A stretch of 64,000 nucleotides of DNA from Sipunculus nudus (Eukaryota > Annelida > Sipuncula > Golfingiida > Sipunculidae). A model generated the notes under the pieces. It made no database searches. It was given only the letters and a program-made list of their open reading frames with translations, and had not been told where the DNA came from. A program made the translations under genes and the position numbers. Where the stretch lies: the NCBI GenBank assembly GCA_026874595.1, contig CM049306.1, forward strand, positions 29,875,519 through 29,939,518, read 5' to 3'. Below are positions 1 through 64,000 of the stretch, piece after piece. Positions within the stretch are counted from its first letter, which is position 1, and every line of letters begins with the position of its first letter.

Positions 1-242
1 AGAAATCTGCATTCAAAGGAAAGCAAGCCTCTGTCATGTGTTGGGGTCCCTATTATGGGATGCTGCCAGAAATGCATGTGTTTGCATTTTGAACATTTGT
101 GAATATTCCTTCATGCCATTCTGAATCCTGATCATGTTCCAGATCCACACCAAATCTAATTGATTTTTCATTTGCCCATTCCTGAAATTCTTTGGAAATT
201 TCATGAGAATCCATGCATGGTTATGTGGGTTACGTCCTTCAC

Positions 243-283
<41 letters not shown>

Positions 284-1239
284 AACGAGGAGGAATGCAT
301 ACGGTCCTGTTGGAGGCAACAAAATGACAATGATATGATGGTGATTGTCTTGTTTTCACTGTTTGTATAAAAAATGTACAATGATGGTGACAACAGAATT
401 TTTAAAAATGCCTTGAACAAGGATGAGAGCAGCCTTTTTAAACACTGCAAGTGGTTAAAAAGTATGGATGTCAAATTGGGAGTCTACACAAGTCACGAGT
501 AATAGTCCAGATTGTCATAAAATATAATTGACTGTGCTTTTTATACATATTTATATTTTAAAACCCATGGATTGATACATGTTTGGCTTTCACATTTTTG
601 GTGGGAAAATACATTTTCCTTGAAATTGTCACCATAATTTAGGCAGTCAAAGGGTGTTGAAATAGAGTACATCTATTTCACTTCCAGTGAGCAAAGTCTA
701 ATCATTGTTAGAAGTAGTTTTTAATTTATTCTAAGTCAAAGAATTAAAAAACAAAGGTTTTACTGAAATCCAGAATGGCTTAAGGTGTTGAAACAAATGT
801 GGCAGAACACCAATGAACACTACAGAACACTACAATTCATTACAGTCATCAGTTCTGTAAATTTGAAGAAAGTAATTGCTTAAAAAAATGTGAACAGTTG
901 TGTAAACATATGCATTGCCAAAATAATTACTTGTAGAACATGTTCTTGATATTATTTTCGCAACAGGAAAGATGATATATGCTGTTCTGTCAAAGTTCTC
1001 AATACTATCAGTTTTAATGATGGTAATTATCAGTGAAGAGAGACAAAGAAACTCTGTAATTATTGTGAAAATCATAGCAGAAAGTTTGAATAGGGTGACC
1101 TACCAAGATACACTGTACTGCACATACTGTAGAAGTAAATCTTAGTTGATTATGAAATAAGAAATCTGATCTCAATAGAAAATAAGAAATATGCTATTCT
1201 GTGAAAGTTATCAATATTGTTTCACTTTCAGTGATATTT
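1..1239. other. Non-coding stretch with (CA)n tract
   Basis: No recognisable gene. A (CA)n microsatellite runs at about 240-281; the minus-strand reading frame across 34-474 is a by-product of this tract and resembles no protein I recognise. The remainder is AT-rich unique sequence in which I see nothing else. Confidence 0.6.
240..281. repeat. (CA)n microsatellite
   Basis: Dinucleotide CA repeat with one CATATA interruption near 248-252. Confidence 0.95.
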
Positions 1240-2460
1240 GATACAGGCGTGGGGACAGGATGATTCCTGTAAGGGTTCCATGCGTATCCTGGACAGAAGG
1301 GAGAGAGGCTGCCGCCTACCTAGCATGATCAATACAACCCACTAGATACTCAACATTAGCAAGCACCCTGCTACCAAAGCTATTCTTCTACGATTCAAGT
1401 CCTCCCATTTCTTTGTTTACTTTGCTTTCCCTCCCCACCACTGGAGTCCTGGAAATGCATGATTTCCTGGTTGCCAGGCAACCCCACTGGCAAGAAGCAG
1501 GCCCTTTTGTGAGCCAGTGAAAGTAGCACAAAAAGTGTGCCATCTACAGAGCTTAACAGTCTGACTGGACTCCCTGATCTTTTAATAGGCCCCAATGATA
1601 ATGGGCACTGCCAGCAGAGATAAGCCTGTCAAAAAACCTGATGAAACCTTTTTCCTCTCCTATGTATTGCACCAGCCAGATCACTTGCACCGCATACCAC
1701 TTGTACTTAGTTTACTTATTGCAGGTTTCTTTAGGCACATATTTTTCTGTTTTGTACTATGTGGCACCTCTCCTAGTGGTAGGATCACTTGCGTATTAGC
1801 TAGTACATCATTGGTTATGATGTTGGAAGCTTGGAGATCAGAGTCCATTGTGAGTAGTGCCCAGCCCTCCCTGAGGGACGGTAATTTAATCATAGCTCTG
1901 TGATCATTGCCTGCTGGCCTGACAAAAACTGCAGGGATTCAGCCAGCACTGTCGTTGCTGTGCTATCAGCTATCTCCCACCAGCCTATTTTTGTTGAATG
2001 AAGTCCTTGTCTTTCTTGAGGAAACGGGACAGTTTCATTTTATTGCTGCACTTTATTGCCAGGACGCTGCTGCCATCTGGCAGAGATTGTGTGAACAACA
2101 TTTATATAAGGGAGGGAAACGCAGTCAGTCAGTAAATGTAGAGTTGCATCAGAGCTGGTCATGTTATTCCCAATATTTGGGACTTGCAGCGGCTTCCTCA
2201 CCAATGATAAAAGTACAAGAATAGTATGTTTTCAGGAATTGGTTCCAAATATTATAAGAGGAAGTAGAAACTAAGTCTTGTGAAGAATTTTAAGATGACA
2301 CACCAAGCCAAACGCAAAAAAGATCCAAGATGCCTTCCAAGGTTAGCTCTAGAAAGCCCTGCACTGAGGTCAAGAAGGGAAATCAGACCAGCCAGCAGAG
2401 CTACGGCAACCGTGCCCACTTTGTGATGAGGGCCTGAACTCCCAAGTCACCCATATGCAG
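1240..2460. other. Unique, GC-richer non-coding block (candidate regulatory or non-coding transcript)
   Basis: This block has a visibly higher GC content than its surroundings, none of the repeat families found elsewhere, and no convincing coding frame. The short frames at 1595-1903 and 1907-2224 (+) match no protein I know. It holds a perfect RFX-type X-box at 1469-1483. Possible roles are an enhancer, an upstream promoter of the LDB gene or an unrelated non-coding RNA; the sequence cannot decide. Confidence 0.3.
1469..1483. promoter_or_regulatory. RFX X-box-like palindrome
   Basis: GGTTGCCAGGCAACC is an inverted repeat of GGTTGCC around one central base. It fits the known RFX consensus GTNRCC(N0-3)RGYAAC in both halves. 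Function is inferred only from the match. Confidence 0.5.
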
Positions 2461-2889
2461 ACAGTTTAGAACTAGTCTTCATTTGAATAAAAATGAACAA
2501 TCTTTGTTTTCTTCATTAACAACAGAGGTAAATGCATAGCTAGTAAACCTAGAAAGTCACTTCACTGTGGCCTGTACTCTATTTTACAGAATGCAGTGAG
2601 ATGTTAGCCCTGGGTTCACATTCAGTTATCACAAGGGGTGCCTGGTAAAATGGTTACATAAAGATTCCCTCTGATGGCTGAAGAAGTAGGATGTAATTAG
2701 AGATCGTGTTGTGGAAGAGTAGATGACTTGTACTGAGTCTGGAAGCCCTATTGCTCATCAGCCAAATAAAAAGATTTTTTAGACAAAAAGATTTTAGACA
2801 AAGGTGCGCAAACTTTTCACTCATAGTGCCATATTGGACATCTAGCAAGATATTTAAAAAAATCTCATTGTAATCTCATGTCATGGACC
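2461..2889. other. Non-coding stretch
   Basis: AT-rich sequence with no repeat or gene that I can recognise. Confidence 0.5.
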
Positions 2890-3322
2890 TAGTGTTAGGA
2901 ATTGTTTGTAAAATCATATTTCATGATTTAAAGATAAAATATGATCAATGATCGATTATCAATAAATTATTTCATGTACCATTTATATTACCATGAAATT
3001 TGCTGTATAGAATTATATACCAAATATATTGACTGAAAATCATGCTGAAAAGGCAAAGTAATCTCTGGGTTGTTTACACTTATTCATTGCACAAGCTTAA
3101 GTTTTGATGCTGTCCACTGTTTTGTGCCCCATCTTATATCTCTGACAAAATAAGAGTATTCTATCAGGATATTAAGAGTATTCTATCAGGATAATAAGAC
3201 TTCTTTGGATGTGCATTCATAATCGTTTGTGATAAATTATGTAAACATGCAATCAGTTTAATTGATTATGAAAGAAAACGACCGATCACCATCAATTTAA
3301 TGAATTATTTGGCACACCAGTA
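2890..3322. mobile_element. hAT-type MITE, copy 1
   Basis: The left end begins TAGTGTTAGGAATTG and the right end closes with TTGGCACACCAGTA, an imperfect terminal inverted repeat. The interior aligns along its length with 10896-11319 (shared blocks such as ATTGATTATGAAAGAAAACG). The flanking octamers CATGGACC and CTTAAACC agree at 5 of 8 positions, which suggests a decayed 8-bp target duplication. A 22-bp stretch is tandemly doubled at about 3147-3192. There is no transposase. Confidence 0.65.
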
Positions 3323-6213
3323 CTTAAACCCCACATTTGAATTGATATTGATAAATCCAGCAGGCAACATAATTACATGTTAGCCATTGTTATATAGTCA
3401 CCTTAGTCATAAGATAGAGCTCTGTACCTGCACCATCAGACTGTGAACAAAGCCACCATGTTTTAATTAAACTGGCAGTTAGTACTGATTATTTAGAAAA
3501 TGTTGTACCAAATGGGCCAACTCATTTTTGGTGCCGCAACAGTCTCACACACAAACTGCTCAAAGTCTTGTATACCCTTCACCGTTTCCCATTTCTGGTT
3601 CACTGACTGCCACCAAGGAAGTAATGTTTTCAGCCATTTTAGTTGGTATGCTGTGTATGTTTGTTAGTTGTTTTGTTTGTCTGATTGCAATATCATTGAA
3701 AAAAAACCCACTGAACTTGTTTCCACTACACTTTATGGAGAGGGTTCGGAAATTGGGTAGGGAAGACCTAAGTAAACTTACATGCAGATCCTGATAAAGG
3801 TGCGAGTCCACAAAGGAAATGTTGTTTTCTTACTGGCAGAGGTATGAGCTCAGCAAAGCAATTCTCGTCAACATTTTATTTCACAACTTTACAGACTATG
3901 AGGCAGTCACACTGATTGGGCGTAGGGGACACAGGCTTTTCATTTTATGACTCTTGTAAGACAATTAATAAATATCAAGCTTTATTAAATAAAAAAAAAA
4001 TTACGAGTCCAGACAAGTTTTTGGCACAGGAAACACTCTAAATGGGATCAGAGCTGTTTGTAAATATAATTGTTTGATATGACAGCATGCATTTATAACC
4101 GGCCTGGATGAGTACTCAATGGTAGTGCGATCAATCTGCTGTCACCAGCCTCATTCAATAAACATTGTAGCACTTTTCCTTTTGAAACCTTAAAACCACT
4201 TATTTTTTGTCAGGATGTGGTGGAGACATGTTGGATATAAATGGAAGAGCCAACATTACTGTCAAACAGGTACTTTTATTTCATGAATAAGTTGTGGTTT
4301 ATGAATGATACTGAACACAGTGAAGAGAATGGTATCATGATGGCTGCCAGAAAATTGTCATTTTTATTTTGAGATTTTTATTTGATGTGGGATAAAAGTG
4401 CTTGGTTCATTATTAAACTGTCTTTGCTCTTGTTCTTTTTATGCCAGATAAATGCTGTGAAATAAATTATATTGACATTTTTCTGAGGGATCATTAATTA
4501 TATAGTTTCATCTGTCATGAAATGTTTACGCACTGATCCCTTCATGCCTGTTTTCATCTGACAGTAGAATGTCTACAGACTTTTTTCATGGCATTTCTTA
4601 CTAGGTATGTTTTTTATCAGATGAAAATATTTTATCCATGGTCCCTCCGTGCTGTTTCATATATCTGATGTACAGGTGTTTTTTCTCCTAGTCCCTTCAT
4701 GGTTATATCACATTCAAGTATTTAGTTGTGTAGATGTTATTGAATTATTTAAATAAGTTAAATTTCTGGTCTCATCATGTTATATTATAGGATATATTAT
4801 CATGGGACTTAAATATTTGGAAAACTTTTATCATTCAAAATCTATTAGGGTATTTCCCTTTCTTGCCTTAATTGTGACACATTTCTTTGGCTAACTTCAT
4901 TTATGGCAGGGTTTTCCATGGGCCAAGTTCACCCACTGTATTTGGTGTTATTAATGGTAGTGCTGTGAAAAACCCTTTGCTCAATATCTCAAATAGAATT
5001 TCTCAGAGTTTGAATGAATGGGGAAAATATAGAAATGAAACAAAGTGTCTGATGTGGGGACACATACCCCGTGCTGTAAAAATAATGCCTGGTAATTTTA
5101 ACCTATATATGATATGATATTACTCCAAGGAACTTTTTTTCAGTGAAAAAGTCTTCAAAAATAGCTCTACGTGCTACCTGACTTAATAACACCTATCAGG
5201 AAACAGCACATGCCTTTGACATCATTGTGCTCAGTCACATCACTTCACGAAATCATATTTCATAGATGGTCACCTGTTGGTGTAAGATTTTCTATCAGAC
5301 CCTAAAAATACTTATCCCAGGGTTATTTACCCTGGAATTTGCACCAAAATTTAATCCCTTTGGAGATTTACACAATACCTACCTATATGTCAAATTTCAG
5401 TCAAATCCACAAACCATTATTCAGATATCTTGCTGACATACACACACATACTGGTACACACACAATCAAATCAAATCGAAGACCTCTTGCAGACCTGAGG
5501 CCTAGCTTATCATAACTATCACCTAATTTTATCCTTAAAATATTGAAATCAATAATTTGTGCCTTTATGTTGAAAAATAAAATCTTAATATTGTCAGACA
5601 GATATTATTTATTTATTACTGTATTTTATTTTACTTTTGTTTCATTGATTTAACAGAAAAGTCCTTTATGTATGTTTTGGTTTCTAGTGTTAAGTTGTAG
5701 ATGGTTCAGTGAACGACAGATTGTTCAAAATAGGTTTGAGTTTTAAGGTAGATTATGACATGAGAGAGGAAAAACTGAAAAACACTTTTGAGATATTGTC
5801 ATGTGGTTTAATATTGGCCTGCTTATAAGTAGCTTATTGTTACTGGGAGCCTAAAATAATGTACCTTTTGAATTTTTTTTTTGGGGGGGGGGGCGGGGGG
5901 GGGGGGGGGAGGGGATATGTTAAAATAAATGAAAAATTTACAAATATGTCCACCATCAGAAAAAACACTGTACCAGGTTTAATAATGTAAACTTTATGGG
6001 GTTGTCATGAATTTAAAAGCTTCATTTAATGGGAAAGCTTCATTTTCAGATTGGGAGCTTTAACTGTTTAGAAAATGTTCTTGTTCTTTGTCATTCTGAT
6101 GAAAATGCATTACATTACTGCTATCATAGAAATGAAATGTCCTGCCATGTTTAAAGATGAAAATGTATATTGGTCCCCTTTTTTGAATTGATTAAAAACT
6201 TATTTCAACTTTT
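3323..6213. other. Non-coding stretch
   Basis: No supported gene. A weak acceptor-like tract precedes 4213 but has no coding frame behind it. A G-run lies at 5883-5914. I see nothing else. Confidence 0.5.
5883..5914 (+). repeat. Poly-G tract (G-quadruplex-prone)
   Basis: Runs of 11, 15 and 4 G separated by single C and A residues, preceded by a T tract. Such runs are common at the ends of mobile elements in this window, but no element end is evident here. Confidence 0.8.
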
Positions 6214-6958
6214 AGCCCTCAGCCTTAGAGGCTGAAGGACTATTGTCGTCACCCAAGCTGTCTGTCTGGCATCCGTTAACTTTTACCTAGTGGGCGGGTT
6301 ATCTCTAAAAGCATTCACAGTAGGAATTTTATTTCTTCGGTGCAGATGCATAATTATAACATAATCTTGGTCAAGTTTGAAAATGGGTGACCTTGACCTA
6401 CTTTTCAAGGTCACAGAGCTTACAATAGAAAAAAAACTTATAAGCTGATTTCTCAGGAACCACTGGATGGATTGTTATGAAAAATGCTATGATTATTAGC
6501 ACTGATGGTCTGTAACTACTGCACGTGTTTGGGGGCAACAACAACAATATCTAATTTTTTAAGAATTTTTATCAGATTATTCAATTTTGGCCTTGTGAGC
6601 AGGATATCTCCAAAAGTATTTAACATAGGAACTTCATTTCTTCAGTGCTGATGCATATCAACAAAATCTCTGTCAAGTTCATAGATGGGTGACCTTGACC
6701 TACTTTTCAAGGTCACAAAGCTTATTTCTCAGGAACCACTGGGTGAATTGTTATAAAACATGGTATGGTCATTTGCCTTCTCTAAGTGCTGCATGAGTTT
6801 GTGGCTGCCAGACTTGCCAAGGTACCACATATCTCTCTAGTTCAAATCTATAACTTGAACAAGAGACATATGTAAATATTTCATACTTGTTACTGATACC
6901 ACCCATTAACACTGTTCTTTTGGCTGAGGGCTTTTGTCAGCTTTTGCTGATATTCTAG
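6214..6958 (+). mobile_element. Helitron-like non-autonomous element, family II, complete copy
   Basis: The element starts directly after a T run with AGCCCTCAGCC, forming a hairpin with AGGCTGAAGGACT (loop TAG). A GTCT-rich tract follows, then two diverged internal units of roughly 300 bp that contain TGACCTTGACCT. The 3' end carries GGCTGAGGGCT, the inverted copy of the 5' start, then a hairpin (TCAGC-TTTT-GCTGA) and a final CTAG followed by TT. This is the layout of Helentron-associated elements: subterminal inverted repeats, 3' hairpin, CTRR end and T-T target. It has no coding capacity. Confidence 0.8.
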
Positions 6959-8454
6959 TTACTTTCTGTGTGAATTCAGTCAATCCATGTTCATTTGTAA
7001 CTATAGTTAGGTAAAAATAAAAAAAAATAAAAAAAGTATTGTGGTAATCTCAAAACTAAGTAACAGAGAGATGAAATGATGTGCCATTTCAGGTGAACTG
7101 TCAGCTTAATATCAATTAATTTCATGTTAAAAAATCCAGTCACAAAATGTTATGGGTTATCTATTATCCTTACTTAATGAGGCTTTTACTCCCCTTTTCA
7201 GTTTGTTACAATAGTACATGTTGATCAGTGTTTTGTGTTTTATTCAAGAAAAGTTTTGATGTGACAGCATTCATTAAAAAATATTCAGCAGAACTGTGCG
7301 TCTGTATAGATTTGAAATCACAAAATGTGTCAAACTTAACAAGTTTTAGAAGCCATTAAACTTCCATTTGCAGTCCTTGCAATTGGTTTACGTGCTATCT
7401 TTAAACTGGGCGGCTTTAGAGCTGTCAGTCATACTGGATGCATTAAACTAGTGAGAAGAGTTTTCAAAAGATAAAATTTCAGTTTGTGGGTTTACCATGG
7501 AAACCACTCACAGAAAATTATATGAATTTTCTATGGACTTGCGGGCTGTGTATATAATGGAAGGTGTTTCTTTTTATGCATGGTTGATTGGGAACTGAGC
7601 CGCCTCACCATGGGGTTATATACCCAGACCTGCTTGTTGTTTCGTGAGAGTTCGATGTTCTCGGAAACAGAATAGGTGAGGTTTGAACACACTTTTTTTA
7701 CGTGTAATCTATCATCCTGTCATCACCTGACAGGTGAATTACAGTGTTAACTTCAGTCTTATTTTACCAAACATGAGTGTCCTTAGAAAAATATGTAGTA
7801 GATGTTGCATGAGAAATCTATGAAGAAGTATGGGAGGGTTCTGGTACCACCTTAAACATACTAGATTTTGATTGGCACCTGGGAAGAGATGGAAATTTCA
7901 TGGATTTTTGTATTTTTTTGTTTGTTTTTTGTTTATAAAGTGTTTAAACTGAAGGGCATGGGTGTCAGTGTGTTTAGACTTAGGGCTAAGGATCTGAAGT
8001 TTTAACACACTGTATTATAACTACCTATAGGAACCTTTAATTAATCAACTATGACCTTCTATCTGTTCCATGCTAACTCTTACCAATTTTCCTTGCACCA
8101 GGGAGGTTATATGTTTTCATCAGTGTTGTTTGCAATTTTCTCAAAACAAATTTTTATGAAATTATGTTGAGGGTTAAGGTAACATTCATGGAACAGTCCT
8201 TTAAATTTTGAAGGCAATGTGGATCACTTGAGTATGTTTTGTTCAAAGGATTCTGTACTCATGTAAGATAGGGCAGTTTGATATTTCAGGCAGGGAAGTG
8301 AGACCATCATCATTCTCTAGTATTCAGATAAAACTTAAACATAAATTTCTTAATGGGGTGCAAGCAGCTCCTTTCATGCAGTGTGCACTGGTGTGATGTA
8401 ATTGTAGCTGCCTTAATTCTGGTAGGCAGAGGTGACTTGTGATGGGACAATCAG
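6959..8454. other. Non-coding stretch, GC-richer at 7380-7690
   Basis: Unique sequence without a convincing gene. The segment at about 7380-7690 is less AT-rich and might be conserved non-coding DNA; its short ATG frame at 7610 runs into a stop before the GTGAGG at 7676. I see nothing else. Confidence 0.4.
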
Positions 8455-10286
8455 GTTGGATTTCAAATGTGACTTATGTATGGCACACCACTAAAGTAAG
8501 AACTCTTTAGGTACTAGGGTCATGAGGTCAAAGGTCAAGGTCACTGGACTCGCATCTTAAAAGATATTGTGGATGCATTTTAAGCCAAATTTTAATTTCA
8601 GATCTTCCATCTTGAACATATAGCTTACTTGCCAATAGTGGATGATCCATATCAATTTTGGGGTCACAAGGTCAAAGGTCAAGGCAACAGGAGCTGTCTG
8701 CCAAGAAACTAGTTTCTGGATGATAATTCCAGCTTTTTTTATGTATGGATATCAAACTTGACTTATATATGTCCCATTAAGAAGCAAGATCCCAATAGAT
8801 TTTGGGGTCATGAAGTCAAAGGTCAAGGTCACAGGACTCATCTTTAAAAAGAATGTTGATGCATTATCAGGCAAACTTTTCATCTCAGACCTTTTATCTT
8901 ACACATATAGTTCACCAGCAAATAGAGGAAAACCCCTGTCCTTTTTGAGAGCACAAGGTCAAAGGTGAAGGTCACAGGAGCCATCTGTCCAAAAATTAGA
9001 TTCTGGGATGATTATTCCAGCTTGGATTGATATATGGATTTCAAACTTGACTTGTATATGGCCCATCAATAAAGCAAGACCTCAATTGATTTGAGGTCAT
9101 GAGGTAAATGTTCAAGGTCACAGGACCCACATCTTTGAAAAGATTGTGGATGCATTTTCAGCCATACTTTTCATCTTAGATCTTCCATCTTAAACATATA
9201 GCTCACTTGTCAATAGAGGAAAACCCCTATCCATTTTTAGGTCACAAGGTCAAAGGTGAAGGTCACCAGAGCCATCTGTCCAAAAATTCATTTCCTGATG
9301 ATTACTCATGCTTGGAATGATATATGGGTATCAACTTGACTTATATATGGTCCATCAATAAAACAAGATTCCTATTAATTTTGAGGTCATGAGGTCAAAG
9401 GACAAACATCTTAGAAAAGATTGTTGATGCTTTTTCAGCCAAACTTTTCGTCTCAGACCTGTTATCTTGCACATATAGTTCACCTGCCAATAGAGGAAGA
9501 CCCCTATCCATTTATAGGTCACAAGCTTAAAGGTGAAGGTCACATGAGCCACCTGTCCAATAATTCATTTCATGATAAAAACTCCAGCTTGGATTGATAT
9601 ATGGGTTTCAAACTTAACTTTTATATGTCCATCCATTTGTACATGTGCTTTGGGTGGATTGACTTATATTGACATATCTCCGGATTGTTTCAAGGTATTG
9701 GTCTGAAATTTGGCATGTCCATCCATCTTGGAAAGTTTTTTTTGGTAAACCAGACAGATGGCTCCACCTACCTTCCCGTTTCCATAAAATAATTTAATGC
9801 TCCTTTCTGAGGAGTGTTTTGCACTATTGGCCTGAAATTGTGCATATCCATAGATCTTAGACTCCTCCATCATGTACTCAAGACTGGTGGCACCATCTGC
9901 TATTGTTTTACCATGGTATCCATCTGTACATGTGCTTTGGGTGAATATTGCTCATATCTCTGGAGTGTAAGGTATTGCTCTTAAATTTGGCATGTCTATC
10001 CATCTTGGAAAATATTCTTGAAAACCAGACAGGTGGTGCTACCTACTTTCCTGTTTCTGTAAAAAAAAAATTAAGGCTCATTTCTCAAGAGAGATTCAAC
10101 ATATTGGCCCCCATATTTGGTGAAAAATATTGTTTCTCAAGGTGATAGATGGAAGAAACCATAGTCGCTTGCTAAGTGTCAGTATATGCTGCTGAAGATG
10201 GGGGGGGGGGGGCGCTATTCTTCAGGGGGGAGGGGGGAATTTTGTCGTGGAATACTATGGCACCTGTGGTGCCAAGAAATATCTTG
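8455..10286 (+). mobile_element. Helitron-like element, family IV, 5'-truncated
   Basis: Tandem units of about 290 bp built on AGGTCA half-sites (for example 8525-8543) run to about 9640 and are followed by shorter diverged units. The 3' end has a poly-G run (10200-10212), a subterminal block resembling TTGTCTGGCGATAC, the hairpin GGCACC-TGT-GGTGCC and a terminal CTTG followed by TT. The same tail closes the copy at 41984-43230. The 5' hairpin is missing. The short frames on both strands here are artefacts of the repeat. Confidence 0.75.
8525..8543 (+). promoter_or_regulatory. DR1 plus extended nuclear-receptor half-site motif
   Basis: AGGTCA-A-AGGTCA-AGGTCA. The first pair is a DR1, bound by RXR/HNF4-type receptors in known systems; TCAAGGTCA fits the ERR/NR5A monomer site. 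It lies inside a mobile element, and binding is inferred from sequence only. Confidence 0.35.
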
Positions 10287-10895
10287 TTAACCTTGTAGTG
10301 AACCAGATGGTGTTTCTGTGTGTTTAATTCAGCATCAGCATCATGTGATACTCTATAAACAGGGGGCAAACTGGAAAATGAAGTGCTGCAATGAAAGACT
10401 CTACACACACTTACTCCAGATGAGCAGACACAGGAAGATATTGATTTGTGAATGTGCCCAATATTGACAAATGGAAATGGGAAAAAAATTTTGTTTGATA
10501 TGACACAAGTTAATTTGCTGAAGTGATTATAATAATAGCGAGGGGAGTCATATTGAGTAAAAAAATGGATGTGTTAACAATTAGTCCAAGCAGATAGTTA
10601 GTGCTTATCTGCAAGTCTGGACAGATAATCAGTGTTCACAGTGTTATCTTCACTGACTGGATTGTAATATCATCAGAATGGGATCATAAAGAAGTAACAA
10701 TGTATTTTTAACTGTTAATCACACAAGTGCAGTATAAATGATAAAATTTATTTTTGCACATTAGCAGCTCTGTGAAAAACATATTCCTGTTAGCATTATT
10801 GTATTCTCTAGTTGTATTTGTTAGTAACTAACAAGACTGAAAGAGTCTATAGCTTTTTAGTGAACCAATATTCACATGTGAATTATTATTTGTAC
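10287..10895. other. Non-coding stretch
   Basis: AT-rich sequence with no feature I can name. Confidence 0.5.
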
Positions 10896-11319
10896 TAGTG
10901 GTAGGAATTGGTTGTAAGATCATATTTGATGATTGAAAGATAAATTAAAACCCCATGGACAATTATTAATTGATTATTTTATGTACCATCTAAATTACTG
11001 TGAATAGGCTGAACAGAAATATACCTCAAATATTGACTGAGAAATTTCAGTCTAACATGTACATGACCTTGAAAGGTCAAGGTAATGACCATTTCGTTGA
11101 CACTAATTGCAAAAGGTTAGGCCTATAAGTTTTAATGCTGTTCCCTGTTTTGTGCCTGTCTGTCTTCATATCTTTGACAAAATAAGAATATTTCAAGGGA
11201 TAATATGAGTTCCTTGGATGTGCATACATAATTGTTTGTGCTCAATTATGCCAAAATGCAATGAATTAAATTGATTATGAAAGAAAACGGTCAATCATTG
11301 ATTAATTGGCACACCACTA
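10896..11319. mobile_element. hAT-type MITE, copy 2, with 8-bp target duplication
   Basis: The ends are TAGTGGTAGGAATTGG and AATTGGCACACCACTA, an imperfect inverted pair. The flanking octamers ATTTGTAC and ATTTGTAT match at 7 of 8 positions, the target-duplication length of the hAT superfamily. The body aligns with 2890-3322. It is non-coding. Confidence 0.8.
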
Positions 11320-11579
11320 ATTTGTATTTAGTATATAATTTGAGCCAGAAGGAAATCCTACTTTTGGAATCAGTAGATGGTTATGGTAGAAAAAAAAGTA
11401 TCAGTGATTACTTGTATGTATAATAGGTGGTAACTTAAGGCAGACAGGAAATTAATGTCATTGTCAGGTAATAATGGTTTTCATATTGCAAGGGACCTTT
11501 TGGAAGAACCACAGTTCTGTGGCAGTAAATTTATGGCATTTGAAACCAATCCTTTAATATACATTGTACTGTTTGATTT

Positions 11580-11910
11580 TTTCAGTGTTTGGTCACAGGG
11601 CGATAGTAATTTCTTATGTTGTGTTGATATTTAATTTTTTTCATGGTAATATATGATGCATTTGGAGTGTGTGTTGCTGTTTGATTTTTCAGTGGTTTGT
11701 TACCGAAGAGGTGGTTGATTGTGTGTGTTGATGATATTCAGTTAACATAGTTTGTTGAGTTAGTTGATATTTAAATTCTCATGGTTTGGTTACAGGTGAC
11801 CGAGTGCATTGTGTTTGTTGCCAATATTTGATGTTTGTATGGTTAGAGGGGACATTGTTAACTGTTTGCATTGCTTAAGTTCAGTATATGTGTTTGGTTA
11901 CAGGTGACAT
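11580..11910. repeat. Degenerate tandem repeat (about 92-108 bp) upstream of candidate exon 1a
   Basis: Four diverged units each contain a version of TTTGGTTACAGGTGAC, at about 11585, 11693, 11785 and 11893. The last two carry the 16-mer exactly, 108 bp apart. Each is also rich in GTGTGTTG and GATATTTA words. The TTTGGTTACAG core looks like a 3' splice site. Confidence 0.5.
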
Positions 11911-11980
11911 AATCGATCGTGTGTGTTGAAAATCTTGGGAAGACTTCGTCATCCTGGAGCTTCCACCTCCACCGGTCAGA

Positions 11981-12036
11981 ATGCCAGCACAGCCAGCACC
12001 CACCCCCATGGACCGCCATGACCCAGCTGCCATGCC
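11981..12036 (+). CDS. Candidate alternative first coding exon (1a) of LIM-domain-binding factor gene
   Basis: A short GC-rich island in AT-rich surroundings. The ATG at 11981 has A at -3 and opens 18 codons plus two bases, MPAQPAPTPMDRHDPAAM-(CC), ending at a GTATGT donor at 12037. An in-frame TGA at 11927-11929 blocks upstream extension unless an acceptor at 11903 (TTTGGTTACAG) removes it. The two leftover bases fit the internal acceptor of the LDB exon at 53906: CC+G gives Pro, then RHTPYM. Vertebrate LDB1 also has a Pro-rich leader with PTPM before RHTPY, as I recall it, which supports the call. Alternatively it could be a chance GC-rich frame. It has the same strand as the LDB exon and lies 41.9 kb upstream of it. 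Confidence 0.5.
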
Positions 12037-12200
12037 GTATGTATTTCTACTGTATTGCATTCGTATCTCTTGCATTATATAATATACATGCATGGATTAT
12101 TTCTAGGATTAGAACTAAAAATTACAGTGCTTTGATATACCATGGTACAGGGTTAAATTATATTGGTATCACCAGATGTCATTGTTCCCATGTGATGATA

Positions 12201-12791
12201 CAGTGAAACCTGTGTTATGAGACCACCCATTGGACTGGCCAAAAGTGGTCTCAATTCATTGGTTGTCTTATAAGACAGGTCCAGTACCAAGGTGAATGCT
12301 TTTAATTCACCCAAGGAGGGTCTTAATGGTGCCAGGTAAAAATGGCTGAGAAAATAGCAGCTTAGGTAAAAGTTATTAGGAAATTAGTTACAATGTGAAA
12401 TCATAACTTGGTACTGGTTGAAGTGAATGAGCAGATGTTGAGTTTTTGGTGAGTAGTGAATGAGTAGATATTGAATTACAGCAGCCTCACAAGTAAAGAA
12501 TCTAAATTTCAGTCTCATAAATCTGACTTAATCATTTTTATCTGTATATATATAAATATACATGTGTATAACACTGGCAAACATTGGAGGACAACAGTAG
12601 ACTAAGATAGGGTTGATGATGGCGGTAGAATAATATGTATAAAGCAATATTGCTTTCATTTTCCAAATTTGAAATTTAATCCCTGTTTCTGTCATTTTCA
12701 ATTTTGCCATTTTTACCTCGGCCATTTTTACCTTTTTCTTAATAGACAGGTGGTCTTATAAGACAGATTGTCTTTCAGACAGTTTCCATTG
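12201..12791. mobile_element. Inverted-repeat DNA element (MITE-like), probable TA target
   Basis: The left end after TA is CAGTGAAACCTGTGTTATGA followed by GACCACC. The right end carries GGTGGTCTTATAAGACAG and then GTTTCCATTG, the diverged inverse. Ends of this style are known from Tc/pogo-related elements, but the superfamily is not certain. It has no transposase. Confidence 0.55.
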
Positions 12792-13139
12792 TCATGTTTC
12801 ATCATCCAGTGGGAAGCAATATCTGACTTTTCATAACAGTGACTCAAGATATGTATGTTAAAATCATTGGTCAGAAATGAGCTGAACATCTTCTGATTGG
12901 CTGATTGTTTAGAAATGAATTTGATGAGAGGAAGTCAGGTAAATTTTCTAGACACCAAAAAGTAAAATTGTCCAAGCTATTTACAGGGCTCAACATTAAA
13001 TTTGGAAAGAACTTGCCCAGTTTGGCAAGCAGCATCTAGCTTTTACTGACCCTGTATTAGTTTTTACTTGTCTTACAAAAAACAGTGACCACAGCCATGA
13101 ACATAATACCATACAAAAAATATGTTCAAATTTTTTGTT
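12792..13139. other. Non-coding stretch
   Basis: Nothing recognised between the two mobile elements. Confidence 0.5.
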
Positions 13140-15376
13140 ATGCCCCCGCCACAAAGTGGCCGGGGCATATAGTTTTACCCATGTCCGTCATTCCGTCATT
13201 CCGTCATTCCGAAATCAAACAGTTGTACGGACTTTTTTTCGCAATGCCTGCAGATATTGGCTTGATTTTTGGTGTGTGGGCAGATAATGACCAGTTACAG
13301 ATCGAGTTCGCGTTTTGTCCCGGTTGACCTTCTTTAGACCGTTTTACGGCTCCTAAACTTAGAAAATTTCATGAAAAATAGAAATTTTCATGACAAATAC
13401 ACATGTACGGCCTTTTTTCGCAATGCCTGCAGATATTGGCCTGATTTTTGGTGTGTGGGCAGATAATGACCAGTTACAGATCGAGTTCGCATTTCGTCCC
13501 GGTTGACCTTCTTTAGACCGTTTTACGGCTCCTAAACTTAGAAAATTTCATGAAAAATAGAAATTTTCATGACAAATACACATGTACAGATTTTTTTTCG
13601 CAATGCCTGCAGATATTGGCCTGATTTTTGGTGTGTGGGCAGATAATGACCAGTTACAGATCGAGTTTGCGTTTTGTCCCGGTTTACCTATTTTTGACCG
13701 TTTTACGGCTCCTAAACTTAGAAAATTTCATGAAAAATAGAAATTTTCATGACAAATACACATGTACGGCCTTTTTTCGCAATGCCTGCAGATATTGGCC
13801 TGATTTTTGGTGTGTGGGCAGATAATGACCAGTTACAGATCGAGTTTGCGTTTTGTCCCGGTTGACCTACTTTTGACCGTTTTACGGCTCCTAAACTTAG
13901 AAAATTTCATGAAAAATAGAAATTTTCATGACAAATACACATGTACGGCCTTTTTTCGCAATGCCTGCAGATATTGGCCTGATTTTTGGTGTGTAGGCAG
14001 ATAATGACCAGTTACAGATCGAGTTTGTGTTTTGTCCCGGTTCACCTATTTTTGACCGTTTTACGGCTCCTAAACTTAGAAAATTTCATGAAAAATAGAA
14101 AATTTCATGACAAATACACATGTACAGACTTTTTTTGGCAATGCCTGCAAATATTGGCCTGATTTTTTGTGTGTGGTTGGATAATGACCAGTTACAGATT
14201 GAGTTTGCGTTTCGTCCCGGTTGACCTACTTTTGACTGTTTTACGGCTCCTAAACTTAGAAAAATTCATGAAAAATAGAAATTTTCATGACAAATACACA
14301 TGTACAGCTGTTTTTAGCCCTCAGCTCATAGGCTGATGGGCTATTGTCATCACCCAAGCTGTCCGTCTGTCCATCTGTCTGTCCAGTGTCTGTCCGTCCG
14401 TCCGTCCGTTCCGCGTCTGTTAACTTTTACCTTGTGAGTGGGATATCTCTAAAAGGAATCAACGTTTTAATTTTATTTCATCAGTGAAGATGTATATCGA
14501 TAAAATCTCGGTCAAGTTCGAAGATGGGTGACCTTGACCCATTTTTCTACATTTTAGAGCTGATAATAGAAAAACACCCAGAAGTTTATATCTCAGGAAC
14601 CATTGTGTGGATTTTCACAAAACTTACAATGATCATTGGGACTGATGGTCTGTATGTGCTGCACAATTTTGGTGGTGCCACCTGCAATTTCTGATTTTTT
14701 AAATGAAATTTTATCGGATTTTTTCAATTTTGGCCTTTTGTGCAGGATATCTCCAAAGGTATTCAACACAGGAACTTCATTCCTCAGTGCTATTGCATTA
14801 TATTTACAAAATCTTGGTCAAGTTCAAAGATGGGTGATCTTGACCTACTTTTCAATATCACAGAGCTTAGTATAGAAAAAAACTTAGGAGCTTATTTCTC
14901 AGGAAGCATTTGGTGGATTGTTATGAAACATGGTATATACCTCTCAAATTTAAATTTATAAATGATTATCAACTTTTGCTCATATTCTAGTTTCGCAATA
15001 CAATGCTTACAGATACTGGCCTAATGTTAGGTCTGTGGGTGCATAATGACCACTTACAGATCGAGTTCACGTTTCGTCCCAGTTAACCTATTTTTCACCA
15101 TATGACAGATCCTGAACATAGAAAATTTCATGAAAGACAGAAATTTTCATGAAAAATGCACATATATGGACTTTTTTTCACAATGCCTGCAGATACTGGC
15201 TTGATTTTTGGTGTGTTGCTTGATAATGACCCTTTACAGATCGAGTTTGCATTTTGCCCTTGTTGACCTACTTTTGACCATACAACACTTCCTGAACTTA
15301 AAAAATTTTACAAAATTTAACAAATGTTTCTAATTTGCCCCAGGCGGGGGCATTCGTGTCATTCCGACACATCTAG
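13140..15376 (+). mobile_element. Helitron-like element, family I, with about 179-bp tandem units
   Basis: It begins after TT with ATGCCCCCGCCAC-AAA-GTGG..., a hairpin with a stem of about 12 bp, followed by a TCATTCCG tract. It then has several tandem units of about 179 bp; two successive copies start 179 bp apart at 13628 and 13807. The 3' end contains GGCGGGGGCAT (inverse of the 5' start), the hairpin GTGTC-ATTCC-GACAC and a final CTAG followed by TT. A family II element sits inside at 14316-14990. Short recurrent + frames are repeat artefacts. Confidence 0.85.
14316..14990 (+). mobile_element. Helitron-like element, family II, nested in the family I element
   Basis: It interrupts a tandem unit of the host element in a T tract. 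The left border is T followed by AGCCCTCAGC, and the right border is CTAG followed by TTTCGCAAT, the continuation of the unit. A long (GTCC/GTCT)n tract follows the 5' hairpin. The 3' subterminal repeat seen in the copy at 6214-6958 is lost here, though the terminal hairpin remnant and CTAG remain. Confidence 0.85.
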
Positions 15377-17229
15377 TTTGATAAATATGTCTCTCTTTAT
15401 TATTTGTGCAGGTAAATGTACAGGTGATTAAAGATTTAAAGGCATTATAAATTTGATTCCTTTTCTCTGAGAAAGAAAATGGCTAACTAAAGATCAGTAT
15501 TGACTCAGGTTTTTGGATGAAGGCTTATGTTGAACCAAGTTTCCCAGTTAGGCAACTGAAAGGTGACTTTTTGTTGCCCTACTATCATTTTCTGGAACTT
15601 TTACATACCCTATGCAAAGGGTCAGACATTAATCTTAATGTTCACAATGTTATTGTGGTGTATCATTTTTACCAAAAAGATTTTTTCAGTTTGCTGATAT
15701 GCAGAGTTATGCAGACAAACAAATACTATTTTCAATTACATGTTTTCAGAGATGTTAACAGAATACAGTAGATTTTATAAAATTAAAAGATAGCAGTTTT
15801 TGTCAAGCATTTGAGTAAATCTTGATCGACAAGCTTATAAGTTAAAACAACTGAGATGGATTGAGTCCTGTAGAGTGGAGATGAGCCCGTTAGCTGATAA
15901 GTGGTTAATCATTGAGCTGACAATGAGATACACTCACAGTATAAACACTGTGTCTGCCACCACACAAGTTCAGGGTTCGTGGTATTGATTGCCACTTGTT
16001 TTTTGTCAGGACACAGATTGTTTAAAGAGACCTAATAATATTTGATTGATTTCATGAATGCTGTATTGCTAGTATATTTCTGGCGTCTTTTCCTATAATG
16101 GGATTTAAAATTTTGAATTTAATATAGTGCTTGAATAGTAATTATATACATTTTAAGAAAGAATATGTTAGGATTGATCAGGTATATTAATCAGTCTTTC
16201 TATTAGTAAAAGTTAATTTCGATGATGACATGTTCACCAAGTTTTATGAAAGTAATTCACGTGCGTTGAATATTTATGGTAAATTGCAAACTGTGCTGAT
16301 GGTAGAACTGTTAGAGCAGTAGTAATTGTTTATGTAAATAAAATATGTAAAAACACTTTACTGAGCCTGGATTGGCATAAATGAAAAAGTAATTGTATAT
16401 TTGATTTTGCCTTTGAACTGAGAGCTTCCCAGTGAGAGAGACATAGCCATGGTAACTGCATATTGGTACATCAAGTGTAACTGTTCATTCAAGGAAAAAA
16501 AAAACTACTGAAAATCCCTGATATTTATGGTAAATCCATCAAATAATTTTTTAAGGATGATTCAAGTTGCAACTAATGGTCTAACTTATCATGGGCATGT
16601 ATGAAGGAAGTTCTTTTTAGCAGTGTATTATTCATATGGAAGCACTTTCAGTTCATCTAGACATAGATAGATGGCGCTCCCTCTCCCAGCCCACAACATT
16701 TATCCAGACAGCTATTATTTTTTATATTGCTTTTGTTTGGTGGTTGGATCTGATTTCTCTACTTAATTGCATTAAACTAATTTAGGCATAGGAGGCAAAC
16801 CACTGAATACAAAAGGATTGGAATGTCCATAGGCTCTTGCCTTAAAAACTGTTCTCACTTGTGAATCAGTCTTGTGCCAGCAAATCAGTTCTGTTTTTTA
16901 TTTGGTCTCAAATATTACTCATTTAAGGCTTTTTTGTGTTAATTTATAGGAAATATTACTGTAGATGAAATCTTGTCAGTATGAAATCCCTTGTGCAAGG
17001 CAGATAATAGAGTGTTCTCTTTGTGTGATTGTTCTTATGTTTTTGTACTGAATAAACGTGTTGCTTAAATCAGCAGGAGACCTACTCAGAAAAAATGTAG
17101 CAATTCTGTTCACAATAGAAGTGGAAATTCAGTATTCTGTTTGGTTTTACAAGTAGGGGCTGTAGATCATAAGCATGTTGATCATTAACAGAATCTTCAT
17201 TCAGTATGAGTCTGTAATTTAATAGAGTA
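15377..17229. other. Non-coding stretch
   Basis: Unique AT-rich sequence. The 84-codon + frame at 15517 resembles nothing I recognise and has no splice context. I see nothing else. Confidence 0.5.
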
Positions 17230-18117
17230 ATGACCGTCTTGAGATTATTTTATTCACTACACATCCCGTGCTATCTCTCTCCAGCTGCTTGGATGCCATC
17301 ACGGGGAAATAATATTTCATGGTACAGGATATGCAGAGCCACTGACAAAGGCTGCAGGTCAACTGGTTTCATGGCCAGGAAAGGAAAACTTTTTCGACGT
17401 TATTTAGTCCCAGTTTTATCTGGCAGATGAATTAATCTGGTGGGCTTTGTCAGAGTGCTATATGACAGCATGCTTTTATATACGTCAGCAATATCTTATC
17501 TGTAGTGCCTCATAAGCTTACGTTTCGTGCAGATATTGCCAACTTCCACGCAGCCAGAAAGGGTTCCCCCAATCACATTTGTCACCAAGATTGGATTTAA
17601 TGATCTTGACCCAACTGCATGCCTGAATGTTTCATTAGTGCCGGGAAGTTTACTACAGAGGAGATTGTTATTTGCCAGAGTGTCGTCCTGCGAATCATTA
17701 CTTGGGCAGAGGGACTCGCATATGAAAATTGCATACTCGACCAGTAAATATGGGATACGCAGAGCCGTTTTCATGACTGTCATGAAGGCTGATTTTTATG
17801 CACAAATTGCCTCTCTCACCTCCGTAAAACCAGCACAGCTGTCACTCAATTTATTGGTTTCCATGGCAACATGACTCTTGGAAGGTGGGTGTCAGAACAA
17901 TGAGCTATCCGGGTAGAGGGCTCAGATCTGATCAGTAAACATTGATAACCACTCAGCAACTCGCTGGCTCGCGAGCAAATCCCTATCAGTTTTCATTCAC
18001 TCCCAGACTGAAATCAGTATTCGAGGAACTCTCAACAAATGACACAGGGTGTGAGGTTCCCTGGATACTGACTGACACACACAGACTGCTGCCGACATTC
18101 ACTTCCTAATTTCATCC
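17230..18117 (+). promoter_or_regulatory. Candidate promoter/enhancer block upstream of exon 1b
   Basis: This is the longest unique, GC- and CpG-richer block in the first 28 kb. It contains a 14-bp RFX-type X-box at 17857-17870 and leads directly into candidate exon 1b. The overlapping frames on both strands (17496-17874) look accidental. The function is inferred from composition and position. Confidence 0.35.
17857..17870. promoter_or_regulatory. RFX X-box-like site
   Basis: GTTTCCATGGCAAC differs by one base from the symmetric X-box GTTGCCATGGCAAC; the right half is perfect. Confidence 0.5.
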
Positions 18118-18152
18118 ATGCTGTTGCTGGCCAGCCAAGAGAACGGCAACCT
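18118..18152 (+). CDS. Candidate alternative first coding exon (1b) of LIM-domain-binding factor gene
   Basis: The ATG at 18118 opens 11 codons plus two bases, MLLLASQENGN-(CT), followed by a perfect GTAAGT donor at 18153. An in-frame TGA at 18073-18075 with no later ATG fixes this start. The spare CT plus the G at 53906 gives Leu and continues into RHTPYMGQ in frame, the same phase as exon 1a. It sits at the downstream edge of the unique GC-richer block that could be its promoter. Weak points are its short length, poor start context (T at -3), T at the last exon base and no homology I can name. Confidence 0.35.
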
Positions 18153-18911
18153 GTAAGTCTGCTTGTTGTTTACAATGCTTGCATGCTGCGTGTATCAGGT
18201 CTTATTCATTGGACATTTAAGCAATCAGGCAGGCCACAGACGTTTGATTGGAATATTATACCCTCGTTCCATCTCAGCCCCATCAGTCAGAACCAGGGAG
18301 TGATGCGTAAAATTGTTTCACCTATGTATCGTATTGGATATACATACTTACTAGCTGGAAGGCTGTGAGGTGAGCTTTATGACTTTTTATCCTTTCACCA
18401 TTTGCATTTTTTTTTCCCATAAGCTTCAGGCAGTTTTACTCAGTCTGTTATTAGTTTAGGGCCAAGGGGCCTCGTTTACCTACTGGGCTAACTTTCCTGT
18501 AACAAGTGTCTCTGTTTCTCTCATCCTCTGGTTCCTCTCCCTCTTTTTGCATCTAGAGAAATGTTACTCCTGTGTCAGTTATGACTGAGAGGTCATGGCT
18601 TGTATATGGTCTAGATGGTGACTGGATAAGCAAGTCGCTTTTTGATTAAAATAAATTTGTTTACAATAACGTACTGAATCATACTCCTCTGTTGGATGTT
18701 AATATAATTTGTTATAAAATTTTGAAAACTTTTCATGAACTCGTAGATGCCATGTGTCACAGACCATATAAAGTCTTCATTAATGTATATCCTTACTCTT
18801 CATATGCTTTGGTCACTTGAGGCTGCATGAGTTCAACTTTATGACAGTTTGTATCAAATTTACATTTACATCTAATCTTTCACTAATTAAAGGCTGGATA
18901 CAAGTTTTAGG
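18153..18911. other. Non-coding stretch
   Basis: Nothing recognised. The left border of the family III block at about 18912 is abrupt. Confidence 0.5.
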
Positions 18912-21151
18912 AAGACCTAGGAATCCAAAATTCGGCATAATGTTAGATGTCAGATGTCCCCAAGATCTCCTACCAAGCCAAAAACTGAGTCTTTGCGACT
19001 TCATTCCTTTGAGAAATTAAGGAAAAACCTCAATTTTTTATTAAAAACCTATTTTCACACTTCAGGACTGCTTTTATCAAAACCACTCATCTGTTTTTCC
19101 TCATATTTACCATAATTATTCCTCTATATAGTTCCTATGTACATGCCAGAAATTATGTCTGTATTATATCAATTTAAAAAGTTATGGGCCCAAACATAAT
19201 GCATTGTGTAAAAAATCAGGAAAGATATTTGATCACTTAACACAAAATTTGTTTAAGCTATAAAATTTTTTTCCAGTAAGATAACTTTAATTAATCAAAA
19301 TTAAATTGTATACCCAAAATTAGATCAAAATCTTTTAAATTTTTTAAAATATTAACAAAAATAAAAAATTGGTACCTTAAATTTTGCCAAACTTTGACCA
19401 TGGCACGTTTTTTTCCTGTAAGTACTGTGGATTTAATTTTCACAGCATGTTTTTTTTTAGCATTTTGTCTGTAAACACCAAAAATTTGAAAACCAGTTGC
19501 TCAAAAACTGTAGATTTTATTCAAGTTTTCAAGCACCATGTAACATATTGTTTACATGAAGCTAGTGTCATGCAGTTTGCAAGTGCTCAGCTCCCCAGCT
19601 TCAGCTCTCAGTTCCTAAAATGTGGCATACAATTAGATGTCTCAAAAATCCCCTACCATGCCAAGAATTTGGTCACTAGGACTTAATACCTTCGAGGTAT
19701 TAATGAAAAACTTCATTTTCCATTAAAAACCCATTGTTACACTTCAAGACTGCCTAATATCAAAACCACTGATCTGACTTTAATCATATATAATATACAT
19801 ATTTTTCTATACATTCTCTATGCACATGCCAGAAATGATGTCAGTAATTGTTTTAAGTTATGGGCCCAAACATAATGCACTTTGTAAAAAATCAAGAAAT
19901 ATATTTACTCCCTTAACAAGGAGATTGCTGAAGCTAGAGATTTTTTTGCCAGGGATGTAACATCATTTAATCAAGATTCAATTGAATACCCAAAATTAGT
20001 TCTGAATTTTTCAAATTTTATAAGTTATTAGTATAAATATAAAATTAGTACCTTAAATTTTGCTCAACTTTGACCATGGCATGTTTGTTTACTGTGAGCA
20101 ATGTTGATATAATTTTCCTGTCATGCACACATAAGAATTTCAGCTTTTTAGTTTAGAAAGCTGAAAGAAATTGGCCAAAAATTGTAGCTTTTATTAATGT
20201 TATGAGACCATGTCAGACCTTGGCCCTCTCCAGCCCCTCTTGAGTCACCTGTATGTTGACCTTGTTGAACTTTCAGCAAATTATGCATGCTTGAAGTGAG
20301 GCATAAACTGGGGCTCCAGGCAGCTCATTATATAATGGCCAGCCACAGTTGTTCCAGGTGTCCAGCCCAACTCACCTAGAAGTTTTAACCAACAACATAA
20401 CAATAAACAATAAAATAAAAAATTTTTATTGGTTTTTAATAACAAATTAAAGAAAAATAGAAAAGGTATTTGTTAGTTTATAATAACAGGAAATTAACTT
20501 GCAGTTACTGATGATATAAGAATCTTGTATCGATTGATAGAATGTCATGTATTCCAAATAACACCATGCAGTCACCTATGGTATTTTTCAGTTCAATTTT
20601 AATGATAAAAAGGTAAATCATGTTATTCATTACTAATGATTGGGGATTATATGAAGAAAATAAATGATAGACAAAGATGCAGTTGATAATATTAATCTAG
20701 ATTCCTACTGTGTCTAGTGTGTACATTGATGTGAAATTAGTCCAAAATGAATATATATTACATTTATTTTTTTAAATATAAATAAAAGCCATGAAACCAG
20801 GTACTTATGATCATTATTTAAATGTGTTAATTTTGTATATTCTGGATTCTCTACATCATTGTTTGGTGAAAACTGAATAAATACCAGACATGGTGCGAAT
20901 AATTTGCAATTGTATTTAATTCTGACTATGAATATGTACTCCATTATAAACTTTCTTGCATAAAGAAAGAGAATTCAGGTAAAAATGAAAGTATATGAAT
21001 ACCAGTGCAAATACTTTCAAAATGTATTCATGAATGCATTCATGAATATATTCTTTAATAATCATTTCAGTTATATTTCATTTTAAAAAATCATAAGATT
21101 CTCTTATTATTTTTAATAAAATTTATATTTGGGACAATATTTGTAATTTTT

Positions 21152-23755
21152 AGCTCAGCTGACTATAAGTCATCTGAGCTATAGTCGTGGTCCATTGTCC
21201 GTCGTCCGTCCGTCTGTCCGTCCGTCCGTCCGTCCGTAGATGTGGCACGTTTTGAAACCGTAATACCTAGGAATCCAAAATTCTGCATAATGTTAGATGT
21301 CCCCAAGATCTCCTACCAAGCGGAAAACTGGGTCTTTGCGACTTCATTCCTTTGAGAAATTAAGGAAAAACCTCAATTTTTTTATTAAAAACCTATTTTC
21401 ACACTTTAGGACTGCCTAATATCAAAACCACTCATCTGTTTTTCCTCATATTTCCTATAAATAATCCTCTATATAATTCCTATGTACATGCCAGAAATTA
21501 GGTCTGTATTATTTAATTTAAAAAAGTTATGGGCCCAAACATAATCCATTTTGTAAATAATCAGGAAAGAAATTTTATAACTTAACACAAAACTTGTTAA
21601 AGCTAAGCACTTTTTTTCCAGTAATATTACTTTTATTAATCAAATTTAAATTGTATACCCAAAATTAGATCAAAATCTTTTAAATTTTTAAAAATATTAG
21701 CAAAAATAAAAAATTGGTACCTTAAATTTTGCCCAACTTTGACCATGGCACGTTTTTTTTGCTGTAACTGCTGTGGATTTAATTTTCACAGCATGTTTTT
21801 GTTAGCATTTCAACTGTTAACACCAAAAATTTGAAACCAGTTGATCAAAAACTGTAGATTTTATTCAAGTTTTCAAGCACCATGTCACATATTGCTAGTG
21901 TTATGCAGTTTGCTAGAGCTCAGCTCCCGAGCTTCAGCTCTAAGTTCCTTAAATTTGGCATACAGTTAGATTTCTCCAAAATCCCCTACCATGCCAAGAA
22001 TTTGGTCACTAGGACTTAATTCCTTCGAGATATCAATGAAAAACTTCATTTTTCCATAAAAAACCCAATGTTACACTTTAAGACTGCCTAATATCAAAAC
22101 CACTGATCTGACTTTGATCATATATAATATACATATTTTTCTATACATTCACTATGCACATGCCAGAAATGATGTCAGTATTGTGTATTTTTTTTAAGTT
22201 ATGGGCCCAAACATAATGCAATTTGTAAAAAATCAAGAAATATATTTACTCCCTTAACAAGGGCATTGCTGAAGCTAGAGATCTTTTTTGTCAGGGATGT
22301 AACATTATTTAATCAAGATTCAATTGAATACCCAAAATTAGTTCTGAATTTTTCAAATTTTATAAGTTATTAGTATAAATATAAAATTAGTACCTTAAAT
22401 TTTGCCCAACTGTGACCATGGCACGTTTGTTTCCCGTGAGCACTGTTGATATAATTTTCATATCATGCACACATAAGGATTTCAGCTTTTTAGTTTAGAA
22501 AGCTGAAAGAAATTTGCCAAATATTGTAGCTTTTATTAATGTTTTTTATGAGACCCTGTCAGACTTTGGCTCTCTCCAGCCCCTCTTGAGTCACCTGTAT
22601 GTTGACCTTGTTGACCTTTCATCAAATTATGCACGCTTGAGGGGAGAATCCAGGCAGCTTATGGCCAGCCACAGTTGATCCAGGTGTTCAACCCAACTCA
22701 TCTAGTAGTTTTAACCAACAACATAACAATAAACAATAAATTAATAAATTTTTATTGGTTTTTAATAACAAATTAAAGAAAATAGAAAAGGAATTTGTTA
22801 GTTTATAATAACAGGAAATTAACTTGCAGTTACTGATGATATAAGAATATTGTATCGATGGGTAGAATGTCACATATTCCAAATAACACCATGCAGGCAT
22901 TTTTCAGTTCATTTTTAATGATAAAGAAGTAAATCATATTATTCATTACTAATCATTAAGGATTATATGAAGGAAATTAATGATAGACAAAGATTCAGTT
23001 GATAATATTAATCTAGATTCCTACTGTGTCTAGTGTGTACATTGATGTGAAATTAGTCCAAAATGAATTTTTTACAGTTATTTTTAGTATAAATAAAAGC
23101 CATAAAACCAGGTACTTATGATCATTATTTAAATGTGTGAATTTTGTATATTCTGGATTCTCAACATCATTGTTTGGTGAAAACTGAATAAATACCAGAC
23201 ATGGTGCGAATACTTTGTAATTGTATTTAAATACGAATATGATTATGTACTCCATTATAAAATTTCTTGCATAAAGAATGGGAATTCAGGTAAAAATGAA
23301 AGTATATGAATACTCGTGCAAATACTTTCAAAATGTTTTCATGAATGCATTCATGAATATATTATTTAATATTATTTTAATAATCATATCAGTTATATTT
23401 CATTTTAAAAAATCATATGATTCTCTTATTATTTTTAATAAAAATTATATTTGGGACAATATTTGTAATTTTTTTAATAAATAGTTAAACTCTTATATTA
23501 TATGTTCTGCTTATAAGTTATATGGCCAAGTCAAAATCTGTGTGACAGTAGTACTCCATTTGTTAATAAAAATAAATGAAATCAATCCTCTTCCCTGTCT
23601 CCAAAGGTACTATCAAAATCATACATAAGCTAAACAACAACAACTCATAATACAGCTTATATTTATTACCACACAAAACCAGCATGTGCCTCATTTCTAA
23701 ATAATATTTTTTTATCATATATAACAGCTGAGCGTCGTGACCCATAGGTCCCTTG
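21152..23755 (+). mobile_element. Helitron-like element, family III, complete copy nested in copy G (copy E)
   Basis: It begins after five T with AGCTCAGCTGACT-ATA, a near-perfect 13-bp hairpin, then a (GTCC)n tract. It ends with the hairpin GACC-CATA-GGTC and CTTG followed by TTTT. The flanking sequence joins back into family III interior (GTAATTTT...AATTAATAG), and the uninterrupted version is at about 25403-25420. Length is 2,604 bp, close to the 2,633 bp of the copy at 29685. Confidence 0.88.
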
Positions 23756-23994
23756 TTTTAATTAATAGTTAAACTCCTATATTATTTGTTCTGCTTATAA
23801 GTTATATGGCCAAGTCAAAATCTGTGTGACAATAGTACTCCATTTGTTAATAAAATAAATGAAATCAAACCTCTTCCCTGTCTCCAAAGATACTATCAAA
23901 ATCATACATAAGCTAAACAACAACAACTCATAATACAGCTTATATTTATTACCACACAAAAGCAGCACGTGAATCATATCTAAATCATATTTTT

Positions 23995-24987
23995 ATGCCC
24001 CCGCCACAAAGTGGCCGGGGCATATAGTTTTTTACCCATGTCCGTCCTTCCTTCCTTCCCAAATCAAACAGTTGTACTGACTTTTTTTCGCAATGCCTGC
24101 AGATATTGGCCTGATTTTTGGTGTGTGGGCAGATATAGACCAGTTACAGATCGAGTTCGCGTTTCGTCCTGGTTGACCTTCTTTTGACCGTTTTACGGCT
24201 CCTGAACATAGAAAATTTCATGAAAAATATGAAATTTCATGACAAATACACATGTACGGACTTTTTTTCGCAATGCCTGCAGATATTGGCCTGATTTTTC
24301 GTGTGTGGGCAGATATTGACAAGTTACAGATCGAGTTCACGTTTTGTCCCAGTTCACCTACTTTTGACCGTTTGACGGTGCTCTAACATAGAAAATTTCA
24401 TAAAAAAGTGCACATGTATGGACTTTTTTTCGCAGTGCTTGCAGATGCGGGCCTGATTTTTGGTGTGTAGGCAGAAAATGACCAGTTACAGATCGAGTTC
24501 TTGTTTTGTCCCAGTTGACCTACCTTTGACCATTTGACTGCTCCTGAACATAGAAAGTTTCATGAAAAATAGAAATTTTCATAACAAATGCATATGTACT
24601 GACTTTTTTTCCTCAATGCCTGCAGATACCACCCTGATTTTTTATGTGTGGGCAGATAATGACAGTTACAGATCGAGTTCGCGTTTCGTCCCGGTTAACC
24701 TACTTTTGATTGTTTTACGGCTCCTAAACATAGAAAATTTTATGAAAGACAGAAATTTTTATAGAAAATGCACATGTATGGACTTTTTTTCACAATGCCT
24801 GCATATACTGGCATGATTTTTGGTGTGTTGCTTGATAATGACCTGTTACAGATCGAGTTTGCATTTTACCCTTGTTGACCTACTTTTGACCATACGACAC
24901 CTCCTAAACTTAAAAATTTTTCAAAATTTTACAAATGTTTCTAATTTGCCCCAGGCAGGGGCATTCGTGTCGTTCCGACACATCTAG
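23995..24987 (+). mobile_element. Helitron-like element, family I, nested in copy G (copy B)
   Basis: The 5' hairpin is ATGCCCCCGCCAC-AAA, with a GTCCTTCC tract and about five diverged ~180-bp units. The end is GTGTC-GTTCC-GACAC then CTAG. It splits a family III tail whose intact version (CATATTTTTTATCATA) is at about 25640, so both borders are exact to within the T tract. Confidence 0.9.
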
Positions 24988-25032
24988 TTTATCATATATA
25001 ACAGCTGAGCGCCGTGACCCATAGGTCCCTTG

Positions 25033-25691
25033 TTTTTTTTAGTATAAATAAAAGCCATAAAACCAGGTACTTATGATCATTATTTAAATGTGTGAATTTA
25101 GTATATTCTGGATTCTCAACATCATTGTTTGGTGAAAACTGAATAAATACCAGACATGGTGCGAATAATTTGCAATTGTATTTAAATATGAATATGAATA
25201 TGTACTCCAAAATTTCTTGCATAAAGCAAGAGAATTCAGGTAAAAATGAAAGTATATGAATACCAGTGCAAATACTTTCAAAATGTATTCATGAATGCAT
25301 TCATGAATATATTCTTTAATAATCATTTCAGTTATATTTCATTTTAAAAAATCATAAGATTCTCTTATTATTTTTAATAAAATTTATATTTAGGACAAAA
25401 TCTGTAATTTTTTTAATTAATAGTTAAACTCTTATATTATATGTTCTGCTTATAAGTATTTTGGACAAGTCAAAATCTAGTGACAATCGCACTCCATTTG
25501 TTAATAAAATAAATGAAATCAAACCTCTTCCCTGTCTCCAAAGGTACTATCAAAATCATACATAAGCTAAACAACAACAACTCATAATACAGCTTATTTT
25601 TATTACCACATAAAACCAGCATGTGCCTCATTTCTAAATCATATTTTTTATCATATATAACAGCTGAGCGCCGTGACCCATAGGTCCCTTG
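25033..25691 (+). mobile_element. Family III 3'-half duplicate (copy H)
   Basis: It directly follows the CTTG end of copy G and begins inside the element at AGTATAAATAAAAGCC, then runs to its own GACC-CATA-GGTC hairpin and CTTG. Diagnostic variants (TACCAGTGC, CTTTAATAATCATTTCAG) match copy G and not copies E or F, which suggests duplication of G's 3' half. It carries neither the E nor the B insertion. Confidence 0.7.
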
Positions 25692-27599
25692 TTTTACTTA
25701 TTCCCCCCCCCCCCAACTTACAGAACACTTAATGAAATGATTAATATAAATAAAAATAAAATATACATTTTATCATATGAATAAAAACATGTTATATATA
25801 AATACATATAAAATAGATTATATATATATAAATCTGAATATTTATATTCAAATAGAGCCAATTAAAATAACCATAATTACTACCCCACTTTTGCCTTAAT
25901 ATCAAGGATTTGCCAAGTTGGTCATATAAATGTTTAACTCAGAAGGTAAATCATTTAAGTATGGTAAAATACCTTTGCAATTGCATTTATGCAAGATATA
26001 ACTGTTTATATTTAAAAGGTTCAATTAATTTATTATAAATATCAATAAATCTGACTAACAAGGTTCGTCAGTTTGAATAACTTTGCTTCGTCAGTTTGAC
26101 TAACTTTGCTTCGTCAGTTTAGCTTCTAAGTTTTTTTGTATAATTAGCTCTAAAACCTAGAAAAATAGGTCAAGGTCACCCAACTTCGAACTTGGCCGGA
26201 TTTCCCTAAATTACACCATAACATGTATATCATGAGCTCTCATAGCACTCATTAGCAGAATAAATTGAATATCCCGGCATCATTATTATAATTATTGTAT
26301 AACAATTTTTTATCAAACACAGAGGAATCTGATTTATTTTAATGATGGAATTTTTTTTTTCAATTGATTTCTCTGTGAGTAGACATTAAAGAACTGTCCC
26401 AGTCCTTTTGCCATAACTGTTTTCTGAAATAAACATCTGTACATGATGCATGATTATTACATGTGAAACATACCAGTTTACAGTTTGTAACCGAAAGAAA
26501 ATGATACAAATTGATATACTGAAAATACCACAAATCATGTCACATAATCACTCCAGATATCACAATACTGTGGTTTGCTTTTTGTTCATGATGGTTTGAA
26601 ATTTTGCAATATTCATAAAGTGATAATTATCATGAAAATAAAAACATCAGGAATAATAGGCCTGGCCTACACAGATAAACAGATACGCTGTATGTACTTA
26701 ATTATTGATGTCTCATGTGTGTTACTTATGCTTGTAGCATCAGAAACCAAAAGGCTATAGACTGATATATTACAAATTTAACATATTTTTAATGTGTGTT
26801 TAAACAATATAGGACCTCTTTATAAATATCGTCTACCAATACCAGACAGGAATTTCTTCTCCTTCAGCTTGAGTCAACGTTTTATTGGTAAGATTTGTGG
26901 GCATGTTTAATAACTTATGGATTTACTCTGTGTAGGTTATGTATGGTGAATTTGTGAAAATACAACTTGGTTGAAACACTGTAAAAGTGAAAATTGCAAA
27001 AATTTTAAACTTGCGAATATTAAGCCAGCCTCAGTATATTGCAATAGGGAAACCATGGAAACACCCAACCTTAGCTGACGATGCTCAGTTCTTATGGTAA
27101 CTAACAGCTTCGTGTCGAGGATTTTTCCCGTAACTTTCACACCAACATGTGTGATTGCTTTCTAGTGAGTGGGCTAGTAATGATGTGTACTTTATGCATC
27201 ATTAAGAGACTTTTTACTGTTAACATAATTATTTTGACAAATGAGCAAACTCTTAATTAGATGAGATGCTTAAAACATTGAACAAAACCTGTGAGCACAG
27301 AGAGATGATATTTCATTCATATGGTAATGACTGACTCAGGTATTATGACTAATTACACATCGGGTGTGACTTGTCTTAATTTACTCAGGTTTCATCAGAG
27401 AGCAGGAAGTCTTTGACACATATCCCAGTCTCTAAGGGGAGAATTATATGGTAGGAAAAAAGTATTCATCTGTGGTGACCTGTGTTCAAGGTCTCTTTAG
27501 AGGAATTAAGTACTACACAGGAAGCAATAAATGTTGGGCAGTTATTTTGAGGATAATGTAATCTTTTTGAAAGATACTGTCAATGGCTTCATATTTGTG
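25692..27599. other. Non-coding stretch with poly-C and a short tandem repeat
   Basis: A C12 run lies at 25703-25714. A ~23-bp repeat of TTTGCTTCGTCAGTTTGA type occupies about 26063-26125. The rest is AT-rich without a recognisable gene. Confidence 0.5.
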
Positions 27600-27940
27600 A
27601 GGTTAAAATATTGTATTTTCATTTTTTCATTGTTTTGCTATAGTTCTATTTTCACAATCTCACTATATAATAATATATGAACTGATTATATTCAGTAATG
27701 TGTGCTAAATCATACAATTGGACAGAGACCCAAGTGAACAGTGAACGAGTAAAAATTAATGTTCCTTTTTAGTAGAAATTTTGAAAATTTGATATCAGTT
27801 ATTAAAGCAAACTTCTTAATTTTCCACATTTGGGCCTCTCATTCATTAAGGTTATAGTTTTTGTGATAATATCCTTTTCACAATTATTATTAATTTGAGA
27901 CCCTCACAATCATTAAGATGACCGCTGGATCTCATTATTA
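27600..27940. repeat. Dispersed repeat, uninterrupted relative of the host of copy F
   Basis: It aligns with 29600-29684 joined to 32318-32680 (GTTTTGCTATAGTTCTATTTTCAC against GTTTTGCGATGGTTCC plus TTGTGATC; also GGACAGAGACCCAA against ATGGGGACCCAA). It serves as the empty-site paralogue for the insertion at 29685. The family is unclassified. Confidence 0.5.
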
Positions 27941-28479
27941 ATTATTATGAGAATGATGATGTTTATAATCATTGTTTTTAAAGTTGTTGATTGTGTAATT
28001 TCGTAACATGTCTAAATATCAGATTATGTAAAGGTGATTTACAAATCATCATTTTTTTAACTTTGATAAAATATGTCAATTATGTTGTATAAAATGTTTT
28101 AAATTTACAAATAGGTTTTACATGATCTGATTCCTATACTAAAATGTTTTACATCATAAATAAATATCATATTTTTGTATTCCCTGTCTCAAGCCAAGTT
28201 TCATCAGTGTTGTAGGTTATAACTGATAGATTGACCCTGATTTAAGGACAGAATGCAAAATCATCCCAATCTGTCAACCATGGTTAAAAAAATGTGTTGA
28301 AAATTTCAAGGCCAGTAGGGTGGTCTTAGGTCAGAATTCACAGGGACCTTAAAAACTACACAGCTATGTCTTTTTCATGATATCATACTTTCACAGTGTT
28401 TTATGGTAATTTAAAATATGCTATTGGAAGAATAAAAATTTAGTAGAAAGAATGAATGTATTCAGAATAAATTTATTGA

Positions 28480-29280
28480 TTGAAAAAATATGCAATCTCT
28501 GGAAATGACTGATCTGCAGAGATTTTAAAACAAGGATTCACTTGACCAACTGGTTCAAAGGTTAATTGGAGGTACAAGAGTAAGACTGCTGGTTGGGATT
28601 TGTGGGTGCCACAATCTGAACCCCACAATTGACTGGGGCTTCTTAATACACCAGTGGCCGAGTATAAATGTAGTGAAGAGGGTAACGCAGTCCCTTCAGA
28701 TATGTTGGACAAGAATGGTTTCAAGGCAAATTACATAAACATGGGTGTTTTTGTGGTTTGGACTTCACAAATATGTAATATTTTGTAAGCATATGCATGT
28801 GAAATGTAAATAGAAGGTGTTTCCATGAAATGTAATAAATTTTGACTCTAAAGTTTGATAATTAAGACAAGTAGTCCAGGCCATCCCAAACTGACTGCTT
28901 ATTTTGAGTAGAAGCAACATCTGGCAGAAAGGGTGATTCAGACCTGCAATGAATGTGATGATGACAGAAGATAGATACAGACCTGCCTAAGAATATACAA
29001 GCACAGGGCCTGTTGGCCTACTGCAATTTTGTCCCCTGTCATAGCAGTGTTGACAGAGGCGGCGACCAGACAGATATGCTGTATTGATGGATGCAGCAAA
29101 TACTTGTGAAACAAATTGTGGAGTTCATTAATGGCGAGCTAATTCAAGACTAAATCATACACACCCAATCCCTGCTAGGTCAACAGCATCAGGACAAGCC
29201 TGTCTGCAAGGTGGGCCAGGCCCCATCCACTGGTTCTACTTGACTAAATTAAAGGACACACTCTGACAGGCATTGACATT
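28480..29280. other. Unique GC-richer block (candidate cis-regulatory DNA)
   Basis: Non-repetitive with raised GC relative to its flanks. It contains homeodomain-type words (GAGCTAATTC near 29138) and TGACAG words (29051, 29265). No coding frame is convincing. The regulatory role is a guess from composition. Confidence 0.25.
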
Positions 29281-29599
29281 CACAAGTACAGGATCTGTGT
29301 GTTCATACTGAAAGCCTTTTACTCTCTCCCATGTAATACAGAGTTACTTCAATTTAGTCTGTTTACATTTCATTTGTTAGCACTGTGTTAGGTTCATCTT
29401 ACCTCCAGTCATCTTGTACCATAATTGAACACAGGTAATTTATGTTTTAAGGTAATAAATACCAGTCCACGTCAGTTTTAATAAAATATGATGACTGATG
29501 AGATCCAATGATATAAATGGGAGTTATGCATTTATTAGCAGTCTAGTTATTCATGGTCCAATAGTTGGTTAATATGCAAATTAAATTTGTCTAAATTGT
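29281..29599. other. Non-coding stretch
   Basis: Nothing recognised. Confidence 0.5.
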
Positions 29600-29684
29600 A
29601 TTCATATTCTGTGGTCCACTTCATTTTCATGAGGTTAGAATTTCCAATTTTCGTTTTACATTGTTTTGCGATGGTTCCATTTTT

Positions 29685-32317
29685 AGCTCAGCTGACTATA
29701 AGTCAGCTGAGCTATAGTCGTGGTCCATTGTCCGTCGTCCGTCCGTCTGTCGTGCCGTCCGTCCGTCCGTCCGTAGATGTGGCACATTTTGAAACCGTAA
29801 GACCTAGGAATCCAAAATTCGGCATAATGTTAGATGTCCCCAAGATCTCCTACCAAGCCGAAAACTGGGTCTTTGCAACTTCGTTCCTTTGAGAAATTAA
29901 GGAAAAACCTCAATTTTTTATTAAAAACCTATTTTCACACTTCAGGACTGCCTAATATCAAAACCACTCATCTGTTTTTCCTCATATTTACCATAAATAT
30001 TCCTCTATATAGTTCCTATGTACATGCCAGAAATTATGTCTGTATTATTTAATTTAAAAAAGTTATGGGCCCAAACATAATGCATTTTGTAAAAAATCAG
30101 GAAAGATATTTGATCACTTAACACAAAAAATGTTAAAGCTATGGACCTTTTTACCAGTTATATAACTTTAATTAATCAAAATTAAATTGTATACCCAAAA
30201 TTAGATGAAAATCTTTTAAATTTTTTAAAATATTAATAAAAATAAAAAATTGGTACCTTAATTATTTTGCCCAACTTTGACCATGGCACGTTTTTTTTCC
30301 TGTAGGTACTGTGGATTTAATTTTCACAGCATGTTTTTGTTAGCATTTCAACTGTTAACACCAAAACTTTGAAACCAGTTGATCAAAAACTGTAGATTTT
30401 AATCAAGTTTTCAAGCAACATGTAACATATTGTTTACATCAAGCTAGTGTTATGCAGTGTGCAAGAGCTCAGCTCCCCAGCTTCAGCTCTAAGTTCCTTA
30501 AATTTGGCATACAGTTAGATGTCTCCAAAATCCCCTACCATGCCAAGAATTTGGTCACTAGGACTTAATATCTTCGAGATATTAATGAAAAACTTCATTT
30601 TTCCATTAAAAACCCATTGTTACACTTCAAGACTGCCTAATATCAAAACCACTGATCTGACTTTAATCATAAATAATATACATATTTTTCATTCTCTATG
30701 CACATGCCAGAATGATGTCAGTATTGCGTAATTGTTTTATGTTATGGGCCCAAACATAATGCACTTTGTAAAAAATCAAGAAATATATTTACTCCCTTAA
30801 CAAGGGCATTGCTGAAGCTAGAGATTTTTTTGTCAGGGATGTAACATTATTTAATCAAGATTCAAATGAATACCCAAAATTAGTTCTGAATTTTTCAAAT
30901 TTTATAAGTTATTAGTATAAATATAAAATTAGTACCTTAAATTTTGCCCAACTGTGACCATGGCATGTTTGTTTCCCGTGAGCACTGTTGATATAATTTT
31001 CATATCATGCACACATAAGGATTTCAGCTTTTTAGTTTAGAAAGCTGAAAGAAATTGGCCAAAAATTGTAGCTTTTATTAATGTTTTTTATGAGACCCTG
31101 TCAGACTTTGGCTCTCTCCAGCCCCTCTTGAGTCACCTGTATGTTGACCTTGTTGACCTTTCATCAAATTATGCACGCTTGAGGCGAGGCATACAGGAAT
31201 CCAGGCAGCTTATGGCAAGCCACAGTTGATCCAGGTGTCCAACCCAACTCATCTAGAAGTTTTAACCAACAACATAACAATAAACGATAAATCAATAAAT
31301 TTTTATTGGTTTTTAATAACAAATAAAAGAAAAATAGAAAAGGAATTTGTTAGTTTATAATAACAGGAAATTAACTTGCAGTTACTGATGATATAAGAAT
31401 CTTGTATCGATGGGTAGAATGTCACATATTCCAAATAACACCATGCAGTCACCTATGGCATTTTTCAGTTCAATTTTAATGATAAAGAAGTAAATCATAT
31501 TATTCATTACTAATCATTAGGGATCATATGAAGGAAATTAATGATAGACAAAGATGCAGTTGATAATATTAATCTAGATTCCTACTGTGTCTAGTGTGTA
31601 CATTGATGTGAAATTAGTCCAAAATGAATTTTTTACAGTTATTTTTTAATATAAATAAAAGCCATAAAACCAGGTACTTATGATCATTATTTAAATGTGT
31701 GAATTTTGTATATTCTGGATTCTCAACATCATTGTTTGGTGAAAACTGAATAAATACCAGACATGGTGTGAATACTTTGTAATTGTATTTAAATACAAAT
31801 ATGATTATGTACTCCATTATAAAATTTCTTTCATAAAGAATGGGAATTCAGGTAAAAATGAAAGTATATGAATACTCATGCAAATACTTTCAAAATGTAT
31901 TCATGAATGCATTCATGAATATATTCTTTATTATTATTTTAATAATAATATCAGTTATATTTCATTTTAAATAATCATATGATTCTCTTATTATTTTTAA
32001 TAAAAATTATATTTGGGACAATATTTGTAATTTTTTTTAATTAATAGTTAAAATCTTATATTATATGTTCTGCTTATAAGTTATATGGCCAAGTCAAAAT
32101 CTGTGTGACAATAGTACTCCATTTGTTAATAAAATAAATGAAATCAATCCTCTTCCCTGTCTCCAAAGGTACTATCAAAATCATACATAAGCTAAACAAC
32201 AACAACTCATAATACAGCTTATATTTATTACCACACAAAACCAGCATGTGCCTCATTTCTAAATAATATTTTTTTATCATATATAACAGCTGAGCGTCAT
32301 GACCCATAGGTCCCTTG
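29685..32317 (+). mobile_element. Helitron-like element, family III, complete reference copy (copy F)
   Basis: The 5' end after T5 is AGCTCAGCTGACT-ATA-AGT..., a perfect 13-bp stem with a 3-nt loop. It is followed by a (GTCC)n tract, diverged internal repeats, a 3' CAGCTGAGC (inverse of the 5' arm), the hairpin GACC-CATA-GGTC and CTTG before TT. It splits a dispersed repeat whose other copy is at 27600-27940. It has no transposase or helicase; a full-length autonomous partner must be elsewhere. Confidence 0.88.
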
Positions 32318-33775
32318 TTGTGATCTCACCTTACAAAAGATCCACACAGAGTTAAACCATTGTTATTTTAATTACTTTTATCTAAAAATAAGTTTACAGA
32401 ATCTGAATAATTGCATGGGGACCCAAATAAACATTGACTGAGTGGAAATTATCATCCATTAATGGCAGATAATATGAAAGGTCTGATATCATTTATAATA
32501 ACAATCTTTGATGATACAAGATATATTATTATTCATTTTATCAAATCTTTTACTTTCCAACATGCCTTTAATGAGAGGACCTTATATTCACGAAGGCTTT
32601 ATTTTTGCGATAATTCCCCTTTTGTGAATATCACAAATTTGAAACCATCACAAACAAAAAGACAACCACAGTATCTGTAAAAATTTGCTGAAGAACCATA
32701 GAGCATCTCTTCTGTTAACAAGCTGCTTACAGTATGTAAGTGCATTATTTTCATAAATGTTAAGTTCTTGTGTAAATATTGGTTTAAATTTTGGAGCTTG
32801 ACCCTTCAACATTCCTTTCTTGATATGTCTTTTCTTCAGCCCTTTGTACAGTTGTCTTATCAGGACAGGTAATTGGTATTATCTGAATTTAGCTGGTAGT
32901 CAAGATATAGTCACCACTTTTATTAATTAAATAAATTTACACAATAGATTTGAAAGAGTATTGTGGAGCAGAGGATTATTCAAATGTTTAAAATGAAAGA
33001 TACTTAGACAAAATTATTGTTTCCCTGACAAAGAGCCAGTAAAACTTGATCAGAACAGAAAGTAAAAATTTATATGGGTTTTCTCACCTCACCATTATTA
33101 GAATTAAATTGTTACTGAAAATATTCCATCTTTTGTTGGCCAAGGACCACTCATGTAGATTTTTGTCAATGTTCTGTTCATAATCTATAAACTATAGATA
33201 AACATCCTTTTAAATTCTTAAAGGAAGAATGGACTCCGTGGTAATAGCAATTTATTTTAAAATTTTACCGGGGTTTATTACTGGATCATATGTTCTAGAT
33301 ATTTCAAAACTGCAGAATCATTACTTTGACAAATCATAATTAAAATTTTTATGTGTTAACTTTAAGGATCCTTATAAATGATGCAAATATATTTAGTTTA
33401 TATATTTTATTCTTCATTAGGGATATATTGTAAAACAGTAAAATTTCAATAGCATGATCCTTTTTTGTACAAGAAGTGGTTGTACTGACATAAATTGGCT
33501 GTGAAACAATGCTGTTTGAATGAAATATCGCTGCAGGTCTGTGTATGGTCCCTGATATTAATTTGTGAATCCCAAGTGGGCAAACCTTGGTGGTTGCAGA
33601 AAAATTAAGGTTCAAGTCAGAATACTTTAGATTCCTTAGCGATCCTGTGTGAATGGCTGAGGTTTGTATTAAATCTGTGATTACATGAACTGGCAGACCT
33701 GACAGAGTCAGCATTAGATTAAATTAGAATTGAATTGGTAATAAAAGTAAAATAACATGAGTTTGAAGTGAAGTG
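32318..33775. other. Remainder of the host repeat, then non-coding sequence
   Basis: 32318-32680 completes the repeat interrupted by copy F. After that, AT-rich unique sequence without a gene. Confidence 0.5.
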
Positions 33776-33985
33776 ATACATATAAAATCAAATGAAATGG
33801 AAATGAATTGTTGATATAAAATCAGATAAATTGGAAATAAATTGATATAAAATCAGATAAATTGGAAATGAATTGATGATATAAAATCAGATAAATTGGA
33901 ATTGAATTGATGATATAAAATCAGATGAATTGGAATTGAATTGATGATATAAAATCAGATGAACTGGAATTGAATTGAAATTATA
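33776..33985. repeat. 34-bp minisatellite
   Basis: About six units of GATGATATAAAATCAGATGA plus ATTGGAATTGAATT, some with short deletions in the GATGAT part. Confidence 0.85.
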
Positions 33986-36900
33986 GCTTTTTGACTTGAT
34001 GCATTGAGCTGAATTGATTAAGTTTTATGCCACGCATTTCCTCATTATTACTCATTAGAAGCTGCTTTTGTCTTGGAAAATTCACTTTGCAGATCAGTCA
34101 TGCCATGTTTGACTCAAAAACCACTAATTACTGTCATAAGGAGCAAGGTGAGCAGCTAAAATACTGCTCTAGCACCAATATTTTTTTATATCACTACACT
34201 AACTCTCAAATGTCTTGTTTTTCAAAACATTGCAACATATCTTGAAATTTCAAATTGAATATAAGCTAAAAGATATTTGAATTGAATTAGAATTGATATT
34301 TTTTCCCAACACATAAATTCATTTGGAATTCAAGTTTTATAAACATCCTTGAATTGAAATTTAATTTGAATTCAGGATCTGCATTGACTCCAGCCTTTTC
34401 ATGGTTTCATGAAGAAGACATCTGGATCAAATGCTGTGACAGTGATTTGATCATTATGTACATTTAATGTCATACCTTATATAATGTATAACAGTAACTT
34501 TGATTTATAATATTACCAGATTTTGTCACATTAAATCTTTGTATGACCAGCAGTTGGTCCACCATTATGGTGCTGTGATGTATATGTGAGCTCACCCTCC
34601 CCACACCTCTATTATAAGGTTTATATATTGTAAGATGATTGAAAATCAGCAAGTTCATGGATTGTCTAATAAGTGTGCCTGGGAAATCTACGTTTGGCGA
34701 GTGATAAATTCCTCCAGAGATGAACAGTATCTAGGCAACACAAGTACTAATACAAACACTGTGGCTCATGTTTCATATATTTATTAGTGAATTAATCACA
34801 GCTTCCATAGGGCTAGATTAAAATTGCCACCAAGACTGTAGTTTCACTGAAGGGATGTCTTTACATTTGGTTTTCACTTAAAAAAAATAGACTGAATGGT
34901 TTGAAATTGCAACACTCAAAATAGGTTGATTTTTATCTTATTTTCATTTGGAAGTTGCAGGAGAATCCTTAATATTCAGGGTACAAATAAATTTGTTCCA
35001 GTGGGCCATTAAATATTCTCAGCATATCAGTCACCATGGTGATGCTGAACTGGGCCATCATCACAAATAACCCAACAAGTGGTCTGGAGATTCTATCAGC
35101 TGCACCCAGAGGTACATAGCCTGACACCTAGTTGTGGTCCAGAGAACTATTTCTTAAAATTTTACCTTTACATAATTATTAACACAGTGTAAGCTTGATA
35201 AAACACCATTGTAGAGTTGAATATGTTTTGATTAACAAATGGACAGGATTAGCTTTCAATTCTGAAAGTGAAATTGTAAATAAAATACCTTTATAATGAG
35301 ATGCTTACAGTTTAATACCATATCCGGACTTGTCCAAGTGATATATAATTTGGTGAAAATAGTCATATATGCCATTGTATTCATGGCTTTAATTGGAAAC
35401 CCAAAACATTAGATTGCAAGTTACTTTCATAGGTCTTGTGGATTGAATTTTGCATTATCATAGGGACAGAGTGCATGAACCGTAGACAATAACAAAAAGA
35501 GGGATTCGACCCCTTAAGTTGAATTACAGGTAATTTAACAATGGCCTATTCAGAAAATACCCACCTAGACCATCATGGTAAATCTAAAATTATTTGCATC
35601 ATTATCCAATCAGTGAATCACATGATCATAATGCATTGTTCTCTACTACGTGTGACAGCCCATTCTCTCTCCATGTCAATTTGCCACCTGACGAAGGAGC
35701 TTAAAAAGCTTCTAAAGCGTGTGACTCAAATTAATAAGTCTAAAGTTAATCTGCACTGAGGCGTCTCCATTATATCTCTCTGTACCTATCAAGTGTTTCA
35801 TGAAGTGACTGTAGGAAGGAAAGGAGCAGATACAGGATTTCAGAAGGGGGGGGGGGTAGGAAAAACCCTTGCTGTTAAGATGTACTTTGTTGTACTTTGG
35901 TGCCAGTGCAATCCCACTGCAAGAGCCTCAAAAGCAAAACTTTTGATAGGACCTCAAAGATATGCTATAATGACTTAGTAACAGATAATGACTCCTGCAT
36001 TTTTCCTGGCCCAGTGCATTAAGCATCTAAAACCGAAATGGCTTAATCAAAATAACATCATTCTAGTAAATCTTTCACATTCAATAGACATTGCCACCAA
36101 CAGACTGGGGACCTATCTTTTATTTTTTAAGACAGAAAAAAACTAAAAAGAAATATTTTGGAATAAAGTCATGTATACAGACTAAAAATTGCCTAAGTAA
36201 ATCTTGTCAGTAGTTCAAAAAATATTTTCTTAAAAGCAAGTTTTCAGAAGTTTTGATTCACTCTGATCTCAGGAATACATTAGGGCTAGACTACTAAAGG
36301 GAAAAGAACTGAAATGTAAGTTTTCTCCAGAAACTGCTTACCTTAATTATTTGCTATTCTAGGGTACAGACTTGAATTCACGTGTTCGCTGTTACAAGAC
36401 AGGTTATTAAAGAGCAGGGTCTATAGCAAAAAGGGGGCATATTAGATTTATGACAAAAATAGTCTACAAACTGTCCCCTGAGTTTTCCTTTTGTTGGCAA
36501 TTATTTTGATGGTCTCTTCCTCCAGTTTTTTGCTTAAGTTTTTAGTGGGGGCTATAGCTGATTACTTGCTGGCATTTCTCAGATTGACAGACGTACATTA
36601 TGAGGTTCTTTTGTGACACAATAGGCTCCAATCATTTGCAAGTACTTCATCTCACCCTGATGACAGATATAAGAGGTTCACCTGAGTTCTTCTTTCATAG
36701 TGCTTACTTTTTCATGTTCTACACAGCTCGGCTTAGAGTAATAAGTAGTAGCCAGCACTAAAGGTTCTATTCAGTTTTGGGTGTTTTTTGTATGAATGGA
36801 TTGGGTACCTAATAATCCAGCCTGTGTCTAAGCCAGTACTAAAAGCTCTGTTCAGTTTTGGCGTGTTTCTAGTATGACAGAGTGGGGTATGTAATAATCC

Positions 36901-37143
36901 AGCCTGTGAAGTTGCTGAGGGGTCTTTGATTCCATTTGATTATCTATGATTGCTTTTTGGTTTGATTTTCAAATCAGTTAATGTAAAACAATCATAATAT
37001 TCTGTCACAGACATATATCTACTAAAAATAAATTTAAGTCATAGCTTAAGAATTTTACAGAAAGAGTATTTTACTGAAGTGAAATCATAAAATGAGGTTT
37101 CATTTTGTAATGGCATTATATAAGTCTACATTATATTGTTACA
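33986..37143. other. Non-coding stretch
   Basis: No supported gene. It contains an element-like fragment with a G11 run at 35846-35856 (preceded by GATACAGGATTTCAGAA, similar to common DNA-transposon ends) and a hammerhead-like motif at 35688-35716. The 72-codon frame at 35541 only overlaps the latter. Confidence 0.45.
35688..35716 (+). ncRNA. Decayed hammerhead-ribozyme-like core
   Basis: CTGACGA is followed by an 8-bp stem (AGGAGCTT-AAA-AAGCTTCT) and AAA. The hammerhead core expects CUGANGA, stem II, then GAAA; here the G is U or paired, and stems I and III are not evident. Retroelement-borne hammerheads are known, but this could be coincidence. Confidence 0.2.
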
Positions 37144-37395
37144 AGGTGGGACTTGGACAGCTGAGTGGTAAAACGCTCGGCCATCTCCGTTGACGACCCG
37201 GGGTTGATTCCCGGCGTGGCTATGAGAATGGGTTATAGTTGCCTGTCCAAGGTCGGTGGTTTTCTCTGGGTCCTCCAGTTTCCTCCACCCTTACCAACTA
37301 CCGAGCACCAACATCTGAGCCGTGGAGAGTGCCTCATATTAGTTATTATAACTAGTTGTACAATCCATGTAAAATAAATAAAGTTTATAAATACC
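37144..37395 (+). mobile_element. tRNA-derived SINE with conserved central domain
   Basis: The 5' part resembles a tRNA: an A-box-like ACAGCTGAGTGG (37157-37168) and a B box GGTTGATTCCC (37202-37212). The following body has GGTGGTTTTCTCTGGGTCCT and CCAGTTTCCTCCACC, which I recall as typical of a deeply conserved SINE core found in molluscs and deuterostomes (Nin-DC/Meta type). The tail is an AT-rich AAAATAAATAAAG. No clear target duplication was found. Confidence 0.75.
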
Positions 37396-40060
37396 TGTGT
37401 CAGTCCTTCAGTTAAGAATATCACTACTGGCACTTTCAGATTGCAAATCTAGTATTGGCCCTGTAGAATATGCTGGAGGTCTACAGTCTCTTCCTTATAG
37501 AAACATATTGAAATGCCAAGTAATAATATAGTAATATTTGATAGATTGGTGGATAAATGCCATAGGTAAAAGCGCAATGAAGGAATGAGGCATGTAGTAT
37601 GTTCCACCATGGGGTGCTCAGTGAGATTTACCACTGTCCGGGCACTGACTTACTACGCCAAGCAGGATCTGCGAGAGACCACCACCATTTTTACCCGCAC
37701 TGGTGACTTTACAGAAAAGCTACAACATCCACCGCCACAAAGGCAAAAGCAGCATACATTCCCTCCCAGCAGTGGAAACCTAGCCATACCAATCGAGAGC
37801 GGAACCTGATCCTTAAAACGACAGAGCTTCGAGATGAATGCCATTTTATACTTGCAGTTTCTGCTATTTAGACAACATTAGCAAGTTTTTTCGTGATAAG
37901 CGAGTGGTCATCTCCGGAACATTCCTCTGGCTGCTACTCGGTTACCATGGTCCCAGCTTAAGACTGTCTTTGGAGTACATTCCTGTCAAATATCCATGCC
38001 TTATCAAACCCTGACATTAAAAAAATTTGAACCACTCATGGAGGCTGCCATTTTGTATACAGGTTAAAATGTGGATGTTGCAAGTTACATTTTGGAACTA
38101 AGGATACACTGCTTGTTTTCACGAATTGGCAGATAAAAAAAAAAAATCAGTTGCAGTGGAGGAATGAGACGTAAGCCCAATTTACTAGAATCAAAACCAA
38201 AACCACAGGCATCAAACTCTTTCAGAAATGCAGTAAAGTCTATATTTTCACAGTATCTCTGTCCTATTATGGTTGTCAGGGGCATTAGTCACATGAACGA
38301 AAACTAATTTAGAAGCTGCTGATTGGCTGCTCGCTGTCATAAATGTTCTGTAAAATGTTGGCAAGCATAGGAGATGCTGTGTCACCTAGCCACAAAATTA
38401 AGAACAGTCTGGATTTTTGTAAAGTGTTAATATTGTTTCTTGTCTTGAACTTTTTCATCACTTTTTACTCCATAGGCTTTACTCTAATTAATCTTCATAT
38501 TACCAGGTATGTGGCTATGCTTTCACAGACCTTGATTCAACAACCAGCTCTGGCGTCTTTTTCGTGGATAATGATAATTGTGGACATGATTCATTTGATT
38601 GGTTGAATTGCCTTATTTATTATTCATGAATTTGAGACATTAGTGGCTTGCTAATTCAAGGTTTGTGAAAAGTGTAGCCACAGACTTGGTGGTAGGAAAA
38701 TGCTCTTATTACTTTTCCGGTCATATCACCTTCCTGCTTCTTCGACCTATTATGACATGTAGACTATTTTATTGTATTCATTTACCTATCTCCAGCAAAA
38801 CAGGAAAGGCTCAGTGACCAGCCCAGCCTTGACTGCCCAAAAGCCAGTGTTATTGTTTGGCTTACGCGTCGCCCACATACTGGCCTATGTATGTGGGATG
38901 CTGGGTTGTTGTGCTATCAATTTTTAAACAAAATGTTACAATATTGTCTCATTGGTCCTCCTCATTGGGCTGGTTAGAGAACCATTCAAGTTTTGCTAGA
39001 GACAGGAACATGGCTACATTAAAAAATCCTAATGTCAGTGTCATTATAGGTAAATGAAGGGTGAACAAAGTTGGAGCTAGTATGACATATTTTTTTAAGA
39101 ATACTGCCTTTGGTACCTCTGGGATATGGTGATCACCAGATGTCAAGTACCGTAGTGCCAACATCTTGCAACTTTTTGGTACCCAACAAAAGGCCCACTG
39201 ACTGGATGTCTATGTTGTCATAGTAACTGAACAGAAACTGATTTATGATTATGATTATTGTCATTGCCTTGGATAAAGGTGAAGGTTGCCAAGTGGGGCA
39301 AATGGGGTTACTCGATGTAGCCCTAGTTCACCAGTGGTTAATACCACCAATTTTCCACTTCACAACTCATATTTTTCATATTACCCAGAGGTAACAAATG
39401 CAGCATAAGAGTACTAAGGCTTTAAAAGCCCTTCACCTACTTCAATGCCAAACCATGTGGTAATGTTTAAATTTTGAGGAAAATTTGCCAAAATCCAGTT
39501 GAATTTCCGTGGGAATAGACTAAAGGTAATATTTAATGTGTTACAAGTGATAAACTTCATTATTTATTGATGTACCTGTCAAGCATCAGTCTGTGATTGC
39601 AGTCATCAAGAGTTTGGTTCTAAAATGCCTCATCAGATGGCACCACCACCATTGGACATACATTCTGCAGTGTCTCATCAGGTTGCACCACCATCAAGGC
39701 TGTTTGCGATCACAAGCCAAGTTGATTACATTAACCACTGTTTAAGTATGTGTAATGCATGTTTCACTTGAATCTCAAGAATATGCATAATACTGAAGTT
39801 TTGTAGGTTGTCTTCAAATAAGAAAACTTTCCACAAATAATCCATTAACTCCTCATATTCAAGACAAAACAGTTAAATTTGAACGAAATTATGAAAAAAA
39901 TAACCATGAGATTTGATTGTTGGGCTCTTGATGTTTCAGTGCAGACTTAATTAAAAATGATTTGCTTTTACATTGCTGAATAAAAAATTGTATAGATTGT
40001 TGAATCTTACATGTTACTCTCATTGGTTTTGTGTCTAATATATCTGAATGACCTCGGTTG
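37396..40060. other. Non-coding stretch; GC-richer at 37585-37990
   Basis: The block 37585-37990 is unique and GC-richer, with a frame of 74 codons that matches nothing I know and an antisense shadow; it could be conserved non-coding DNA. The rest is AT-rich, with nothing recognised. Confidence 0.4.
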
Positions 40061-41983
40061 CAGACTTGGGTCAAGTACATGTACTTGTACTTGGTACTTG
40101 TACTCAAGTACAAAATTTTCAGTACTTGGCCTGTACTTGTACTTGGTACTTTTTACCAAGTACAGTACTTGTACTGTACTTGTACTTGCTTAAAATGTAC
40201 TTGAAAAATCAAGTACATTTCAAGTACTAGTCAAGTACATGTATCTTTTTAATTATTTTTAATACAGAGCATATGGATTGATGGATGTGAGACAAGATGT
40301 ACATGTCACAATAATAATAGCCTACACTATTTAACATCAAACATGCCTCTGTTTATCCATGGTTTACTAATCAAAGGTCAGATTGTGCCAGGTAACTTAT
40401 TTGGCTGTGACCTACTCTGTCCAGTGTTCTTATGTAATTAGCACCAGTGGTCACCAGCAATGTGGCAGCTGGCCCATGCTTGCCTCCACAATAGGCACAT
40501 CCTGGGCAATTACTGGACAAGAACTGAGTCTGTTCAGCATTATTTGCTGATATTCTTCATGATCAAGGGGCTCACAGGAAGTAATAGAAAGTAATATGTA
40601 TTACTCTATTACTTTGCCTTCTGTTACCATTACTATTACTATTACAGCTCAAATTTTTGAGTCTATTACTATTACTATTACTATTACATAGAAAAAGCTG
40701 TAATAGTCTATCCTTAGACCTGATTATATGAACAGCTTGTGGAAACACTACCCACTTAATAGTTCTGCCGAGTAAGTTTGTCCCAGGTTACATCTGCTCA
40801 TGCACCAGGTTAATTAGCCGTGGTAACTGAGAAGGTCAGGTTGGTATTAATGGTGGGAGTCAGTTCCTTTTTCATAATCGATCATCAGTTTAAGCAATCC
40901 GATCGATGATCGATTAGTAATTGGTACAGGCAAATATAAAGAAATATGCAATTATCTGTGAAACTGTACTTTCTTTACCTAGCCCGCATGTCTTAGTAAT
41001 TCTCCCTAAAAAAAAAGTTTTGCCTTTTTTATATTTTCTTATTATCAGTAAGATATGCTTTTCAAAGTTTCATTTTAATTATTTATAATAAACAAGAATT
41101 AAACCACTATCCAGGACATCTACTTGCTGCATAGACCTAGAGAATTTATGGAGCATTTTAACACCATACCGCCCATACTGTGAATGAACATCTTGTTACA
41201 AAACTCCACGCTTATTCTGCAGCTTCCTGCCAGTTTACAGAGGTATATTATGTCCTTGGTTCTTGCATCTACCCTGTTATACTCAGTTACATACGGAACA
41301 AAGACTAATTATTTGAAGTGCAAAATGTTGTAAAAAATGGAAGTATAAATTTTAGCCTATAAGATAATAGGCATTCTGGGAAAAAAAGTCATGATTATGA
41401 TGTAATCGATAGTTGCCTTTGTTAATCGAGCGCTTATAAGTGGCAGGAAACTGACTGACTTTCAATAAAACTCGATCGGCCCACCAGTTGGTAATGAGTA
41501 AATCTGGAATTGAGTTGTCACAGCTGAACTATACACAACCATCAGGTGGACTGTTGCTGATCAGCTATGAGTTTTACACACCTGAGCGACTAGTACAGAA
41601 ACTCTAAAGCCACTATATAATAAGTGACAGAATTGGCAGATTCAGAATAGTCATTCAGAAAAGGCATCAAAGCACCATTTCTTGTGTACTGATATACGAC
41701 TGTGTAATAGTGATTATAAATACTGAAAGGCCATCAAGACTGTCACCCTGGATTACCTAGAATAACAAAAAAAAACTTTCAGCAATTTGAGCATTAACCC
41801 ACATTTTTGTGTACCAGTACTGATATCTGACTGCGTAACACTGTGTATAATATAGGTAATTGTTTTATCAATGAATATTCAGAAAAAAATTGTTTTTAAT
41901 TAAAAGTATTTGTACTTGTACTCAAGTACACACCCCTGTACTTATACTTGTACTCCAGTACATTGAAAAATTGTGTACTTGTA
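40061..41983. mobile_element. CAAGTAC-rich DNA element, composite and truncated
   Basis: The left end CAGACTTGGGTCAAGTAC leads into dense GTACTTG/CAAGTAC words (40071-40240). A similar block at about 41905-41983 would be the other end, cut off by the next element. Between them lie a TATTACTAT-rich foldback (about 40580-40700) and a segment with ATCGATGATCGAT-type subterminal words (about 40860-41465), probably further nested DNA elements. The style suggests hAT, but no target duplication could be shown. Confidence 0.45.
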
Positions 41984-43230
41984 CCGCCGCAGAGATTTCT
42001 TTTGGACACAATAACTCAAAAAATATTTCACGGATCTTTACCAAACTTGGAATATGTATAGATATGGGTGAGAGGACGACGCCTATTTAAAATGAGGTCA
42101 TGACCTCAACTAGGAGAGTGACCTTGACCTTGAATAGGTTCAATTTTGGGGAAAATCACACAAATTCTTAAATATCTCAAGAAAACTTGCATGGATTGAT
42201 CCCAAAATCAAGTTGATCGAAGATCATGGATAGGGTTGTCATGTTCCAGAAACTGGTGGCGCCACCTATTATTCTTTACTTGTTTTCATGCCGTTTAATA
42301 TCCCCAAAATTGCTACTTGACAGTACTGTGAGCATTATAAGTCAAAAACTAATGGACAGATTTCTTTCATATTATGCAAATACATAGATATGGGTTATGG
42401 GATGATGTTTATTTAAATTGGGGTCATGACCTTTCCTATGAGAGTGGCCTTGACCTTGAATATTGCCATATATGGTGAAAATCACACAAAATCATTAATT
42501 TCTCAATAAGGGATGCATGCATTGGTCCAAAAATCAACTTGACCGAAGATCTTGGATAGTAATGTCATGTACCGGAAACAGGTGGCGCCACCTGTTATTC
42601 TTTTACTTGTTTTCGTGCCGTTTAATACCCCATCATTGCCACTTAACAGTACATTTATAACCTGTGAGCATTATAAGTCAAAAACTAATGGACAGATTTC
42701 TTTCATATTATGCATATACATAGACATGGGTTATGGGATGATGTATATATAAATTGGGGTCATGACCTTTCCTATTAGAGTGGCCTTGACCTTGAATATT
42801 GCCATATATGGTGAAAAATTACACAAAATCATTAATATCTCAATAAGGGATGCTTGCATTGGTCCAAAAATCAACATATTCGAAGATCTTGGAAAGTATT
42901 GTCATGTACCGGAAACAGGTGGCGCCACCTGTTATTCTTTTACTTGTTTTGTGCCGTTTAATACCCCATCATTGCCATTTATCAGTACTGTGAGCATTAT
43001 AAGTCAAAAACTAATGGATAGATTTCTTGCATATACATAGACATGGGTTAGGGGATGATGTATATTGAAATTTGGATCATGACCTTTTCTATGAGAATGA
43101 CCTTTTCTATGAGTGTGGTCTGATATTAATTGTTGCTGAAGATGGGGGGCCTATTCTTAAAGGGGGGGGGGGGGGGGGGGATTAATTGTCTGGCGATACT
43201 ATGGCACCTGCGGTGCCAAGAAATATCTAG
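41984..43230 (+). mobile_element. Helitron-like element, family IV, 5'-truncated
   Basis: It starts at the CCGCCGC tract, then about three units of ~330 bp, each with GACCTTGACCTTGAAT or GCCTTGACCTTGAAT and the palindrome GGTGGCGCCACC (42255, 42581, 42918). The tail has G19 (43162-43180), TTGTCTGGCGATAC, the hairpin GGCACC-TGC-GGTGCC and a terminal CTAG before TT. The copy at 55503 supplies the missing 5' hairpin. Confidence 0.8.
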
Positions 43231-43750
43231 TTGTTATTAGTTTTAATAATATTACCTGAGACACACCTGCTGTAAGCAAAAAGGTAATCAGGTAAAATAA
43301 AAAAAATGTTGTGATATTAGGGTAACGTGAAAGTGGAATAAGATCATTTATACTGTAATGATTAAAGTGTATGAGTAGGACTTAGCCTGGTGCTGAAGGC
43401 TTTGGATTTCTCAGCTGAAGGTCTGCTTTGGCCTCAATGGCATAATGATGAAATGTGGTTAGAACCTCTGAGATAAGCTGTAGTGTCGATAGATTATGAC
43501 TTTTGGATTATTCCTAACACTGTGCTATAAAAGCTGAATTCCAGAAGGCAAAATAATAACATAATTTTCTTATCATTAGGAAACCTTCATCTTCATTCAA
43601 TACACTGTGCCACAACAGGACATGACCTTATCTTAGAAAACAATAATAATACCAGTGTTTCCACATACACCGAGGCAAACATGATCACTATGGATTGTGA
43701 CTCACTCAGTATAGTGATTCAGACAAATGGTGCCTTCTAGTACACTCTTA
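43231..43750. other. Non-coding stretch
   Basis: Nothing recognised. Confidence 0.5.
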
Positions 43751-43756
43751 TGCAGT

Positions 43757-44945
43757 GGTTATATGCTGCATTCTACTCTTGCTTAACCAGTGCTTGCTTT
43801 AGCAGCATTTGCTGGGTTTGACCACCATACAGCATGTGCAGGGATAATTATGTAATCAGACCATTGAGCGGTGTATTTCACATTGTGCATCCGAATCCAG
43901 GTTTGGAACCTGCAGCGCCCTGCTCTTATTGGTCTGATTGGATCGTTCTCCCTGTTAGTGTTGGGACGATACAGGTTTTTGATATCATGATAATTATTCA
44001 AATTTTATCGCGATATACCGTGATATCGCGATATATTTAATTATATATAATGGCAATAATAAGCCATCAATAATGATATTTATAACAACCACCTTTAAAG
44101 TTTTGACTTTATACAAGGGGTTAAGTATTAATATCATTTATATCTATTGTGCCAGTACCACAGAATGACTCATTAAGTGATGTAAGTTGCATGAAGGTCC
44201 TGCAGGTGTGCAAGCTTGAGGCGCGGGAAGTCCTGCCCCCATCGTCGAATCACGCTTGTCAGAACTTTCCATCAGTTTCCTATAGCTACATTAGAGCCGG
44301 AGAATCCCGGCGAATTTTCGGAGAGCGTGTCATACCAATCATGGCTAAATATACCATCCTAATTTTTTATGGCAAAATATGCAACCCGTATGGAATGTTC
44401 GATTCAGTTGTGACACTTTTATGTTGACATTTTCGTTCCATGTAATAAAAGCATAAATATGTGTATTTATTGCTCTTCAATTATAATGTTATTTTCTCCT
44501 GTAATTCTCAAGCTTTTGTCCTCTCTGATTCATCCTGCTACTTCCGGACATTTCCGGACTAATCCCGAAGTCTGTAAGCACACTTTTCCACCTACACACG
44601 GACATTTCCGACTAATCCCGAAGTCTGTAAGTACACGGTTCCACCCACGCGCGTGTATTCAGATACATGTGGTTTATAAAAATAAATGTGATTCTTTGAA
44701 ATAAATTTATTTTGAACCTAAAGGGCTTGCTTGTGAACCAAAATCGTGAACAAAAAATGATATCGTGGTATCGCGATAATAGGAAAGTTGACGGTATGAT
44801 AACCGTAGCTGTCAGATATCATGATAATACCGTATACCGGTAACCGTCCCAACCCTACTCCCTGTAAGTGCCAGTCACCTGGTGGTGAAACCCAGCAAAA
44901 TCCTGCTAAAGTGTAAATGAGAATGCAGCATATAATCAACACGCA
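43757..44945. mobile_element. Foldback (inverted-repeat) element, interrupted by a hAT element
   Basis: The left arm (from TTATATGCTGCATTCT to GCTGGGTTTGACCACC) is repeated inverted at the right end (GGTGGTGAAACCCAGC to AGAATGCAGCATATAA). Removing 43956-44857 leaves an element of about 290 bp. No transposase; the superfamily is not determined. Confidence 0.65.
43956..44857. mobile_element. hAT non-autonomous element with perfect 8-bp target duplication
   Basis: The ends are TAGTGTTGGGACG and CGTCCCAACCCTA (one mismatch when inverted). They are flanked by CTCCCTGT at 43948-43955 and 44858-44865. Subterminal ATCGCGATA and ATCATGATAAT words repeat near both ends. It is 902 bp long, and the short internal frames show no transposase. 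Confidence 0.9.
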
Positions 44946-47353
44946 AGCAGTGTAACCCTCCGACTCCAGAGAGATTTCTTAACACAACATCAAGAAGAGA
45001 TTTTGTTTGCCTATGCTTAAAATGTGATTACAGCAAAACTAGCTTTAAGATGGCAGAGTTGCTTTTCAGGGCAATTTATTTGTGAAAACTTGTAACTTAT
45101 TTATGGGATGAGGAAATTTCTTCATATGGCAACACCAATATAGTGTGTAAATACTATATATATATGCACTATCTGTGAATGCTTTGTTACTCTTTTGTTC
45201 CCAGCATTCCTTAACCTGTTAGTTTCCTTTTTGACTCTTTTTGGCCAAAAATTTTAAATGTAATCAAAGGATGGCAAGGTACTGGGTATCATAAAGACCC
45301 GTCTCTTGATTCTGTATTGAATTGGAATAGAAGTATCATAAAAATGCTTAAATTTGAATTTAATTAGACTTATTGGAATATTGACCCCAGGTCTGATATC
45401 TGTATAGAAAAGACTCGAAATCAAGTACCACATTGTGCAAATGGAAACACTAGGTTAGAGATGACTCAAGATTGATACCTGACTTGTACATGATTGTGAT
45501 GATGATACTCAACATCACAGTATCTCTTAAAAAAAAAACATGATTTTTTTTCATAGTGTAATCACAGCTCTTGTACAAATACAGATTTTGTAGATTTTAA
45601 ACCAATGACAAGATTGAATCCAATGTAAGAAAGTTAGAAATTTGTAAGAGACAGGTTCATAAGACTGGTGAATCAATAAGAAATAAAATCAAAGTGGTCT
45701 TGTCTGATGATACACAGTATGTAGCCTTAATCACTAAATTCTTATTCAGAAAGAACGTTTGGATCTATCAATGTAAAAAATAAAGTTTAGAATTTAAACA
45801 CAGTTGACAATATAACCTCCTTTCTATACCTTGATGAAAGTCATTAAGGACTATGCATATGACATATGGGCATAATTTATGATAGTTATATGCAAGTATA
45901 TAAGTACATGTGTACTCATTTCATCACTAAAACACACTTTGCAGACTTTTCAACTATCATATTCAATGTTACAGTCACATACACTTACATACATTGAGCA
46001 ACATCACTTTCCATACAGGTCACATGCATAATTTGTAAGAAATCAGTCCCAATTTTTTATGAGAAATTACAAAGCAAGATTCCAGCAACTCTAGACTATG
46101 AACAACCTGGATTAGGTGTAGCAGTGTAAAAAGTCTGCAATATTTTTTGCATAATGATATCAGATAACATATGCCAGCCAGGTTTGCTTGAGACTTTAAA
46201 TCAAACTATTGAAGATCATGACAGAAATAGTCAAACACAGTTAGTTTTAAACCAAGAGTGCTCCTTAGTTTTACAGGTAGTAGCTTAACACAAGGTTCTT
46301 TTATTTGCAGTTTTGACTGTATACAAGCTTGAAGGTATGTTAAAATACTCTGCATTAATAATCATTATATCTCATCTGGTTTTACAGGTCATAGGTGGAT
46401 ACTAGGCACCTCCAGCCTTATTTACGGGACAGGTTTTACAACAGGAGTGTATTTTCGGCATGGTTAGCTCCGTTCTCTTGAGCAGTCTCCTGCTTTGGTT
46501 GATTGAGCATTGTTAAATGTCATACTCGAGACTTTTTTGTACCTTGTCACTATCGACCTGCCTGGCCTATTTGTCATCAAATATATGACTAGAGCTGTTG
46601 AATACTCATAATAATATATGAATATTCATATTAAACTATGAAATTAATGAATATTCATATCAGCATTTTAATCAGATTGCACTGTTTGCACTGTAAAGCA
46701 TTCTTTGAGCCCTGTCTATATAAACATGTAAAATAAATCAGTTGTAAATTTACATATTTTGTTGCATTTTATCAATACTGATAGTATTGCTCTTTCAGTG
46801 CTGTTTTCCAAATTGGTTATGTTTGAACCAACAGATACCATGTTGATGAAGAGATATTATAAGAAATGTTTCAAAACCTATATTTAATTCTGCAATGATG
46901 TTTTAAATTTTATTTAACAATAAATTTAAATTTAGTGTATGTTAACTTTTGTAATAGAGAAGAAGGTTGAAAGCTTGGATCCGGACTGGCAAATAATCCA
47001 GATTGTAAATCGGTTTACTCTGTCCATACTAGGCCACAATCTGCATAAGTTCTGATAACTGTTGTCTGCTTGAAAAGTGGTCCCAAGTAGTTTCTTTAGT
47101 CTGGATTACAGTAAATTGGATCCTAGTATGTACAGGCTAATCTGTTTTCAGTCTGAGTGAGGGCAGTTTAGCTACCACTTTACCCAATCCTTCCTGGAAA
47201 TATCACTTTTTAAAGGCACATTAAACTGTGGAGTGCAAACTCACATTTGATCAAATAAACTGTATTAGGCTTTTGTAAAGTGAACTACAGTGCAGATGCA
47301 AAGCATACTACTTCCAGACTAAAGCAGACCATTTTGGCATAATTGTATGTTTT
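44946..47353. other. Non-coding stretch
   Basis: No supported gene. A small cluster of TGAATATTCATA palindromes lies at about 46600-46665, possibly a decayed short element. 46940-47340 is unique, with two TAATCC-type words. I see nothing else. Confidence 0.45.
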
Positions 47354-48456
47354 CAGCGCCACCTGCAACCATGTTTGCTCAGTGTCCATCTGTTCGTCTG
47401 CCTTGGGTTAAAATCACTCATATCTCTGCAGTGACTAGACTAATTCACCTGAAATTCGGCATGCGTAAACATCCTGGATAGCTTTTCTGATTTTATGACA
47501 GGTGGCGCCACCTACATTCACGTTTACGCTGCAGACATCCAGGCTCATATCTCGGAAACCGTTTGATAGATCAGGAAAATTTTTTTGCACAAATGTAGCC
47601 CTTGGAGAGCTTTATAACATACACAAAAAATGGTGGCACCACCTGCAACCATGTTTGCACAGTGTCCATCTGTTCGTCTGCCTTGGGTTAAAATCACTCA
47701 TATCTCTGCAGTGACTTGACTAATACACCTGAAATTCGGCATGCGTATACATCCTGGATAGCTTATCTGATTTTATGACAGGTGGTGCCACCTACATTCA
47801 CGTTTACGCTGCAGACATCCAAGCTCATATCTCGGGAACCGTTTGACCGATTGGGCCAAAATTTTGCATGTGTATAGATCTCACATAGCTCTTCATCATA
47901 CGCAAAACTGGTGGCGCCACCTGCAGCCATTTTTGCACAGCTCCTGTCTGTTTGTCTGCTATGGGATAAAATCACTCATATGTTGGCAGTGGTTTGACAT
48001 ATGTGCCTAAAATTTTGAAGGTTTATACATCCCCGACAGCTCTCTTGATTTTATGACAGGTGGCGCCACCTGCATTCTAGTTTATGCAGCAGACATCCAA
48101 GCTCATATCTTGGGAACCGTTTGACCGATTGGGCCAAAGTTTTGCAAAACTGGTGGCGTCACCTGCAACCATTTTTGCTCAGCGTCCATCTGTTTGTCTG
48201 CCACGGGCTAAAATCACTCATATACATGTAGTGGTTTGACTTATCTGTCTTAAATTTTGCATATGTATACAACTTGGACAGCTTTCTGGATTTTGTGGTA
48301 GGGGGGGGCAACCTACATACACAATTTGGCTGCAGACATCCATGCTAATAATCAACACTCTATTTCCCCTTGCCACTCAATCCATGCCTCACTTCACCCG
48401 TTCCACTCTGATTTAGGCGGATACACTTAGTCGCTTGTCGACTACCCGTATTCTAG
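47354..48456 (+). mobile_element. Helitron-like element, family V, 5'-truncated
   Basis: Tandem units of about 285 bp, each with CATATCTC-type and GGTGGCGCCACC palindrome words (47501, 47910, 48059). The 3' end is a hairpin TAGTCG-CTTG-TCGACTA, then CCCGTATT and CTAG before TT. Short frames on both strands are repeat artefacts. Confidence 0.7.
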
Positions 48457-48510
48457 TTTGATTCAGATATAAGAGCCTAATGCAGGTATGGCCCAAAAAA
48501 AGGGCATTTT

Positions 48511-50877
48511 AGCTGAGCTAACAAAGTCATCTGAGCTATAGTTAACACTCCTTGTCCGTCGTGCTTCCTCTGTCCATCCATCTGTCCTTTTGTCTGTCTG
48601 TCTGTTAACAGGGCACAAATAGTAACCGCTTGACCTAGAAACTTCTAACTGAAAACCCATGGAGGTCCATAAAACATCTCCTTGGAAACCTGAAATTAGG
48701 TCACTGTGACCTATATTCTTCAGTACCCCCCAGAATAATTAAAAACTTAATACAAAAGCTCCAGTATCTGAACAACTAATGCATTAAATGTCATGATTCT
48801 TTCAATGCATATTGATCATGGAGTGTTCATCAATTTTTGAAGACTGGTTGCACCACTTGTATTTACCATTTTTTGCTCAGCTGTCTATAAGTCATCTGAG
48901 CTACATATGTGGTCCATTGTCCATCATCCATCCGTCCATCTGTCACTGACTATAAGTCATCTGAGCTATAGTCTTGGTCCATTGTCCACAGTCTGTCAGT
49001 CCATCCATTAGACTGGCGCGTTTTGAAACCATTAGACCTATGAATCCAAAATCTGGCATACTGTTAGATGTCCTCAAGATCTCCTACCAAACCAAAAACT
49101 GGGTCACTTCGTTCCTTTGAGAAATTAAGGAGAAACATCAATTTTCCATTAAAAAACTATTATCACTTTTCAGGACTGCCTAATATCAAAACTACAAATC
49201 TGTTTTTCTTCATATTTGCCATAAATATTCCCCTATATAGTTTCTATGTACATGTCAGAAATTTAGTCAATATTACTTGATTTATTAAAGTTACAAGCCC
49301 AAATATAATACATTTTGTAAAAAATCAGGAATGATGTTAATCATTTAACTTTTATAAGTGTTGAAGCTAGAGACTTTTTTTCAGATATATAAATTTATTT
49401 AATCAAGATTCAATTATATTTCCAAAATTAGATCTAAATTTTATAAATTTTTTAAGTTATTAGCATTAATATAAAATCAGTACCTTAAATTTTTTCCAAC
49501 TTTGACCACGACACGCTTTTTCCCCCTCTAAGTCCATTTGATTTAATTTTCACAGCAGGTACAAATAAGTAATTAATCTGTTAAATTCTAAAATTTGAAA
49601 ATAAAAGCTCAAAAGTTAGGTTAGTTATTGAAGTTTCTTTCACAGGCTCTGTTGTATTCATTTGCATTACCAGGCTGCCCACTTCTCACTGCAGCCCTGC
49701 CTAGGTAACCTTGTTTAATAGTGATGCAACACTGGTCAAGCACCCATTCTGTCACAGGTGTACAGTTATTCTCATGTCACCTCCACACCTGTGGACTGGA
49801 AACTATTGCAACTGTTCACTTTTTATAAAATTGAAAAATAAAAAGGGTTTAATTAAATAAAATAGATCTAACTGAAAAAAAATATGTAAACTGCTGAATT
49901 GTCAACAGCTTACCAAAAAGCCAACCAATAAGCATAATAATAGTAAAGATCTTGTATTCACAAACTGCCTACTTGCTTCAGTATCAACATTAGGAAACAT
50001 GGTCAAATCACAAAATATTATTTGCAAAATGTCTTCGATCATATCAACCATCCGTGGCCTATATTACCTGTTCCTTTCAGACTTTATCTCCATTTGATAT
50101 TTTAGATTTTAAACTTCAAGGTCAACCTAAGCAGAGCAAAATGACCCATGAGTCCCTTGTAATCCTTGTTTTCTCTATTTTTGAGGTTTTAGATGAAGCA
50201 TTCTGTTCTTTAACAGGGCACAAATTGTAACTGTTAGACCTAAAAACTTCTTACTGTACATTCAGGGAGGTCCTAGGCTAATCTCCTTGGAAACCTAAAT
50301 TAGGTCATGGTAACCTATATTCTGTGGGCCAAAAACATGATTTCTTGCACCCTGAAAATCAGATGGGCATAAATTGTATCTGCTACGCCTAGAATGTTTC
50401 AGTGTTACATACAGGGAAGTCTTGGGCAGTCTCCAATGAAACCTGAAATTAGGTCATGGTGACCAATATTTTGCATGCTACTAGCCAAAACATTCTTGGT
50501 GATCTTCATGGATACCAGAAATTAGGTCATGGTGACTTATATTATGGCCAAAAACATTTTAAGCACCCAGACAGTCAGACAGGGTACAAAACTTTACTGT
50601 TGGACCTAGAATCTTCTGTCTTGACATCCAGGCATGTCCTTAAAAAAATGTGCATAGTCATTATTAGCTAAGCTGACTGCATACAAATAGACTAGATTTC
50701 ATTGGAATGGCTGGACATATTATCGTGCATGAAACTTTTGCTTCGTTGATTTTGAAGAACTTTAATTGCTACAGTTGAATGGGGATACCACCTACAAAAT
50801 TTGGCATTCAGATGAAAAGAATTCCTTTTCTGAATGTCTTCCTAGTCAGCTGAGCATCATGACCCATGGGTTACATG
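48511..50877 (+). mobile_element. Helitron-like element, family III, old diverged copy (outer)
   Basis: It begins after TTTT with AGCTGAGCTAACAAAGTCAT, a decayed 5' hairpin, with a GTCC/GTCT tract. Internal ~180-bp repeats (CAGGGCACAAAT... ACCTAGAA) continue on both sides of an inner copy at 48874-50159. It ends with CAGCTGAGC, GACCCATGGGTT and ACATG before TT, a degraded form of the terminal hairpin. Confidence 0.65.
48874..50159 (+). mobile_element. Helitron-like element, family III, inner diverged copy
   Basis: The start GCTCAGCTGTCTATAAGTCA is followed by a tandem duplication of the head near 48943. The end is GACCCATGAGTC with CTTG before TA. It is shorter than copies E and F because of internal deletions. 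Confidence 0.7.
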
Positions 50878-53606
50878 TTATAAGTGTAATTCTACAAATT
50901 AAAAGTATAAGATGCCACCAATAACCAGCTAAAATGGTATGTGCTAAAATCAACATTTATCTGTTTAATTGTGTCAGTTTAAAATAACCATGGTTTAAAG
51001 ACCCTGTTAAAAAAAAAAATAATTCATGTTCATGAGACCAAAATTCTTCATTTGTCTATTCTGGTTACCAGTACTTGCAGAATTAATATTCTATGAATGA
51101 ATATCCTTGAACACAGCTAGAACCATTATTGTGCTACGGTACTGTTGCCTTTATAGTTTGTCCTGGCCAAGCAAGGACGCACATGGTTTAGTTACTGTAC
51201 TGTATAGTGTGCTGCACTGTGCTCTGTTCAATGTAGAACAGACAGCGGGTTTGGGTGTGCGTGTGACTATAACAAGCCAGGAGCTGTATGACCCACTGAG
51301 ATTTATTTCCAGCAGTCTGCTTTTCACAACTTTTTGTCATGAGATTTTGAGGGAACCTGATTATTTCATCACTGGTTTTACAGAGTTTTGTCTCCCAGGT
51401 GTATCATTATGGACAAGAGGCTCAGTGGATTATGTAAAATTGATTTAAACTCTGAAGTCTTTATGTGACATTGTGATAAATAATTCTTACAAAAAGATGT
51501 ATTGTTAAAGCTCTATTGAAATTTTTCCCTTTGAAGTGGTTTCAGCGTGGTAACTGTTCACATTTGATATCATTCATTGACTGTCTGTTTTAAATTAGAA
51601 GACCTATTTGATTTATCAAATGCTATAAATTACCAGTTTCTGTACAACTAACTGCTTATGTTTAAAACTAGATTGAGGTTGGTCCTTGTGGCAAATCAAA
51701 TATTTAGATCAAATCTATCATCACTGTTGTAAATGATAAATTAGGAATCCATCATTTATTAATTATTACATGGTATTAAGTACAAAAAATTTGAATTTTT
51801 GTAGGAAAATCTAACTGGCTTTCAAAATGGGTGAATTAATGAGAAACAGAATTCATGAATCAATTGTTTGGTGAAGTACTTTTAAAAAATAACCAAAAAG
51901 ATTTGAAAATTGTAAATGTTTGAAAATTGTATTTTTGTTTATTTTTAACATTGCATTATGTGTTGATGATGTCATGTATAATTATTGACTGTGATAACAG
52001 AGACAATATGACCATGATAGTTTGTCAGACCAAAAGTTTGGTATCACTAAATTGTTTGTGTGTTTTAGGTTTATTTTCTGGTTGCTGCAACTTGTAGGGG
52101 ACAGATTAATGGGATAAGTCACCTGGGGTCTCCCCAAAATTTCTGCACATCCTCCTGAGCACCTGATCCAGGACTGAACAGGGCCCATTCCCCTTGCCCA
52201 ACACTGAAATATTTGTTTGTTGTCATGGCAACTAGATAAAATCACTGCTCCAAAGTTCACAGTGTCACATAGTGATGCATATTTCATTCTGCTGTCTAGT
52301 TTTTCTTGAATTTACATCCTGTTTCAAGTCTAGCTGTGCAGGAGTTTTTAGCAGTATCAGTTGTACACGGACCCTTGTTTTGGGGCAAAGGCCTTTGTAA
52401 TGCCAGACTGAACTACCAAACTGGTGTATTATCACTGAGTATTCCCTATGGTAGCTGCACCGGTGAAATCGTCATGGTTTTGAACAAATTGTTAAAGAAT
52501 ATAGAGCAGTATTGATAGTATTGACCACCAGTCTCCCGGACTGGGGCACACTTGCTGCACTGGGCTTTTAAATCAATAACATAGCTAGCTGGTGGCACTC
52601 TGGTCCTTTCCAGCCGACCTGTGAATGGTCAAAAGGGCCCTTTGTATGATGCTTAGCTTATAGCTTGATATATGCACATACTCTAATATGTTTAGTGTTT
52701 ATGCCCTAGATATAAACATATCTTTCTTAGGTATACTTGACAGTTTTTTCCACAACTGGGCTGCAATACTGGTTTTATCCAACCCTCTCCCCAATGTTTA
52801 TTGCCCAGCCAACTTGTAGTCGATTCATGAATATTGATGAAACTGGCCAGTTCAAGTTAACAATAGGGGCCACAGGTGTGTATGAATAAAATATATTCTT
52901 CCATTTTCACCTTTAAATTGATATCATTAGTCCCAGCTTGGACATTGAAGGAAAAATATACTTGCTGATTGCTGGAAATGAATTAACTTCTTTACTGTAA
53001 AGTGAAAAATTGATTTATTTGGTTCACTGCACCCCTATGCTTTACAATGGTCCAAGTAACTGTATCTATTAATAGATCACCACATCAATGTAGTGCACAT
53101 GCACAGTGGTGGCAGAAAACAGTATACTAGGAGGGTACCTCATTGATTCAGTATGGACCATGTGCAATATTTAATAGTTCTCTTATAAAAAATAGTCACA
53201 TCCCTGGAGGGCCTCGCTGGTGTCACTGGGTTAGTTTGTGAGGATATTTATCACTGATCAGTACTATTTAGGTGGTATGTAAACAAACTGGGGGTGTACT
53301 GTTTGGTTCCCCCATTGCTGCACAAGACTGGATGAATGAAGTTCATCCAGGTAATTGTGAATGTTCAGGTCCAGTGGCTGGTGTTATTGTGGATATAAGG
53401 CTGTTGGACTGTGCTGCTGCTGAAAGTTACTGTTGCCACTGCTGAACACGTGTATACAGTCAGGGACTTGCACAGCATGTTGAAAATTAGATTTTCTGTG
53501 TCACTGCGGCTTATAAGCAGGTGTTGACTTCAGCAATGCCAAGAGGGTTTCTGACCACTGTGAATGGATTTATAAATTGACCAGATATTTCTGTGTGTGC
53601 ATTACA
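50878..53606. other. Unique non-coding sequence upstream of the LDB exon
   Basis: Non-repetitive. The 113-codon + frame at 51107 matches no family I know. An X-box-like site is at 52219-52232 and an E-box CACGTG at about 53446. Regulatory use is possible but unproven. Confidence 0.4.
52219..52232. promoter_or_regulatory. RFX X-box-like site
   Basis: GTTGTCATGGCAAC is one base from the symmetric X-box consensus. Confidence 0.45.
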
Positions 53607-53792
53607 GACAGGAGAAGGAACTTCATGCACGGTTGGATGAAATCGTAACCGTTTATGTGAATGATTGTATTATTATCGATACACTGAGACTTGTTATTGT
53701 ATATAACACAGATAATAGTTTATTTAAGAATACTACCCAAGAAGGGTAGTGAAGACCTTCTAGCACCGATTGTTTATATATCATAATTACCA
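53607..53792 (+). other. Probable 5' UTR or proximal promoter of the LDB exon
   Basis: An acceptor-like GTGTGTGCATTACAG ends at 53606, so an untranslated segment may begin at 53607. Alternatively the TATATAAC at 53701-53708, about 85 bp before the ATG, could be a TATA-like promoter. In-frame TAA at 53784-53786 shows the segment just before the ATG is not coding in this frame. Confidence 0.35.
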
Positions 53793-53981
53793 ATGAGTAA
53801 TTTCTCGAGCCCGATGAACCCAATGCCGATCGACACCATGCATTCCACCATGAACTCTATGAACTCTGACCCGTTTTACTCATCTCCGTTTTCACAATTT
53901 TACAGGCGTCACACACCATACATGGGTCAGCCCGATTTCCGCATCTACGAACTCAACAAGAGGCTTCAACAACGCAACGAG
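53793..53981 (+). CDS. LDB: LIM-domain-binding factor (LDB/CLIM/Chip), N-terminal exon (partial gene)
   Basis: LDB proteins are nuclear adaptors that self-associate through an N-terminal domain and bind LIM-homeodomain and LMO proteins through a C-terminal LIM-interaction domain, bridging distant enhancers and promoters. This exon encodes 63 residues: a Met/Ser/Asn-rich leader (1-25), then DPFYSSPFSQFYRRHTPYM (26-44) and RIYELNKRLQ (50-59). The middle block matches vertebrate LDB2 (DPFYSSPFGPFYRRHTPYM, from memory) almost residue for residue. The ATG at 53793 follows an in-frame TAA at 53784. The exon ends in phase 0 at GAG|GTAAGG. The next exon, expected to encode the DNLWWDAF region, is not in the window. 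Oddly, the codons for residues 27-38 form a pyrimidine tract with TTTTACAG, a likely internal acceptor at 53905/53906. LDB1-like versus LDB2-like naming is not meaningful for an invertebrate single gene. Confidence 0.93.
53869..53906 (+). promoter_or_regulatory. Internal 3' splice site within the LDB exon
   Basis: A branch-point-like CTGAC (A at 53869), an uninterrupted pyrimidine-rich stretch and ACAG at 53902-53905, with no AG between. The distance from branch A to AG is 36 nt, in the normal range. Use of this site would replace the first 37 residues with the leader of exon 1a or 1b. Confidence 0.65.
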
Positions 53982-54132
53982 GTAAGGCTGTCTATATCAT
54001 GCTGCCTCAGTCTGTGTGCTACCATAAAAAATCAATGGTACTGTTCCCTTGCTGCTTCGGAGCACGTGGGTCCAGCAACAGCAAAGACCCTGCAGTGCTG
54101 GATTATAGGACCTAAGGCTGATTTAAGATATG

Positions 54133-54183
54133 CCCCCCCCCCCCCCGGGACTGGGGGGAGGGGATCTGTGAAGGGGAGGGGGG
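54133..54183 (+). repeat. C14 run followed by G-quadruplex-type tract
   Basis: C14 at 54133-54146, then G-runs of 6, 4, 4 and 6 at about 54153-54183 with loops of 1, 9 and 1 nt. It lies about 150 nt inside the intron after the LDB exon donor, and the C run can pair with the G runs. Confidence 0.8.
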
Positions 54184-54404
54184 AATCTATGGTATTAACA
54201 AGGATGGGTGCTTTCATTGTTTCATGGGATGTATCTTTATTTTTCAAAGAAAAGTCAACATCAATGGAACTTATTGATAATATAGCTATATATTAATATA
54301 TCTATTTTATAATTCAGTGTAAAACTTGCCAATTTTCTACAGGTGTGGGTTTGGGGTAAATAAAGTATTTCTCAGAATTGTCAATATTATATACATGATA
54401 CATG

Positions 54405-54408
<4 letters not shown>

Positions 54409-54473
<65 letters not shown>

Positions 54474-54474
54474 T
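54409..54474. repeat. (AT)n microsatellite with (AC)n end
   Basis: About 28 AT units followed by ACACACACA. Confidence 0.95.
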
Positions 54475-54950
54475 AATTATCTTTGCTAAATGTTGAAATA
54501 TTATTGTCAAGTATCATATTTAGAGGAACTGAGCATCAAGCTGAATAGACAGCATCTAGATATTTTGTAGCTAGGAGGAATCATATAATCTGAGAAAAGT
54601 AAATGTATATCTGTTTGTTTTGTGTGTTTGTATATGATGACAAACCTAGCAGGTTATTATTTGTGTGCACTGAAGCGTGAGAGATACTATTTGTATATCG
54701 GTAAGGCACATGTGTATATAGCCTCTACCTGTAGGTCTGCCTGCCTAATAAAGGTTAAGACAATCTGTCATAAATTTTAATAAACAAAACAGGAAAGATA
54801 TAATTTCTAGGTTCTTGGTACACCCTTTGATACAATGGGTTTATAATCATTTCCCATATTCCTCATTTAGTAGACACTGCCATCTATAGGCCAAGCACAT
54901 AAAACAGAGTGTTTACGTGTTGGGCCAGATATATTTGATCTTAAATTACA
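54475..54950. other. Non-coding intronic stretch
   Basis: Nothing recognised. Confidence 0.5.
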
Positions 54951-54977
54951 TAAATGTTGAGCATATTTTATATTTAA

Positions 54978-55226
54978 TCATTTAGATTAACATATTGCTG
55001 AGTTATAATGGTTTGAAAATATGCATGACAGGAATATCCCTAAAATTGTAAATTGTTTATATTTCCAATAAGGCCTTCAATTGTGGCAGCATGATTATAT
55101 TTCACCATTTAGATTAACAGATTGCTGAAATATAATGGTTTGAAAATACAATGATGTTGCCCAGAATTGAAGGCCTTCTTGGAAATATAAACGATCTATA
55201 ATTTTAGGGATATTCCCATCATGCAT
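54978..55226. repeat. Long hairpin with interleaved direct repeats
   Basis: Arms at 55021-55086 and 55162-55226 are inverted copies with about 7 differences in 66. A ~42-bp direct repeat (TTTAGATTAACA...GGTTTGAAAAT) precedes the left arm and recurs in the loop. It may be a decayed foldback MITE or a structured intronic RNA. Confidence 0.7.
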
Positions 55227-55502
55227 CCACGTATTGATAATTATCCTGGATGCATTAAAGCAGGAAGTATTTTCAGGTAAGCTGTGACATAAGAATATAC
55301 ATGGTTAATGTGTAGTTGCAGGATTGTATTACATAGAGGACATTTTGCCAGATACAGATTTAGTGGTAAACCATGAATATATACAGTGTCAGGGTGTAAG
55401 TGCAAGCAAAGTGACCATGTGTAATAGCTAAATGTACAATACAGTTAAACCATTGAGATTTATACTTTGTCCTTGGCCTGATCATAGTTCTCTACACTAA
55501 TT

Positions 55503-58280
55503 GTATCCCCAGACAAAGTCGGGGGATAATATGTTTTCATTCGGTCCTGCCGCCGCCGCATATAAATCTTGTTGGCGCAATAACCCAAAAAATATTTCAC
55601 GGAACTTTACCAAACTTGGTATATGTATAGATATGGGTAAGAGGACGACGCCTATTTAAAATGAGGTCATGACCTTTACTAGGAGAGTGTCCTTGACCTT
55701 GAATAGGTCCAATTTCGGGGAAAATCACACAAATTCTTTAATATCTCAAGAAATCTTGCACGGATTTATCCCAAAATCAAGTTGATGGAAGATCATGGAT
55801 AGGGTTGTCATGTTCCAGAAACTGGTGGCGCCACCTATTATTCTTTACTTGTTTTTGTGCCGTTTAATACCCCCAAAATTGCCACCTTACAGTACTGTGA
55901 GCATTATAAGTCAAAAACTAATGGACAGATTTCTTTTATATTATGCATATACATAGGTATGGGTTATGGGATGATGTTTATTTAAATTGGGGTCATGACC
56001 TTTCCTATGATAGTGGCCTTGACCTTGAATATTGCCATATATGGTGAAAATCACACGCCTCTTATGATATCTCCAGTGTTGATAGCCATATGGATTTCAA
56101 ACATGACTTATGTATGGCCCACCACTAAAGTAAGAACCCTATAGGTTCTAGGGTCATGAGGTCAAAGGTCAAGGTCAATGGACTGGCATTTTAAAAGATA
56201 CTGTGGATGCATTTTAAGCCAAACTTTGATCCTAGGTCTTCCATCTTGAATATATAGCTCACTTGCCAATAGTGGATGATCCATATAAATTTTGGGGTCA
56301 CAAGGTCAAAGGTGAAGGTCAAAGGAGCTATCTGTCCAAAAATTAGTTTCTGGATGATAATTCCATCTTTTATTGATGTATGGATTTCAAACTTGACTTG
56401 TATATGTCCCATTGGAAAAGCAAGACCCAAATTGATTTTTGGGTCATGAGGTCAAAGGTCAAGTTCACAGGACACATCATTAAAGAGATTGTTGATGCAT
56501 TTTCAGCCAAACATTTCATCTCAGATCTTTCATCTTGCACGTATAGTTCACCTGCCAAGGAGAGGAAGAACCCTATCAATTTTGAGGTCACAAGGTCAAA
56601 GGTGAAGGTCACAGGAGCTATCTGTCCAAAAATTAGTTTTTGGATGATAATTCCTGCTTTTATTGATGTATGGATTTCAAACTTGACTTGTTTATGTCCC
56701 ATTGGAAAAGCAAGACCCAAATTGATTTTGGGGTCATATGGTCAAAGGTCAAGGTCACAGGACACATCTTTAAAAAGATGTGGATGCATTTTCAGCCAAA
56801 ACATTTCATCTCAGATCTTTCATCTTGCACATATAGTTCACCTGCCAAGAGAGGAAGAACCCTATCAATTTTGAGGTCACAAGGTCAAAGGTGAAGGTCA
56901 CAGGAGCCATCTGTCCAAAAATTAGTTTCTGGATGATAATTCCTTCTTTTATTGATGTATGGATTTCAAACTTGACTTGTATTTGACCCATTGGAAAAGC
57001 AAGACCCGAATTGATTTTGGGGTCATGAGGTCAAAGGTCAAGGTCACAGGAAACCTCTTTAAAAAGATTGTTGATGCATTTTCAGCCAAACAATTTATGT
57101 CAGATCTTTCATCTTGCACATATAGTATACCTGCCAAGAGTGGAAGACCCCTATCAGTTGTGAGGTCACAAGGTCAAAGGTGAAGGTCACAGGAGTCATC
57201 TGTCCAAAAATTAGTTTCTGGATGATAATTCCTGCTTTTATTGATGTATGGATTTCAAACTTGACTTGTTTATGTCCCATTGGAAAAGCAAGACCCAAAT
57301 TGATTTTGGGGTCAGGAGGTCAAAGGTCAAGGTCACAGGACACATCTTTAAAAGATGTGGATGCATTTTCAGCCAAACATTTCATTTCAGATCTTTCATC
57401 TTGCACATATAGTTCACCTGCCAAGAGAGGAAAAACCCTATCAATTTTGAGGTCACAAGGTCAAAGGTGAAGGTCACAGGAGCCATCTGTCCAAAAATTA
57501 GTTTCTGGATGATAATTCCTTCTTTATTGATGTATGGATTTCAAACTTGACTTGTATTTGACACATTGGAAAAGCAAGACCCGAATTGATTATGGGGTCA
57601 TGAGGTCAAAGGTCAAGGTCACAGGAAACCTCTTTAAAAAGATTGTTGATGCATTTTCAGCCAAACAATTCATCTCAGATCTTTCATCTTGCACATATAG
57701 TTTACCTGCCAAGAGTGGAAGACCCCTATCAATTTTGAGGTCTCAAGGTCAAAGGTGAAGGTCACAGGAGCCATCTGTCCAAAAATTAGTTCTGGATGAT
57801 AATTCCTGCTTTTATTGATGTATGGATTTCAAACTTGACTTGTATATGTCCCATTGGAAAAGCAAGACCAAAATTGATGTTGGGGTCATGAGGTCAAAGG
57901 TCAAGGTCACAGACACATCCTAAAAAAGATGTGGATGCATTTTCAGCCAAAACATTTCATCTCAGATCTTTCATCTTGCACATATAGTTCTCCTGCCAAG
58001 AGAGGAAAAACACTATCAATTTTGAGGTCACAAGGTCAAAGGTGAAGGTCACAAGAGCCATCTGTCCAAAAATTAGTTTCTGGATGATAATTCCTGCTTT
58101 ATTGATGTATAGATTTCAAACTTGACTTGCATATGTCCCATTGGAAAAGCAAGACCTGAATTGATTTTGGGGTCATGAGGTCAAAGGTCAAGGTCACAGG
58201 ACACATCTTTAAAAAGATCAAGGGCACAGGACCAACATCTTCAACAAGATTGTGGATTGTTAGATGGAAGAAACAATAAA
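55503..58280 (+). mobile_element. Helitron-like element, family IV, 5'-complete with seven or more tandem units
   Basis: It starts after TT with GTATCCCCAGAC-AAA-GTCG..., a hairpin, then a CCGCCGCCGC tract. First comes a unit like those of the 41984 copy (to about 56055), then about seven units of ~289 bp like those of the 8455 copy. It stops at GTTAGATGGAAGAAAC, which in the 8455 copy (10145-10160) lies about 125 bp before the terminal hairpin, so the 3' end is lost. Overlapping frames repeating MDFKLDL are artefacts of the ~289-bp period. Confidence 0.82.
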
Positions 58281-60262
58281 GTGAATCAAACATATACTCC
58301 TAAATAAATATTTTGCCACTTGGTACAGGTAAATATTTGTAATCAGTATTTCTTAGATAATTCAGATCCATAGATTAAAAAGCAGTATTTTTATACCCCA
58401 TCCAAAGTCTTTCCTGGAATACAGGTATTCAGTTGAATGTCCCAAAACTAGTTTTTCCTGTGTTGTTCAGAAAATTCCCAATGAATTATTTCATAGATGA
58501 TTGTTCAAAAGGTTGATTATTATTCCCAAACCAGTATTTTGTAGAAGACTCAGATTAATATTCCCAGAACCAGTATTTTGTGGATGATTATTCCCAGGAT
58601 GAATTTTCTTGGCTGGGAGATGTGTTTATTTCTGAAAGGAAGGGTATAAAACATGACAGGTCTGACAGGGAAACATGTAGAGGTTAAACGAACAGCTGGT
58701 TCAGGTATCCACCGACAAGAGAGAGGAACACGCCTGTGTCAGGGGAGCGGGACATCCAGGTGAGATTCCGGAACTCTGGCTTTATGGTTATCATATGCTC
58801 TGGAGCCCCATCCCAGCAATGGATGATCAGCATCAGCTGGACGGAGGAGGGTTAAATCATACAGACCTAATTAAAACTCCCAGCTGAAACCAAGCACATG
58901 CCTGACAGCCAGCATGCATGCCATGTACCTATTGTTACATCTGGTCAGACAGAGTTCACTTGCCTGCACATAATGGATAGCTGCCTGAGCTCAGTGATAA
59001 TGGGCATGAGTGTGGCATGCTCATAATTGTCAGGGTATGCTATAATTTTGTGCGTAGGAGAAGAGCTGCAGGGTGGACAGCTCATATTGTTGCTTCATGT
59101 TGTATTTGCAGGATGGGGATGTTAGACTCAATAGCTGTAGAATTAATATATAATGAAAACTTATAGCCATGTGCTTATTGCCATGTGCATTAGTTTGTTT
59201 GTTATATTGAACAGTCCTGCTTGAGTTACACTTTTTGTTATTATTATAGCCAGCGATCAGTGAATGTCTATTTCTTATGCTTAAATGTGTGGCGATAGGA
59301 ATCAGCATTAGTCAGCCATTCAGTCATAATGTATAGAAGGTAATTAATATTTTTAATAATTTTATGGAATTTTTTAAAAATAAAATCAGTTGTGACTGGC
59401 CTGAGGGAGGACTGTTAAAGTTGATGTGGGTAGGGATGGATAAAACTTTCAGATACACTAACTCTTTAAGTTACAGTTTCAACCCTTTACCTCCTAAAGT
59501 TAAAGAGGACATACTTCTACCCTTACTATTGTGAAGTCTTCTAGTTTTACACCTTGTTGTCGACAATATTTTACCATCTCCAGATGACTATAGTCTGTTC
59601 CATCCCTTCATGTCCATCTTATTTTTGCTGGGAAAATTCTTGTATGTAACATTTCGAGGGAGAAAATTATAATATTGGGTAGAAGATTAATAGACCTAAT
59701 TTTCAATTAGGTAAATAAACACATACCATATGCATTATTTAAGAAACAGAATTATTTTAAAATATGAGAAATTAGTCTACATTTAGAGCACATCAGCACC
59801 ACTTATAGTGGTCAAGGTGACTGCTCACATTAAAAAACATTCTCAGTTGACAGCTGCAGTTTGGCCCTTCCACTTGCACACAATTGAATACCTGGCAGTG
59901 ATCACATTGCAGGTCTGTCACACAAGATCACACTGCTCGACATTGCTAACCTTCACCTTGGCCCATTACCACAAAGACTTAAAAAGATTGGTTCTGTATC
60001 GACCACCAAATGTTGCTACCTCTATTGGTCTGGCCACACAATACATGGCAATATACCCTTCCTCTGTAACGGGCCTCATTGGGACCCCATTTTCTAGTTT
60101 ATTGAATCTAAATTCTTGATTGCCATACTAGGTCATCTTTTCTGTAATGAGCTTTTTTGAAAAAATTGAAAAATATAAACTTCTGAAATATTGACAATCT
60201 AAAAAACAGGCTGACAGGTTGGTAGAACAGAGTATACCACCTCGCCCTGCTGATCTGCAACT
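58281..60262. other. Non-coding intronic stretch; GC-richer at 58640-59000
   Basis: 58640-59000 is unique and GC-richer, with an exon-like end GGGACATCCAG|GTGAGA at 58760, but the frames do not match LDB. It might be a regulatory element or a non-coding exon. I see nothing in the remainder. Confidence 0.4.
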
Positions 60263-60263
60263 A

Positions 60264-60420
60264 CAGTGGAACCCCGCCTTGCGACTACCCCACAGTAGTG
60301 ACCACTTTCCTTGGTCCTGAATATATGATCCTGGTAATTTAAAATATCAAGAATACAAACACCCCTAAATTACGACCACTTTGGTCAGTCCCCAATGTGG
60401 TCGTAATTTTTCAGATTGTA
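60264..60420. mobile_element. Pogo/Tigger-like MITE fragment
   Basis: After TA comes CAGTGGAACCCCGCCTTGCG, the style of pogo-group terminal repeats, followed by GACCAC words in both orientations. The right terminus was not found. Confidence 0.45.
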
Positions 60421-61470
60421 TTTATGTTAATTAAAATATCATGGTTTTCTACATGTCTTGTATCAACAAAACACAATTGTAACATTAGAAAATAGTTTGA
60501 ATTCAAGATTGTCCAAATAACATAGAGGTTCATAAAGGCCATAAAAAAGGGATTGTGAATCCTCCGGCAGTGTCACTGAAAATATCTTAAATGGCCAGTC
60601 CTATTAAAAAATGGAAGATAACTGAATTGCCTTGTTTCAGAAATCATGGTTTCTTGTTAATTAATTGCATGTCATCAGTTTAATTCACTAGTTATTCAAT
60701 TAATTGTGACACCCTTAACCATTTTGTGTGGTCTGACATTCTTTGAATGAAAATTCTCATGGTAATGTTTCAGAGAGACAGCGTGCTCGTATAAAAATTT
60801 GTCAGTTTTGTTACAAATATTCACAAGGGAAGGGTGTACAGTGCAGTTTACCCATCACAATGTTGGATGTCCTTTTTATCATTGAGCTGTTGACATTTGA
60901 TAAAAATTGGTGATATTAGGTAATAAAGGTTTACATTCAAGGATGTACCCCGCCCTCTTAATCTGCAGGATCCTCGCTTTGTTCCTCCTCCCACTCAAAT
61001 TGTTCTTCAAGTATTGTCCCCGACCCATTATGAGGGTATAAAGATAATGTTATCCTTAGTTGTAAGTGCAGGTTAGTTTTGATAGCTTATCTTGGTTACA
61101 TATTCATATCATAGAACCTCTACAAAGTGTACTTCACAAGCCTCTGTACTCAGTGCTTAATCGCAACAGCTAAGGTAATCCTGCTAATGATGCTTCAAAG
61201 TGATGCTGTTTATAGCTGTATTCTTTCACTTAATCCTTCATATCCCTGTGTAGACATAAGGCTGCAGGTTCTAGCTACAGATAGGGAAATGAGAGAGAAT
61301 CATTTTAGATGAGTAATAACTCTTATTTATGCTAATTTATTAGGAAAGACAATATGACACTGTTGTTAGGTACAGTGTCATCACTTCACTAACGATGAAA
61401 ACATGAAATAATGGATAGGTTTTGTGTCTTGATAGGTAGTGTAAAACATGTCCTCAAACACAGGTTTCAT
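60421..61470. other. Non-coding intronic stretch
   Basis: Nothing recognised. Confidence 0.5.
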
Positions 61471-62238
61471 ATCACAACATCACTGGTAGAGAAAACATGG
61501 AAATATTGATATGATAAGTTTTGATACCTTTCATGACATCACTGGCAGAAAAAAAATGATGTCATTTGTGGGTTTACGGTCATGACATCACTGGCAGAGA
61601 AAACATGATGTCATTTGTAGGTTTACTGTCATGACATAACTGGTAAAGAAAACATGACATCATTTGTAGGTTTTACTGTCATGACATCACTGTCAGAGAA
61701 AACATGATGTCATTTGAAGGTTTACTGTCATGACATCACTGGCAGAGAAAACATGACATCATATGCAGGTTCACTGTCTTGACATTGCTCGCTGAGAATG
61801 TTAGATGACATCATATGTAGGTTCAATGTCATGACATCACTGGCAGAGAAAACATGATGTCATTTGTAGGTTTACTGTCATGACATCACTGACAGAGAAA
61901 ACATGTCATTTGTGGGTCTACTGTCATGACATTACTGGTAAAGAAAACATGATATCATTTGTAGGTTTTACTGTCATGACATCACTGTCAGAGAAAATAT
62001 GATGTCATTTGAAGGTTTACTGTCATGACATCACTGGCAGAGAAAACATGACATCATATGTAGGTTCACTGTCTTGACATTGCTGGCTGAGAAAGTTAGA
62101 TGACATCATACATGGGCTCATGTCATGACATCATTGGCAGAAAAAACATGACATCGTACATGGGCTCCATGTCATGACATCACTGTCAGAGAAAACATCA
62201 TCATACATAGGTTCACTGTCTTGACATCACCAGTGCTA
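61471..62238. repeat. 49-bp minisatellite with a six-unit higher-order pattern
   Basis: About 15 units of CATGACATCACTGGCAGAGA plus AAACATGATGTCATTTGTAG and GTTTACTGT. A divergent unit (TTGACATTGCTSGCTGAGAA) recurs at 61781 and 62076, 295 bp or six units apart. Each unit carries TGACATCA and, usually, its inverse TGATGTCA. Confidence 0.9.
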
Positions 62239-62388
62239 GTGTGTGGCTATTATTGCTTCATGTCCAATACCTTATTGACACTGATCATAAGAAGTCAGTA
62301 CAACATCACTTATGGGAGAGGACATGCAGCTGCCTTAAGAAGTATAATTTCAAACATTGGTGGCACATCACTGATATTTATCTGATCA

Positions 62389-62830
62389 CATGATATTTAT
62401 CTTGTATCATCATTATCACTGTGACATGATATTTATCTTGTATCATCATTATCACTGTGACATGATATTTATCTTGTATCATCATTATCACTGTGACATG
62501 ATATTTATCTTGTATCATCATTATCACTGTGACATGATATTTATCTTGTATCATCATTATCACTGTGACATGATATTTATCTTGTATCATCATTATCACT
62601 GTGACATGATATTTATCTTGTATCATCATTATCACTGTGACATGATATTTATCTTGTATCATCATTATCACTGTGACATGATATTTATCTTGTATCATGA
62701 TTATCAACATTGGTGGCACATCACTGTGACATGATATTTATCTTGTATCATCATTATCACTGTGACATGATGTTTATCTTGTATCATCATTATCACTGTG
62801 ACATGATATTTATCTTGTATCATCATTATC
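62389..62830. repeat. 36-bp minisatellite
   Basis: About 12 units built from GATATTTATCTTGTATCATC plus ATTATCACTGTGACAT. The first eight look identical. A duplicated left-flank segment (ACATTGGTGGCACATCACTG) interrupts the array at about 62706-62727. Since 36 is divisible by three, both strands stay open for more than 110 codons without being genes. Confidence 0.93.
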
Positions 62831-64000
62831 AACAGAATTGACATTAAATCAATGACATAGCATGAAGGAGTTACAGTTGTTTGGTAATTAATTGTTAATA
62901 ATTCAGTGATGTAATTTGAAAATATAAAAAATGTATAAACACTGAGTGTATGGTTTTGGGTAGAAATCCTCACTCAAATCCAGAATTTGTCATGAGGTTT
63001 TATAATTGCAGTTTAGAAATTCTTCAGTCCTCTTCAGAGGTCAGTTTTAGCAGTATGAAAGTCTAAAGTATTGGATGATGTCTTAGAGACTGCCACACAG
63101 CTTATAAACCCTCTGCTCTCAAAGCAGAACCTCTCAGCTTATTTAGGCTAGAACAGGGAGTAATTAGCCACTAATTACAGAGATGACAGCGTGCAGGCTG
63201 TGACACGGATCTCCCCGACCTTAAAATTCACTGGCACAGTATGGTTTATGAAGCACTTCTAACCCCTTTGTGAATGTATGAAGTAAAAAATACAGTATAT
63301 CATTATTATGTACAGTTGTCAGATAAATACTGCTGGGTCCGAAAAATTATTTGATGCTGTGAAGTCTTAGTGTTGTGGATTCTAGCCGGCTCATTCTTGT
63401 TATGTGCGTGTGTGTATGTTACACATACTACAGTAAGGGGCAATCAGCCACCAAGTACTGTCATTAATGAGTGGATGGTAATAACTGAATGCATCACTAC
63501 TCGGTCCTGTGTACAGGCAATACAGTACACGTTATCATACAGTATATCAGTAATGTATTATAATACATGTTACAGGGCTTGGGGCTTGCTTGGTCTGATT
63601 ACAACCACTGGTATCATCTGATCATAGATCAGAAACATTGGAGTGTTGGTCCACTGAACATGAATACTTGGGAACACAAAAATCTCAGGAATAGATCTTT
63701 AAACAGAAGCACAGCAGTAATTTTCAGGGGGAACATTGAGATTTTGGATGGATAAATGCATTGTCGGAATGGATTTTTTTTTCAGGGGGGGGGGGGGACA
63801 TGGAAAACATGATCATGTTATTCTAGGCAATATAGACATGGGGAAACACATATGTTAAAATATATCCACTGAATAAATATAGTGGTTGGGAAACGAAAAG
63901 TTTCAGGTCCTGGAGTTTGGAACATGCATGAAAGTGTGTTCCAGGGAATACATGGTGATTTGACATCTTAATAGCCTCCATTTTTCTGGGGAATATAGAG
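62831..64000. other. Non-coding intronic stretch
   Basis: It contains a paired homeodomain-type site at 63160-63178 and a G13 run at 63785-63797. No LDB exon or other gene recognised. Confidence 0.5.
63160..63178. promoter_or_regulatory. Palindromic homeodomain site (two TAATTA cores)
   Basis: GTAATTAGCCACTAATTAC is a perfect inverted repeat with a 3-bp spacer, followed by GATGACAG, a TALE-type TGACAG word. TAATTA is the core bound by many homeodomains, including LIM-homeodomain proteins. Function is inferred. Confidence 0.4.

Follow-up and report, generated by a model that had tools for sequence, protein, structure and literature searches.

Can a single invertebrate LDB (LIM-domain-binding) gene supply both of the N-termini that vertebrates divide between LDB1 and LDB2? 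The question is raised by a 64,000-nucleotide stretch of the genome of the annelid Sipunculus nudus (contig CM049306.1 of assembly GCA_026874595.1; the whole stretch is called the window below), for which a preliminary description proposed that three alternative starts converge on one LDB exon and that promoter choice yields LDB1-like and LDB2-like proteins. LDB proteins are described as mediating long-range enhancer-promoter contacts in development, the Wnt response and red-cell maturation (PMC6800368).

The LDB locus and the exon with its own start

The identity of the gene was assessed on the predicted protein. A Pfam profile search recovered the LIM_bind domain (PF01803; E 1.6e-32, 113.4 bits against a cut-off of 24.2) and the C-terminal LIM interaction domain, LID (PF17916; E 1e-11, 44.8 bits against a cut-off of 25), confirming that this is an LDB gene, and a PDB search matched LDB1 and LDB2 entries, with LDB1 6tyd covering residues 39-265 at E 3.4e-122. 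All eight matches from a genome search with the whole protein lay at this locus and the first exon matched only itself, in agreement with the earlier view that a single gene is involved. We conclude that this is the single LDB/Chip locus found in the genome and that the window holds the 5' part of the gene. When the 63-residue exon was used to look for LDB relatives, one scan of viral contigs gave no pattern matches and one scan of genome contigs gave 43, none of which was confirmed. Among markers of the animal itself, a COX1 family search gave 11 matches, of which the two inspected read as bacterial operons, and the haemocyanin family PF14830 had no match either here or in the controls and is therefore uninformative.

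The exon with its own start and its flank can be divided as follows.

53793-53981, plus strand: LDB exon with its own ATG and an LDB2-type start, serving as first exon if transcription begins nearby.
53793-53905, plus strand: 5' part of this exon, coding for a peptide that ends in DPFYSSPFSQFYR when it is a first exon, and supplying the 3' end of an intron, with pyrimidine tract and AG, if an upstream exon is used.
53906-53981, plus strand: shared part, a single base followed by RHTPYMGQPDFRIYELNKRLQQRNE and a phase-0 donor.
53608-53792, plus strand: possible 5' UTR; the acceptor at 53608 could receive a non-coding upstream exon.

Sequence evidence gives good support to the start within the exon. 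An in-frame TAA at 53784-53786 precedes the ATG at 53793, and the donor GAG/GTAAGG that closes the exon is equalled by few sites (3 of the 3,090 GTs in the first 54 kb, the site itself counted, are as good). A second ATG at 53850 (MNSMNSDPFYSS) aligns with the start of LDB2 (MSSTPHDPFYSS), and translation may really begin there. When the residues in front of RHTPYM, DPFYSSPFSQFYR, were compared by eye with the mammalian LDB2 antibody peptide printed in PMC8033514, 11 of 13 were identical, so that the LDB2-like half of the earlier claim stands. As read from its codons, the own start carries an LDB2-type N-terminus, DPFYSSPFxxFYR before RHTPYM. The gene, its frame, its single locus and the sequence of this start are thus established, and the presence of an LDB2-type start in an invertebrate LDB gene argues that this N-terminus is not a vertebrate invention, which is the firm part of our account.

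Candidate upstream first exons and a possible internal acceptor

Two further starts lie tens of kilobases upstream.

11981-12036 (56 nt), plus strand: candidate first coding exon 1a, MPAQPAPTPMDRHDPAAM plus CC, with phase-2 donor GCC/GTATGT.
18118-18152 (35 nt), plus strand: candidate first coding exon 1b, MLLLASQENGN plus CT, with phase-2 donor CCT/GTAAGT.

The coordinates, exon ends, spare bases and phases given in the preliminary description all agree with the sequence, and joining bears out its statement that the three starts (1a, 1b and the ATG at 53793) read openly into RHTPYMGQPDF: the join of 1a to 53906 gives MPAQPAPTPMDRHDPAAMP-RHTPYMGQPDF and that of 1b gives MLLLASQENGNL-RHTPYMGQPDF. 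Continued through seven further exons, the splice sites of which were placed by hand, all three run to one common stop and predict proteins of 403 (1a), 396 (1b) and 422 (own ATG) residues. The DNA of each candidate exon has one match in the genome. By a weighted scoring of splice sites, the donor of 1a is weak (it is matched or outscored by 500 of the 3,090 GTs in the first 54 kb) and that of 1b is equalled or exceeded by 66 of the same 3,090, the site itself being counted in both cases.

The 53.8 kb upstream of the exon contain 927 candidates of 14-150 nt that run from an ATG to a phase-2 GT; therefore agreement of phase alone means little. We also scanned 94 kb for exons of 29-110 nt with an ATG at the start and a phase-2 donor, and ranked the resulting 1,136 candidates by the sum of the donor score and a codon-use score trained on the shared exons. 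It can be seen that 1b came first (10.0) and 1a fourth (7.5), the two other candidates above 1a both lying upstream of the window. Among five control sets taken from other phases or the other strand, three held a candidate above 10.0 and four held one above 7.5, although these controls are partly dependent: the best minus-strand phase-0 candidate (window position 12075, descending) is antisense to 1a, and the best plus-strand phase-0 and phase-1 candidates share one site 25 kb upstream of the window. Exon 1a is also the second of the listed 86-nt GC peaks in 144 kb, tied with the first at 0.663, at a width that was chosen to fit 1a. We regard it as plausible that 1a and 1b are upstream first coding exons.

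The sequence around the starts was also inspected. An acceptor-like TTACAG is present at 11898-11903, upstream of 1a. The CpG ratio over the 300 nt upstream is 0.60 for 1a, 0.43 for 1b and 0.61 for 53793, values also reached in 24, 68 and 22, respectively, of 436 background windows, and these flanks do not clearly separate the three starts. The ratio reaches 1.06 at 53601-54000, a value equalled by some coding exons of the LDB gene. For both reasons the CpG ratio was rejected as a promoter mark.

For the comparison we used an LDB1 N-terminus whose final residues, PTYLEPGIG, agree with PDB 6ptl. Exon 1a has PTPM in common with it. This resemblance does not exceed what chance would give: 1a ranked fifth of 927 by local alignment and, with the alignment anchored at the join, 19th of 1,136, its anchored score of 9 lying below the best score in each of 30 shuffles (13 to 28). 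No similarity between 1b and the LDB1 N-terminus was detected by the same measures (671st of 927 and 240th of 1,136). The proposal that the upstream exons encode LDB1-like N-termini was therefore not upheld. That vertebrate LDB1 and LDB2 differ before RHTPY was, by contrast, borne out by a figure legend in PMC8033514, which calls their N-terminal regions highly diverged, and by the LDB1 chain in 6ptl, where PTYLEPGIG precedes RHTPYG. This chain differs from the LDB2-type peptide up to the residue at which an acceptor at 53906 would cut, a coincidence that suggests an old splice boundary.

The candidate acceptor itself consists of an AG at 53904-53905 followed by G and CGT CAC ACA CCA. Its score of 3.91 is the highest among the 26 AGs in 53500-53981, the second being that of the acceptor at 53608 (2.22), and it is the sole one that is in phase, open and credibly strong. 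It falls within the span of six other scored acceptors of the LDB gene (-0.06 to 9.43), and 78 of the 2,883 AGs in the first 54 kb, itself included, score at least as high. When the overlapping codons were recoded synonymously, an acceptor as strong arose in 14% of recodings with uniform codons and in 27% with the gene's codons, the latter drawn from exon stretches that include the exon at 53793-53981 and about four intron codons; among recodings that retained the AG at 53904-53905, 42-76% were as strong as the real one. No selection for splicing at 53906 was found by this recoding. We conclude that the acceptor arises mostly as a side effect of coding for the peptide (the SPFSQFYR codons); its strength is set by the peptide, and its existence is therefore no evidence of selection for splicing.

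Readings of the upstream region

We think it probable that the exon is a hybrid, first in some transcripts and internal in others, with 1a, 1b or both spliced to 53906. Transcription beginning just upstream of the exon would lead to translation from 53793 or 53850 and to the LDB2-type form, ending in DPFYSSPFSQFYR-RHTPY. In transcripts begun tens of kilobases upstream, 1a, 1b or both would instead serve as short phase-2 first exons spliced to 53906; the LDB2-type peptide would then be removed with the intron, and a different short N-terminus would take its place. The dimerisation domain, the basic stretch and the LID, all of which lie from RHTPY onward, would be identical in every form. It is the use of 53906, the involvement of both upstream exons and the choice of promoter that we infer here.

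A potential explanation that would not need to invoke splicing at 53906 is that the own start alone is used and the gene makes one LDB2-type protein, 1a, 1b and the acceptor having arisen by chance in AT-rich sequence. The origin of the acceptor in the SPFSQFYR codons, the 927 phase-2 candidates and the control candidates that reach the scores of 1a and 1b all speak for it, whereas the divergence of vertebrate LDB1 and LDB2 at the cut residue and the marked GC peak at 1a speak against it; on balance we consider it unlikely, although the strongest of the alternatives.

Less likely again is that the acceptor is real and its partner differs, with 1a or 1b being wrong, belonging to a longer chain of exons, or giving way to an exon upstream of the window, a reading that overlaps with the hybrid exon. 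Exon 1a could be internal because the acceptor-like TTACAG precedes it; its donor is weak, and the scan was confined to exons of 29-110 nt that start with ATG. However, no other phase-2 candidate in the 94 kb scored above 1b, and those above 1a other than 1b were the two outside the window.

Least probable, by a little, is that upstream promoters feed non-coding exons into the acceptor near 53608, so that the 5' UTR alone varies and the protein is always LDB2-type, which could coexist with hybrid use and would fit both the second rank of that acceptor and an in-frame TAA that would hold the start at or after 53793, but 53906 is the stronger acceptor and is in phase with 1a and 1b.

If the hybrid-exon reading is extended to the origin of the vertebrate pair, the common bilaterian ancestor would have had one LDB gene whose LDB2-type SPFxxFYR codons also provided upstream first exons with a pyrimidine tract and 3' splice site. 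Once the vertebrate duplications had taken place, use as a first exon would have persisted in LDB2 and use by splicing in LDB1, their N-terminal difference being a frozen promoter choice. We offer this only tentatively. What this genome contributes to such a partition of isoforms after duplication is one locus with an LDB2-type start and no accepted LDB1-type exon. Were both kinds of N-terminus made by one unduplicated gene through promoter choice, the difference would be older than the duplicates and could be tested within a single invertebrate gene.

Comparison with known systems

Splicing is known to produce LDB forms without the LID (Tran et al., 2006, as cited in PMC8033514). Among titles and the opening parts of abstracts, in a literature that mostly leaves out subscription papers, we found no study of alternative first exons in LDB1, LDB2, Chip or ldb-1.

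The own-start form resembles vertebrate LDB2 (CLIM1) in its N-terminus, DPFYSSPFxxFYR-RHTPYM, and in the LDB core and, with translation from the ATG at 53793, would carry 19 more residues upstream. Vertebrate LDB1 (CLIM2/NLI) shares the core from RHTPY onward and has another N-terminus before it, as 1a or 1b would give, although that N-terminus has no detectable similarity to either.

The proposed arrangement is of a known kind. Hybrid internal-terminal exons, as described by Fiszbein and colleagues (PMC10256964), are first exons in some transcripts and internal in others, which is the dual use suggested here; the difference, as far as that description goes, is that internal use of the LDB exon would cut within its coding part, and that the LDB case is proposed from genome sequence. 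The split suggested for LDB1 and LDB2 likewise resembles that of zebrafish mitf, where the isoforms of one gene were divided between two duplicates (Altschmied et al., 2002, as cited in PMC5306129). According to that account, the mitf case concerns expressed isoforms whose mRNAs have different 3' ends, whereas the LDB split would be read from a single genome set beside two vertebrate N-termini.

The LDB gene and its locus

When LDB1 and LDB2 were used as tblastn queries against the window and 40 kb downstream, most remaining LDB exons were recovered in order on the + strand, and one further exon was found by reading the sequence.

LDB coding exons that follow the shared exon (window scale continued past 64000; tblastn or sequence reading, splice sites placed by hand)
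78908-79013, + strand, first coding exon after the shared exon
85677-85849, + strand, second
89806-89928, + strand, third
91444-91524, + strand, fourth
92794-92917, + strand, fifth
93573-93709, + strand, sixth
95061-95396, + strand, seventh

The reading frame closes at one stop, in exon 95061-95396, and the predicted protein matches Pfam LIM_bind and LID as well as solved LDB1 and LDB2 chains. All eight genome matches of the 422-aa protein were exons of this gene, and the first exon matched only itself. A second LDB copy is unlikely rather than impossible, because parts of the genome could be missing from the assembly and the search scores best candidates only; the single-locus setting is solid.

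The assembly seems to include bacterial contigs. By reading, C60 (stretch L006) carries an operon for a heme-copper oxidase whose subunit I is 577 aa long, and C123 (L007) a cbb3-type operon. Eight more matches of near-equal score lie on seven other contigs, as might be expected if a symbiont were present as several strains.

Tandem repeats were also seen. About eight copies of a 67-bp unit span the start of LDB exon 2 and the sequence immediately before it, at 4408-4940 of the downstream stretch L003 (window scale 78408-78940). With variations, they duplicate the exon 2 acceptor and first ~30 coding bases (TTTCAG, then GAACAAAATGATAA...), the final copy continuing into the real exon, and the array looks like a set of decoy splice acceptors within a conserved gene. 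Joining 53981 to the exon 2 start (L003 4908) gives NEEQNDNLWW, one residue longer than TEECDNLWW of LDB1, and the extra residue sits at the exon edge formed by this array. Units of 277-289 bp that resemble one another and abound in AGGTCAAGGTCAC-like words form tandem arrays in or near introns of the gene (window 8457-9627 and 56089-58218; L003 6221-8136). Two arrays ~10 kb apart within the proposed long intron (window 13224-14305 and 24073-24919) are built from nearly the same unit of 179-180 bp (TGTACGG..CTTTTTT..CGCAATGCCTGCAG...).

The exon's own start and the candidate internal acceptor

PMC8033514 prints the LDB2 antibody peptide as MSSTPHDPFYSSPFGPFYRRHTPYMVQPEY, then an added C. The window's MNSMNSDPFYSSPFSQFYRRHTPYMGQPDF is identical to it at 21 of 30 positions, ungapped, and at 11 of 13 from the D of DPFY through the R before RHTPY (both counted by eye). 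Such a reading would hardly arise by chance from an intron end. On the latter identity, the LDB2-like N-terminus proposed in the preliminary description is upheld for the exon's own start, and we regard an LDB2-type start in this gene as solid; if the source is an invertebrate, this N-terminus existed outside vertebrates. The LDB2 start aligns to ATG 53850, so translation may begin at that codon and not at ATG 53793.

The coordinates, spare bases and joins of exons 1a (11981-12036) and 1b (18118-18152) to 53906 that had been described were all reproduced, implying introns of 41.9 kb and 35.8 kb. Among the 26 AGs in 53500-53981, that at 53906 has the top acceptor score. Twelve are in phase with a phase-2 exon; eight of these lie upstream of an in-frame TAA (53784-53786) that reading would hit, and those at 53798, 53810 and 53963 score -11.5 to -7.5. 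A phase-2 exon with an open frame would therefore join at 53906.

The acceptor region consists of pyrimidine-rich codons and TAC AGG, encoding SPFSQFYR. When the exon was recoded synonymously, an acceptor at least as strong appeared in 14% (uniform codons) to 27% (the gene's codon use) of recodings, and in 42% to 76% of those retaining the AG. The acceptor is thus mostly a free by-product of peptide coding, and its strength is no independent evidence of its use. What points to use, by inference, is the vertebrate comparison: LDB1 reads PTYLEPGIG-RHTPYGNQ in PDB 6ptl and LDB2 SPFGPFYR-RHTPYMVQ in PMC8033514, so that the two part where this acceptor would cut. We consider 53793-53981 likely to be a hybrid exon.

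Candidate upstream exons 1a and 1b

Each candidate has one genome match as DNA, in a search that passes over simple and very common words. At a width of 86 nt, picked to suit 1a, 11952-12037 is second among GC peaks over 144 kb, tied with the first at 0.663; many other top peaks are, by reading, poly-C/G runs or repeat-like. Across all six reading frames of 94 kb, the only instance of PTPM, a motif picked post hoc, is that in 1a. When 1,136 phase-2 candidates in 94 kb were scored by donor and by codon preferences from the shared exons, 1b ranked first (10.0) and 1a fourth (7.5). In five control sets of 850 to 1,125 candidates each (+ strand, phases 0 and 1; - strand, phases 0, 1 and 2), the top scores were 9.4, 11.4, 11.6, 5.8 and 11.7, above 1b in three and above 1a in four. 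The 1a donor, GCC/GTATGT, is weak, being equalled or bettered by 500 of 3,090 GTs; for 1b the figure is 66.

The 300-nt stretches preceding 1a, 1b and 53793 have CpG ratios of 0.60, 0.43 and 0.61 (median 0.21), with 24, 68 and 22 of 436 background windows as high. These ratios mildly favour 1a and 53793 as starts and decide nothing. Overall, 1a is a plausible upstream exon, somewhat on the probable side; 1b is also plausible, at a more tentative level.

Likeness of 1a to the LDB1 N-terminus beyond chance was not found by local alignment (rank 5 of 927, score 24 against a top of 25), and anchored at the join it ranked 19 of 1,136 with a score of 9, whereas the top scores of 30 block shuffles lay between 13 and 28. 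Sequence therefore gives no support to the proposed LDB1-like N-terminus; of the two types suggested for this one invertebrate gene, it is the LDB2-type start that stands.

Comparison with known systems

No work on alternative LDB first exons was listed by text searches of the literature covered. Exons used both first and internally form a known class, as described in PMC10256964, to which exon 53793-53981 may belong. Dividing the isoforms of a gene between its duplicates is likewise an established model, exemplified by mitf (PMC5306129), and may apply to LDB1 and LDB2. Should this be borne out, LDB would join both as a new and instructive case.
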